64,000 nt of DNA from Manduca sexta. Taxonomy: Eukaryota; Arthropoda; Insecta; Lepidoptera; Sphingidae. The DNA is taken from contig NC_051121.1 of NCBI RefSeq assembly GCF_014839805.1, positions 2,711,116 to 2,775,115 on the forward strand, written 5' to 3'. Positions within the stretch are counted from its first letter, which is position 1. Each line of letters opens with the position of its first letter. The notes beneath the pieces are model-generated. The model did not search any database. It saw nothing but the letters and a program-made list of their open reading frames with translations, and was not told the origin of the DNA. Shown piece after piece: positions 1 through 64,000 of the stretch. The position numbers and the translations under genes were made by a program.

Positions 1-1154
1 TTTCTATTTTTAACATTTCATATCTTATGCTGAGGCAATTGTCGTAACACTTTCCGTCGTCTAATACCTTCTACGACTCTCTGTGAGCCTGGTAGCGTGT
101 GCTTACAAGCGTGACTAATACAATCCGAAACTATTTCTAATATATCCGTTGAAAAAGGTTGAAGAAATTTTAACTCACGCATGAGTCGTCACAAGCTAGG
201 AATATTTCTTTACAAGAGACACATGTACATAACTAGTGAAATATATATTAAAATTATCTTAGGCAAAATATATAATTTGCGAGTGAAAGAAACAAACCAC
301 TAATTAAGTTAATGACTGATCAAAATATTTATGTTACGGTCCCAAACATTAGTCAGAAATTATTACACGTTCGACTAGACCTGCTCGGAATATATTGTGA
401 TAGGTCTGTTGTATTTTAAACGTAATGACACAGCGAGGTCAACGACCATATAAATAATATTCGAAAATAAAACCTATAATTCAACAGCTATATATATTCT
501 CCTTGGTGCAATTTTTGAAACAAAGGGAGTATTTACGAAGCATTAAATAGCCATTGCCATAATAAAATTATTTTCTTCGTCTGCAAAATGAATGCGTAGA
601 TTTTTATTGTCATATTTACGTTAGTCAAGCATATCTTAAATCAAAATACACACAACGTATTGTGCCACAATATATATCGAATATCTTTATTTCGTGATAT
701 ATTGTGTAGAAGACAATCCTAGTGAGTACTCAGACGAGCGTTTTTGGATTTCAAACCGTAAAAGTTTGATATTAAATCATAAATTTTATCAAACGATAAC
801 CACAAATTGTGCCCTCACCTTTGCCCTTAAAAAATAATTTATTTGCAAATCAAAGGATCAATTCCAAAGGTCAAACGATTCTTTGAAAATTACAAGTATT
901 AAATCTGGTTTCCGAGTAGACACAGATGCCCAAGTCGCGATATCTTCATATAATAACTGTATTAGTATCTGTCTAAATGTCAAAGGAGCTGGAATTTCGA
1001 CGAGTATGTCCAATAATATTGACACTAACACGTAAAGTAACATTGTTTAATATTTTCAAGGTGACAGATGAAGGACATTTTTATCATAATTTAAAGCTTT
1101 AAGAGGAATGAATTTTTTTTTTTCTGATTCATAAAAACACAAACGAGTTTTAGA
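1..1154. other. Unique AT-rich non-coding stretch
   Basis: No recognisable gene. Open frames are short and without domain motifs. It contains one minus-strand TACCAGG-N4-CA site near its left end. I see no repeat family that I can name. Confidence 0.5.
82..94 (-). promoter_or_regulatory. TACCAGG-N4-CA motif site 1
   Basis: Minus-strand reading is TACCAGGctcaCA followed by GAGAG. It is one of 18 exact TACCAGG heptamers in the window; 17 keep CA after four free bases. A role as a protein-binding site is inferred from recurrence only. Confidence 0.5.
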
Positions 1155-1237
1155 GGATGTTTCATGCCCGATATGGAGCTAGGCCGCTATCATATTGTCC
1201 GCTATCATATCGCGGGATGGAAATAAACTCGGGGAAC
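1155..1237 (+). mobile_element. SINE body fragment (tRNA-derived family)
   Basis: The stretch resembles the middle of the complete SINE at 30.4 kb: GCCCGATATGG, then a CTATCATAT segment, a GGGATGGAA segment and a final ACTCGG. The tRNA-like head is missing. A 12-bp piece, CGCTATCATAT plus flank, is present twice in tandem, so the copy is rearranged as well as truncated. Confidence 0.6.
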
Positions 1238-1239
1238 TA

Positions 1240-1300
1240 TCATCACCATCATCAGCCTACAGCTGTCCACTGCTGAACATAGGCCTCCCCTAAAGCGCGC
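1240..1300 (-). mobile_element. RTE-clade LINE, ORF2 C-terminal end and 3' tail
   Basis: Read on the minus strand, GAGGCCTATGTTCAGCAG... translates as EAYVQQWTAVG and a stop, followed by an ATG/GTG-rich simple tail. This is the characteristic last segment of ORF2 in lepidopteran RTE-type LINEs, whose 3' end is a short ATGATG-like repeat. Only this end is present. It lies in the opposite orientation to the RTE coding fragment immediately to its right, so the two are not one collinear remnant. Confidence 0.75.
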
Positions 1301-1317
1301 GACGCTGTTCGGTATAG

Positions 1318-1420
1318 TATGAGGTTATCCGTGAGAGAACCAAAGTAACGGACATAGCTCGGAGAATAAACAAGCTGAAGTGGCAGAGGGCTGGCCATAT
1401 CTGTCGTAGGACCGGGGAAC
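1318..1420 (+). pseudogene. RTE-clade LINE, ORF2 internal fragment
   Basis: The plus strand translates as YEVIRERTKVTDIARRI followed by NKLKWQRAGHICRRTG, without a stop. The pattern (I)RERTKVTDIARRI-x2-LKWQ-x-AGH is the region downstream of the reverse transcriptase core in RTE-type ORF2 proteins of insects. It is about 34 codons with no start and no catalytic part, so it is a dead fragment. It adjoins an inverted RTE 3' end, implying rearrangement or two insertions. Confidence 0.75.
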
Positions 1421-3159
1421 CATAGTATTCAGTAATAATAACTAGAGTATTTGTGCTTTTACTTACCTTACAAAATTTTAGGTATAGAGAGTGAAGTTAT
1501 GGAAAATATTTCATTTAGGTGTAAAATTTGATAGCAAATCGAGTAGTCCTTATTTAAAGCTGAATGTTGCAATCATTATAAAAGTTTTGTCTGTCGCAAT
1601 TCTAAAATGATACGAGTGACCTGGCAGTACAAATGTCTATGTATGCAATCGGTATGTCGAGAAGCGCCGGCCAATAAACGAGGTTCATGTTATGTTTCGT
1701 ACATCTATGAAATCTCTTAACTCTTAAATACCTACGCAATCTTCAAAATACGTGTGGAATTCTTAGAAACATCTAATGGCCCATAATTTCTCACGAGTTC
1801 CAACTAATTCTCATACCAAAGCTGGAATCAAAGGCTGTGTACAAATTGGCTGTGTAAGTAGTACCCCCTTAAACGCTCATCAATTAACTGCCAACCACAT
1901 TCCGGCATTCGTCACTCCATCTGAAGAGTTCACGGCGCCTAAACTTCGATCATAAACCAATTTACATCCCGACGCGAGTATAATGAGGTGTTCTGCGTCG
2001 CTCGGGAGCCGCTGTAAACCTCATTCAAACTAATCAACAGCACTCCACTTTTCACGGCCTCGCGCACTTTGGAAACTTTTCGTCCGCACAAAGAGCCCGT
2101 CTATTTAACTGGCGCACTTCTGAGGAACTACCGACCGCGCCGACAACGGCAATATTACATGTGTCGTCCGCGGGACATACCCACTCACCCAACAAGTCAT
2201 TTATTACTCCACAATTCATTTTGAGCTCAGCAAAATAACGTGGTCCGTTAATCTTATAAAGTTTTTAAGCTATTATGATTAGACGCGTAATGAAACTGCC
2301 TTCAGCGCGGCGATGTGCCGGCGCCGCCGGTGGTGGTGCGCGAGTCCGCTCGCGTGCCGACTGGGGAACGACGTTTAATTAAATTAAAATACGCCGGTGG
2401 CAACATTTGCCTAAAATGTTCGGCGGAAGTTTTCATCCGTTTGGTGGCGGCGAAATTTGTATCGTCTTGTGAAGTAGGGCCGAAGAGAAAAGGGAGGGGG
2501 GAAGTATGTCGTTATAAATACCGAAACAAGGTCGCAGCGAAATTTATACGCGCGCATGTTAAATTACACAACTTGCACGGGATTCAGCGGAAAATTGAGA
2601 ATATTAGCCGCGGCTGAGGTTTCAAACGTTATTTAACGCGGAGACGAAATTTGGAGGTACCTACTTGTAGGAAATTACCAAGGAGATATCATGCCATTTG
2701 CTTTTCGTAAGAAATTATTAGTTTCTTTGTCCGCTTCAATAATTTTGATTAATACTATTTTTCTACACGACAGGACTGACTCGAATCAACTTGTATTATA
2801 TTCACTTTATAATGAATATTATATTTGTGTAACATAAAGTCGCATTCCAAAGCGTAATCTAGCCCTGAAGAACGCGTGGGCAAACCAGAATGTTAATTAA
2901 ATATTCCATTTCAGAACCTTTGAGTAATAAACCGGTCGCCGGGCTTAATTAATGCATAGAAAAACTTATATTACAGAGGACACGAGGATAAAGTCATACT
3001 CGTCACGAGTGGACGTAAAAAACCGTCGTTAAGTTAAATCTAGGCGACTTACAATAGTATCGACTGCGACTCGACGAGCTACACCGGGCAAATATCTTTT
3101 GAAGATTAATCATTCGAAAATTACTAGTTCGGATGTTAATTTCAAACAACGTATGTATA
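1421..3159. other. Non-coding stretch with a GC-richer island
   Basis: From about 1900 to 2620 the composition rises and CG dinucleotides are common. A 100-codon open frame lies at 2315-2617, but it begins with GTG, has no recognisable domain and probably reflects the lack of AT-rich stops. No gene is supported. An AAG|GTAAGT string occurs on the minus strand at 1466/1467 without a good pyrimidine tract. Confidence 0.45.
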
Positions 3160-4408
3160 TCTATACTTACTATTATATAAAGCTAAAGAGTTTGTTTGTT
3201 TGTTTGAACGCGCTAATCTCAGGAACTACCGGTCCAAACTGAAAAATTATTTTTGCGTTGGATAGTCCTTTGTTCGTGGAGTGCTATAGGCTATATATCA
3301 TCACGCTATACCCAATAGGAGCGGAGCAGTAATGGCTAATCTCAGGAACTACCGGTCCAAACTGAAAAATTATTTTTGCGTTGGATAGTCCTTTGTTCGT
3401 GGAGTGCTATAGGCTATATATCATCACGCTATACCCAATAGGAGCGGAGCAGTAATGGCTAATCTCAGGAACTACCGATCCAAACTGAAAAAATATTTTT
3501 GCGTTGGATAGCCTTTTGTTCGTGGAGTGCTATAGGCTATATATCATCACGCTATACCCAATAGGAGCGGAGCAGTAATGGCTAATCTCAGGAACTACCG
3601 ATCCAAACTGAAAAAATATTTTTGCGTCGGATAGCCCTTTGTTCGTGGAGTGCTATAGGCTATATATCATCACGCTATACCTAATAGGAACGGAGCAGTA
3701 ATGGCTAATCTCAGGAACTACCGATCCAAACTGAAAAATTCTTTTTGCGTTGGAAAGCCCTTTGTTCGTGGAGTGCTATAGGCTATATATCATCACGCTA
3801 TACCCAATAGGAGCGGAGCAGTAATGGCTAATCTCAGGAACTACCGATCCAAACTGAAAAAATATTTTTGCGTTGAATAGCCCTTTGTTCTTGGAGTGCT
3901 ATAGGCTATATATCATCACGCTATACCTAATAGGAGCGGAGCAGTAATGGCTAATCTCAGGAAGTATCGATTCGAAAATAAAAAATCTTTTTATGTTGTA
4001 TAGCCCTTTGTTTGTGGAGTGCTCTAAGTTATATATCATCACGCTATGACCAATAGGAGCGGAGCAGTAATGAAACATGTTGCAAAAATGGGGACAATTT
4101 ATTAGTTTTGAGAGCTTCCGTTGCGTGCGCTGCATAAACGGTTAAAGTTATGCAACAATGATGTATGACGGGATTAATCCTCTTAAAAAGTTCTAAAAAA
4201 TATATTATAAAACATAGTCCCCCGCTGCATCTGTCTGCCTGAACGTGTTAAACTCAAAAACTACCCAACGTATTAAGATGAAATTTGGTATGGAGACAGT
4301 TTGAGACCCTGGGAAGAACATAGGCTCCCGGGAAACTACTACTTTTATAACGGAAATATTTAGCCTGAAAAACTTTAAAACGCTGGCGGAGCCGCGGGCA
4401 AAAGCTAG
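3160..4408 (+). mobile_element. Non-autonomous Helitron (Lep1-type)
   Basis: The element begins TCTATACTTACTATTATA and ends AAAAGCTAG, inserted between a host A and T: the TC start, CTAG end and A^T target expected of Helitrons. A GC-rich hairpin-capable block (GCGGAGCCGC) lies just inside the 3' end. The GCGGAGCCGCGGGCAAAAGC ending and the 5' sequence are those of the Lep1 group common in butterflies and moths. There is no coding capacity. At about 1.25 kb it is enlarged by the seven-unit 123-bp array that fills most of its 5' half. Confidence 0.85.
3212..4072 (+). repeat. Seven-unit 123-bp tandem array inside the Helitron
   Basis: Units start at 3212, 3335, 3458, 3581, 3704, 3827 and 3950, each beginning GCTAATCTCAGGAA and ending GGAGCAGTAATG. 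Spacing is exactly 123 bp throughout. Units 1-6 differ by only a few substitutions (for example CCGGTCC versus CCGATCC, and ATAGTCC versus ATAGCCC); unit 7 is clearly diverged. The array has amplified part of the Helitron's own 5' region. Confidence 0.95.
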
Positions 4409-4572
4409 TAGTTTATATTTGTGAAAGAAAATTTTAAATCGGTCCAGTAGTTAGTTCCAGAGATTAGCCCCTATAAACCTAATAATTATTATAATCAGCT
4501 AGTTGACTAATTTGGATTACACAAAATAAAGTTAATTTCGTGGTAAACATTATTATAGAAATGACACGGCGA

Positions 4573-4585
4573 TACCAGGAGCGCA
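4573..4585 (+). promoter_or_regulatory. TACCAGG-N4-CA motif site 2
   Basis: TACCAGGagcgCA followed by TGGCC. It lies in unique sequence shortly right of the Helitron, with no similarity to the flanks of the other sites. Confidence 0.5.
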
Positions 4586-5704
4586 TGGCCATTAGTAGCT
4601 TACTAGTATAATTAAAGGGCGTTCGATTCGTCCTCAGTGTGTTCGGCACTGCGCGAGCATAAAGGCTCTAATCCACTTATCTGCCCGCGCCCTCCCTCGG
4701 CCGTCTCATTGTGCACATAATTTATTTATCAAGAACATTACGTCGCACAATCGTATTAGACAGTTTGAATGGCTTTACGAATTAGCGAACATTCGGGACA
4801 AAATAAATAATCTTAATTTGGTGCCAGCACGAAATAAACATGGCCGCCTAACTAAAAAAAAACCGCGATAAAATCCGTTTAAATAGTTTTTAGTTTTTAT
4901 TTCAATGTCTAACATTCGCGTAAACATAAGAAATCATTATGGCCGCCTAATTTAAAAAGAGAAAAAAGAAACAACATATTCGAAATTTCAATTGCAAACA
5001 TTCAACATTATGCAAAATACTTACTTAATTCAGTCCGCAATGGCTGGCTCAAATAAATTAAGCGATATCGAAAACGTATTTTGGCAAAATTAAAAACTTG
5101 TCGAATTGAATCTGGAGCCACAACAATGGACGGGTCGTTTCTTTCGTAACGAGTCGAACCAGAGCCCGATAGCTAAAAGGCTTGGCCGAACGATTCACGG
5201 CCGGCGCAACATCACGACGGATAGCGAGCGATCGTGTTTTATAAACTGTTTTTATGATTGATAATGTTAAAATGACTACAGCGTAATTTTAAAGTGAGAA
5301 TAGTAGTTGAACCGAATTGAAAAAACATATGGTTCATGAATAAATGAATAACTATTTTTATTACCCTTTTCATCCACGAAAGAGTGTTCAAATTAGGAGG
5401 CACGTCTGAACTTCGCCAAGCTAAAATATACCGATCCCATCATATATTCGAAACGACCTCACGGATATATATTTAATTACGAAACAAAATCTCAACCTGA
5501 GCAAGTTAGGTATTGCTCGATAGGATATCGGACACATTACCGCCCAAACATCACTAAACTATTAAGGCAATTTATTTGATATTAAACCGCCACTCGCCCA
5601 TGAATTGGACCGAATCGTAAAGTCAAAGCTAAGGTCGCCGAAAGCTGTGCAAACTTAAATTGGATCTCGCGAGTCCGGCTCCCAGCCCGCGAGCGCGGCC
5701 CGCC

Positions 5705-5717
5705 TACCAGGAGAGCA
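5705..5717 (+). promoter_or_regulatory. TACCAGG-N4-CA motif site 3
   Basis: TACCAGGagagCA followed by GAAAAAC. It sits at the right edge of a GC-rich patch (5670-5704). Confidence 0.5.
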
Positions 5718-6595
5718 GAAAAACTGTGCAATTAATGCACAACCAGAAAATTGGATATTGATTCTGAGAAATGGCGTTCCACTTTTTAACGCCCATTCAA
5801 ACGCGAATCTTATACGCCTAGACAGGGTGTAGAGTGTAGACGTGCACAAACCATGCATTTCAAAATTAATTTTCTTTACACTTTCACATTAATGCTCATG
5901 TTCAAAGCACCGAATAAATCATTCATTACATTTAATTGATTTAGACATTATTGTATAACATTTGATGTGCACTAGATTTATTTCTATTTAATATAAAACC
6001 TAGTATAAACATTAAATATAGCAGAAAATAAATTTATAACGGAACTGTTTTTATAATTATAATTAATCTCTAGTTTTCTAAGCCTTATGAAATAATAACT
6101 TTCGTTTTATTCAGTAATTGTAGGATTATCCTCGTCTACATATAATAGCTAATTTATAAAATGCTAACTTTTCTATGAAAAATATAAAGAAAAATCTAGA
6201 TAAAAGAAACCTATTCATTTTAAATTGGACAAAGCATCTTACTTATATTTTTCGTTGCATTTTGTCTGAGCTCTAATACGATAATAACTAATGAACATTG
6301 GCAAATTGTGATTTATTAAGTTTATTTTTGCTTTAATAAATCTGCAATTTTCGTGTTCATTTATTCAACTTTTTTAATTTTATTTTTAATAGACCTGCAA
6401 AGTAGATATACCTCCAAAATACCAAAGGAATATACGATGCACCACCGAAATTAAATAAATGAATGATACCTGACAATATCTCTGACCGCCCGATGAACAA
6501 CTAAGCAGCCATTCGAATTTCGGTTACCAACCAAACCAGACAAACCCATTAGTTCTATACACAACATTAGCCTCAGTATGGCTCTACCAAAACAA

Positions 6596-6702
6596 GCCGA
6601 CATAGTTGTGTCGAGTGGTTAGTGATAATGAACTCTCGTCAGTCGACACTCTACTTACCATCAGGTGCATTGGGGTCACCCCCATGCCTGTTAAAAAAAA
6701 CC
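6596..6702. repeat. Interspersed repeat fragment, copy A
   Basis: Shares an ordered set of words with 53968-54055: GCCGACAT, ATGTCGA or GTGTCGA, CTCGTCAG, CGACACT, and CACTTACCATCAG or TACTTACCATCAG. Such a fragment is widespread in lepidopteran genomes as I remember it. I cannot assign a family, and the strand of the parent element is unknown. Confidence 0.55.
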
Positions 6703-7389
6703 TACAGTACTTCGACAAACACGAATCTTTTACAAACTACAAATGACTACTGAAGAACCTGTCAGAAAATGTTAGGTTTGAACGATATCCCTTAATCTTG
6801 AACAATAGGAGAAATGCGGGCGAATATTCGAAGCGCATAGCCCGATGAAAGGTTAGTTCCGACTCCTAATGCTCGGTGCGAGACGTCGATCCCGAGGAAT
6901 GCTCGTCCGCGCCCGCCTTACAGCATCTCGCCTGTTTACTGAAGTAAAAAATATTAATATTGAATGCGTATTCTGATTATTAGAAATGGGATATGCTCCG
7001 TGACTATAATATATAGGTGACTACTCTAGTTCTTTCCAGTGATATTACAAATAAGTATAAAATTTAATGCCAAGACTAGTAAACCCTATGAGCAATATAC
7101 TTATATAGAATTTCGGGTATCAAAATGCTCTATGCGCCACGCTGTATTTCACATCTTGGTCCCTAAGACATTAATTGTTGTTAAATAATACACAGTGACC
7201 TAATTAAAATCGTCAGATGCCCTGCAAACCAGAAAAGACTTCAGTGTTTGCATATTGCGGCTCAGCGACGACGTCAAAAGATAACTCGGTACATTGATGC
7301 ATTTCTAAGAGAGAGGTATCTCTCCTACCACCAATGATCAAACTTGACTTTCTCGGCTCTTCCGTGCCAACGCTCCGCACACCCACATG

Positions 7390-7402
7390 TACCAGGACAA
7401 CA
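7390..7402 (+). promoter_or_regulatory. TACCAGG-N4-CA motif site 4
   Basis: TACCAGGacaaCA followed by GAACACA, within a moderately GC-rich patch. It closely resembles sites 8 and 14 (acaaCAGA, gcaaCAGA, acatCAGA). Confidence 0.5.
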
Positions 7403-8069
7403 GAACACAGCTAGAGTTATTTGTAAATAAATTGCCAGCGTCGCGCTGCGACAACCCGACGGCATTATTCCGGTCACATAGCAAAGTAAACTCGCGACTC
7501 GCGACCAAGGTCGACGAACTGGCGCGTTCGACGAGTGGGCGGTTCGCAAAATTTCACAATTAAAGTTATTAATTTCAACGAAATTTGTGCTAATTAGCGA
7601 CGTGTTACTTAACCATGCGTTAATAAACACGCGTCAGATTCACTCACGTCTGTACGGAAATGTGTCCATAATTGGGAATGCTCCATAATATCGACATGTG
7701 TTACGCGCAGATAAAGTAAACATTAACATGTAACCACGGGCAGTTTTAAATGGATACCTCTGGCTTATTATATTATTTGTAATGAAATACCACCTATCAC
7801 TTATAGTACTTATGTTTTTCGCGTTTGCCATAATGCAGAGACTTGGTCCACCACTTGGCAACTTATTGATAGCGTACTAAGAAACGAGAGCTCGCGATTT
7901 GTTTCCTCCATTTATATATGTTACGCCAATTTACCCTGCCTGGATATGATATATGTATGTACATACATAGTAATATAAAAATCTAGAAACAAATTCTTAT
8001 ATGAACTTATAATTTCTAGTGACGGCATTATTCAAAACGTAACATATTTTTGTAAGAAAGGTAGTTTAT

Positions 8070-9266
8070 ATAAAAATAATTTTAACAAAAAATTAAACCG
8101 CCTTCAAAAACCACTCAAAACCAAAAAATAATTTCACATAACAGTTATATATTGGATACCAATTTTGGAGTCGGTGCCTAATTAAAATTGCTAGTTAGCT
8201 ATATTTGTTGCATAGTCCATCTATGAGCTACATTACTTTCAAATGAATTAAAAGGAGTAGGTTCGCGTTTCTACTAACAAACATACACAGTGAAAGGTGT
8301 AATACTAAGCACATGTATGGTGTTTCATCGTTTTCTTTCCTCTTTTTTCAGGGCAGGGAGTGTAATATACCCACATTTGACCAGCTATATGTAACAGGGG
8401 AAGAATTTGGGTAGTGTACAGTTCACAAATTTAAATATTTCCTTAATAGCTTCAATTTGCTGTGCTGCGGCGGTGCGTTCATCTCCGGTGACGATCTGAC
8501 TTTGTACGCTGGTAGCACATTGTTTTCGTATATTTGTTAATGTATTTATCTAGCTTAACTAGCAATTTTAATTAGACCGACTCCAAAATTGGTATCCAAT
8601 ATATAACTGTTATGTGAAATTATTTTTTTGGTTTTGAGTGGTTTTTGAAGGCGGTTTAATTTTTTGTTAAAATTATTTTTATTTCTTGCTTTTTTGTGTT
8701 AGTATAAAATAGACCGACTCATTGGAATAGTTGTGTTTCGCTCACGACACGACTATCGCGCTGAGGAGTTACATCTCTGCCTACCCCTAAAAAGGGGAAA
8801 AGGTGTGATGCTATATACATATATGTATGTATGTAAGTAGAGTCAATTAAACCCAACCCAAAAACGCAACTGATATGTTTCACACACAGTACGACTATCG
8901 CGATGAAATGTTACGCCTCTGCCTACCCCTGACACGGGGAAAAGGTGTTATGCTATATGTATAAGTATGTGAGAAGTACAGTCAACCAAACTCAATGCAA
9001 AAACATAACTAAATGCGTCACAGGGAAGCTAAATTTGCGATTTCGTTTTCTTGGACGACATAATTATTCTAGTTTTTCTAATTTTAAAACCAAACTACCG
9101 AAGCGATGTTGAAAAATTTTTTATGGGACCAATCTGGAGAGAAATTCTTTCGAATAAAAAAAGATTTTTCCAAATCGGTTCATAAATGAGCGAGTTTTGA
9201 GGTAACATACAAAAAAAAAATCACGTCGAATTGATAACCTCCTCCTTTTTTTGAAGTCGGTTAAAA
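8070..9266 (+). mobile_element. Composite inverted-arm element with two-unit array, copy 1
   Basis: The left part has arms of about 131 bp (8070-8200 and 8551-8682) that are near-perfect reverse complements, enclosing about 350 bp of spacer. Next come two units of an about 140-bp tandem array. A 3' module follows and ends CCTCCTTTTTTTGAAGTCGG then TTAA, which mirrors the TTAAACCGCCTTCAAAAA near the left end. The same order of modules occurs at 34027-35946. No transposase is present. The ends are familiar from many lepidopteran genomes, but I cannot name the superfamily. Confidence 0.8.
8736..9010 (+). repeat. Two-unit array of about 140 bp
   Basis: Two units, each with GACTATCGCG, then CTCTGCCTACCCCT, GGGGAAAAGGTGT and ATGCTATAT. 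The first unit starts like unit 1 of the 34-kb array but continues with the tail of that array's unit 6 (ACATATATGTATGTATGTAA, then AACCCAA). The second unit equals that array's unit 7. The GCCTACCCC..GGGG..AAGGTGTGATG core matches the 3' part of the tRNA-derived SINE at 30.4 kb. Confidence 0.85.
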
Positions 9267-9910
9267 ATACTGATAGACCAAGTATTTACATATAATTTCT
9301 AGTAATGGTCTGATTAGTCTACTTGCAAATTTTTTATAAATTTATTATAGAATAGGCTAGAGGTCAAAATGTTATGTGAAAGAAATTGATCATTTTAAAA
9401 TTCGGAAACAAATGACGTTTTTTGTTTGGAATGGTGAAAGAGAAAAGAAGTGACTTTATGTTGATGGATTGATAAAGAGAAGAATTGAGAGTATTATTTC
9501 TAAAAACACGCCTGCCGTTTCAATAAATATTAAGCCGCTTCTGTTTCCATTAATTTTAAGTTACATCTCATTATTTAAGTATTACACTGATAATTATGGT
9601 ACTGTAAATTCTAAATATCTTGAGGGCTGCCATGTTATTTGAACATTGACTGACATTATCGACGCTACATGCTTCTTACTGTCTACTATTAAAAAATATG
9701 ATAGATGCATAGTGATTTCAACTAGCATTATTTCATTTAGCGGTATAAATTTATCACAACGATCGAAGTTACGGTTATCCAACCGACAACCCTAAGTGCA
9801 CCTCAAAGCGATCGCTTACAGTGCACAGTTACCACAGATCGCGCTTTGTGCTGTCATTTGGCGCTGATCGAGAGTCTCGAGGACCGTATTGACTCGCCTG
9901 CTTGTATTCA

Positions 9911-9923
9911 TGATGCCCTGGTA
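9911..9923 (-). promoter_or_regulatory. TACCAGG-N4-CA motif site 5
   Basis: Minus-strand reading is TACCAGGgcatCA followed by TGAATAC. Confidence 0.5.
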
Positions 9924-11300
9924 TCATCGTGTTCGATCAAGTGGTAAAATCAGCGGAAATTAATCGTATTGAAAGAAAACTAACAAACACCATCATACCT
10001 ATCAACTTACTTCTTGTAAATTTTAAAATTATCTAATTGATTGCCTACTGCGAAAATCCCCGTCCAACTAATCGGCCACTAAAATAACAAAACGAATAAC
10101 AACTTTACTAACAATATAAAACGAAATCAAACAGCTATTAATAACTTCTAAAACGTTTTGATCAATTACACAATCATCTTTCTGTTACAATTACCAACAA
10201 CTACAATTAAACTTTGTCCAAGAGCATTTGTAGTACGGAGCGTTCTAACATTCCTGTGAACTGTACGTTTGAACCTCAACATCTCCCAACAAACTTAATA
10301 ATACAACCCGCAGCCGCCTCGCCGAACTTTAATAACTCTCACAAAATGAAACTGAAGTAAAACAAACGGGATGATCCTCTCAAAAATGGCCACATTATCA
10401 GACTTCTTAAGGTATAATTAAGACGGGGATCCCAAAAGATTTTCTACGAAGCGAAATTAATTAGGCGACGACGTTAAACCTTCCAGATTTGAGGTCCTTT
10501 GCAGTCGGGTCCTGTCTAACTAACTACAGAGGATCTCACAGCACTGCGGGCACTCAGGCTTCACAACGACTAGTTCACTGTAATAATAGTTAAATTGCTT
10601 TAATCCGTTTTACGCTCATAACGATGTTAAAATTTCCAAGAACTTGGTTAATTTCTTTACAATATTAAGAAGTATTTATGTTTGTCAAGTCTTCGGGCTA
10701 TTTACTTTAGAACATCAAAAGTGGATCTTTGTGCCATCTTATTCCAATTAAAACTACATAATATAATTAACCACAATATTATCATTGAAAGCAACGATTT
10801 TTCTCAGCTTTAGAAATATCTTAGACCGACGATTGTGTATTATACAGTGTTAATAAGTATTTCAAATGCAATCTGTAGTCAGACAACGTGCGGAAAGTAA
10901 TATAAATTTAATTAAGTATGTGTTCGTTTCAACTTCGTAAAAGGGTAAAGCTCTCGCAGCCAGGGCACGTCGTTTCATTTATTTTTACAATATTCAATCC
11001 GAATAGATGGACAATTATAGACAGAACACATTGTCACACATAGGTTCCTACGAAAGCAAACAAAAACCTACATTCAGTTCTCATATCACGTGACCTTTAA
11101 AACGAAAACACGAACTATTTTAGCGCGCGACTCGTTCTGCATTCAACATTTGCCCTTCAAGACGCGGGCATTGTTCAAAAACACAAAACAGTACCGAGAC
11201 GTGCGAGTACAAAAGTATTATCCGGTGCACTCCCGGCAACTGGGGCAGAAGAGCCGTCATCAAAGGAGACACTGGCTGAGCCTCACCTCCTGTCGACACA

Positions 11301-11313
11301 TGAATGCCTGGTG
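11301..11313 (-). promoter_or_regulatory. Variant motif site CACCAGG-N4-CA
   Basis: Minus-strand reading is CACCAGGcattCA followed by TGTG. The first base differs from the consensus but the CA block is kept, so it may be a degenerate member of the same site class. Confidence 0.3.
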
Positions 11314-12158
11314 CCGCGGGTCGCCGCGCCCCATCCCCTCGCGCGCTCCATGTGGGTCACACGGAGCCCCACGGCAACATGCCGAGCATTGACTATCGTC
11401 GGGTGAAACTACATTTTTGGGGATCATTTCGCATATTCTTTCTACGTTTCGTAAACAGGTCGGTACTAGAAAATGTGACGGTTTTATCTTATAGCATGAA
11501 TTAAAAATGTGTTTTGGTCACATATTCAAGTAATCTTACCAAAATTCCAAAGCTTCATAACATTGATATATTATTGTCACGTCTTTATGTAATAAACCTA
11601 TTATAATGCTTAACATTTCCAGCCACTGCCCGCAAACCGACTTGACCGGAGGCTCTTCAGCGATCCTCTCTTGACCTAAATCTGGTACATTAAAACGTTA
11701 ATGACCGTCTTAACCGTTACAACGTTTGTCACTCAAACCAACGCTGCGCTTTCTCTTTGTCAAAAATTATAAGAAAAATATCTCATAATAAATTTATATT
11801 TTCATGACAATTAACCTCCTCTGAAGCGGAATTACCAACAATTGCTACTAATTCTTCTACTCTACAAAAATGACTGCAAAATTCCATGCTTATAGAGGTT
11901 TTCTGTTACTACGCCGGTTGAACCAACCCATTCTTGCTACAGACAAATATGCTAAATAGCAGAATAGCAGGGTTCTAGGTAGATACGTTGTACAGATACG
12001 AGTTACTTACAATAGTATCGCCCCACCGGCTTTGTTCGCGTATATGAATTGGAAAGGAAAGTTGTCAGTGGTCGTCCTTGCCCACAGCTACGAGCTCAAT
12101 TATTTACATCTGTTTGAAGGCGTAAAACCAAACAACTATTTTATCACCCACTAGAACA

Positions 12159-12231
12159 GGGGGCGTAGCTCAGATGGTAGAGCGCTCGCTTAGCATGCGA
12201 GAGGTACCGGGATCGATACCCGGCGCCTCCA
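12159..12231 (+). tRNA. tRNA-Ala (anticodon AGC)
   Basis: This 73-nt sequence folds as a standard cloverleaf. The 5' GGGGGCG pairs with the 3' CGCCTCC (one G-T pair), with A as discriminator base. The D arm is GCTC..GAGC, the anticodon stem is CTCGC/GCGAG with loop TTAGCAT (AGC at 12192-12194), and the T arm is CCGGG/CCCGG with loop ATCGATA. Box A (TAGCTCAGATGG) and box B (GGATCGATACC) are intact, no intron is present, and a T-run at about 12235 can end RNA polymerase III transcription. It delivers alanine to GCU/GCC codons. It is not a SINE head: sequence identity to SINEs stops at the tRNA and no SINE body follows. It is probably functional. Confidence 0.97.
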
Positions 12232-12867
12232 ATTATTTTTTATTATTAGTCCTTACTAGATATTATCGTGCGTGACAATCTATTAAAAATAATCGTGCGT
12301 AATCTTTATTTTGTATAACTTTGCCTAAATTATTTATAATAACTATTATACCCAAGGTTAAGGTTTAATAATTACTTATATTAATCAAAATAATAAGAAA
12401 ATAATGCAGCGACTGGAGACCTAAAAAAAGTAAATCCAATTCAAATGAATTATCATAAAAACAAAATTACATTACACACAAATACAACAATTAAGTAAGC
12501 CAAAAGTACTAATTACATGAAAACATCCACTTTAAGCGGTCATAAAATGCCCAGTCACCGTCTAGTATTTCTTAACCGCAACATTTCATGGAGCATAAAA
12601 ACTTGGCACCCACTTCGTAAAAAATGAAATAAGTATAAAATTAAGAATATTGCAAACGCACAAACTCGGTCAACTTGGGGAGCCGTTGCCTATATTAGTG
12701 GCGTATTTTACACGGCGGTAGTTTAATTACATCGTGATTACACCAGAGCCGGGCGTCATAATTTGAGGGCAGTAAGAGAGGTGGTGCAACTTGTTTAGTG
12801 GCGAAAAGCCTCGCTAACAAAGCGTGTCGCAGCTCGAGGAGGCTCCACTCGGCCTTCTCGGTTGCCA

Positions 12868-12880
12868 TGACGTCCTGGTA
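12868..12880 (-). promoter_or_regulatory. TACCAGG-N4-CA motif site 7
   Basis: Minus-strand reading is TACCAGGacgtCA followed by TGGCAAC. It overlaps a TGACGTC string on the plus strand. Confidence 0.5.
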
Positions 12881-13702
12881 CAATAGCGACGACATGATAT
12901 CCTTTTTATAGATAAAACTTTTATAAAACATGTTAAATATAAATAAACTGTATTTTCCAAATCCATCAAAGGGCTATTTGCATCGTGAGGCTATTATTGA
13001 ACATTGTGTTTATTAATAACATAGTAGGTCGAATCATACAAATTCTACAAACTAATTAATAGATGAGGCAAAACAATGCCCAATCATAACGAGCGTACAT
13101 TTTTGTCTGATAGTAAAAACAAAAGGATCGAGAGCCCGTCCTCGGAGGCCAGGGAAAGCGAAATTGAATTTTATCTGGAAAACTAATTTTAATAGCCACA
13201 AAAGCCCTGCGGGCGCATATTTTCTCGAGGACTAGGCCGGGGCGGAAGGGTTAACGTCCCACGCCCTTTACCGACAGCTATTTATCTTTGCGCATACGTT
13301 AAATTGAAATTGGCCAATATATTGACTTATTGAAATAACATTGGCTCCTTGCTTGGTCGTGAAACGTGCTAATAAATTTTGAAACACTAAATAAAACACG
13401 ATATTCCATTTATAATAAAACTACGTTACTACGATATTTTTTAAATTTGATATATTCTCTGATGATTAAAAATGACAGTCAACATACACATTGCACAAGA
13501 CTGGCGAAAAACATACCCATCACAATTTCTCAACAAAAGTTCCACTAACTCATTAAACTCAACTCAAACTGCTTACCGAACAAAATGTTCATTAAAAAAT
13601 CTCTTCTGCTGTCGAAATTAAAACACGAATGAGGGAAAACAGCGAGGACAATCCCCGCAGGCAAACAAGGGACAAAGTAACCCGGCGCGTCGGCTCGAGT
13701 GC

Positions 13703-13715
13703 TACCAGGGCAACA
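13703..13715 (+). promoter_or_regulatory. TACCAGG-N4-CA motif site 8
   Basis: TACCAGGgcaaCA followed by GAGATGAC, within a GC-rich patch. Confidence 0.5.
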
Positions 13716-14428
13716 GAGATGACAAAGAGTCCGCGCACTTGCTACACAGCTCTTGAGTGTCCTTTCAAGCTGCCTCAGTGCCTAGTGCCTACTGCATCCC
13801 GTTTGTAACTCGCGCCACTGTTGTTCCAACAAATGAAATACGCACTTGTACGGGCATTTTGAAAACAATGCTGTGTGAATTTTCACAAAATACATGGGAA
13901 AAGAAATCTTTGTAATTACAGACATTACTAAATTTTGTTTGCCGTTTTCTTTTGAATGGAATAGGATTATATTTTCAACATTCAGTTCTATATACAATTA
14001 AAAATATATAATACAACCTATATTAAACTCTTCGTTACACTCATGAAATATTTTTTTTCTTGCCAGACATTATTCCTCTGACAAATTTAAATAACGCCAT
14101 CTGTCTTACAAAGTTTAAACTAAAGAGTAAGGGACTCTTCAGTTCCAAAAGTTTTAGGTTCATACAAAATTCCCGGCAATTTTCTCAAACAGCGCCACCT
14201 ATGAACAGCGGTAGAAACTAAAAACACCCAACTTTGGCTTGAACGAAATGTTCTTTTGAACCGTTTTCGTATATAAAACGAACTGGCGAAGCAGTTCAAA
14301 TGAAAAATCATAGATGGCGTTGGCACAAAAATATTTTTGTGAGTTTCTTTTAAAAGTAAAATATGGTTTTTACCCGCGTTATCTTACTACCGTTAACTCG
14401 ACGCTCCATCAGTTAATATAGCGTTGAG

Positions 14429-14461
14429 ACTTACCTGGAAACAAAATAAAAATATAATTAG
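14429..14461 (-). promoter_or_regulatory. Candidate recursive splice site A
   Basis: On the minus strand a CTAAT branch-site consensus is followed by a pyrimidine-rich tract (TATTTTTATTTTGTTTC) and then CAG|GTAAGT. The junction lies between 14435 and 14434, about 24 nt from the branch adenosine. An acceptor abutting a full-consensus donor with no exon between them is the ratchet-point arrangement used in recursive splicing of long insect introns. It implies a host gene transcribed right to left. It could also be a chance juxtaposition; the branch site, tract and perfect donor together argue against that. Confidence 0.6.
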
Positions 14462-14691
14462 CACAAGGAAACAAACAAAAATAGTTTCATTTTATTGAAA
14501 AATAACGAACTGGGTAAGAAATATCTTAAATATAGTAAACATACAAAAGTAAAGATATTAGGTAAAATAACATTGAGTTATCTATAATTATCTTATGTAT
14601 GTATGATTTTTATTCTCAGGTTGTGCATCGAAAAATATAGTATTACAATCTCAATAACAATTTTACTTCTTATTTTGCTTCTATCTTCTTA

Positions 14692-14950
14692 TCTTACTAA
14701 TATTATAAATGCGAAAGTGTGTAAAAATGTTTTGATGTATGTATGTTGCTTCGAAATAAACGCAAAAACCATGACCATAGCCCATGTCCTAGGTTAACAC
14801 ATAGGTGACATAATATCTCGATAATGTACTCCCGTGAAAATAATGTATTTTTCATCCCGTTTTTTTTAAATAGATGGCGCGGGCATCGTATTTGGATTTG
14901 GAGATTTTTGTAACCGGAAAAGTTTTTCACGCAGGCGAAGACGCAATTGA
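14692..14950 (+). mobile_element. Small non-autonomous Helitron
   Basis: Starts TCTTACTAATATTATAAATG after a host A and includes GCGAAAGTGTGTAA, CACGCAAAAAC-like and AACACATAGG words. It ends in a degenerate ACGCAGGCGAAGACGC, corresponding to the GCGGGCGAAGCCGCGGGC block near the 3' end of lepidopteran Helitrons. The terminal CTAG is not clear, so the 3' boundary is approximate. No coding capacity. The same 5' start is found on the minus strand at 56869. Confidence 0.65.
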
Positions 14951-16190
14951 TACCGAGCAATGATATATTCACTAAAGCATTTTTATAAGAAGTACATTCG
15001 ATAGTTATTAATGTAAATTAATTGCTTGAAGAGGTACCTATAAAAAAATAAAAAATATACACTATCAAGTCATTCATATAGTATCAAGAAATAAAGTATT
15101 TTTTGAAAATTCGACATCTAAATTTGTCAGTTTTAATTCTGTCCAAAAGATCAATTAATACGTAGGCATTAACCTACACGATATTTATAATACGTAAAAA
15201 TATCTAGAGAAAACATATAAAAATATGTATTCAGGATCCATGTCGATCGTGTCTAATCGTAAATGTTTTTTGTACGAGATTTGAGGTAAGAAATTTGGCA
15301 AAATTTAACTTTTTTGTTCATTAGCCTTCTCAACTATATCTACAAATGTAACAAAAAGCATCAGGGTAAAGATACACAGAAGAGAAGTCATGACCAATTT
15401 AATCTTAATCTAAACGTATTACGGTGGAAAATTAGTTGCTGTTCGCTGCACTGTTCGCGATCCCAACGGAGCTGGAAGCCTTTGAGATGCGCCTTAATTC
15501 TAAACGAGGCCTGGAATTACCTGATTCAACTTACTATATTGAAAATTTATCTTTATATTTAATCACATAGAGCTACTTTTAAGAAATGCTCCGACAAATT
15601 ATTTAACTGCAATGCAATTTAGTCTTTACTAAAAAGACGATAAAATATTTTGCCCTTAATTTTGATTCGAAATCTAAATAGAGAGCGGGTCCTATCCAGC
15701 CACAACACAATGGCCTCAATGGCTGTCATTATTTTGAAATATGATTGAAGGAGTTAAAAGAACGACAATTGTTTGCTCCAAGTTTAATGTGGCTGTCGGA
15801 TGATGTGTGCCGTGTCATTAATTGTTTGGACGTATTTCTCCGCTGTACAATGATGTATGGAGCTTGTGAGCAAATATGAATAACTAGTGATCCTCAGAAA
15901 CATCAGCATTTCTTATTTTTTTTTTATTAACAAACGCGGTATATTTATAAGTATAGTAGGTTGATGATTTATTACCTTGAATGAATGACACTTATATATT
16001 TAATATCATCATTTACCACATGTTTATGTTCGAATCTAATTTACAATATGTTAAACAAACGCATTAATAGGAAGTAAACTGTTTTTAATGCCATTGAATA
16101 CCTTGATCATGATAGAATAGACAAATTCCACATTGAGCCAACGTGAACAGATTCTGGATGGGAGTATTCACTCCCGAGGGGACGGCGGGT
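14951..16190. other. Unique AT-rich non-coding stretch
   Basis: No gene or named repeat is recognised. The open frame at 15314-15562 starts without ATG and has no recognisable domain. Confidence 0.45.
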
Positions 16191-16270
16191 GTAATGAGCG
16201 GCTCGTTAACGTGTACCAGGGCGGCAGCAGTCAGTTAGCGGTGAATGATTAACACGCGACGTGACGCGAG
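16191..16270 (+). promoter_or_regulatory. Duplicated non-coding element, copy 1
   Basis: An 80-bp block aligning without gaps to 17000-17079 at 64 of 80 positions. The shared core runs from GTAATGAG through GTGTACCAGGGCGGCA to ATTAAC and ACGTGACG. It includes motif site 9 and several TAAT or TTAA homeodomain-like words. The differences are dominated by transitions and the spacing is unchanged. No open frame is shared. An enhancer-like or structural role is inferred; it might instead be an old tandem duplication without function. Confidence 0.6.
16214..16226 (+). promoter_or_regulatory. TACCAGG-N4-CA motif site 9
   Basis: TACCAGGgcggCA followed by GCAGTC, at the centre of duplicated element copy 1. 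The first 14 bases are invariant between the two copies. Confidence 0.55.
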
Positions 16271-16451
16271 CCGAACGCCGCGTTTGTCCGACACGAGATT
16301 TTACCTGATGTATTTGAGCTGTATGGCATGAGGAATCATTCAACCACACGTTTAGATTCTGAATTCGTATAATTATTGATGTATATTTGCTGCCATGATT
16401 TAGGCTACACGACATTTCGAAAACAGAATAAATAAAAATTAGAAGTTAAGT

Positions 16452-16650
16452 GCCTAGCTTCTGTGGCGTAGTTATATTGAATGCGCGGTACGACACCGCT
16501 TTAAGGAGCCGTATTCGAATCCCGTGTCGGGCAAAGTGGTATTCAATTTTCTGCTCAGTATCAGTGTCTGAAATCTGTTGCCCGATATAATGAAAAGCAA
16601 TCCCCAATCACATCATGAGATGGAACACAGCGAAATTTGGATATTCTGGT
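16452..16650 (+). mobile_element. tRNA-derived SINE, diverged
   Basis: The head has TGTGGCGTAGTTATATTG..GCGCGGTACG (box A region) and a box B-like TATTCGAATCCC, then TCGGGCAAAGTGGTATT. The body has TCTGCTCAGTATCAGTGTCTG, then GCCCGATAT, TCACATCATGAGATGGAACA and CAGCGAAA. It aligns along its length with the SINE at 30.4 kb but lacks the 3' GCCTACCCC segment and tail, so it is truncated at the 3' end. Confidence 0.8.
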
Positions 16651-16999
16651 ACCGTTGGTTAAACCTTTAGAGATAAAATAGTACTGCATTTTTTTAGAAA
16701 GTAACTGGTTTACAGGTATTGCATAAATCACCACTCTTATATACTCGCGCTACCGAATAAATCATGAGGAGAGCATTCTGGAGAAGCAGTAGGGATTGCA
16801 AGAAGAGGAAAGTTCGTAGAACCTCCAGCATTTCCACAGGCCCTTACGGAAGGCACCAAAGCTGTTGCTTAAACACGTTAGTGTATTCTGCGCTACAGTG
16901 GAACTATTGGCACTTTCTAAATAACAAAAACAGCAGAAACGCCGTATAATTGCCAAAAAAAAAAATCTATCTCGAAAACTTTCAAAGCGAGACAGGCCG
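16651..16999. other. Non-coding spacer between SINE and duplicated element copy 2
   Basis: Two antiparallel open frames of about 61 and 64 codons (16762-16956) have no recognisable domain and overlap almost completely, so at most one could be real. I see no support for either. Confidence 0.4.
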
Positions 17000-17079
17000 T
17001 AATGAGTGGCTCATTATCGTGTACCAGGGCGGCAACGGTTAGTTGGAGGTAAATAATTAACTCTGTACGTGACGAGAAC
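17000..17079 (+). promoter_or_regulatory. Duplicated non-coding element, copy 2
   Basis: Gap-free partner of 16191-16270, in direct orientation 809 bp downstream. The stretch CGTGTACCAGGGCGGCA is unchanged between copies, whereas the surrounding bases show R/R and Y/Y exchanges. It carries motif site 10. Confidence 0.6.
17023..17035 (+). promoter_or_regulatory. TACCAGG-N4-CA motif site 10
   Basis: TACCAGGgcggCA followed by ACGGTT, at the centre of duplicated element copy 2. Confidence 0.55.
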
Positions 17080-17768
17080 AAGACGTCGCGGTCGACCGGC
17101 CCCCCTAACTACAGCTGGTTGATTAATGTTATAAGATTCGGAGTTACTCGATCGATTAAGACTAAAATTGTTGTACTTGAGCTTAAACCATACTCTTTTA
17201 TGTTGATATGGGAATTGTTCCTAGTAACATGTATTGTATGACTTTGGAGCCTTAGAACAGAAGGTGATTACTTCAAAAATTTATTATAATTATTATATAT
17301 TTTTATGCAAATTAATATACATTTATAATACTGTTAATTCGTCCGCATATCGTATAAAAACTGCAAAATAAATTTATTTCTAATTTTTCTTTATTATACT
17401 GATAAGTTCAATTAAAGCACAAGAATTGTGAGAAGAGCTCATTAAAAAAAAATATTATGAATGAAGTGGTATAGCTAGTACGTACTTCAAACAAAGTAAT
17501 GACGAATAAACGATAGCTCAGTAAAGCTAGTAAACGATTCATGTAAATAATATTACAAACAAAAACTAAGCATACAGTCACGTGAATTAGCAAGGTCAAC
17601 GTGCTTAACTGGAAATTACAAAACCAAATCAAATTGAACAAATCCATCCATCACTGTCATCGCACGTAAATAAATAAATAAAATATACATTGCCCGTTTC
17701 CTGCAATAAACACACAAATATTATTTGAAAACGGCCGTGTCATAAAGCAATAACAAACGGTGCCTTGA

Positions 17769-17781
17769 TACCAGGACAAAA
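17769..17781 (+). promoter_or_regulatory. TACCAGG motif site 11 (AA in place of CA)
   Basis: TACCAGGacaaAA followed by GAAACAC. This is the only exact heptamer of 18 that lacks the C of the CA block; otherwise it resembles site 4 (acaaCAGAACAC). Confidence 0.4.
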
Positions 17782-17936
17782 GAAACACTGAGGAAGTGCC
17801 AGATAAATATAAAACGAATCAGAATTCCAGTCGCAACGCTTTTATTTCGCCTCGTAAATACAACATCTCAGCAACGATAAACATTTGCACTGTGATTTTA
17901 TTCATAAGCGTATTTCCGCTGGTTTTTCATAGTTCA

Positions 17937-17949
17937 TGTGTTCCTGGTA
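17937..17949 (-). promoter_or_regulatory. TACCAGG-N4-CA motif site 12
   Basis: Minus-strand reading is TACCAGGaacaCA followed by TGAACTA. It lies 156 bp from site 11 and in opposite orientation, one of the two closest pairs other than sites 16 and 17. Confidence 0.5.
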
Positions 17950-18677
17950 TTTGTAAATATAACAAAAGACAAAAGTGAAATCATGTGAGTTTATTATATT
18001 CTGTCTCAAGATCGTCCTATCGCAGCATTAAAATTAAAATGGCAATTATTGCCATATTTTAAACACATGATTCTGCAAACCTCTTTATTACGGAGCATAT
18101 TTAATCATTAATCTTATATTTGAATCGTAAATACATAATCTACAAGCAGATTGCCTATCCACCCACAAAATCATTACACATCTAAAAATCAATAACACTA
18201 GTTCCCAAAGGACTCGTCGGAATTTACACCAGTACATCCCTTCACTAAACTCACTCAACCCGGAATAAGTTTCGTAAACCAATAGTCAAGTTGGTAAGAT
18301 ACTTCTGGACTTTTCCTCCGATAGCCAATGTTTGTACAATTGCATTGTAGACTGTTTCTTTTGAAAGATGGGTCCACCTTAGTTCTTACTTTCACTATTG
18401 TGGCCAGTGAAAATTAAAGGCCACGCAAACATTCCCTCCTTAATGACCTTGCTTGATGACCAAACATGTTTCTCTCTATACTTTCCATTAGCTGCTCTAT
18501 AACTATTTTTTGAATCAGAAATAAACCTATTAGAACTCAGGTGACTCTTATGTCCATACATACATGTTCACATAATATAGGTATATTCACTACTAGAGGG
18601 CCCGGCTGACATTGACACTACCACTTGACACTATCTTTTAGCTCTGGACAACAGCACCACCTATAGGGTCCAAAACG

Positions 18678-18725
18678 CTCCTATAATAATTATAGAATAT
18701 TCTCCTATAATAATTACATAATATT
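18678..18725. repeat. 24-bp tandem duplication
   Basis: Two adjacent units begin CTCCTATAATAATTA and end TAATATT or GAATATT, differing at two or three positions. Short local duplication in AT-rich DNA. Confidence 0.8.
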
Positions 18726-18884
18726 CAATTATTGAAGCTGGAACTAAGTAAACTCTTATGAAAAAAAATATTGAGACAGGTTGGTGATTTCTAAGATTAG
18801 CGTGCACAAAATTTATTGTCAACCGTTGATTTTTCATGAATACTTTATGATACTAACCTTGTCTTAATAACTAGAAACACACAT

Positions 18885-18955
18885 AAGTCAAGCCGGTCGA
18901 GCCGTTCTCAAGCTCTTGTATACATGTGGGGCAACAGATTTTTATTAATATAGAT
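18885..18955 (+). mobile_element. Probable transposon 3' fragment
   Basis: Contains GTCAAGCCGGTCGAGCCGTT, then CTCAAGCT, and ends in TTATTAATATAGATGA. In my memory such an ending (CCGTTCTCAAG.. with a TATATAGAT terminus) recurs at the 3' ends of interspersed elements in Lepidoptera. The family is not identified. Confidence 0.35.
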
Positions 18956-20388
18956 GAATATTGCAAATATAACTAGCACAGTTTGTCAGACTATAATTAG
19001 AAAGGATAATAACAATCTAAACCGCGGGAACTAGTAAGCGGACTCAAAAAAAATACTATGGCTAATTTATGCCATATTTATAATATTTTTATTCAATTAC
19101 TATTAATTCAGCAACAGCGAACTGACGAAGCCGCAAGCAAAAGTAAGTATATAAGTTATAAAAAATTAAACGCATAGGCGGCCGACGCATGAGCGTGGGC
19201 GGCATGTCATTTTACACTAGTTAATACTATACTTTACGGAATACTGATGAGACGCGAACGTGTATTGTCTCAAGGAGTGCGTTAACGTCTCAGACAGTGG
19301 AATTTTTAACTGCAAGGCGGTCTTGTAGAGGCAGGTCATCTGTATATTTGCGCTAGGCTTTGGGGTTCGGCTTGCGCTGGACGCGGCGGCTCGTAAGCTA
19401 AATACACCAGGGCTTTACTGAGACGTGGGAGCATCTTACATGTTTATTTGTATATAGTAGGTACGGGTAGTAAAGAAACATATTTTAGTGCCGCATACGG
19501 TGTCGTTCCACATAGAAACAGTTTTATTTAAAGGACGTAGCAGTCAGTGTAATTACTGGGCATTATAAAACTCACAATATGCAATGTCTCAAAGTGATAT
19601 GCGTAACGCAGTGCCGTGCAGTTTTATGACTAAATTCACAGTAGTGTTGCTATAAGCAGCCGTGATAGTTACCATCTCTAAGTCTACATTACAACTTTTT
19701 ATGGGCCACTATATCACAATGGACAAGACACTAAGAATATAATCACGTAACACCGATATTCTTCACATTACCGTGTTTATAGAGCGTTCGTCCCGGGTGC
19801 CGATAGTGCTGGGCACTCATCCCGGCCCCCGGGCTCCGGGCCCCGGGACCCGGCGCGAGCTAAACTAAATTATTTATGAACGCGACCCGCGCGCGACCGC
19901 TCACCTCGCAGGATAAATTCTCGCAACATTTTCCCCTCTAACAACATTTATTGTGCGCTCCTAAACACTATGCGAGAAAAGCAGCTTTCACGATAAAGGC
20001 TATGAATACATTTGGTTAATATTTGCTTTTTGTGTCGATAAGTATCGCCATTTACAATACAAAGTTTATTATAGATTGTTCGAGTTTTTTCCTACAGATA
20101 TTAATATTGATTATGCCCTATAAATGACTTTCAAGGAACCTAGCCAAATTTAGACAACGGCAGTCAACCTCAATGGAGGTCAGCTACTAGGCCTACTGAT
20201 GCAGGAGATATTACAGTGCATAAGTGTATACGCAATACACAAGTGCACTCTCTGTTGCTTCACTCTCATAGTCCGATGAGACTGCAATGCGACATGACCG
20301 GAGAGAAATCAGGCGCAGGACCAACGGGTGCCGGTGCTTTCAAAGCCCAAGGGTATCACGCTGTCAACTTCTTGACTCCGAGCTCATC

Positions 20389-20570
20389 ATCATCATTATA
20401 ATCATCAGGCCGTTTGCAGTCCACAGCTGGACATAGTCCTCTTCGAGACTACATGTGCCACTACTGTCACAATCATTTTTTGCCCCGACCCGGGATTCGA
20501 ACACAGGACTTCAGCACGGCAGTCGTACTCGAACTGTGCAGGCGTTATAACTACGCCACCGAGACAGTTA
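20389..20570 (-). mobile_element. SINE with tRNA-like head and RTE-derived tail
   Basis: On the minus strand, a tRNA-like head (CTCGGTGGCGTAGTTATAAC; box B GTTCGAATCCCGGG at about 20490-20503) is followed by a short unique segment. Then comes GAGGACTATGTCCAGCTGTG, readable as EDYVQLWTANG, and an ATGATG-type repeat. The tail therefore derives from the end of RTE ORF2, a way in which SINEs recruit LINE machinery. The head lies directly against a plus-strand SINE body starting at 20571, so the two are head to head. Confidence 0.7.
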
Positions 20571-20750
20571 TACTATTGCTCTGAGGAACCAGATTCAAAT
20601 CCTAGTTCGGGCATCATATTGGGTTTTTGTGCTCAGTATTATCTGGACTGTGTGTCCGATATGGCGATAGATTCGGCTCCTGTCACTGGTTGCATTTCTA
20701 CCTACCCCTCCGGGGATAAAGGTGTGATGTGTGTTGATTTAGATATGCCG
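20571..20750 (+). mobile_element. tRNA-derived SINE, head truncated
   Basis: Starts inside the tRNA-like part (CTCTGAGGAACCAGATTCAA, a decayed box B). It continues through TCGGGCATCATATTGGGTTT, GTGCTCAGTATTATCTGGA, GTCCGATATGGCGATAG and CTACCCCTCCGGGGATAAAG to a short GTGTGTTG tail. It is the same family as 30402-30663, with about 35 bp of central body deleted. Confidence 0.8.
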
Positions 20751-21236
20751 TACTGCTGGATAAAAGCAAATTTAATTACTGTGTTTAGGGCATACCCTAC
20801 CAAGCTCGGCGGTACTTAATTATCTATGACAAATCACCTAGATTCTCTCGAGGTTTCAAATCAAGGAATAATGTTGCGGTGTTCTTTCTTATCTTTCCGT
20901 CGACCGTTGATGATAGCCATTTTGGTCGCGATACAAGTTAATTTTTTTACTATATGAATAATAAATGTGTACAATATAGAAAACACTCTGTATAATTTTA
21001 AGCAACGCAACGCATCGCGAGCGAGTAACAACACGTGACGGGAGAAGACTGCGTTGCTATTCACTAAATCATAAGCCGCTAGGGTTCATAGACCAATTAC
21101 CTTAGTTACGTTAATAAATAAACTTAGTTAAGATTTTTAATAAAAACAATCGTTTACTGTTTACCCTTAGGCAATAGGCATTATGTTATCTCGGAACTAA
21201 TTGTCAATATATAAATATCGAGTTATTTATGCGCAT
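20751..21236. other. Short unique spacer
   Basis: AT-rich; no gene or repeat recognised. The minus-strand open frame at 20861-21064 has no recognisable domain. Confidence 0.4.
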
Positions 21237-21284
21237 TGAGCCGGCGATAGCCTAGTCGGGTATTTAACGGACTGCCGAGACGAA
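21237..21284 (+). mobile_element. Interrupted SINE, 5' part
   Basis: Contains GAGCCGGCGATAGCCTAGTC, then GGACTGCCGAGACGAA. This is the head of a widespread lepidopteran SINE whose continuation (GAGACGAATGTCCGC...) lies at 26709. The final GAGACGAA is the left copy of an 8-bp target duplication created when a hAT element inserted. Confidence 0.8.
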
Positions 21285-21439
21285 CAGTGGCGAAGCGTCC
21301 ATACAAGCCGATTCCTACCGGGTTACCTTTTGTAAATTAATTAAAAATAATAAAAGAAAAACATAACAATATAACTAGAATAAAAATAGTATATTCAAAC
21401 AAGTCATCTTATATTTATTTAATTAAATTCAAAAAAATC
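21285..21439 (+). mobile_element. Non-autonomous hAT element, 5' part
   Basis: Starts CAGTGGCGAAG, matching the inverted CTTCGCCACTG at 26698-26708. Both ends are flanked by GAGACGAA, an 8-bp target duplication diagnostic of hAT-type transposition. The first 37 bp closely match the complete element at 42902-43060 (CAGTGGCGAAGCGTCCATAC). Its interior is interrupted by the LINE; the inner boundary near 21439 is approximate. Confidence 0.85.
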
Positions 21440-22002
21440 ATTCAGTCAATATTCGTTCCGAAAATACGCGCTCTCGAATAAATTAGCGAATTAAATAAGA
21501 ATAATTAGTGTTTAAGAATAAAAATAGTTGTATTCGAAAAACCAAAGTGCAAAACTTACGTGTAAGTGTTATCCAAAGTCACCGATTGATAATATCGAAG
21601 AAATCGAAGGCATAAACAGTGGACTAACATTTTTGGTAAACAGTGCAATTTTGGACTAAAAGTGCAAAAACATAATTGTAGGTGTATACAATAAACTTAT
21701 AAATATAAAAAAATAAATAATAATAACTAAAAAATAACTAACTGTGGCTCACGTAATAATACTCTAAACCTATATATTATCATACTCTTTGCTCTAAAGT
21801 AAAAATATTTTCGATGTAAACAATCATTCACCAAAACTAGCAAAAAAATTCAACTCATTGGTCTCCACAGATCACATTAATTAAAATTTACTGCAATAGT
21901 TTTAATAGATAATACTCACTGACGCCATCTACACCTTTTACGAGCTTAATCAATAACGTTGCTGTAGTCGTGAATAATTTACTTTCACCCACTTCCTACA
22001 AG

Positions 22003-23145
22003 ATGGCGCCTTCGAGCAATAATTGTTCCGGCTGCTTGAAAACAATCGGAAGTAAACATTATTTAAAATGTTATTTATGCCGTCAATTGTTTGATCTATC
22101 TTGTGCTAATATAACTGTTAAAGAATACAACACAAAGATGACCCCAGAGCATAAGAAAAAGTGGACATGCACAAAGTGTAATTGTAAACTACCAAACGTT
22201 GACAACTCGAACACTCCACTTCATACGGAAAGAAAAGATGATACAGTTGGTCGACATAAACAGGGCAATGAGGGCAATATTGCTCTTAGTGACAATAGCA
22301 GCATAGTGGACGTTAGCGGCATAAATTCAGCAGATAATCCGGATAGCAATGTAACAATCCGCAAGAAACACTCTACTCAGAATGTAAACCAAATCCAAAG
22401 TGGGCAATCTTTGAACGAATACGCTTATCCCGAAAAATCATTGATAGACAATATACAAATTAACGTTCAAGAAGAACTTCAACTAGCTTTAAATGAGCGC
22501 CTGCCATTATTAATTAGCAAACTCGTAGCTGAACAAGTTGCATTAGTGATGAAAAATGTCATCAATAAGTTAGGCGACCGAATGTCAGTTTTAGAAAATA
22601 AGCTTAGGCTAATAGAAACACACCAAAACTCAAAACAAATTGGTGTAGCACAACATAATACGAATAATGAGAGTAACCAATGTCAACTTCAAACCCAATC
22701 TACAACACCAAACAACCGCGATGAGCACAAGGAAACGAGAGAATACTGCATCACCGAGCCTGATACCATTATACAAAAGAGTGGCTGGGTTAATGAGCCA
22801 AAGTCAAGCAAATATCCAAAGGCGGTAATAAGGGGAACAGCTGCACCTGGTGTTACACAACTCGAGGCTGCTGAGCGCTGGCGATACATACATCTATACT
22901 ACGTGAAAATTGGCACTTCTAAAGATCAAATTGTCGTGCATCTTAAATCCATCTGTAATAACGTCGCCTGTACGGTTGAGGAACTCAAGGCGAGGGGTAA
23001 TTATGCCTCATTCAAATTAGGTGTTCCTGCCAAACTCGCTGATGAAGTTATGGATCCGAAATGGTGGCCCGAAGATGTATGCATTAAGCTATGGCGGCAG
23101 AACTTTCGAAACAATTTTTTTCGGCAGCAAGAGGTATCCCAGTAA
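22003..23145 (+). CDS. LINE ORF1 protein with PHD-type zinc finger
   Basis: A 380-residue protein. I chose the ATG at 22003 (context AAGATGG) because the frame opens 11 codons earlier with GTG and no ATG. Residues 8-59 form a PHD-like finger: C8-x2-C11, C23-x2-C26, C34, C56-x2-C59. The usual histidine five residues after C26 is aspartate here (D31). Residues about 60-145 are polar and low-complexity. Residues about 150-208 are heptad-rich (ELQLALNERLPLL.., MSVLENKLRLIE), a likely coiled coil for multimerisation. The C-terminal segment from about 290 (WRYIHLYYVKIGT to CIKLWRQNF) is the conserved nucleic-acid-binding-like end typical of this ORF1 type. The role is packaging the element's RNA. 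It is intact. Its last 35 codons overlap the ORF2 frame. Confidence 0.85.
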   Translation: MAPSSNNCSGCLKTIGSKHYLKCYLCRQLFDLSCANITVKEYNTKMTPEHKKKWTCTKCNCKLPNVDNSNTPLHTERKDDTVGRHKQGNEGNIALSDNSSIVDVSGINSADNPDSNVTIRKKHSTQNVNQIQSGQSLNEYAYPEKSLIDNIQINVQEELQLALNERLPLLISKLVAEQVALVMKNVINKLGDRMSVLENKLRLIETHQNSKQIGVAQHNTNNESNQCQLQTQSTTPNNRDEHKETREYCITEPDTIIQKSGWVNEPKSSKYPKAVIRGTAAPGVTQLEAAERWRYIHLYYVKIGTSKDQIVVHLKSICNNVACTVEELKARGNYASFKLGVPAKLADEVMDPKWWPEDVCIKLWRQNFRNNFFRQQEVSQ

Positions 23146-24223
23146 TTTACCAGACATCATCAACAGGCATTCAGTGTCAAATACATTAGACCTTTACTAT
23201 CAAAATGCCAGGGGACTACGCACTAAGTTCAATACATTCTACCAAGGAATATCGACATCAGCGGCCGACTTAGTCGCTATTACTGAGACTGGTTTGAATG
23301 GGTCCGTACACGACGGGGAATTGGTACCGGATGGATATGTCATACTTCGATGCGATCGTGCAGACGGCCGCAAGCATGGAGGTGTGCTGTTAGCCTGTAA
23401 ACCGGACCGCACCTTGGAGATACGCCGTGTCTCCATGCCATATAGCGTCAACCTGGATAATCATGTATTTGAAATAGTGAGTGCAACAGTACATCGTAAG
23501 GAAAACTTTTTATTTTTATGTATAGTCGTATATATACCGCCAGGTGCTATAGAAACAGAGTATATGTGCATGTTTCATATGTTAGAACAGTTGTGTTCTG
23601 AGTATGATAGGGTTGTCCTAGTCGCTGATCTTAATATGTATTCTGCTAATCGAGACATACAATGTTACTACGAATACTTCGTCACTTTTTGTGGATTTCG
23701 TCAGTGTAACAAAATTTATAATTGTAATAACCGCACACTGAATGTAGTATTGACCACGTTTTCAAGTGAGGAAATAGAGGTAATAGAAGCAAGCGAGTGC
23801 TTAACTTGCATTGATCCGCAACATCCACCCCTCTATATAACCCTTACAAGGCTACGTAAGTCCGCCTTATTGGCAGAACCTACGTTTCAACCATCTCCCT
23901 TTAACCTCTACCCTAAATGGAATTTTGCTAAGGCCGATTTTTATCTGTTATATAGGTCTATCTCGAAGACCGATTGGAGTAAGCTATATGAAACAAGCAG
24001 TGCCAAGGAAGCGTACGATATTTTCTACGATATTTTCTATAGGTCACTGGATAATACAACACCTAGGAAAAATACCAAATCAGTGTATTCTCGGTATCAA
24101 TACCCAGAGTGGTATACTTCTGAACTTATAGGCTACATAAAACAAAAGCTTTCTGGCACAAATCATATAAAATTAGTAGATCGCATGGTGATTATGAGAA
24201 ATTTTCACATTATCGCGCCCTAG
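23042..24223 (+). pseudogene. LINE ORF2, endonuclease half (frameshifted)
   Basis: The plus-2 frame relative to ORF1 is open from 23021 with GTG; the first ATGs are 23042 and 23075, both still inside ORF1. How ORF2 is started (overlap or re-initiation) is unclear. Endonuclease landmarks: QNARGLRTK (about 23199), ITETGLNG (about 23278), DGRKHGGVLLA (about 23357), VVYIPPG (about 23526), VADLNMYS where GDFN is usual (about 23620), and IDPQHPPLY (about 23810) at the position of the catalytic SDH motif. The protein would nick target DNA to prime reverse transcription. The frame runs out at 24223, but homology to the family already shifts to the other frame near 24135-24148, in an A-rich run. The last about 25 codons are therefore out-of-frame noise. 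Confidence 0.8.
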
Positions 24224-26070
24224 TTAAGCGTAACATTTCCATGGTGTATAAAAATTATCAAAGTCGTATTGAGATGCAATTGAATAAAGACCCAAAGTCA
24301 TTTTGGGCTTTCATAGCAAGCAAACGTTCAAAACGAAGTAAACCAAGAATCATGAAAAATGGTTTGTGCCTATCAGAAAATGATTGTGCTCAGGAGTTCG
24401 CAGACTATTTTAGCTCTGTTTATGGGCACGACGAGCCTTTGTTGGACGCAGAGGCTGCCGCGCTTGGGGTTCCCGAGCGAGGTGCGCGTGTACACGTAGG
24501 GCAATTCTCGCCTAAAGACGTTCGCGCTGCACTTGCGCGCCTTAAGCCAAAGCGTTCGGTGGGACCAGACGGAATTTCCCCCTACGTTGTAAAAGACTGC
24601 AGAATGTCGCTGGTTGACCCTCTTTGTCACTTATTCAACCTCTGTCTTAAAGAGCGTATATACCCGGATGGTTGGAAAATAACCAGAGTGACCCCGGTTC
24701 CTAAAGGTACTCCTAGTTCGGACCTAAGTGGATATAGACCTGTAGCGGTATTATCTACATTCGCTAAAGTGTTCGAATCGGCATTATCTGCATGCATAAC
24801 TCCACAGGTGAGCGCGCATCTCAGTGATGCACAGCACGGATTTCGAGTTGGTCGCAGCACAAATTCTAACCTCATGTGCTTAATGAACCACGCGTCGCCA
24901 GTGCTCGATTCCATAGAAGGTGCACAGTTAGACATCGCCTATTTTGACTTTCAAAAGGCTTTTGATAGCGTAAACAACGACATTCTTCTATCTAAACTTG
25001 CAATGATTGGCTTTACCCCAGATCTACTGCAGTTTTTCGCAAGTTATTTAAGGAGCCGTATGCAATATGTGGAATATGGTGGTTGCATCTCACGCTCATA
25101 CCGTACTCGATCGGGTGTTAGTCAGGGAAGCAACCTTGGCCCATTAGAATTTATCATAATGATAAACGACCTACCGGATGTGATAAAAAACGCGGGTTGC
25201 TTACTCTTTGCTGACGACCTTAAACTTTTTCTGCGTATCAATGACAAGAGTGATTGTGGCCGTTTACAGAAAGATATTGATTTGGTGGCAGAATGGAGTC
25301 AAAAGAACAGGCTGTTTTTTAATGTCACCAAATGCAATGTTATGTCTTGTTCGCGTGCGACCTTGCCTTTGCACTACCAGTATCAGATGGACGGGACACC
25401 CATACCTCGTGTAACATCTGTTAAAGACCTAGGTGTAAGGATCACTAAAGATTTAATCTTTCGAGAGCACATTTTACAGGTGTGCTCTACAGCATATAGG
25501 AACTTGGGCTTTATAATGCGAGAAAGCAGGGATTTTAAGAATTTAGCAGCTGTGAAGGGCTTATATAACACGTTGGTCAGGAGCCAACTGGAGACAAGTG
25601 CTATTATCTGGAACCCCCATGAGGTTAAATATAGCCTCATGGTAGAAAAGATACAAAACAAATTCACCCGTTACCTGTATATGAAACAGTACGGAGTCTA
25701 TCCTTTTTACCCGCTTATGTATCCGTCCCTATTTGTCTTAGGTATGGTCGGCTACTACAAGTTAGAAGTTAGGCGTAACGTAGCGCTAGCCAAATATGTA
25801 TTTGAGGTTTTCCGAGGTACACTAAATAATCCATCAGTGTTGGCTTCATTGCGTCTGATTGTCCCGAACCCAAGGTTGCGAATCAATGTAAGAGAGAGGC
25901 TGCTCGAAGTCCCGTCGACTCGAACTAAGACTGCTCAATTCGCTCCAGTGCTAAGAGCCATAAACATAATTAATGAAGTTGGGCGGAACATAGATATTTT
26001 TAATTGTACACTGGCGGAATTCATAAGGGTAACTATAGAAACTCTAACCAATAATGTATCGACCATATGA
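24124..26070 (+). pseudogene. LINE ORF2, reverse transcriptase half
   Basis: Continuation of ORF2 in another frame, open from 24124; the first ATG is at 24241, but family-like sequence (FWHKSYKISRS, then DYEKFSHYRALVKRN) precedes it. Reverse transcriptase blocks appear in order: GPDGISPYVVKDC (about 24563), GYRPVAVLSTFAKVFE (about 24730), HGFRVGRSTN (about 24837), FDFQKAFDSVNND with the first catalytic Asp at 24964, SGVSQGSNLGP (about 25111), and FADDLKLF with the catalytic Asp pair at 25213-25218. NVTKCNVMS and VKDLGVRITKD follow. The C-terminal about 200 residues are the thumb-like and variable region; there is no RNase H. No further stops or shifts are present. Apart from the single upstream lesion the catalytic parts look complete. 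Confidence 0.85.
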
Positions 26071-26182
26071 AATAACTATGCATTACTATCTGTATCTGAA
26101 TTGGCTATATGACAATGTAAATATAATCGCATTGGGTGTAACTCCTGTAAGATTATATTTAATAAATAAATAAATAAATAAA
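26071..26182 (+). other. LINE 3' UTR with (AATA)n terminus
   Basis: A short untranslated region ending GATTATATTTAATAAATAAA and further TAAA repeats. A terminus of short direct repeats rather than poly(A) fits the CR1-like assignment. No convincing target-site duplication is found; only AAATCA recurs at both ends. Confidence 0.7.
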
Positions 26183-26708
26183 AATAAATCAATACTTCAA
26201 TGATATCTGTCGTTCATATCAATTCCTTAAATCCTAACACGCGCGCAATGCTCGCACCTTATAGTGTTCGAAGTGAACCCGGCCGCGCATAGCTTCCCTC
26301 GCGATATTGGTTTCTCTTTCACACGCAGCGCAGTGTCTTTGTCTAATCTTTTGGAAGTGACGTAAAAATACATGTGTGCGTGCGTGTCTGTGTACTTCAG
26401 GGTAACCCGAGAATTTGCGGCTTCATGTTGAGCTATTGGCGCGAAATATTTTTAATAATTTAGAATGTATAATTAGTGTTTGTGCGTTATTAATTCTTGT
26501 TGGACTCTTTTAGGTACCTATGTTCAAAATATATGATTATTTTGTAAATTCAGAGACTAGACATAATTTTTATGTTAGAAGGAAATTATTAAGTATTATG
26601 ATATTTTACTGATTTTAATTTATTGTGAACAGCGTATTATATTATGTTACCTGTAGAAAAAAATATTTCGTCGGGTTCCCTTTTCAAAATTTTCACCCTT
26701 CGCCACTG
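26183..26708 (+). mobile_element. Non-autonomous hAT element, 3' part
   Basis: Runs from the end of the LINE to CTTCGCCACTG at 26698-26708, the inverted partner of the start at 21285. The last 35 bp (TCGGGTTCCC..AAAATTTTCACCC) share TCGG and TTTTCACCC words with the complete element at 59206-59375. With the 5' part the pre-insertion element would have been roughly 0.7 kb, without a transposase frame. A minus-strand CAG|GTAACA after a pyrimidine tract at about 26650 is noted but lies inside the transposon. Confidence 0.8.
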
Positions 26709-26990
26709 GAGACGAATGTCCGCAGATTCATATCCCATGGGGCACAAACCTCCGACATTTCTAAAATGATGTGTGTATTCTTTATGAATTATCGCTCGCT
26801 TTAAAGGAAAAGTAAAACATCCTGCATACCTGAGAAGTTCTCTATAGGAATTTCGAAGGTGTGTGAAGTCTACCGATCCGCACTAGGCCAGCGTGGTGGA
26901 CTAAGGCCTTATCCCTCTCTGTAGTAGAGGAGGCTCGTGCCCAGTAGTGGGACGGTATATAATACAGGGACGATAATATTATATATTTTT
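26709..26990 (+). mobile_element. Interrupted SINE, 3' part
   Basis: Begins with the right copy of the 8-bp duplication GAGACGAA. It then continues the SINE split at 21284: TGTCCGCAGATTCATATCCC, GTGTGTATTCTTTATGAATT, CTGCATACCTGAGAAGTTCT, then TCCGCACTAGGCCAGCGTGG, GAGGAGGCTCGTGCCCAGTA, and a final GTATATAATACAGGG. Joined across the nest it is a nearly complete SINE with modest decay. Confidence 0.85.
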
Positions 26991-27477
26991 ATGACTATGA
27001 GACTTCCAACACGATGATACACTTATATATATCAAGAAATTCAAGCGTGAAAGGTCATAACGTTACAATGCACGTTCCACTCGCTTGCCGGCTGTTTGTA
27101 CGGCGGCGCTGTCGCTTCCAAAAACAGCCAGTTATTTTACTATGCATTTCCCTATAAGCACATATTCGGCGGAAGTAGGGACACTTCTCTTATTATACTG
27201 GATTTTGTTCCCACATCAACCAACATATGAAATTATGTGCCTGCTTGAATAAATAGTAACGTTATTATATTCAGTACTAGCTTTTGCTTGTAGCTCTGCC
27301 CCTGTGAATATGTTTTTCCTATTAGTGATTTTTTTTCAATAATACAAACCTAATACAAACAAACTCACTCACTCCTACGGAAATATTGTCGGCTAGGGGC
27401 CGAATATACTGTTTCCAACATACTTGAAGCATGTTACACCGATCCCACATTGAAGACGTAAGATACAGGCCTCAAAT

Positions 27478-27490
27478 TACCAGGCACTCA
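27478..27490 (+). promoter_or_regulatory. TACCAGG-N4-CA motif site 13
   Basis: TACCAGGcactCA followed by TAAATCAAAAG; its right flank resembles sites 15, 16, 17 and 19 (CATAAA). Confidence 0.5.
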
Positions 27491-28255
27491 TAAATCAAAA
27501 GAACATCTAATATCATTGAAATGTCGTCGGTAGCGGAGCCGTCAGATAAATCACTGAACAGGCCACTTAAAACTATATCCGCGCCGCCCACACGACACAA
27601 AGGGTTGATAGATATTACCGCACACATTTGGCGGGAATTCACCGCACTGAGAGGTCATTTGTTCAGTGGGTCATTGTAGTTGATGACGTCATTAATCCCG
27701 CAGAATAGCGCCGGAATGTGGATCGTTAAAGCTGAGTGTACACGGGCCGATTGTCGCTGCGTAATTAAGTCGTATGGCCAAAATCGAACGTGTAAACGAT
27801 GGACAATCGATATCAAACGACTTTCGGTACGAGTATTGTCACCAGTGTAAAACAGACCACTTTTTACATAGCAATTTAGCGAATCTTTCACTACGCTTTC
27901 CATTCGTTGTTGGTCCTGTAAAACAATGTACACACATGCAACTAACTACATTATGAAGTCTTATTTGCTAGAACATAATATACACAGAAAATTACTACAC
28001 TACTTTCATAAAATTCATTTTTAAGTGCGTTGTGTATGCACAAAAAATTAAAATTCGACAAGAAATATTATGCTTGAAACTTTCTGTTGTTTCAAACCCA
28101 CAGGAGTGGGATAAGGGCCTATAACATAGACACACTATAAAGACTTATATGTGAAAATGAATACGTTATAAATTAAATTCAAAGCATTTTAATATATATT
28201 TGTAGCCTCGTTCAGAGTAAATTCGCCACAAGTAGTGGAGGCCGCGAACACTCAG

Positions 28256-28268
28256 TACCAGGACATCA
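28256..28268 (+). promoter_or_regulatory. TACCAGG-N4-CA motif site 14
   Basis: TACCAGGacatCA followed by GAGCGACG, inside a GC-richer island. Confidence 0.5.
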
Positions 28269-30401
28269 GAGCGACGTGAGAGACGTTCAAGCATTTCATT
28301 TCCGCCTCTCGGGCCCACTCCAGCGCTCGGAAAGCGCTGAAATGTGACAAGGGCGAGACGGCAAGAACGACCATTGTCGCTCCGAACATAATACCCGCGA
28401 ACCATTGACCGTTTGCCAAATATAACACAGACGAGTATCGCTTACCATTGTCGACTCACTCCTTAATGGGTATTACGTTTTATTGTTCAAATTCGCTGAA
28501 CACTGCGATTTAATATCCTTTGTTTTAGATATTATTTCGTTACAAGCGTTTTGTGAGAATTAAATTTTCTTTAAATGAATATTGGGATATTTAAAGAAAA
28601 GTTAAGCACCAATAATAGATTTCTCGCCCCTATGTATAAGATTTAATAGCAAATTAGTTGTAAAATTACACCCAACAGAATATGCCAATAAAGTTTCGAC
28701 CATATATTATAACACCGACCAACGCTCGTTACAATGACGTCAGCCTGCGTCACTGACGAATACTTAACCCGAAAACACTATCGGTTATTTAAAGTACTAC
28801 ACTGGGTATGGCACAGCACAAACCCTCCTACCGGACACAAAAACCCATAGAATCAATTCCACGATAGATACCGTCATCAGAGCTCTCCAATTCGCGGGAC
28901 ACTAAGGCCCACATAAATAACTCGTTGGGCCCGAATAGCCATGCAATTATCTTCACGGGTCAGCAGCGGGCCGACAGCGTCCATTACAGGGCGGCCGCCG
29001 CGAGGTGACAACCCGCGTGACAGATCGACTGCACACATGGGGCTTTTTTAATCACTAACTACAGTACGTCAATTTCGATGGTGGGTCTTTATTTGTGTAT
29101 TCGCTTTATCGTGGAGATATATCGATGTTCAATTGATTTTAATAATTAAACCGAAACGCAAGAATAATTATATAACACCCAAGGCAACTTACCGTTCGGC
29201 AGCAAATATTACATATAAAGGTTCAGAAATAAATACAATAATTGACTGCAAATATTAGACATTGGCTTAAGACAGAGATCATAATATAATTGGTGAGAAT
29301 CAGCTGCGTAGAGGGTGATGTCAATCACTCACTATTTTTGCTGCCTTACTGATTCTCTCTCTGTTTATGAGCGTCGAGTGTCGAGTACTGAAAACCAATT
29401 CTAACTTGACAATTGACGGTAAATAGCTTGTGTTGTGGGTGTGAGGAAATAGGAGAAACTTTTAGCTTCGCTACACACAGACCCGAAACAAATATTTGCG
29501 GTTCAAACAGACGTTTCTATTGCAAAATAGTTTGAAATGAAACATAAAAACCAAGAGTATGAACTGCGACTATTAACGAAATAGTTTTAAAAAAAGATAA
29601 TATTAATACTGTAACATTAATAATCTAATAAGACTATAATGTGAAATGTTTTGTAGTCTTCAGCCTTACAAAAAGTTAAAATGTAACCAGCGCTCAATAA
29701 ATACAAAAGCGCCAGCCACTATAAAATAAAATGAAAATGAAGGGTTGATTGTCATTTAACAGTAAACGGGTTATCAAAAAACGAAACTATTCGTGCGTGG
29801 AAATATTATAATACATTCAATATTCCGGATTATTTTAAATGGCACAGAATCACATTCGGAATATGAAATTTGAAAATTAAAGCAACGGTAACGGTCAATA
29901 TTGGTATCGAGTTAAAAGAAAATATTGAATATAACAATATATCGAGTAATAAAATATTCACGTGGTTGTTGTTTGGATTCTGTATGTATTTTCATCAGTA
30001 TTACGTTATAATGAGGAAATAAACTTTTCAGAATTCCAAGGAATTACAGGCGAGTAAATCTTGCTGAGGCCTATATTCGCCTAAAATTTCTTACGTGGAT
30101 TTAAAACTACTGTATTTTTTATTCTATGTAACTAATTACTAAGAAATGTCGTAACGTTTGCTACCATTCAAACATAAATGAGAATAGAGACAAACAAATT
30201 AAAATTCCATACAGTCAAGCAACCACATATACGTACGCCCACACACGCATGCATTTAATTTAATTACAAGTAACACACAATACAAATATACACACACCGG
30301 TAATGGAATGCATACGAACAGTCTAGCAAATCAGACGAGCGGAGAGGGTCTTTGTGACCCCGCACGCCGGTTGATTGTGGATTATGTGCAATAACACGTT
30401 T

Positions 30402-30663
30402 GACTGCCTCGGTGGCGTAGTTGTACTGCATGCGCGGTACGGCAGCGCTCTGAGGTCCTGGGTTCGAATCCCGGGTCGGGCAAAGTGATATTTGGGTTTT
30501 TCTGCTCAATATTAGCCTGGAGTCTGGAATTTGTGCCCGATATGGCGATAGGCTCGCCCCCTATCACATCCTGGGACGGAACACACTCGGCGAAAAGTGG
30601 GTGCCTTGGTTGCACCTCTGCATACCCCTTCGGGGATAAATGCGTGATGTGTGTGTGTGTGTG
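30402..30663 (+). mobile_element. Complete tRNA-derived SINE with target duplication
   Basis: The head is tRNA-like, with box A TGGCGTAGTTG (30413-30423) and box B GGTTCGAATCC (30461-30471), an internal RNA polymerase III promoter. The body follows (TCTGCTCAATATTAGCCTGG, GTGCCCGATATGGCGATAGG, GGTGCCTTGGTTGCACCTCT, ACCCCTTCGGGGATAAATGC) and a (GT)n tail. TAACACGTTT occurs directly before (30392-30401) and after (30664-30673) as a perfect 10-bp target duplication. It is the best-preserved copy in the window and the reference for the others. Overlapping open frames here are not genes. Confidence 0.95.
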
Positions 30664-31385
30664 TAACACGTTTCAAACGCTTGCGGATTTAGGATTCAAA
30701 ATAGAACAGACGCATACGAAAAGCATTACTAGTGGCTAAATTTAACTTACAATAAAAACGATTAAAAGTTAAATTCAACTGGTTATGTTCGAAATAAAAC
30801 GGCTTACAATTTTTCTAATAAGAATATTATATAATGTTTGTTAGAAACGAAAATAATAATTTAAGTGGCATTAATTTCCATATAAATTTTATTTAAACTT
30901 CTTAACACTACTGAACGTCAATGGATCATCTCTCGTCAAATTCCTGCCTGTATACAAAGCTGATGTCTGGATAAAATTTATTTATTAGTGCAAAGGAAAG
31001 ATATGTTTGTTTATTCTCTCTTTGATGTATATTTATTAATTATCTTTAAGCTCGTTGAATGTACATTGCACCATTAAATGAATACCGTGAATTCAAGTAA
31101 TTAGAAAGATATTTACACAACTGAATAGTATTAACTTTGACGATGAAGTCTGAAGAGACAAATGGGTCTCCTATTAGTAAATGATATTTACTTCCTATAA
31201 ACTTCTACAGTGTTAGAAGAATCATGGAAGGGTAAGCAAAATTGGAATGTAAACTTTCAAAATTTATTGTGACAAAATAATTTTAAAACCACTTCGCGTA
31301 CCCAATGGTAAGCTATAAAAGTCCCAAAGATGTAATTAAAAAAAAAAAAAATAGGTATAATCCTCGCAGCACTTTGTTTACATCA

Positions 31386-31398
31386 TACCAGGATAACA
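31386..31398 (+). promoter_or_regulatory. TACCAGG-N4-CA motif site 15
   Basis: TACCAGGataaCA followed by TAAAACAGC. With sites 17 and 19 it shares an extended form TACCAGGATAnCATAAAA. Confidence 0.55.
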
Positions 31399-33089
31399 TA
31401 AAACAGCAGCGTCATAAACATAAGCAGTTATCGCCTCGCATCCGCGAACGCAATCCATCCAATATGATTTAAGGCGGGAGCGTCGGATGTCTCCGCTCTC
31501 ACGTCGTATAATAATTGTTGGGCAATCTGCGAAAAAACTCACTCTTTATACAGCGTGGGGCCGTAACTTCATCAATATTTCATTAGGGAGCCAATAATGG
31601 CCCGATCTACCCGGCTGCTTTTCCTACGGTTTTTTTTATACTTTGAATTTCTTTTAAAAAGGCCCAATCCGGATTAAAAGCTTTTAGTTCGTCTAAATTT
31701 CGATTTTTTGCGCAGAGGCCGATTTAAAAATTTAATGCCGTTCCGTTTTGGGTCTCATGGGGGCTTAAAGGCTAATGGCGTATTAAATACGTTAACCCTT
31801 TTTTAACTTGTTTTTATCGTTACTCCGAAATAGATATTGTTGAAGCATTCTGTTTTTATAGGCTTGTGTTTAATAATAAATTATTCAATAACATTTATTT
31901 TGGTAACTTTATTTATTTAACTTTTAACATATCACGACAATAAACAAAATCCTATACACTGATTTCTGACGCGACGCCACCAATTCGTGTCAGAATATGT
32001 CAGCGGCGCACCTGAACCCGCGGGGACGCCGCGCCGCAGCCGTTCATCTTGTCAAACTTAGCGCCGACATAGATTGAACTGACGCACGTCTGGCCAATTT
32101 GTATAAAATGTCGGTTACTAGGGAAACATAGGCTTGAGTAAGTGGATTTATTTTTTCACAGATAAAATCGTATTCTTGCAAAACTTTGAAAGATGTTTAT
32201 TTTTATCAGAATGAAACATTTTGTTACGTTTGCTACGGTTTACGGGTAGTAATGGCTTGTGGCAGGCAAGCAAGTGCAAGAAGCTATTGAAGACAAATCA
32301 ATCTCTAGATACATTGCTGACATAATATTGTACCTTTCGCAATGCTAAACAAATGATTTTGACAACTTATCTAAATTTGATTGGGACTCGAAGTGTATTG
32401 TTGAGTAACCTTTATTTAGATGAAATAAACCACGGAATCTATTTTCTCTGGTCGCACGGCGCGCGGTTGATTGACGTAACCACACCCGTCGAAAGGTTTG
32501 CATGTTCGGAATACATTAAAATAATCACGCTGTGGACAGGGGTCACTCAACCTGTACCTAACGCTTTGTCACGGGCTCGCGGCACACGAAATACAATTAC
32601 AAATGTTATTTCGTGTTACCAAAATGGCACCATCATTCTTATGGTCATTGCGGATGGCTATTTACAAAATTCGACGCGAAATCATGAGAAGCGTGCGAGC
32701 AAAACAACTTGTAAGCGCCCGCGATTGTTTTAATTTCAATATTCACTGTCTCATTTTTGTCAAGGAAGTGTTTCTTATTCGTAATGTCAACTTCTTTTTC
32801 AAATAAAACAGTTAAAAAATCAAACGGGAGATTAAAGTTCAAAACCGTTTAGTTTATGATAACTCAATTTAGGTATGCCTTATGAGGCGTACCACATACT
32901 GTTGTCGGTAAAAAAGAAATTAAAGCAGTCGATGGATTCCCATATTTCGCAATCCAATTCCATCCGCAGTTCGTTATAAACCATCGGACATACGTTGGCC
33001 GTAAAGTGACCCTAGAACCCTTCGCTCGCGGGCGGGAGATTGCGCGCGGTGGCCCTCACGTATTGTTGACGAGACCACTCGATTGTTTA

Positions 33090-33102
33090 TGCGAGCCTGG
33101 TA
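33090..33102 (-). promoter_or_regulatory. TACCAGG-N4-CA motif site 16
   Basis: Minus-strand reading is TACCAGGctcgCA followed by TAAACAATCG. It faces away from site 17, 383 bp to the right. Confidence 0.5.
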
Positions 33103-33484
33103 CAGCGATTGGGATGCGAGTTAAGCCCACGTACAAATTTTACGAGTTTATTTACTTTTTTATTGAAACTTGGATTGTTATGCCATTTTTTATTACAAAC
33201 GGTATGTATGTATTTGTTAATAATTTTTCCTTCGTCTCCATCCATACATACGTTCTTCCAAAAGAGAATAAAATATATGGATTATATTTCATAATAAAAA
33301 AACACAATTAGGCAAAGTCCATTGAAGTTAATGTAATGAGACGCAGTGCACACCGCCATGGAGTATATTGCGAGTCAAGGTTTATTTATACAGGCATGGC
33401 GAAATTACCATCAAGAAAAAAGAAAGCCCTTTCAGTTTTATACTGAATACAAAATTGATTTATTCAACAAACCCACGCTCAGTG

Positions 33485-33497
33485 TACCAGGATACCA
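33485..33497 (+). promoter_or_regulatory. TACCAGG-N4-CA motif site 17
   Basis: TACCAGGatacCA followed by TAAAATAACC. Confidence 0.55.
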
Positions 33498-34026
33498 TAA
33501 AATAACCAGACACATTTCCAGCACAGTAATCCATGAATTTGCTTAAAAGCATCACCGCTTTAGCATAACTTCTGAAGGAATTATTAATACATTCGCATAT
33601 ATTTGAACCGAAGATCACAACTAACAGCTCGGTAATCCGTCCCATTGTTTATTCAAACGAGAAATTCCTACATCGAAATACACAAGGTCAATAAATAAGC
33701 CTTTATCGAGACGCTTCTGCGAAAAGGATTTCATACCAAGAGATCCCCTTTCAATACCTGTAGTTGTTTATCAAGTTTTTGATATCAGTTTACAAAGAAT
33801 ATTATTCCTGAGAACTGAGGAATAACCAGAATCACATTCAAATCCAAACCCCTATATTGGTAGGTGGAGATACAACTACGGCGCATTAGTGCATTTAACT
33901 ACTGTTTGACTGTATAAATACACATTGCGGTAGTAACTACCCTGGGAAACTGCGGCGAACAAAAATACCTACTACATAGTGATAAATCCATTATTAGTAC
34001 AAATGTCAATATATTTAGTATGATAT

Positions 34027-35946
34027 TAAAAAATAATTTTAACAAAAAATTAAACCGCCTTCAAAAACCACTCAAAACCAAAAAATAATTTCACATACAA
34101 GTATATATTGGATACCAATTTTGGAGTCGGTGCCTAATTAAAATTGCTAGTTAGCTATATTTGTTGCATAGTCCATCTATGAGCTAAATTTCTTTCAAAT
34201 CAAAGAGTAGGTTTGCGTGAACTACAACATACACAGTGAAAGGTGTAATACCAAGCACATGTATGGTGTTTCATCTTTTTATTTCCTCTTTTTTCGAGGC
34301 AGGGGGTGTAATACACCCACATTTGACCAGCTATATGTAACAGGGGAAGAATTTAGGTAGTGTACAATTCACAAATTTAAATATTTCCTTAATAGCTTCC
34401 ATTTGCTGTGCTGCGGCGATGTGTTTATCTCCGGTGACGATCTGACTTGCTGACTTTGTACGCTGGCAACACATTGTTTTCGTATATTCGTTAATGTATT
34501 TATCTAGCTTAACCAGCAATTTTAATTAGGCACCGACTCCAAAATTGGTATCCAATATATACTTGTATGTGAAATTATTTTTTGGTTTTGAGTGGTTTTG
34601 AAGGCGGTTTAATTTTTTGTTAAAATTATTTTTATTTTTTGCTTTTTCGTGTTAGTAAAAAATAGACCGTCTCAATGGCATAATTGTGTTTCGCTCACGA
34701 TACGACTATCGCGCTGAGGAGTTACACCTCTGAGTACCACTGAAAAGGGGAAAAGTTGTGATGCTATATATATGTATGTAAGAAGTAGATTCAAGTAAAC
34801 CTAACGCAAAAACACAACTGATATTATTTGGCTCACAGTACAACTATCGCGCTGTGGTGTTACACTTCTGCCTACCCCTGAAAAGGGGAAAAGGTGTGAT
34901 GCTATATATATGTATGTATATAAGAAGTAGAGTCAACTAAACCCAACGCAAAAACACAACTAATGTGTTTCGCTCGCAGTACGACTATCGCGCTGAAATG
35001 TTACACCTTTGCCTACCCCTGAAAAGGGGAAAAGGTGTGATGCTATATATATGTATGTAAGAAGTAGATTCAAGCAAACCTAACGCAAAAACACAACTGA
35101 TATATTTGGCTCACAGTACAACTATCGAACTGTGGTGTAACACCTCTGCCTTCCCCTGAAAAGGGTAAAAGGTGTGATGCTACATATAAGTATGTATGTA
35201 AAAAGTGGAGTCAACTAAACCCAACGCAAGAACACAACTAATGTGTTTCGCACGCAGCACGACTATCGCGATGAAATTATACGCCTCTGCCTACCCCTGA
35301 CACGGGGAAAAGGTGTGATGCTATATATATTTATGTAAGAAGTAGATTCGAGGAAACCTAACGCAAAAACACAACTGATATATTTGGCTCACAGTACAAC
35401 TAGCGCGCTGTGGTGTAACAGCTCTGCCTACCCCTGAAAAGGGGAAAAGGTGTGATGCTATATACATATATGTATGTATGTAAGAAGTAGAGTCAATAAA
35501 ACCCAATCCAAAAACACAACTGATATGTTTCACACACAGTACGACTATCGCGATGAAATGTTACGCCTCTGCCTACCCCTGACACGGGGAAAAGATGTTA
35601 CGCTATATGTATAAGTATGTGAGAAGTACAGTCAACCAAACTCAATGCAAAAACATAACTAAATACGTCACAGGAAAGCTAAATTCGCGATTTCGTTTTC
35701 TTGGACGACATAAATATTCTAGTTTTTTAATTTTAAAACCAAACTACCGAAGCGATCTTGAAAAAAAATTTATGGGACCAATCTGGAGAGAAATTCTTTC
35801 GAATAAAAAAAGAATTTTCCAAATCGGTTCAGAAATGAGCGAGTTCTGAGGTAACAAACATAGAAAAAAAAAAAAAAAAAATAAAAAAAAAAAATTCACG
35901 TCGAATTAATAACCTCCTCCTTTTTTTTGAAGTCGGTTAAAAATAG
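34027..35946 (+). mobile_element. Composite inverted-arm element with seven-unit array, copy 2
   Basis: Same module order as 8070-9266: inverted arms of about 130 bp (34027-34156 and 34504-34636) with a homologous spacer, then the tandem array, then the 3' module ending CCTCC, T-run, GAAGTCGGTTAA. The size difference from copy 1 (about 1.9 versus 1.2 kb) is almost entirely due to array length. An A-rich run at 35862-35893 interrupts the 3' module. No coding capacity. Confidence 0.85.
34688..35660 (+). repeat. Seven-unit alternating tandem array
   Basis: Units of about 137-145 bp start near 34688, 34825, 34965, 35103, 35243, 35381 and 35526. Two types alternate. Odd units read CGACTATCGCG and mostly continue TGAAAT, with AGTAGATTC..AAACCTAAC in their right part. 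Even units read CAACTATCG..CTGTGGTGT with GGAGTCAA or AGAGTCAA then AAACCCAA. Each has the CTCTGCCTACCCCTG..GGGGAAAAGGTGTGATG core seen at the 3' end of the tRNA-derived SINE. The true repeat is thus a two-unit block of about 277 bp. Confidence 0.9.
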
Positions 35947-38900
35947 GCCTGTTCGAAAGCAGCGCGGCGCGAGGAGCGAGTCGCACGAATAGGTTTGACA
36001 CAACTCGCGTCTAACAATTATACGAAAGTTAAAACTGAATGAAGCACTTTAATCTGAAACTTCTCTAACGTATTCTGTATTATTTTAACGTTTGAATGTA
36101 CAGTAAATATAACTGTAATGTGTTTGTGTTAAGGTCGACATCGGATTGTGCGGCGTGTTGGTTAACAAGCGAACTTGAAGCCGCGCCGATTGCCCTCGAC
36201 TGCAGACTGCCATCCAGTCGGTGCGGGAGCTGTGCAACGAATTTTTTTTTCTCTCCCTCTTTGCAATTCAGCCGTGAAGGCCGGTTTGTCTTTTTATCTC
36301 GTTCTCGTTTGTTTTAGTGTTTATGGAAGTTCGTAGACGCCGCCGCGACCGTGAGACTATATTTGGAAGTGTAAAAATAAATTTTAACGATGTAAGAAAT
36401 GTTAAGTATGAAGATATAAATAAATATAGTCTTCTTCACGTTTTCTTGAATGATAACACAAGTATGCGGTTGTTTCGTGCGAGGCGAAAAATATTACTTT
36501 TATTTAACTCCTATAGTAAACTGTGGCGCTATTTGCTCTAGTGGCAGTATAGTATACCTATAACTGTGGACCAGTAGGTCCTGTGGTCAATTCAAGGATC
36601 CGCTAACACTGCACGAGTTTACCTAAAACTATTTCTTAGAAACTTGTTCTCCCAAAAAGAGTCAACTAGAGACAGGCGGTAGAAGAAAAACCCAGTCCGA
36701 TATCTTTCTGTATCATATTCGAAAATAATGTTGCATTAAACTCGCATTGTAGTAGAACAAATATAAAAATTATGATAGAGAGGAGTCTAACAGGTTGGTA
36801 CACATTTATAAACCATGTTAATACCACAAATAAAGAAACAATAAAACACGACCACCATTCAAACCAGTCTTCCCAAACCTCACTGAAACCAGCTTTCTCC
36901 CCCTACTCTCCCCTAACTATGATAACACCGCGGTGAAACCGTGTTTACTCGCTTAAAAATCTCCCGTTCTATCTGAGTTGAATCAGCAATCGGATCGGGT
37001 ATTCACAGTTACATTTCCCAATGGCTATTTAATACGTTTCGTGTGTTTAATTCGTGAAAAGAGGATTTTATTTCCAGCGTTAGATGTGAATCAATTCAAT
37101 GGTTTGCCACAAAATAGAGCATGTGAGAAATCTATAAAACCTACGGTTCTAGTGGGTTTACAGACCGACAGTATGGGTCAATTTCCATTCAAAAGTAAAT
37201 ATTGCTTAGAAATTTTGTAATCACTTTTCCAAAATAAAAGAATATTGATTTGCCAAATAGCGCCTGCATTTGTAACTCTACCCACCCTTCGTGAAGTGAC
37301 AGGAGTGAAGGTTTGCTAAGCACAAACGAAATTTTCGATATTATGCAATCACCCGGACCGAAATCTTACGTCATAGTGAAGCGCGCTTTGTTTTGTTAAA
37401 AACCCTTTTAACCTACATCTCGGCGCACCGCATGTAATAGCTTCGGGAGAGAGTTTCGCTGCGAGCTTATTCCATGAGTTACAGGTGCGCGGAACAAGAA
37501 AGTTGGTTTAGTGGGGGAATATCGACTGTTTCCGCGTATTGACTGCCGGTACCGACATTAAAACTAGGGTTTTTCTATCGTCTCTTTGGCATGGTGGCGT
37601 ATTTGCGCTGTAAATATTAAGATTCTGGGAATGATTTCCCGGTCAGGAAATAATAAAGTGAGATTTTCTAATAAAAATAAATAAATTTTAAGTTGCCCAG
37701 GTTTAAAATTTTAAAACGGTACAGCGATAGATTTGACCCTATCACGTAGTTTGAAATGCGAATGACTAGTTGCACTTCTGTCTAACACTTTTGGGATAAA
37801 AGATATTTCTGTTACTCATATTTTTTTAATATTAATTTTTATATCGGTAAATAAACAGACAAGTAATAGAGTGTGATGATAAGTCATCGTAATTATGAAC
37901 CAACACCACGCCAGAATGAATTTGGGTGCGTCACAAACTTTTACGTCTCGGACATGCCATAGGGAGAATTATATCTCTTTATATTTCTCTAAAAATACTT
38001 TTTTAATAAATAATTACGGATATTTACACATTGCAATACAACCACTATCTAATCATCGATAATCGCGCAGTCTACCATCGGGTTTAAGCTGTGAACTTTT
38101 GAAACAGTAAACACGCCAAAGTTGGTGAGCGCGAGCCGGTCCGCCCGCGCCGCGCCGCGAATCGCGACCGTTTCAAAAGAGCGCTCTGAATAATACATGG
38201 CCCGGTTTAAATTTTCAATATCTGTGATGACTTCGCCGAAACGTTTCGCTTTTTGCTTCTTCGGTCTATTAAGTGGCGATTTATCAATTTACTGTTCATG
38301 TTTTGTTGAATATATTTCCGTATTATTTTCTATGCCAATTATTATACAAGATAGTTCAAAAGATTTTGCAACATAAAATAAAATCCACATCGGGCATTCA
38401 GAAATTAGAAATCTCATTTTTTTTTAAGTTTACAAAGTCACATACATTTACCCAAAAACCATTGATTCCAAGCCATTAATTTCTCGACAACATTTCACTC
38501 AGTCCGATAAATGAAGGGCACAAAAACCAAATTGTTTAGTTTAAATGTCGGTCAAACCAGCCAAAGCCGAAGTTAAACACGCCGTCGCGCGAAATTGCAT
38601 TAAAATATATTATCATGTTATGAAACCGACAAATGGCGGTATTTTTGGCAGATCTCCAGAACAATTTCAGGCCACTCTGTGGATTATTGTTACGTACAAT
38701 GTTACTAGTTGTAGTTCTTTGTTCGCGAATTCAATTACCAAAGTGGGAGTAAAAAACGCGCTGTTTGTATAAATTTAATGGCTCAATTTTATGTACTAAA
38801 GTCACAGTGAACCTTTCTCATCAACATGGGCCGAACAATATGACCAGAAAAGCGGTTAAACAGAAAGCTAATGTGAAATTTAGATTATAGTAACAGCTAA

Positions 38901-41900
38901 TCGCATGTAGATTCAGTGAAACTAAATAACAGTCATTTTCCTATTAAAATCGATTCTTCCAGCGTCGTGGATGTTACAAACGTCTCGTCGGCGAACACCT
39001 GCCATCAATGAAGGTGCCTGACCGCCTCTTTATTTCATCGCATAAATTATTCCTAATTTAAAAATAACATAACGATTTTCCTTATAAAATGATGTCGGCT
39101 AGGGCGCAGACCGCGAAAGTAATCAATGCAATATCGGTATGCTAATCGATCCTAGCTTTATGTAGATTTTATTCAAATTTATTTACTAAACTCCGGCGCG
39201 AAGAAATGTAATTTCGCAAACTGCAGTCATTACGGTGATTTGTGACGATCACTTTAATAGAAATTCCCAGTATTTTTTTCACGAGGGTACAGCCTACAGG
39301 GGACCATGGAAATGAAAAACTCGCATGTTAAAGCCTTTTATCTCGCACGGCAGAGATTAATGTTTATTAAAACCATTATTTTTCATGAAAAATAATATGA
39401 GCTTTTAAAGTTTTATCGTAGATCATTTTTAATATAAAGCTTAATAAGTTTTCCACAGGTGTGGATTGAGTAGCTCCCAACTGATATGAAAATAATAATG
39501 AGTAAAATTGTAATATACTGCAACTTAGACTAATTACAATTTACTACTTAGGTCCACCACGCTAGCTTACGATGTAGGCTTAGACTTAGCATATCTGTAA
39601 AATTGCAAAAAAAACTTGGTATGTTTTAACGAAATATTTTTTCACTGTTAACGCGATCCGTAATTAAAAATGTATAAATAAACGGCTTAAAAAAAAAACA
39701 AATATGAAACCTCGATGGTAACAAGCAGTTGGCAGTTGGTTCTTCTCATCACAATTAAAAACATTGAAAAAGAAAGTTAAACACCTTGCTCCTCATTTAT
39801 CGAAATATAAATACACGGATCGCCCCAAAAACTTAATTATCAATTTCGGCGAACATCAAAGACGACGCGTCGATAGCACCGATCGGGCAATTAGACGCGC
39901 CCTCCCTTTCTTAATTACCGGCAGAATTATGTTTCAAACACAATTATATGTGTAACTAATTTTGCCAATAAAGGGGTGAGAAATGAAGTAAGAGGAGTAA
40001 AAGTTACTATCATCGAATATAAATTATGTTTTATGTAGGATAAATATTACAAACCTCGTGATGTACTTCTTACTTTTCTAATTTGCTTTGCTGCTTCATT
40101 ACGTTTATGTTTTCCTGGATTTCTGGTGGTAATTACCATTAATTTATTTAATTCACTAGTAACATAACTATGATAATGCTGTCGATTTTTGGAAGACCAG
40201 ACTGATAATAAAAAAATTCAGGATATAAAAATCAACATATATTTCTAAATGAGATAAAATTAATATTGCAACTCGACGGCATTTTCAACACTATTTTAAA
40301 GAAATACCATAACTGAATATTTAATTGTCTTTGTATATAACTAACATAATCCAAATGATCCCGATACACTGACAGATGTGTGATGTGAATTTAAATACAT
40401 GATACACCGTACACGTGATGTATGCAAGCGACGGGTATGCACGTCCACACTCCACGCCTCTGGCTCGGGGCGACGTCTCCGTACGTTGCACCGGATGACC
40501 CCGCCGACCTCACCAGGATCTAATATTCTCGTCGGAACTTATATTTAAGCACCTTACACGTTAATACGGATATTATATATTTAATATTGTTGCTTGATTA
40601 AACTGCTAAGCCGGGCAAGACGAGCAGTGTTGTACTTACAACGTGAGCTTACAATGTAATAACAATTTTTAATTTTCATTATTAAATCCCAATAATGGTT
40701 CTAGTGTAGTTTAAATTTATAAATTATGCAATTACTATTGTATGCAGTATAACTAATTTCATTTCGTTCTTTATTTAGATAGTATTTTAGTCAATGAAGT
40801 TAAATATAAAATCATTTGTAACACAATAATATAAGTCTACAAAACAAATACGATTACTCACCACAATCGCAAATTGCATAGTTAACATTCCTTCGATTAT
40901 CCATCGTAAAACACCATTGAACTTGCGTAATTCGATACGCTTGCTACAGACGGAACTAATGCCGTAAATAATACAAAACATTAAAGTATAACGCGCGTTT
41001 CTCGCTGAAAGTTGTTCGGAGGGCGCGCGCCGTTTGCGTCCTGTATAAAGCATTGGTTTTTACAGTGCGCGGAGCGGGACAACTTTGTGTAAAGCTTTAT
41101 TAATGTGCGACGACACGCGGCGGTGACGCGACAAACGAGCGACAACCTGTTTCGATGGAGCTTTATTGCTCGGAAGGGTTAGGGGAACAATTTCGATATT
41201 ATCTCTTAGTTCGGCAACTGTAACAAATGCTTGGTAAGATAATTAATAATAATTGCTAAATGTTTTCCATAGTTTAAATTCTTCTTTCAGCTAATTTGGT
41301 TACGGAGATGGTTTATTTAAATGTGAGGTTATACTAAAACTTCTGCTAATAACTGTTTTTTTTTTCATAAATTTCTAATTAAAACAATTTATCCCTATGT
41401 ATTACTAATATGTATATCATTACAAGCCATCCTACCATCCACACAAATATTGCATTTAACCCGCTATCGCTTGTTCTTTGCGCCGCCGTTATAAAACAAG
41501 TTTTTATTGTGCGGAATTAAAACTTTGCCGCGCTCTCGCCGGCCGCCGCCGCAGGTAAACTGTTGCCGCCGATGCTCGACGCGTGCGCCTACACACAACT
41601 TGCACTGGCAATGCTAACTAACAATAACTGTCTCTATTTAAGACCAGATGAGTTTTCGGGTTAAATTTTCGAGCAGAAACACAACTGATATAAACTGTTA
41701 ATATAGATGAGAATGGATTAATTAAAAAAGTGACATAATATGTCTATAAAATACTTGAGTCATCCACCTGTACATCTTTATATGTTCTAATTTTGACATT
41801 GATAAATGAAATTCCGGCAAAAGCGGACTTAAAAAAATGAACATAATATCTATTTATATTGTCTACGTAAACGCTACGTATCCACGTAGTGTTGTGTTAC

Positions 41901-42382
41901 AAAGGCCTACGCCGTAGCTCACGGCTACGACACGGAGCAGTTCACATTCGCACAAGTTCGGACGATGTGAGCTATTATCATTTTCACGAGACGCCGACAA
42001 GCTTAAATGCGTAGTTGTGACAAGAAACTTGTGTGAATAGAGGTTTTGTTAGGTAATAGAACACTTACGAAGATGTAAAAAGATTTTTATTAATGCTCCT
42101 ACTCTCTCGTGTTTCCTTCTAAATAGAAAAGAAAATACAAAAGAAATTTGAAACAGTACATAGCCTTAATAAAAACAACTAACAAAAACTCTTCTTTACA
42201 CATTTATATTCAAATTAAACGGTTCGAGGAAGTTGTTTGTCCAATAAAATTATCATGTCCCGGCAATTAAAAAGTATAACGTTACATTCTAGGAGGCGGT
42301 CTGGTCGACTTAACTACTAACAATATAATCGAGACTTACAGTATTTGTTTTCATTTTTATTCGAGAACACGACACTATTCAG
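35947..42382. other. Long unique non-coding stretch
   Basis: AT-rich overall; GC-richer islands near 36140-36340, 37420-37560, 38110-38200, 40430-40520 and 40980-41180. No TACCAGG site is present. It includes a perfect 22-bp palindrome at 39375-39396. Open frames at 36096-36541, 40787-41053 and elsewhere have no recognisable domain. No repeat family is identified. Confidence 0.45.
39375..39396. repeat. Perfect 22-bp palindrome
   Basis: ATTATTTTTCATG and its reverse complement meet without a loop. It is AT-rich and unique in the window as far as I can see. Confidence 0.8.
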
Positions 42383-42520
42383 CAGTGGCGAAGAAGGACA
42401 TTTTTCACAAGGGAACCCGACACAACATATTGATTCTACCTACATGCATAAATGCGATCTGCAATTCGTTCTAATGAAAATTAGATAAGTTACGAAAGGG
42501 AAGCCGACAGCAAGCAGCAA
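42383..42520 (+). mobile_element. hAT-type element fragment
   Basis: Starts CAGTGGCGAAGAAGGACA. It shares with 62853-63000 the ordered words GCATAAATGCG/GCATGAATGCG, TCTGCAA, TCGTTCT, ATTAGAT and AAGCCGACAG. No inverted CTTCGCCACTG is found nearby, so the 3' end is lost or unrecognisable and the right boundary is approximate. Confidence 0.65.
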
Positions 42521-42633
42521 GTAATTCAAAGCAATGAAGTTACATGCTACCCGTCTATATAAGTAATGAATATATAATTGTATTTTCATTAGGAAAATAG
42601 TCGTAAGTTCAGCTTCCATGTAAATTGGCGGTC

Positions 42634-42858
42634 CCTAAGAACAAAATCTCATCTGCAAAAGCTCTAGTTGCAGTCTGAAGGTTTTAAGTTAAGGGAAAAT
42701 ATAATTTTATAAATTACTCGCCTCGAAATTAAATTAATTTTTGATAACAATCAATAGTTTTGAAATTGGTAATTGATATATTTATAATTTCATTTAACTT
42801 ACAACCATCATACTGCAACTAAAGCATTTTGCAGATGCAATTTTGTTCTTGAGAATCT
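42634..42858. mobile_element. Fold-back MITE
   Basis: The left arm (42634-42679: CCCTAAGAACAAAATCTCAT, then CTGCAAAAGCTCTAGTTGCAG) is the reverse complement of the right arm (42813-42858) with a few mismatches. Arms of about 45 bp enclose about 133 bp of AT-rich sequence. No coding capacity. The superfamily and target duplication are not determined. Confidence 0.75.
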
Positions 42859-42901
42859 TCGTAATATTTGTATATTTGACTTGATTTCAAATATAGAGTA
42901 G

Positions 42902-43060
42902 CAGTGGCGAAGCGTCCATACAACCCCATTCCTACCAGTTTCTCTTTTAGGTTTATTTACATTCGTCTTCGTTTTTTTTCTGTTAAACTAGCCGCGACAT
43001 GTTAACTAAGGTCATTTTAATCATCGGGTTACCTTGAAAAAAAATAACCCTGCGCCACTG
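42902..43060 (+). mobile_element. Complete small hAT-type element
   Basis: Runs from CAGTGGCGAAG to GCGCCACTG, 159 bp. The flanks TAGAGTAG (42894-42901) and TAGGGTAG (43061-43068) are an 8-bp target duplication with one mismatch. The first 37 bp closely match the element at 21285. Non-autonomous. Confidence 0.85.
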
Positions 43061-44714
43061 TAGGGTAGATTTCAATTTTCCTTTCCAGATATACTTACGT
43101 TATATAACTATAACACTTATTCACCACGGTTAAATATTTAATTCCAATATTCGCAGTCATACGAACATAATTCGTAGCGCCGTAGCAAACGTAGAGGTGT
43201 AGCGGGATAAAGCCGTCGTAGCATCGACGGCGTCGCCGAACTACGCCCAACGAGCGGAAAATGCAATCTGGCGGGAATTAGGAACGCCGTGCATGTAGGA
43301 GACGTATGCATATGTTATAGAGATGCACGTCAGTGCCTAGATTACGCTTAATTTACTTACCTACACTTTTAGCGCGGTGAAACGAGCAATTATTGTAAGA
43401 GCTTGTCGTTAAAAGCCTTTTTCAGTGCTATTACTAAGTAATAGCATTAACGTGTTATACTTCAACCTACAACTAAAACAAATAATATTTTAAAAAGCAA
43501 AACCCTTTATTGTCTCGTAAAGTGCTTTATTTGTGTTATAATAAGTACTGTAGAAAGAGTTGATTTAGAGGTGTAATGCAACAAAATTTTGCTCCAACTC
43601 TTAGAAAAACACACCCGCAGTAAATATATCTACCACAAAGTCCGTGATGTGAACAGTGCAAACAACTCCAATTGTATGTGCGAATGGAATCCGTGCAAGT
43701 GAGCGAACGTTTGGTTTTAATTTTAAAATTACCCTCCTCTCGCGCAGCGTGCGGTTAACGTGACACGGGTGGCTTTGTGTTTCTGCACAAAAACTTCGCG
43801 CCTCTATCTCATTCACATGCAGCCGCTCCGATGGCGATGTTCTGATAACCGCTTTTGAGTACACATCGCTTGCACTGTTGTATTTCACAATGCTTACAAA
43901 TATTATTTTATTTATTTGAACGCTGTTTGGTTTGTTTTCCAGTACCATTCAGTTACAGCGATAACGTATATAGAAATAATTTGTACGTGACTCATTTGTT
44001 TATTAAATTCTGAATAGGTTATTTTTGTACTTTGTTAAAACATAGAATACACTATAAAACAATGACGCAAAACATATTTTCGGCACATTGTCCATCGACG
44101 CGTGTCAAATCGATCCCACCGCGCACGAGCCTCAATATTTCGTAATAATTGTACAGTAATTATGCGCCAACTCTGTATCGTTTTCACGGTGACTTCACAA
44201 AGAGCTGTTTGCTCGTTTAATTATTAACATTTTTAACACAACACCATTCACGTCAGCGGTGAATGACTTTCGCTCAGTCGTCGACGTCCGTGAGTGTCGA
44301 CGCTCCTTTTAGTTTAATTATCGCGTGCATGAAAACTTGTTATCTGTGCAGTGTTTGCATTTTACTTACAATTAATATAAAGAACGCTGTTCAATATGGC
44401 ATGAATATTTCGTTTAATAAAGATGCTTTACAGAAATATCTGTTAGTGAGTCTTTATACAGATTCATATATAATTATACCTCTATAGTACAAAAATATGT
44501 CAGTTATAGAGCGATTCTGAAGCTACATCAACGATTCACTAAACTTTCGCCATTTTCTTACAGTTTATGAGTTATATTAACGAAATTATACTGTGACTAA
44601 CAACGTGTTTAACAACTGCATATGTTTTATAGCAATTATCTTAATATTTAATTAAAATTTAAATGCATTACTTTCATAAATCACTTAAAAATTAATCTGT
44701 TGACGTACACACGG
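43061..44714. other. Unique non-coding stretch
   Basis: Includes an ATG-started 115-codon minus-strand frame (43601-43948) with no recognisable domain; it could be chance. GC-richer around 43170-43290 and 44090-44130. Nothing else is recognised. Confidence 0.4.
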
Positions 44715-44752
44715 GCAGGTCTACGTTCAGCAGTGGACGGCAATAGTCTGAT
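44715..44752 (+). mobile_element. RTE-clade LINE ORF2 C-terminal fragment
   Basis: GTCTACGTTCAGCAGTGGAC then GGCAATAGTCTGA reads VYVQQWTAIV and a stop, the same ORF2 end as at 1240-1300. The ATGATG tail is absent. About 38 bp remain recognisable. Confidence 0.65.
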
Positions 44753-45531
44753 TGAAGAATGGTTATAATCTGCGAGACTTTCATAACAGTATTTTATAAA
44801 CATCTGTAAACCCCAAAGCAAAAGAACCAAAAAAGAAATAACATCGCGCCAACCCCGCGTCCAAACGGTATACAAGCAGCTCTGAAAGATAAACAGATTT
44901 CAGAAATTTAAAAAAGGGTGGAAGAAGAGCCAAGTAGTAACTTTCATATTTACTGATTACACAAAAGTTACTTTAACGCTAACAAAATAAACTTCCAAAC
45001 TTTATAAAGGTTGTGTTAATGTGGACTTTATGATAATTTAAGAGAAAAGTTTACGGCGAATCTAAATAAATACGCTCAAAGTTGTCTTAAAAGCTCTTTA
45101 CTGAGTACGCAGATTGACTCTCGATTAAGCAGACGAAATGATTAAATAGGCATTTTTTTATAATAACAACATATTAGCTTTATAAAACGAGGTACGTAAA
45201 GATAAAGAAAGACATTGCGCAAGTATTGCACTGGCTTGCCGAACTTACTTCGGCACAATAATGAAACAATTATACTGAAGAAAACTCGTTGCGGCATTCA
45301 AACTAGCTATTGCAATCAATAATCCAAGATATTTTTTAACCTCAATTCCACCTTAATATTAAAGTTAAGATTACTGCAAAAATATGCACAAAAGTAACGT
45401 GAAATATACTTTAATATGTCAGGTATATTAAAATACATATCTGGGACGCCGACGGCTTCCTCCTGCATCTGAAGAAACCACCTATAGATATTAAAACTTG
45501 TTGCCAAAGCTACGTATAATATATATTAAAT
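44753..45531. other. Unique AT-rich spacer
   Basis: No gene or repeat is recognised. Confidence 0.4.
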
Positions 45532-45787
45532 ACTGTCTCGGTAGCGTAGTCGTATTGCGTGCGTGGTACAACACAGTTCTTATATCCCGGGTTCGAATCA
45601 CGTGTTGGCAAGTAATAATGGATTTATCTGCTCAGTCACAGCTCGGAGTTAAGAATTGACAACTAAAATGCTGAAAGGCTCACTCCTTATCATATCATGG
45701 GACACAAAACATAGGCAAAAAGTAGGTGCCTTGATCGAAACTTTACGTTCTCCTTCGGAGACAAAGACGTGATGTGCGTGTGTGTAA
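45532..45787 (+). mobile_element. tRNA-derived SINE, diverged full-length
   Basis: Head ACTGTCTCGGTAGCGTAGTC; box B GGGTTCGAATCACG. The body has TCTGCTCAGTCACAGCTCGG, TATCATATCATGGGACACAA and GTAGGTGCCTTGATCGAAAC, and it ends CTTCGGAGACAAAGACGTG with a GT-rich tail. It aligns over its length with 30402-30663 but with many substitutions, so it is an older insertion. The target duplication is no longer clear. Confidence 0.85.
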
Positions 45788-47538
45788 ATTCAATACTTCC
45801 ATTTCGGAATGAAATGGTATCTAGATGTGTTCTACCGTTTCCGACATAAGGTTAAATAAAAAACGAATGAATATAAAATTATAATTGTGCGTTTGAATTT
45901 TTATATAATTACAACAACTATTTCAGGTTAAGAGCGCGGTTACGCATCAACCAAAGAAACTTACGTCTCTTCCAACAGAAGTTCAAAAACAAGATACATA
46001 ACCGTTATAATAAAAGTTGCCAATCAGCAAAAAGCTATACAAAAAACATCTAAAATATTCAAGAGTATGTATATGCCTAATATTAACGCTGCAATGTTAT
46101 CAAAACGAGCCGACATTCACCAATAGTTATAACACAAAGTTGAGTAAACACAAAGCGACATCAGATCCCATTATGTGCCGAATTGAAGCGGTAGGAAATA
46201 GGAATTAGCATTTAAATATAAATATTGAAACGCGATTTCCACCAGCAGCGGTGGCGGCGTTTCACTCTGTCGCGTGTTTAGAGCGCGCCAGGAAATGTTT
46301 CACTTATTTAAATTTTCCACACCTTTCACGAATTAGACACAGTATTAAACACAACATCATATGGTACTATACTGTGGTTTTCTCTCTTGTTTATTTTAGA
46401 AATTGAAAACATGACAATCGAGTCTAGATAATGACCCAAATACTGAGGGTCATACAATTTGGTTCTTCATAGAATAGCACAAAATGTTCTGATGGATTCT
46501 GATTCAATACATTCAATCCATTCATTCATCATTCATCACAATATCTTTCACAGATCTACCACACCCCAAAATTTTCCATATCAAATTCCGCCCAAACGCC
46601 TCCATTCAAGAGCGATGAAGATCACCTGCCGACCGCATCACCCATCCGAAACAACTTAAACACGAACCGTTCACCGCAATGATACTCGCCGACTCAAATT
46701 GCCAAACTTGCCTCCATTGTTTAAACTTCACTTATTTTAATCACCTCGGGCGTGGGGCACGCAGGTAACACCAGCGAGTTCGTTCGTAAACCTGTTAAAG
46801 TTTCGGAGCCTTTGTCGGGTCAAGTGATGGAACGATTGAAGGTTAAGGGAATAAATTATCAACTTTGAGTGAGTGAAAATTTTGGAGGTTTATTGACAAT
46901 GTTCATAACTAATAAATAGTGCATGCTAATGGTATCTCTGTATTGATGAAACCAAAGAGCATGACTTATTTGAAGTTAAGTTTCAATGCGATGTGTAAAT
47001 TTCATCTAGAACCTTCAAAATGGCCCACTCATTCCAACAAGGTGACAATTATTTTAATTACAAGATTGTTTTTAAAATTCTTAACACATTATTTTCTTTG
47101 TATCTTATCACTCGCCAAAACGCTATAATCATTTACCCATGCATAATATACTTTCAGCCTTTCGCTTCTAAAATGTTTACCATATTAACGACATCGAAGG
47201 GTCCGTGTGACCCTCTCAAGTGAGCCCTTAATATTTTTTGTTTCACACCCGCGTGCATGTGTTAAACCGAGTCGAAGAGGCAACTCCACGCAGACCGCAC
47301 AAACTAACCCTTGTCCCAGACTATCTGAACGAATTATCTTTGGGGCTTACAGTTAGTTTTCTTTATGAAACGAAAACATAGTTTGCGTGTTTTGGAATCC
47401 TTTACAAATATTTCGAAGGGCTGATTAATTTTAGGGGTTTTAATTAATTTATTGTAACCGTTATGGGTTGGAATAAAATAAGCACAATTCCTATTGTAGT
47501 CACTCTTAAATCAATTAAAAATAATTCTCTTACAAACT
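45788..47538. other. Unique AT-rich stretch
   Basis: No gene recognised. Short open frames at 46017, 46459, 46919 and 47020 lack recognisable domains. Confidence 0.4.
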
Positions 47539-47790
47539 AGGTGTTCTTCGCGGCTTTGCCCGCGTTAATACTCTCTCCCGCTATAAAAACTCCTTAATCG
47601 CAGTACCGATCCATAAAAGCATCTGTACGACGCTCACGCCATTTATTTAAATTAATTGCTATTATTTCCTGCGGGAGCAAGTGACCGGGATAAAAAAGTC
47701 GCATATGTGTTACTCAGGACATGGCACCCGTGTGCCAAATTTCGTTGCAATCCTTTTTGTTGTTTATGAGTCTACTTGTAACAAACATTC
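47539..47790 (-). mobile_element. Non-autonomous Helitron fragment
   Basis: On the minus strand it ends ACGCGGGCAAAGCCGCGAAG, then AACACCTAG, with the hairpin-forming GC block and CTAG terminus of Helitrons. The upstream words AATTTGGCACACGGGTGCC, CATGTCCTGAGTAACACATA and TTATCCCGGTCACTTGCTCC match the interior of lepidopteran Helitron families. The 5' end near 47790 (GTTTGTTACAAG) lacks the TC..TATTAT start. Confidence 0.7.
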
Positions 47791-50700
47791 GCATTAAAAA
47801 AAATAGTGAAAAAAGTAATATAAGATCTGTAACATTATAATAAAAAAAAGTAACATTTTCTTTCGCTCTGTTCAAAATACTAAAACTTATACCAGGGTCA
47901 CAGAACAAAGTAACAGGCGTTCACTAACCCAATAATAAGTCCATCGCTTCAAACCAGTGACGCAGTAAGGCCCACCCATGACATAAAAGGGCAGTCTGGC
48001 AGCGTGACTTATTTGTATGTAGGTCAACTATATGTTTGACAGAGCAATTAATTTGACAAGTAGTTCCAGTCAAGCTATTCCATTTCTTTTACTCCTTATA
48101 GGCTACAACTAATAATACGATATTTCTGATTGTTTACCTAAAAGTACACTTTGAATGCAAAATATTATTGTACAAAGTGGTAAATAACCTACATTGCTTT
48201 GTAATAACACGCGTTCGAATCAATAATTAAATGAACTATGTTTAATAGCGAACAATCCTTCATCGCTAGATCATTATTTTCCATGCGAACTCGTCAACCC
48301 CAATTTTGGTTGACCCCAAATTCCCGCATATATCAAGCCAAGTCACATTCAAATTTCCCTTATATGACTGTATCAAATGAATGGACGTACAGAAAAGATC
48401 AAAATCGATCAGACACTCATTAGGTTCATTCATTAACGGGGCGGGTTCACTATGAGTGGCCCACGGCTGTCGGGGAGGGGGGATGGGATAAAGAGATGAG
48501 TTAATTAAAGGGCGTACACAACGCTCGTTTCGGCGCGTTGGTTGAACCTGAGACGAGATAGCGTCTTCCATGGAGGTCGAGGTCACGCGATTTTAAATAA
48601 GATAATAACGATGAATGAGGCTACAAGTTATGTACATAAAAGTAAAAAATAATATTACTAACGAACTAGTAACCTTTTTGCTATCAAGACGTTTGAGTCG
48701 CTCAGATAATTCTTAAATATGTTCATATGCAGTAGTAATTCAAATAAAACATGTACGCATTTATCGAAGTGAATATTACACTTATGTGTTTTTCTCTTTC
48801 TTTTAAATAGTAGGAGCAGGCAGGTGCACTCCGTCCTCTCTACACTACCCTAATGTAAGAATTCAGAATACCCGTGGCATTAATTCCGCTTATATACCAA
48901 GTGTACAAAGTGTAAATAAATAAATATTTAAGTATAAAGTATGTTATGTATGTAATAACAATAGAAACAATCGTTCCTCGTTTTCGAAACATATTATTAA
49001 TATCAGAAGTTTGTAATATTAATAATTATCTTCAAAGGCGAAACTTTATCTTGATTGTAATTATAATACTTTGTTATAACTAAAACATTTAATATAACTC
49101 TGTTTTGAATTATTTAACATTTAGTTTAAAGTTTTAGCTACTCTCTCAAACAAAACAAATGTTCTACAATTTAAACGCTATTTTCCGACGACGTGGCTAT
49201 AATTTTCCATTAGTTACTCGATGAAACTTTGTTATTATATTAGTTTGGATGATTAAAATATTATGTCCGTTTTACCCTCCTGTCACTGCCATGGCGATAG
49301 CTCGGTTTAACCGGTTTTGTCTTCACAGTTCCAACTAGATATTAATAAATACCTTCGTCGTTAGTATAAACACCTTACCTTATCGTTTTATTTATATTTA
49401 TTCATCTATCAAGTTTTTAACTGGTAAAGTTTAGCTCGTAAAACCAGCATGATTTATACTTCATAATATACAACTCTACATCCAACTCAGTCTTTGTATA
49501 ACTACAAATAACAAATGCGAGCTGACAATCAAACTTACAACAAAATTACACACAAAGAAACCAAACCTCGTGTTTATAAAGTGGGATTCATCATTCACAG
49601 TCTCCGACGATACAATTATTATGGCCATAAAGAACAGCAAAGTTTTCCCATTACAGTGCGCTCTTCCCACTCGCGCCGCAGATCCGCCATTACTCAGCAA
49701 ATATTAACGTCCAAGACAGTAACCCGACACGTAGTCTCAAAAACCCTATATAATGAATGTCGCTAACTGAAAAGCGTTCTAAACCAAAAATATTTAGAAA
49801 CGAATATTATTCAACTAATTATGGCTAGAGATATTTAAAATTTATACTATTTAAAAGGAATACGCTTGTTCGTATGTGGTAAAGATGTAATGATCAAGAT
49901 ACTTGTTTTATGCTAGTAAAATATACTAGTATCTGATGATAGACACAACTAAAGACCACAATGTCTGAGGAAAGCAGGGCGTATGGCCTCTCAGAACTTA
50001 AATGGGTATTCCGAATGTGGACTTTAGACATTCGAAAAATTTACAACTGTATGACATTATAACAGCATTTTCATAACACAGGGTCATCCCTTCGATCTAG
50101 CGAAACCATTCATGCTTGGCTCTACCAGATAATTGTCTTTTCCTTTTGTTTCAGCCTTAAGACTGTAGTATGTAACAAAATAAATAATAATTATTTTTCG
50201 CAATTTTTAAGTTAGACTACTCTTACTATAAGCGGCTATTATTTTAAAGTGGCTCCTCTATGAAAACTTGAATCATAACATTATTGTTTATCATAATCAA
50301 TCTTCTTTTAATCCTCTCCACGGGTTCACGACTGCTTGACATTGTGCTAATGACTTCTAATCGTTGGTGCCTTGATTGCCGTCTACAATCTCTCTAATTA
50401 CTGAGACGTTAAGGTTCGTTTTAGTGTGCAGTGGTGTTTCTTGTGTTTGGCATTGGCACATCGTCGCCTGTCGGACGAAAGTTGACGCTCAGTGACAGTC
50501 ATCCGCGTCACGAGCGATGATAAGGTTGCCATTCTCCAAAGTTATAAAATGTTCGTACAATATTTCATCGCAACATCACGATTAAGCCCTAGATTTTATC
50601 ATCCGTTCAAGCAAATAAAATAGGTTTTTCCATTCGTAATAAATTTTTTTTACGTATTCTAACAAATTGTACAACAAACTATTCGCTCATGTATGAAATA

Positions 50701-51700
50701 TGTCAATACCGCACTCATCTTTAAATTACACAATCATGTATAGCACTGTTCAGCGCCCGCCATACAGTAAATTTTAATTTTACTTTTAACATGTCTAATA
50801 ATTTCTACGATTTAAATGTCCTACAAGGACTCAACGATACTAGTATCACTAGTGTTTTACGGCACAAAAAAAAGCAACTAATCCACATCCTCTCACATGA
50901 AATCTACCACACAATAACAGTATCACTGTAATGCTATTGTCGGAAGTTAGTTATTATTACAGTGACAAATATTAAATAACGCTCATGAGGCAGCCCTAAC
51001 AAAGGACAAAGGGAGGCGCGGGACGCCTCCGCAACTCTCGCCAGTCTTTAGTTATTGTTAAGCAAAATATTTTCTTGCTGACACTTTTGTGTGTTAAAAG
51101 CTCGTTGCTAAGCCGGCGCGGCGCGGCGGCGCGGGCGCGCGCTATTCTAATGGATGACGACGGTTTGCCACGCTGAATGGACTTTCAATATCTCAGAAAG
51201 CTAAGAAGTTTTCACTTGAAGAAATTGAGTAGTAAATAATTACTCATAAAATAAAAAAAATGTACATTACAAAAACCTGGAGTTTTTTTTACTTAATCTC
51301 CATGTTGTGCTACATCATCCTCGAGTACCAAATTTCTATACCAAAAAGCAATTTTAACGTTCATGTAGATTCAGGGATCAATCATCAAATTTGCGACCAT
51401 TTCTTTCAGAGCTGGCTTAGCGTCCATAATCCATGCCAACTAATTTGTAATATACTTTCCATACAAGGCAAAAATAAACAAAAGCAAATATAAAAAATAA
51501 CAAAGAGGAAAATTTTAAGGGAAAAAATCCAATTATAATCTGGACATAGTTCTTTGCACAGAAATTATGATAAAGACAATCCGGAAACAATCCATTGCAC
51601 AGTCGGCCGAGCCGCGTTTGAGTTTCCTTTCGCTATCTTGGCGCGAAACTTGTTCAAAGGCGCTTTGAAGGCGACCGGCGGGCGACGCAGGGGCGACCGT
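47791..51700. other. Unique non-coding stretch
   Basis: AT-rich, with GC-richer patches at 48430-48480, 50980-51030 and 51100-51160. It contains motif site 18. Antiparallel open frames at 48238-48586 and 49476-49766 have no recognisable domains. No named repeat is found. Confidence 0.4.
47890..47902 (+). promoter_or_regulatory. TACCAGG-N4-CA motif site 18
   Basis: TACCAGGgtcaCA followed by GAACAAAG. It is the only site between 33.5 and 63.7 kb. Confidence 0.5.
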
Positions 51701-51705
51701 GGAGC

Positions 51706-51718
51706 GGGGGGGGGGGGG
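51706..51718 (+). repeat. G13 homopolymer in a G-rich block
   Basis: Thirteen consecutive G preceded by GGCGGGCGACGCAGGGGCGA-type sequence. It could form a G-quadruplex with neighbouring G runs. Length may vary or be misread in sequencing. Confidence 0.9.
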
Positions 51719-52620
51719 CAGCGCGTCTGGCATAAACGAGCCTTGCAGTCTCATCTCTAAATGTACTGCTTAAGTAACATCCCTGTTGACTGGGCGAGTT
51801 TCGGATCATCTGTTTGAGAAATCATATTTGGCTATTTGCATTTGAAGTGTGCGAGTTAATAGTTTAGCCGTGGGGGTTTTTGGAGTTAACAGAAGTGTTT
51901 CTAGATTGTTATAATAGAGTATACATCAGTGGCTATAAAAACAACGTTATAAGTTTTGTTTCTTGTTTTATTCTTTAATTTGAAATTTATTAGTTTTTGT
52001 TGATACAAATCTAGTATTATGATTTATTAGCCTTAATATAATGAAAGTATATAATTAAGTTAAGAGTATTAATAACCTATTTCGTGCATGTGGAGCTAGC
52101 CTTAAACAAAACGTTGCGGTTTAAAAATAACATATGGACTGTTTCCATTACAAAATTGTAATGGTGTAACCATTTTTTTCGTCAAACATCTTCCACAAAA
52201 CAGACTAGCAAATCTGCATGATGTTGCCCATACTGCGTAAAGACTGGACAGCGACGAGTTACAGACTTTTACATAAAACGATACGATCCATTATAGTACG
52301 TAACACATCAAGACAGAGTCCAAAACTAAATCCTAGTATCCAATAATTTCATCGTCTAATCCCACGTAGCTTGAAGTATCGCGCACTAATCACCCACAGA
52401 CAAACACGTTCATGTTATTACACCGCAACTCTCGTTCCCAACCGCACCGGCTCCGTTTACCTTCCCAATATAACGTTACGCGCAAAGAGATTACCCACAC
52501 CGATAAATATTGTCACAATCAACGATACAAATTGAATTAGTCATGCTTTTATTGTGCACAATAGTTACAAAGATCAGCCAATAGTGGCTTGAGAATAATT
52601 TTATTGAACTATTATTGGTT

Positions 52621-52662
52621 ATCAAATTGTTTATTTAATTTTAATTAAATAAACAATTTGAT
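52621..52662. repeat. Perfect 20-bp inverted repeat with 2-nt loop
   Basis: The arm ATCAAATTGTTTATTTAATT at 52621-52640, two T, then its exact reverse complement at 52643-52662. A 42-bp near-palindrome of this kind extrudes readily and is often unstable in clones. Confidence 0.95.
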
Positions 52663-53967
52663 TTATATAAAGTTTGCTTTATTGTGAGCTATGATTACTG
52701 GATAGCGAATATCAAGTTCATGGTGAAAATGACGGCATAGTCGTCTACTTATAACACTAATCGAAAAAATAACCAAACGCCGACGTAATCAAGACGATTA
52801 GCAAACGACCACGTCGATCGGCATTACATTTGTATTTAATACAGCATGCAGAGTTATTAAGTTATAGTAATAAAACATCTCATAATTCCTATAAATTATA
52901 TAAATTAGTAAGAATTCTGTAGTAACACGTTTAATACAAATTACGTGCAATTAAATTAACTAGTGACATTAAAATATTGCACCCACAAAAAAAAGCTAAT
53001 TAGGTACATATATAACACCTTTAATATTTATAACTCAATATTTCCCACAACATAATAATCCATCCAAACTGCAACGTATCATAACGTTAATGACAACAAA
53101 CATCGCGGGCCGATATCCGAGCCAATAGCGCGGCGTCAAGGCACACACGCCTGCTGCCGACTCGCGCCGATCCTGCCGTAATGGGCAGAGCACACACCGC
53201 GCCCCCGATCAATGCACAAATATTGGCTCGCTCTCGACGCGCGTCACTTGTTATAAAAACATGCCTTAACGTCGCTTAACGTCCCGGGCGGGATAATGTT
53301 ATTTTAGCTTGTAAGTCGGAGTACATTGGTAGAATAACGTCGCCACGCTGCTTAGTTATCCACTCGATTAAATATATCGAAATTATGTTTATGAATAATT
53401 GTTATCCTTTAAATTTACGCTCTATTTGGTATATTCAGTGTGGTTCGCTAGCACTACGACCCAACGACAACTTATTGCCTTGATTACAAAATACAAATAT
53501 TACAACTTCAACCATTACCAGTTTACTATCAATTACAATAGATCTGAGAAAAGGTATCCGTATCTTAAGACTTATTTAATACGATATCTTTACTATGACT
53601 TCCTTTGACAGCTATCTTCAGATTATGCCCACGTTAGGAAATTGTGCACCGACGCGGCGAGAGTCGAGACAGACCCGAAGCTAACGGCCAATACCGCTGC
53701 AGCTGGGGAACAGTGAACGTATGTATGATACAGTATTGCAACTAACTTGGCGCCTCGACACACTACGTTTACTATCTGAAATACATACACAAATGCTTAT
53801 CGTATGCAAGTCTCAATGGGAAGCACAGTTGTGTGAGTGTAAATTGTATTAGCGCTGTAAAGTTTTCTTTTGAAGCAAAATGCGGGCAATGCAGTTACTG
53901 TGGATAGTAAGATTTAAATCTAATATTGCATGATGACCGAAATACAATAATGTTTAACTTTCAAACA

Positions 53968-54055
53968 GGCCGACATAATTATGTCGACTAAGGATGGGTA
54001 ATCTTTTCTCGTCAGACGACACTAACTTCACTTACCATCAGAAGCAATGAGGTAA
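53968..54055. repeat. Interspersed repeat fragment, copy B
   Basis: Collinear with 6596-6702: GCCGACATAATTATGTCGAC, then CTCGTCAGACGACACTAAC and CACTTACCATCAG. It is a diverged copy of the same unassigned family. Confidence 0.55.
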
Positions 54056-54532
54056 CAAAACTACAGAATACAAAGCTACGTAATATTCAGATCTGGCTAG
54101 CATTCTTAACATCGCGCACTCTTCAAACCTACTATCAAGTCTGCAATCTCTCACTAGCCTGTAGGACCCCTATTGTGGGAAGTCTTTCACGTAGTTGTAG
54201 CAACGATAAGTGAGGCAAGGTATACCTAAAATCAATGCGGATTTTTGTTTGACCTTTAATCATAACTAAGTAAGGGATGACGAAAACTGCCGGAGCTTCG
54301 ATCAAGTCACAGCCTTTACATGATTCCGCCGGGCTGCCGACGGCGCGGCTGGCGATTGGAACATTCCAGATCGACATATACCGAGCGCGCCGGCCGGCCC
54401 GCGCGGGCTTGTGTAAACTTTCAGACGCACTTTATACAAGATTGTTGTATTATAATAATTAGTGTAAAGGATTTAATCAAGACGCCGTATCTTTTCGTAA
54501 AAATTAATTATTTCTTAATCTTAATTACATTG

Positions 54533-54597
54533 TTTAAAGTTTATGATAATATATAAAATTAAAAGGATTTTTAATTTTATATATTATAAACTTTAAA
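54533..54597. repeat. AT-rich hairpin of about 30 bp
   Basis: The left arm (54533-54564) and right arm (54569-54597) pair over about 29 bp with one 3-nt bulge and a GGAT loop. All stem pairs except a few are A-T. A miRNA-type origin is unlikely given the composition. Confidence 0.85.
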
Positions 54598-56091
54598 TTA
54601 TTGCTGCATGCGTGATGGGTATTGCGCCAACATGGCACGATAATAAATGAGCAGATGGTTTCAAACGGGTTCAGAAATTTAGCTAAGAACCAACTCGTTC
54701 ACATGAGATTTCAAAAAAAATTAACCCGTATCAAAATTGGTGCATTCGTTTTAGATCTACGATGCCACAAATCTGTATGATTACCACTCAACAACTACAA
54801 TCATAAAAATTCACAAACACACCTTAATCTTATAACACCCCTCTTTTTGCATCGGGTGTTAACAAAAGAACACCATTCATAAACATAAACAATTCCAAAG
54901 AAACGTTCAATGCGTTGCTTTGGTTCCTTTTTTTTCCATTTCAAAGTACTTTATCATATAATCAGAGTGAAGAGGCCAAACAACCACAAGTGGACACATC
55001 CGATCAGAGAGCAACCCTTGACCTATCGTCCCAAAACATAAAGCGGTATCATATCACAGAATCCGACATCGAGTGTATCTCGAGCGAGCACGGGGGCGAT
55101 AATTAGGGCTGCCCGAATTAAATAAAAAAATAATTCGTCCCTATATTGACAACTATATAAAAACATAATATAAAATTAATAAAATCATTTTTTTACAATG
55201 AAAACGACAAAAATTTAGGATCAACAAAATTAACATCTTGACATTTGATAATTAACCACCTCAAGAGGCTAAGAACATTCCCCGAAGGTGTTGAAATATA
55301 GCTTTAATTTTTGAGTGTACATATCTTTAGATCTCGTTGGTCGAAACAAACTTAAAAGCAAAACTACCATTCCATGATGTTTTCTGTGAAAAAGTAAATA
55401 CAACTTAGCGCTGGTACAACCCTATCACCAACAACAATTTCAAAGACAACCCTAATGATAACCGAACGATGGCACTCAAATACTTCAAAATATATTTCGC
55501 ATTCATTAATATTTTCCTCGAGTAATGCCGATAACGTCTGAATATTCGCGTCATCGCCGCGCGCCGACGAGCGGGGCCGCGCGATTTTCGCTTGTCGTCA
55601 ATTACAGGAATTTGTTAGCGTCGACTCACGCCAATTAAAACTAACAACGTTTTTGCATGATTGGTTTGGTATGGATTACTTCGACCTTATTTGTTCGATA
55701 CGATCCGATATTGATATTGAAGTTGTGTTTCTTTAACATTTTCTTAATTTTGTTCTTCCATCAGGTTTTATTTCACGCAAATGTGGAGTCGGCACAACAC
55801 GGTTTGATAACTATATTTCATAAAAGATTCGATTCAGTTTTAACGGCCTGCCTGTTCTCAACCTCTCGCCAGAGACAAGTTGCACGATTCAAGGCACCCA
55901 TAATATAACATTGTATAACTGTTTATTTAACTCAAACTGAAACAAAAATACAGAAACTATTTAAAAAAATTGCACAAACAACCCCAACAGGTGTACGAAA
56001 CTCCAACATCTATTTCTCAAAATAAATTCCGGCATTCCGTGTATTAATTAACGAGGGACTCGTCTGAACCGCTCCTAATGATCAAAAACAA

Positions 56092-56104
56092 CCCCCCCCC
56101 CCCC
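56092..56104 (+). repeat. C13 homopolymer
   Basis: Thirteen consecutive C, followed by a C-rich block with CTGCTCCCC. It is the only other such run and on the opposite strand sense from the G13 at 51706. Confidence 0.85.
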
Positions 56105-56738
56105 TGCTCCCCGGAGCGCACCTCTCGCCCCTGGTCACGGCACTTCCATCGAGATACGTTAATTAAAATACTTTTTGTGAACGTGTATTATGAAATTATT
56201 TACACGCATGTTTACATTAGCCGGCAGTTATTTTTTCCCGCGGGATTTCCTTGCGCAGAATAATTTAGGATATTTTTTATTTTATATTGAAACTGCTAGG
56301 GACACGCACGATGGTAGCCGAATATCACAAAGTAGTAGTAACACCATTCAAAACTTACACTTACAAAGCACAGTAATTGCATTTTTCACTAAGTCATAAT
56401 GTGTCTGAGCATACATAACTAACTCTGTCTAGGCTTTCGATGATATGGGCATAAGTTTAGGTTAAGCACGTAAAGCCGTTGGTCCTACGCCTTTTCTCTC
56501 GGTCATGTCGGATTGCCGTCTCACCGAACTATGAGAGTGAAGGAATAGAAAATGCACCAGTGTATTGTGCATACACTTGTGCACTATAATATCACCAGCA
56601 TACTTGGCTGGTCGCCTTGGCTGAGATTGGCCGCCGTGGCTGACCTACCAAAATTCCTTAGACTGTAACGATCCATAGCGCCATTTGTACGACTCTAGCG
56701 CGTAGCTAAACTATCAGACTAAAGATTCAAATACTTCC

Positions 56739-56869
56739 ACGATGTTAATCCAGGACATGGCCTATCCATATACCAAATTTCGTCCAAATCCGTTCAGCGG
56801 CCGCTGCGTTTACTTCTAACAAACATTAAAATATTTTCACAAACATTCTCATTTATAATATTAGTAAGA
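56739..56869 (-). mobile_element. Non-autonomous Helitron fragment, 5' end
   Basis: The minus strand starts TCTTACTAATATTATAAATG at 56869, the same start as 14692. It continues through GTTTGTTAGAAG, CGGATTTGGACGAAATTTGG and GCCATGTCCTGGATTAACA and is then lost. The 3' half is absent. Confidence 0.7.
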
Positions 56870-59197
56870 AGTATTAATGCTAATAATCTAAAGTGGTAAA
56901 AAGCTCGTTATATAAGCTGAGTAACCATTGTACCAAACAAGTTACAGAGGCCAATTTGTGAAAATGGAAGACGGGTTATATTTCCGACCGTTAGAGCGTA
57001 ATGGAAAGTTAGACAAAACTCGCTCTTTGGGACGTGGACTATTATGTTAAATAAATAAAAATCAACGTATAGACAACAAACAGGGGGATATAATATTCAA
57101 TATATCAGTAAAAAACGATAATATATAAATAGATCAAAGTTGCATACAGGGCGGCGGATAGACGCCTTCCTTTTTTTATAATTATTTAGTTTAGCAACTA
57201 GTGTATCTCATACATTTGTGAATATGCAACAACGTATAATTCCGAAAGTTGATGAAAACACTTTGATATCTAAAACAACTTTATACCATAGCGTGCACGT
57301 GTTTAAAGAACGTAATCATTTTATTGTTTTCATAGACCTTTCACTATTAGATAGCAAAACAAATGTATTAAAAAGTATACAAACTACAAATACACCAGTA
57401 AGGCAACTGTTATTGAAAAGATTAATTCACATTTGAACAAGTTACGTTACTGTTTCTCTGTGATTCGTATCTCGTGCACGCTACATACTGACAAGACACA
57501 TTCAGTATGCAAATATGCATCGCCGGTGATAATACGAGCAAAGTGCTTTCACTCGCGAGAACAAGCGACGCGACCGATACGCATCATATTACTCCATTGT
57601 ATTTGATCAAATGAGACTCCAAGTTAGAATAATGATGGATGTAACTAAAACGTTTCAAAAACTTAAGTCTTAAGCATTTAATTATCTTCTCATTATCATA
57701 CACGCAAAAATCTTCGTGTATGTTGCATAAAGGACTCAGTATTAAGATCTACCCTAGTAGGATTCAATCATGGTTAAATAATTAATCAATGTAGTGCTGT
57801 TGGTGTACCTTATTACAAATAAATAAATAAATAATTAACAAGCTCACACCTTAGTGCCTGATCTGATTATAATTTCATCGAACCCCGAACTTTCCTATAC
57901 ACTACTTATGTTTATACACAAGCATTCTACCATGCAATCAATAAACTGCAACCAATTTCAGTGTTCCCATCAATTCCAGTGAGTCTGACAACATTTTTTA
58001 CCATTTTGTAGCGCAAATTGAACATAGTGTAGCGAAACCTCCGCATCATCGTGGTGTCATTTGTCTCTGCCGCGAACTCGCTCGCAACCAAACTAATTAC
58101 TGCAGGATGTTATTAAAGTACTGCATACAATACTTTAATAGCTTTTTATTAAAAAAAACATTGAGCATGTAAAAAAGGTGAGATATTATAAATGGGCAGT
58201 CAGAATTTTTGTTTTTATATAAATGATAAAACTATGACCAGTTAAAATTTTCACAGATGCTCCACTGTATTATAGACACAACTATGTCTAAATATGATCA
58301 AATAGGCCTAGAACAACTAATATAGACCCTTTTATCTTACTAGTATATTCGATATAATGACACGATATTTTGTGTCAATTTTATCAGGCTGCCATTACGG
58401 ACAAAAGATAGGTGTTTAAAGATGTGATAAAGGTATTCCTTGTGTCAGGTTGCTGCGCTCAGTGCGCAACCAAACAGACCTTTAAAGTTTTATGTTCCAT
58501 ATAATATGATATATTATTTATCTATTTATTTATTTATAGTCTTTATTGTACTTCAAATCTTATGGAAAAGTAAATATACAACAAAGATTATGAACAGAAA
58601 GTACAAATGGCGGTCTTATCCCAATCGGCGATTTCTTCTATACAAACTTTGGATGGATTTAGATAACTAGGAACAAAATGTATAATAGTTGATTAAACAT
58701 CATTGATTGGGATACTGACTCATAGGACGTTCCAACCTAACCTACTAAAACGGTGACACAAAGTAACATACGAATGCGGAATCTCTTATTAATTCTAAAA
58801 CATCTGCCCTGTGTTTTCAAAACAGAAGCGATATCCCCATTAAACAATATCAAACGTAACTTGATAGTTAAACAAGCGGATTTAATTAGTAGTTTCATCT
58901 TTATTTTAGTACAATTAACAAGACAGCGTTTGAATAATGAATTTCATTCCTAAATCCCTCCACCGGGGAGCCAACTACAGCGTCCTTTTACGATTTTAAT
59001 TAAATTCACAATTTCTTAGACAAACTTTGGCGGACTCGTGGTGCGAGCGTTGGGTTAAAGTTAGTTCACACACGGCGGTGCCGAGTCGGGGTGGCGACGG
59101 GACCGTGGTGGCATTTAGTTTTGACTAGTGAGCGACAAATCATTAATAGGACTATTGCAGGTTGCCGACCGAATACCAAACTATGTTAGTTTAAAGC
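56870..59197. other. Unique AT-rich stretch
   Basis: No gene is recognised. A 72-codon frame at 57218-57436 and others are short and without domains. The GC-richer patch at 59050-59110 is the only compositional feature. Confidence 0.4.
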
Positions 59198-59205
59198 TTA
59201 GCTAG

Positions 59206-59375
59206 TGGCGAAGGGTTCATATAAGGCGATTGCTTTGCCTTCCCTTTCGTATAGTAATAATAAAAATATAATTATAAATACAATTATCATGAGAACGATT
59301 TGCAGACCGAATGTATGCATGTTAGTACCTATATTTTGTCGGATTTCCTTTCGAAAACTTCACCCTTCGCCACTG
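59206..59375 (+). mobile_element. Complete small hAT-type element
   Basis: Starts TGGCGAAGGGTTCATATAAG and ends TTCACCCTTCGCCACTG, 170 bp. Identical 8-bp TTAGCTAG flanks (59198-59205 and 59376-59383) mark the target duplication; by comparison with other copies the first three bases CAG are missing at the 5' end, or overlap the duplication. Non-autonomous. An overlapping 69-codon frame is not a gene. Confidence 0.85.
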
Positions 59376-59383
59376 TTAGCTAG

Positions 59384-60878
59384 CATAGATGAGTCAATTA
59401 CCCATAGTGCATAGCTTGTTTTTAAATTATATAGTTTACGGTCAGCACAAAACTATAAAAAATATTTCAGTGACGCGAGCTAAGCTTAATTAACTTAGCT
59501 TAGTTTTCGGTCCGCAGGCCGCATATAACTCAAGTTATAGAGGATAATCACCGCGTTTTTATAATTTCCTACATTTGGAAAATCATCAATATATACCAAC
59601 CTTTATATTGGCTCAAAAAATGTACCCTGCAAGTTTTGTACAAAATACATCTAATAACAATCTGCCAACAAAATATAACTAAATGAAGTGATTTTAAGTT
59701 ACCCCGATTTTCTATTAGCCCACGTTCCCACCACAGCCCTGTCACTTCACGGTCGTTTGCGCTAAAACCATTAACAATCATTTACCAACGTTTAATTATA
59801 TTAAAGTCATATATGACTTGAGTAAAAATATGTTTTTAATTTCTCGTTTCACATCATTCAGATGAATTCCTTTTGTTGTATTAATCTGGAATAATTACTA
59901 GCTACAGGGTAAATTAAAAGATATTTAATAAGCTGACATATGTTTCAAAAGATTTAGAGGATAGCTTTATTAATCAAAAATATTACGTTCAAACATTTCG
60001 TTGCACCGACAATTAAATATAGTGTGTATCTTGAGCCTTACCATGCTTACCCGGGCAGTAAGCCAAGCAAATAACATCCTTGCATAAAATAAATTATAAC
60101 CTATTTTAGCTACTACATACGGGTTTTCATTTATTTATTCCAACATTTTTAAAGGCTTATTAACCGAGATTACGATTATCATTGAAATTGCAATAACTCA
60201 ATAGACCCATTTACAAACACGAACAACAGTATAATATTTTATCATAGTACTACTATTTTACATCTAAAAAATTATTCAGTAAGTACTTTAAACAAAAAAT
60301 AACACTATATCCCTTGTAATTTCATAATAGTAGAACGCTCAGTCTGCGGGGTAAGTTACCTCGGCGCGAGAAGTTCTGACGCCGCAGCCACAGTTTAAAC
60401 ACAGACGCGGGTAACTTTAAGCTCACGTACCTACACGCGAAGGTCGCTATTACTTACTTCCGGAACAGTTATATTACTGTGCAATTGTAAATACAATTAG
60501 GATCGTCTAACTTTTACAATAGTATGACTTGTCTTATATCTGAACTAATTATCTTTATGAAATGAAAATGCTCGCGCGTTTTGTTAATGTCATTGGATAA
60601 AAAAATGTTAGAATAACATTTAAATATATTTTCTCAGACACGCTCGTTGGTCAGTATTGAGTGTTAATGATTTTACAATCAATAAACAGTTACATCTTTA
60701 AAAAAAACTGATAAAAATAACATTTTAAAGAAAATAAAATAAATACAACCTACGTACAAAGTAATACAAGGACAAAGTAAACAGCATCGCATCACAGAGA
60801 TATCAATGGGTCGTTACTCACGTCACGCCACTTAATGACGTCATAAACACGATACACTCTCTCCGCTGCGATCTCCAC
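59384..60878. other. Unique AT-rich stretch
   Basis: No gene or repeat recognised, except an imperfect palindrome around AGCTAAG..CTTAGCT near 59478-59505. A TGACGTCA octamer at 60836-60843 lies about 40 bp left of the candidate splice motif. Confidence 0.4.
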
Positions 60879-60906
60879 ACTTACCTGCGAAAAGAGACAT
60901 TAAATT
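60879..60906 (-). promoter_or_regulatory. Candidate recursive splice site B
   Basis: The minus strand reads AATTTAATGTCTCTTTTCGCAG joined directly to GTAAGTG. The junction lies between 60885 and 60884. The acceptor side has a pyrimidine tract (TCTCTTTTC) preceded by a TTTAAT branch-like word, and the donor is a perfect GTAAGT. It is on the same strand as site A, 46.45 kb upstream in the direction of inferred transcription. It could alternatively be a real short 3' exon boundary, but no exon is recognised on either side. Confidence 0.55.
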
Positions 60907-60910
60907 ACAT

Positions 60911-62619
60911 ATTTGTAGCGAGGGCATTAAAATTATAAATGGTTATTAATAATAGGGTAAGTATGAATAATATTTTTTACTCAATGATAAGCCTTTACAA
61001 TATGTGCCTTTATTAACTTGTTTTAAGTATTTTGCATAAAGAATGGCAAAATAATCATTAGTTAAAACAATGTGACATTTACGAATAAAGATTTACCATA
61101 ACAATAAACATAAAAAAATATATACATCAGTTCCACGCTATGATGCCTTCTCGCTAAAACATTGTACACAACACTTTTAAAGACAAAGAATTTTCAGTCT
61201 TAAACTCACGACTCAGCACAAATATTCGCTTGAGTGTCGATTCGTATTCAGGCATCGAACCCTTGTTTCACGGAGGATTCAAAACCCACTGTGCTATGAA
61301 GATTCTCCGTAATCTTATAGTTTATATAGAACTAATTACTAAATGCAAACTTCGGCGCTCGCTATCCTCAGTTTGTAGAGACGAGTTTGCATAAACTTAA
61401 CTTGGTAATAAATCAGAAATCAAAAAAATCCTGTACGTTAAATAAAGCTTTGAGTTTAGTGTATCTTATTATCACATTCAGAAATTTCTCTACCTTGCCC
61501 TACACTATGAGCAAAAAAACAACCAATTTGTAATTCAGGTATGAATTTTAATGATACTCAATGAAACATAAAAGTATGCCCGCTCGTTTGCGTGTGAGCT
61601 TCACACGTGAGTACACAAAAATTTACTTCACATAGGACTATAAACCACAACGGTCGTCCTAGCATCAGACTGCACTTATCAAATACAGTCCATATCTAAT
61701 TAAGTCCCGTAATCGAATTACACTAGATATAATACCTTCTAATTCCAGGTGCACTCCGATGTAATATTACATTTCATCAAATAACACACGCATACACCAT
61801 ACAGTGGTCATTAAATTACATTAAATTTAAACTGAATATGTAAGTAGCACAAATTTTCGCTCACATTTATTATTAATTCATATTAATTAATTCTAAATCG
61901 GTTTAGTTGTAATGCGTTAATCAAGCGGTTTACTCGCGGGAGCCGCGCGGGCTGGACGGACCACAATCATTTATTATTTATTGAACACTGAAAATGATTA
62001 CACGTATGAATTCAAATATTATTTAAATACGCGTAATATGGTCTCATAGAGGAACAATGTCGACGATTCTAAGATTTCCAACAGAAATCGGGTATGCAAA
62101 TGTATGCATTTAATAATAAAGGAAATCATGAGAAAAAATAGAAATGCATTCCATAATATTATAAAAAATTTGTAAACTGTAACAACCTGGACTGGGCTCT
62201 AAGAAATGTGCATATTCAACAATATCACGATGCAAACCATGTCTTATAATAAGATAAATACAAATCTTAATGTATATATCAATATCATATCATAATCTTA
62301 TTAGAGCTAATGCAGAAGCTTGGGACGTAAAGCACATTATGCTACAGCGATAAGCACTCGACTCCGGACGAGATCGGATGCGGCGAGGTGAGACCGCGCA
62401 ATAACAACTTTACGAGTAGACACCGCTAGGTTCACCATTTAAAATAAAAACAACGGACAAGGTCTATAACAGATCTTGACAAGTGGTAAAAATTCCAGAC
62501 AAAATATAAATTCGTTATACTCGTTTGCATATTGAAAATACGTTAAAATACGTTTGCAACTGAAAACGGATTGATTTGTTTTTTAGTTTGGGTTATAATG
62601 TTTATACAGTACATACATG
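60911..62619. other. Unique AT-rich stretch
   Basis: No gene or named repeat recognised. A short GC-richer patch lies at 61920-61970. Confidence 0.4.
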
Positions 62620-62660
62620 CATAGTACGCCTCACGCCTCTATCCAATAGGGGTAGGCAAT
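62620..62660 (-). mobile_element. SINE 3' tail fragment
   Basis: The minus strand reads TATTGCCTACCCCTATTGGA, then TAGAGGCGTGAGGCG. This corresponds to the GCCTACCCCTTCGGGG, AAGGCGTGATG end of the tRNA-derived SINE. Only the tail remains. Confidence 0.6.
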
Positions 62661-62852
62661 ATAATGTTTATGTTAGGTATAATGAGCCGAAAAATGGCAG
62701 ACTACGATCATGGAAATAAGCTGTCTCTAAAAAAAATTAATAATCCGGAAATAATTTTTAATGCGAGTAGAGTCGCAAAGTAAAAGCTAATTTGAAAGAT
62801 TAAGGAAACAAATATTGTTTGTATTTTATGTTTAACTATTATAAGACATACT

Positions 62853-63000
62853 AGTGGCGTAAAGTGAAATTTTGCGACATTAGGGTACTTAATATGCATG
62901 AATGCGCTCTGCAAATCGTTCTGATAATAATTAGATTCTACATAAATTCTACTTAACGGTAAGCCGACAGGATTCGGGTTATATGAACTCTTAAAAACTG
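62853..63000 (+). mobile_element. Diverged hAT-type element
   Basis: Starts AGTGGCGTAAAGTG and ends GGATTCGGGTTATATGAACT, then CTTAAAAACTG, a decayed CTTCGCCACTG. The interior is shared with 42383-42520. The possible target duplication GACATAC/GACGTAC has one mismatch. It overlaps a 132-codon minus-strand open frame that is therefore not a gene. Confidence 0.7.
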
Positions 63001-64000
63001 TGACGTACATTTGCAGCATTCCTTTCAGACGTAAAAGTACAAATCCTAATAAATCCCGAAGCGTGGCAGCCCTATGCACTAGCGAGTTCGCGATGTTTGC
63101 CCGCACCTCATATAAGTTATGGTGTTAAACCCGCGGCCCATTTAACTCGCTCGTATCTCTTCATTGTGGCACATTTAATATTTTAAGACTGGATAATTTT
63201 AAAACTCTTTGAATAATGAAGTTTGTTGAAAAGTTGTGATGAATCTGTCCAGTACAGGAAATATTTTACTCTATTTGCTTTCTTTTTTCCCTCAGCTATT
63301 AAGTCATAGTGTCATCGAATTTATCGTCTTTCGCCAAAATAAAAAATAAACAGCACGATTTCGCCAGATAATAAAATCATTAATAATAATAGAGTGCTTA
63401 ATTCTAATATTAATATTATGAGAACATACGAGAGATTGCTTCATTATATTTATGACTTATGTGACATGTGTTGACGTTGTTTAGATCTCGAAAAGATCGT
63501 TGTAGAATTATCCTGAATAATAAAGCCTTAATAATTACTACGTGAATTCATTATTAAGTATAATTCAAGATTTGACTAAAGTCACAAGATAGAACGTATA
63601 AATATTTACATCCTGATCAAAAAATCTAATTTGACTGATCGACAAATAAACCTTATATGCTATCTCCACGTAATGGTACCAGGATATCATAAAACAAAAG
63701 ACATTTGAACAAGTTCAGTTAGTAATACCAAACAACTCAACTAACTCCATGAAGGCGTTATGATTTCGCGTATTAAGATAAAGACGACTAAGTTTTATCT
63801 TCCTCGATTTCTATAGGAGCGAGTTAAGAAATACATTATGAAAGGAGTTGATCCGACAACGGCGGGGATATAATTTAATTAGCGTGAAACTGTCGAGGGA
63901 AGCTGGCACTGGGGCAGTGTCGCCAGGTGGCCCGCGTTTAAGGGGATGCCCGATCTTTATTGCTACACTCAGCGCGGCGCCTTAAAAGACGATAAAAATC
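63001..64000. other. Unique non-coding right end
   Basis: AT-rich until about 63840, GC-richer from 63850 to the end (GTCGCCAGGTGGCCCGCG, GCGCGGCGCC). It contains motif site 19. No gene is recognised. Confidence 0.4.
63677..63689 (+). promoter_or_regulatory. TACCAGG-N4-CA motif site 19
   Basis: TACCAGGatatCA followed by TAAAACAAAAG, nearly identical to sites 15 and 17 over 18 positions although the wider flanks are unrelated. Confidence 0.55.

Follow-up and report, generated by a model that had tools for sequence, protein, structure and literature searches.

Clustered copies of a long directional motif in the Manduca sexta genome suggest a site for a multi-finger DNA-binding protein

Introduction

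The heptamer TACCAGG, followed after a four-base gap by CA, recurs throughout the window analysed here, a stretch of 64,000 nucleotides of C7 of Manduca sexta. Is this recurrence real, does it stem from a repeat, and what could it mean for the chromosome? The question matters because chromatin domains exist in moths, but their sequence signals are not known.

Results and Discussion

The motif in the window

TACCAGG is present in 18 copies on the two strands of the window, compared to a mean of 3.90 and a maximum of 10 in 100 shuffled sequences, in line with the excess described in the original prediction. Our recount also reproduced the claim that CA follows the four-base gap (position +11) in 17 of the 18 copies; the 13-mer is expected 0.37 times according to the shuffles. 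T directly after the heptamer, said to be absent, was found in 0/18 copies. The near-miss heptamers TACCAGA, TACCAGC and TACCAGT carry CA at +11 in none of 10 cases, as had been stated, and all single-mismatch heptamers of the window in 8 of 65 (background 5.9%). Of the 2784 heptamers that occur 12 or more times in the window, TACCAGG exhibits the most concentrated downstream dinucleotide (offsets +7 to +26; 17/18, runner-up 11/12). The repeated sequence is real.

The sites have a mean spacing of about 4 kb and a mixed orientation (13:5), and are situated within small GC- and CpG-rich islands. They are listed below, identified by heptamer count unless stated otherwise; the scores derive from a matrix trained partly on these sites themselves.

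82..94, minus strand, TACCAGGCTCACA, matrix score 28.4
4573..4585, plus strand, TACCAGGAGCGCA, matrix score 21.3
5705..5717, plus strand, TACCAGGAGAGCA, matrix score 26.0
7390..7402, plus strand, TACCAGGACAACA, matrix score 30.3
9911..9923, minus strand, TACCAGGGCATCA, matrix score 24.8
11301..11313, minus strand, non-exact site added by matrix score (15.5), CACCAGG core, CA at +11, absent from the original prediction
12868..12880, minus strand, TACCAGGACGTCA, matrix score 21.6
13703..13715, plus strand, TACCAGGGCAACA, matrix score 27.6
16214..16226, plus strand, TACCAGGGCGGCA, in copy 1 (16191-16290) of a 100-bp duplication (heptamer count, flank comparison)
17022..17034, plus strand, TACCAGGGCGGCA, identical 13-mer in copy 2 (16999-17098) of this duplication (heptamer count, flank comparison)
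17769..17781, plus strand, the only heptamer without CA (AA at +11), remaining motif fits, matrix score 21.0
17937..17949, minus strand, TACCAGGAACACA, matrix score 24.6
27478..27490, plus strand, TACCAGGCACTCA, matrix score 23.8
28256..28268, plus strand, TACCAGGACATCA, matrix score 28.3
31386..31398, plus strand, TACCAGGATAACA, matrix score 28.0
33090..33102, minus strand, TACCAGGCTCGCA, matrix score 29.9
33485..33497, plus strand, TACCAGGATACCA, matrix score 25.9
47890..47902, plus strand, TACCAGGGTCACA, matrix score 26.5
63677..63689, plus strand, TACCAGGATATCA, matrix score 30.1

Flanking sequences

Besides neighbouring sites with overlapping flanks, only the pair at 16.2 and 17.0 kb has related flanks within the window, as originally claimed. 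Its copies are 77% identical over 100 bp, the 13-mer at 13 of 13 positions and the rest at 64 of 87. None of the 18 sites lies inside the LINE or either of the window's two large tandem arrays. Comparison of the 250-bp flanks of 48 TACCAGG sites from C7 and C1 revealed no common repeat family but only local duplicates, overlaps between neighbours and short repeat pieces. Because the flanks are otherwise unrelated, the motif is not a dispersed repeat, and the view that it is no transposon relic holds. The few pairs with common flanks (the 16.2/17.0 kb pair and three on C1) would fit such a relic, but given the remaining flanks and the nearly empty reversed controls (0, 1 and 5 sites, see below), a repeat relic or chance is hardly credible, save for an old repeat that has eroded at all positions but the site itself. 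Chance and short repeats are also rejected by the shuffles and the dinucleotide ranking. The LINE, used as a probe for lepidopteran DNA elsewhere, detected 0 loci in viral contigs and 1, of no use, in genome contigs.

Full motif and genome-wide excess

The consensus of the sites is R-[TC]AC[CT]AGG-V-N-M-N-CA-[TG]-AA, together with a weak purine block. The motif thus has a well-defined length of about 17 bp, perhaps 28 bp including the purine block. Of the originally proposed fixed 13-bp site, the fixed spacing stands, whereas the length has to be extended and T at +3 as well as C at position 0 must be allowed. In 31 sites outside the window CA is continued as CAT in 25 and CAG in 5 cases. Of the side constraints noted in the window, a single one is strict in these sites: T never occurs at +7, directly after the heptamer (0/31), but is tolerated at +9 in 6, and at +14, +15 and +16 in 3 sites each.

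The excess extends to the whole genome, where the bare 13-mer occurs 3015 times compared to 1190 for its reversed form. Three disjoint 17-bp patterns gave 51, 165 and 93 sites, their reversed counterparts 0, 1 and 5, i.e. 309 places versus 6. The lists of 51 and 93 sites are complete; among the matches listed for the 165-site pattern, none lies beyond C17. In a held-out test, a matrix built from 17 window sites only (cut above 13 bits, reversed sequence as control) yielded 24 matches in 70 kb of C1, 19 in 80 kb of C7 flanking the window, 22 in 20 kb of C23 and 3 in 20 kb of C4, with 0 reversed matches in each case. Hence, the window-only matrix recovers the motif on three further scaffolds. 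With the cut lowered to 10 bits, 25 matches were counted in the C7 flanks versus 11 reversed ones.

The ratio of 309 to 6 would imply a highly specific DNA-binding protein, whatever its function. The site is long, combines strong and weak positions and keeps a fixed spacing, as expected for multi-finger C2H2 proteins, and judged from the sequence its binder is most probably one protein of this type. In these respects the original reading as a site of a multi-finger DNA-binding protein is supported, though only partly.

Clustering along the chromosomes

Sites are about 41-fold denser in the window than in the genome on average, and the window itself is part of a 0.7-Mb cluster (C7:2.2-2.9 Mb). 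Further clusters were found on C1, C4, C9, C12 and C23, weaker ones on C8 and C26. The domains range from 0.02 to about 4 Mb, the latter size being reached on C4 (6.5-10.6 Mb) and C9 (9.3-12.7 Mb). From the two complete lists, 59 of 122 placed sites fall within 10.0 Mb, compared to an expectation of 2.7 for this domain set, which was drawn after the data were seen. Gaps of 1-100 kb between adjacent sites numbered 41, compared to a mean of 3.1 and a maximum of 10 in 2000 uniform trials. This clustering is a feature beyond the reach of the window sequence alone.

No large chromosome is enriched among the 122 placed sites, which offers no support for a mark of the Z chromosome or a recruitment site for dosage compensation. 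The pairing centres of C. elegans are described as clusters of 12-bp motifs that lie towards one end of each chromosome and are bound by the C2H2 proteins HIM-8/ZIM (PMC7140621, available text). Similar zinc-finger-bound arrays might pair homologues in meiosis of the hornworm, and both animals are holocentric and possess a clustered motif. However, several hornworm chromosomes lack a cluster: C16, C20 and C25 are without any site in the two complete lists, and C10, C11, C19, C22 and C24 appear there with one each. Pairing centres are rejected on these grounds and appear highly improbable.

The array on C23

The most compact cluster is a sharply bounded 20-kb array at C23:3.408-3.428 Mb, in which 21 of 22 sites are located on one strand and are embedded in a longer composite. 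In 10 kb on either side there are 0 matches scoring above 12. Sites elsewhere than on C23 have no uniform orientation. Long directional motifs in megabase-scale domains, and in particular a directional array, could also act as promoter elements for numerous small transcription units, each site giving one short RNA; the upstream motif of the C. elegans 21U-RNA genes is a model for this. Apart from T at +31 in 13 of 19 C23 sites, however, no second fixed downstream signal was found, no RNA structure is predicted and the window sites lie within GC-rich islands, so that we regard this explanation as very unlikely. A structured RNA gene is rejected, as 0 pairs were predicted across 16 C23 units. 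In the window, a tRNA was the sole Rfam match at gathering cut-offs.

Gene content of the domains

Where the C7 and C1 domains were read, their long open frames are, by eye, mainly mobile-element-like. In addition, an SKP2-like leucine-rich exon (C1:5.2277-5.2281 Mb) adjoins the C1 cluster, indicating that host genes are present and that some domains may serve nearby genes. The motif could accordingly represent ordinary transcription-factor sites, the domains being regulatory landscapes of a few genes under one factor and the CpG-rich islands enhancers. The raised GC and CpG content around the sites, their spacing in the window and the neighbouring host-gene exon fit this explanation. On the other hand, the motif is unusually long, the C4 and C9 domains are very large, a one-strand array as on C23 is atypical of enhancers, and only one of 119 homeobox matches (C9:12.13 Mb) falls in a domain. 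Taken together, we consider ordinary regulatory sites rather unlikely.

In Drosophila, the ZAD zinc-finger protein Kipferl marks Rhino-dependent piRNA source loci via a simple GRGGN motif, according to the available text (PMC9531945), and offers a model of sequence-guided chromatin domains in repeat-rich DNA. In the hornworm, a similar protein might bring in machinery for chromatin or transcription across domains rich in transposons and poor in genes, which the mobile-element frames would fit. But the sites lie outside shared repeats, and the Kipferl motif is short and G-rich, whereas the hornworm motif is long. Marking of piRNA source loci or heterochromatin is thus quite improbable.

Proposed role

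Our preferred reading, to which we assign a probability of about 0.4, is that TACCAGG-N4-CA forms the core of a long directional C2H2 site whose clusters build distinct chromatin domains, either architectural or regulatory in nature. The data suggest that an undescribed DNA-binding protein marks or organises the motif-rich stretches. Many molecules would bind along each domain and jointly make it a distinct chromatin domain; they may act as insulator or boundary, or as points at which loop extruders are loaded or stopped. The one-strand array on C23 could then be an especially strong anchor.

More specifically, but doubtful, the protein might be a CTCF-like factor of Lepidoptera, perhaps a poly-zinc-finger protein that has diverged but shares the CACYAGG contact, and it would define a handful of domains via dense clusters, with the C23 array as master anchor resembling Firre/Dxz4. 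If this is true, holocentric moths would encode large chromatin domains in their sequence by means of this motif. In any case, it supplies exact sites, a strongly controlled consensus and a compact oriented array.

Comparison with known systems

No lepidopteran motif of this form was found among the titles listed in a search that left out subscription papers and bioRxiv. The secluded S domains of Bombyx are gene-poor, have a median size of 80 kb, cover about 15% of the genome, Hox included, and were modelled as localised loop extrusion (PMC11326380). This preprint proposes targeted loading of the extruder; in its available text the word "motif" occurs 0 times. In contrast to S domains, the TACCAGG domains are far rarer and spare Hox: the homeobox run at C21:1.23-2.65 Mb, which is regarded as Hox from homeobox matches alone, contains none of the 51 and none of the 93 sites. 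On the basis of these two complete lists, a role as Hox or S-domain marker is rejected.

As noted in the original prediction, ACCAGG resembles the CTCF core, while N4-CA does not fit it. The core consensus of CTCF is C[AC]NYAGRKGGC[AG]. The multi-finger logic is alike and the middle CAC[CT]AGG is common to both, but the 3' half GKGGC is missing from the hornworm motif, which has N4-CA[TG]AA instead. A canonical CTCF site is rejected, since V-N-M-N-CA follows AGG and the core is nearly absent: a strict scan matched it nowhere in 144 kb of C7 and once in 70 kb of C1. Mammalian Dxz4 and Firre carry oriented CTCF arrays, and these oriented sites within one locus are paralleled by the array on C23.

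Occurrence of the motif in the window

The heptamer TACCAGG occurred 18 times on both strands of the window (mean 3.9, largest value 10 in 100 dinucleotide shuffles), and TACCAGGNNNNCA was counted 17 times versus 0.37 expected. The heptamer was never directly followed by T (0/18). CA at offset +11, counted along the motif, was found after none of the 10 heptamers differing from TACCAGG at the last base alone and after 8 of 65 single-mismatch heptamers, at a background of 5.9%. The facts of the original prediction, i.e. the excess of the heptamer, CA after a four-base gap, the exclusion of T and the near-miss control, are right. Furthermore, of the 2784 heptamers present 12 or more times in the window, none surpassed TACCAGG in the concentration of downstream dinucleotides at +7 to +26. 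GC content within 75 bp of the sites was higher (0.427 versus 0.367, sd 0.019), as was CpG; the window sites sit inside small islands rich in both.

Flank similarity among 48 TACCAGG sites on contigs C7 (which carries the window, at 2711116-2775115) and C1 was limited to local duplicates, overlaps of neighbouring sites and short pieces:
16.2/17.0 kb (window) and 5214304/5226555: local flank duplicates
5223761/5223884 and 5183019/5183080: diverged tandem flank copies
84 bp and 35-38 bp: short pieces common to C1 and C7 flanks

At C1:5084516-5084686 (L010:4516-4686), five sites start within 155 bp, in part by tandem duplication.

An extended site

Alignment of 17 window sites (17022 was omitted as a duplicate of 16214) revealed that T is absent at +7, +9, +14, +15 and +16, that +13 is G or T and that a weak purine block lies at about +22 to +26. 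The main constraints recurred in 31 sites outside the window, from which two near-duplicates had been removed and which, with five members of one C1 tandem group retained, are not all independent: T at +7 in 0/31, A at +9 in 20/31 and A at +14 in 26/31, with CAT in 25 and CAG in 5 sites. Other positions were looser there (T at +9 in 6/31, at +14, +15 and +16 in 3/31 each). A 30-column matrix was trained on the 17 window sites alone.

Matrix matches above 13 bits (in brackets: reversed sequence; Markov control)
C1, 70 kb: 24 (0; 0.6)
C7 flanks, 80 kb: 19 (0; 1.0)
C23, 20 kb: 22 (0; 0.2)
C4, 20 kb: 3 (0; 0.2)
L002-L009, loci chosen for containing the 13-mer, 24 kb: 5 (1; 0.4)

With the threshold lowered to 10 bits, 25 matches were obtained in the C7 flanks versus 11 in reversed sequence, so weak sites are not to be trusted. 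Most of the non-exact matches above 13 bits read TACTAGG or CACCAGG and then CATAA, indicating a core [TC]AC[CT]AGG. The site is longer than the predicted 13-bp bipartite form.

Genome-wide distribution

The assembly M. sexta JHU_Msex_v1.0 comes from a male and has 28 chromosome scaffolds (PMC8022704). In 470,002,661 bp (4056 contigs), searched by a method that skips simple repeats and very common words, the bare 13-mer had 3015 copies versus 1190 of the reversed pattern. The mutually disjoint extended patterns GTACCAGGVTANCATAA, GTACCAGGVVMNCATAA and ATACCAGGVNMNCATAA gave 51 versus 0, 165 versus 1 and 93 versus 5, respectively. The window holds 17 sites, whereas 64 kb of the genome contain 0.41 on average.

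Site lists were complete for GTACCAGGVTANCATAA and ATACCAGGVNMNCATAA and covered 100 of the 165 places, from C1 to part of C17, for GTACCAGGVVMNCATAA. Among the matches listed for the three patterns, 24 of 25 C7 sites fell within 2.207-2.896 Mb of the 12.8-Mb scaffold, 38 of 40 C4 sites within 6.5-10.7 of 10.9 Mb and 28 of 30 C9 sites within 8.5-12.7 Mb; smaller groups were found at C12:1.5-2.2, C8:1.2-1.7 and C1:5.08-5.23 Mb. Seven domains totalling 10.0 Mb contained 59 of the 122 sites placed from the two complete lists (2.7 expected). Because these domains were drawn after the data had been seen, clustering is measured more cleanly by counting adjacent gaps of 1-100 kb; the 122 sites had 41, versus a uniform mean of 3.1 (maximum 10 in 2000 trials). 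Many further sites are solitary and scattered. Contig numbering seems to rise with size (C1 5.6, C2 9.4, C4 10.9, C7 12.8, C23 16.9 Mb). In the two complete lists no large chromosome was enriched in sites, which may argue against dosage compensation. Rival roles for the motif domains would be in small-RNA function or in pairing.

The ATACCAGGVNMNCATAA list has identical site versions on C27 at both low (96575, 196283) and high (18047595) coordinates and three on contig C3538, possibly recent duplications.

An array on C23

With a matrix that contained no C23 site, 22 matches above 12 bits, 21 of them on the minus strand, were detected in the two pieces covered, C23:3405001-3415000 and 3420001-3430000, spaced 0.2 to 1.4 kb within each piece. 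The adjoining 3395001-3405000 and 3430001-3440000 had no such match, indicating an array of about 20 kb with sharp edges. In an ungapped stack of 19 of the 22 sites, conservation spans about -42 to +31, including an upstream block (-29 to -20, around GCGGGAGGCT) that is absent from the aligned window sites. MAFFT placed gaps upstream in a few rows of 16 units, so the register is imperfect there. Self-comparison confined the similarity between units chiefly to this composite, and no RNA base pairs were predicted in the 16 units. GTAGCG is repeated upstream of the C23 sites, mainly on the minus strand (15 versus 3 and 5 versus 1 in the stretches L031 and L030), and is possibly the signal of a second binding partner.

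Gene and mobile-element setting

Long open frames in the domain DNA examined appeared mainly mobile-element-like by eye. A Pfam scan of 10 frames returned two transposase-like, one retrotransposon gag-protease and one weak leucine-rich match, and six frames had none. L010:5503-5829 (C1), which by eye resembles part of a transporter, had no Pfam match. The window and its surroundings further contain:
window 12159-12231: tRNA-Ala (AGC), by ARAGORN and Rfam
window 3212-4072: tandem array, 123-bp unit x 7, units including the over-represented window word AGGAGCGG
window 34685-35660: tandem array, 137/278-bp unit, units including the over-represented window word CCTACCCC
window 21913-26067: LINE of three overlapping frames, two without Pfam matches, then a reverse-transcriptase frame
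L022:7413-8537 and L024:7042-8166 (C7 flank): oppositely oriented 375-aa transposase-like frames separated by about 20 kb and identical across the 130 residues compared, with a partial copy in L013 (C1)
L019:445-2343 (C7 flank): 633-aa retrotransposon-like frame with gag, zinc-knuckle and aspartyl-protease matches

The LINE is 60% identical to a Parnassius protein, and its nearest named relatives are from Lepidoptera. QNXQ01000078.1, filed as an Aquifex MAG, encodes a LINE-like reverse transcriptase that shares 36% identity with that of the moth, and may be a eukaryotic contamination.

Just past the last site on C1, at C1:5.228 Mb, the leucine-rich frame L017:7748-8110 has a PDB match to SKP2 (E 2e-4) and is therefore probably a host-gene exon. 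This exon beside the C1 cluster made an enhancer role slightly more probable than before, although it is still unlikely. For the same reason our estimate for an architectural role of a putative motif-binding protein, which we favour, was lowered from 0.45 to 0.42.

Putative binding protein and comparison with CTCF

A long, directional, fixed site that combines strong and weak positions typically points to a C2H2 finger array. The clusters suggest that such a protein would act across domains, beyond single genes. A butterfly Hox study relied on the fly CTCF matrix (PMC10945631). Among the papers listed by literature searches, none was found to describe the motif. The motif has CACYAGG in common with the CTCF consensus and lacks the 3' half of that consensus, which agrees with the earlier view of a CTCF-like core joined to an N4-CA half that does not fit.
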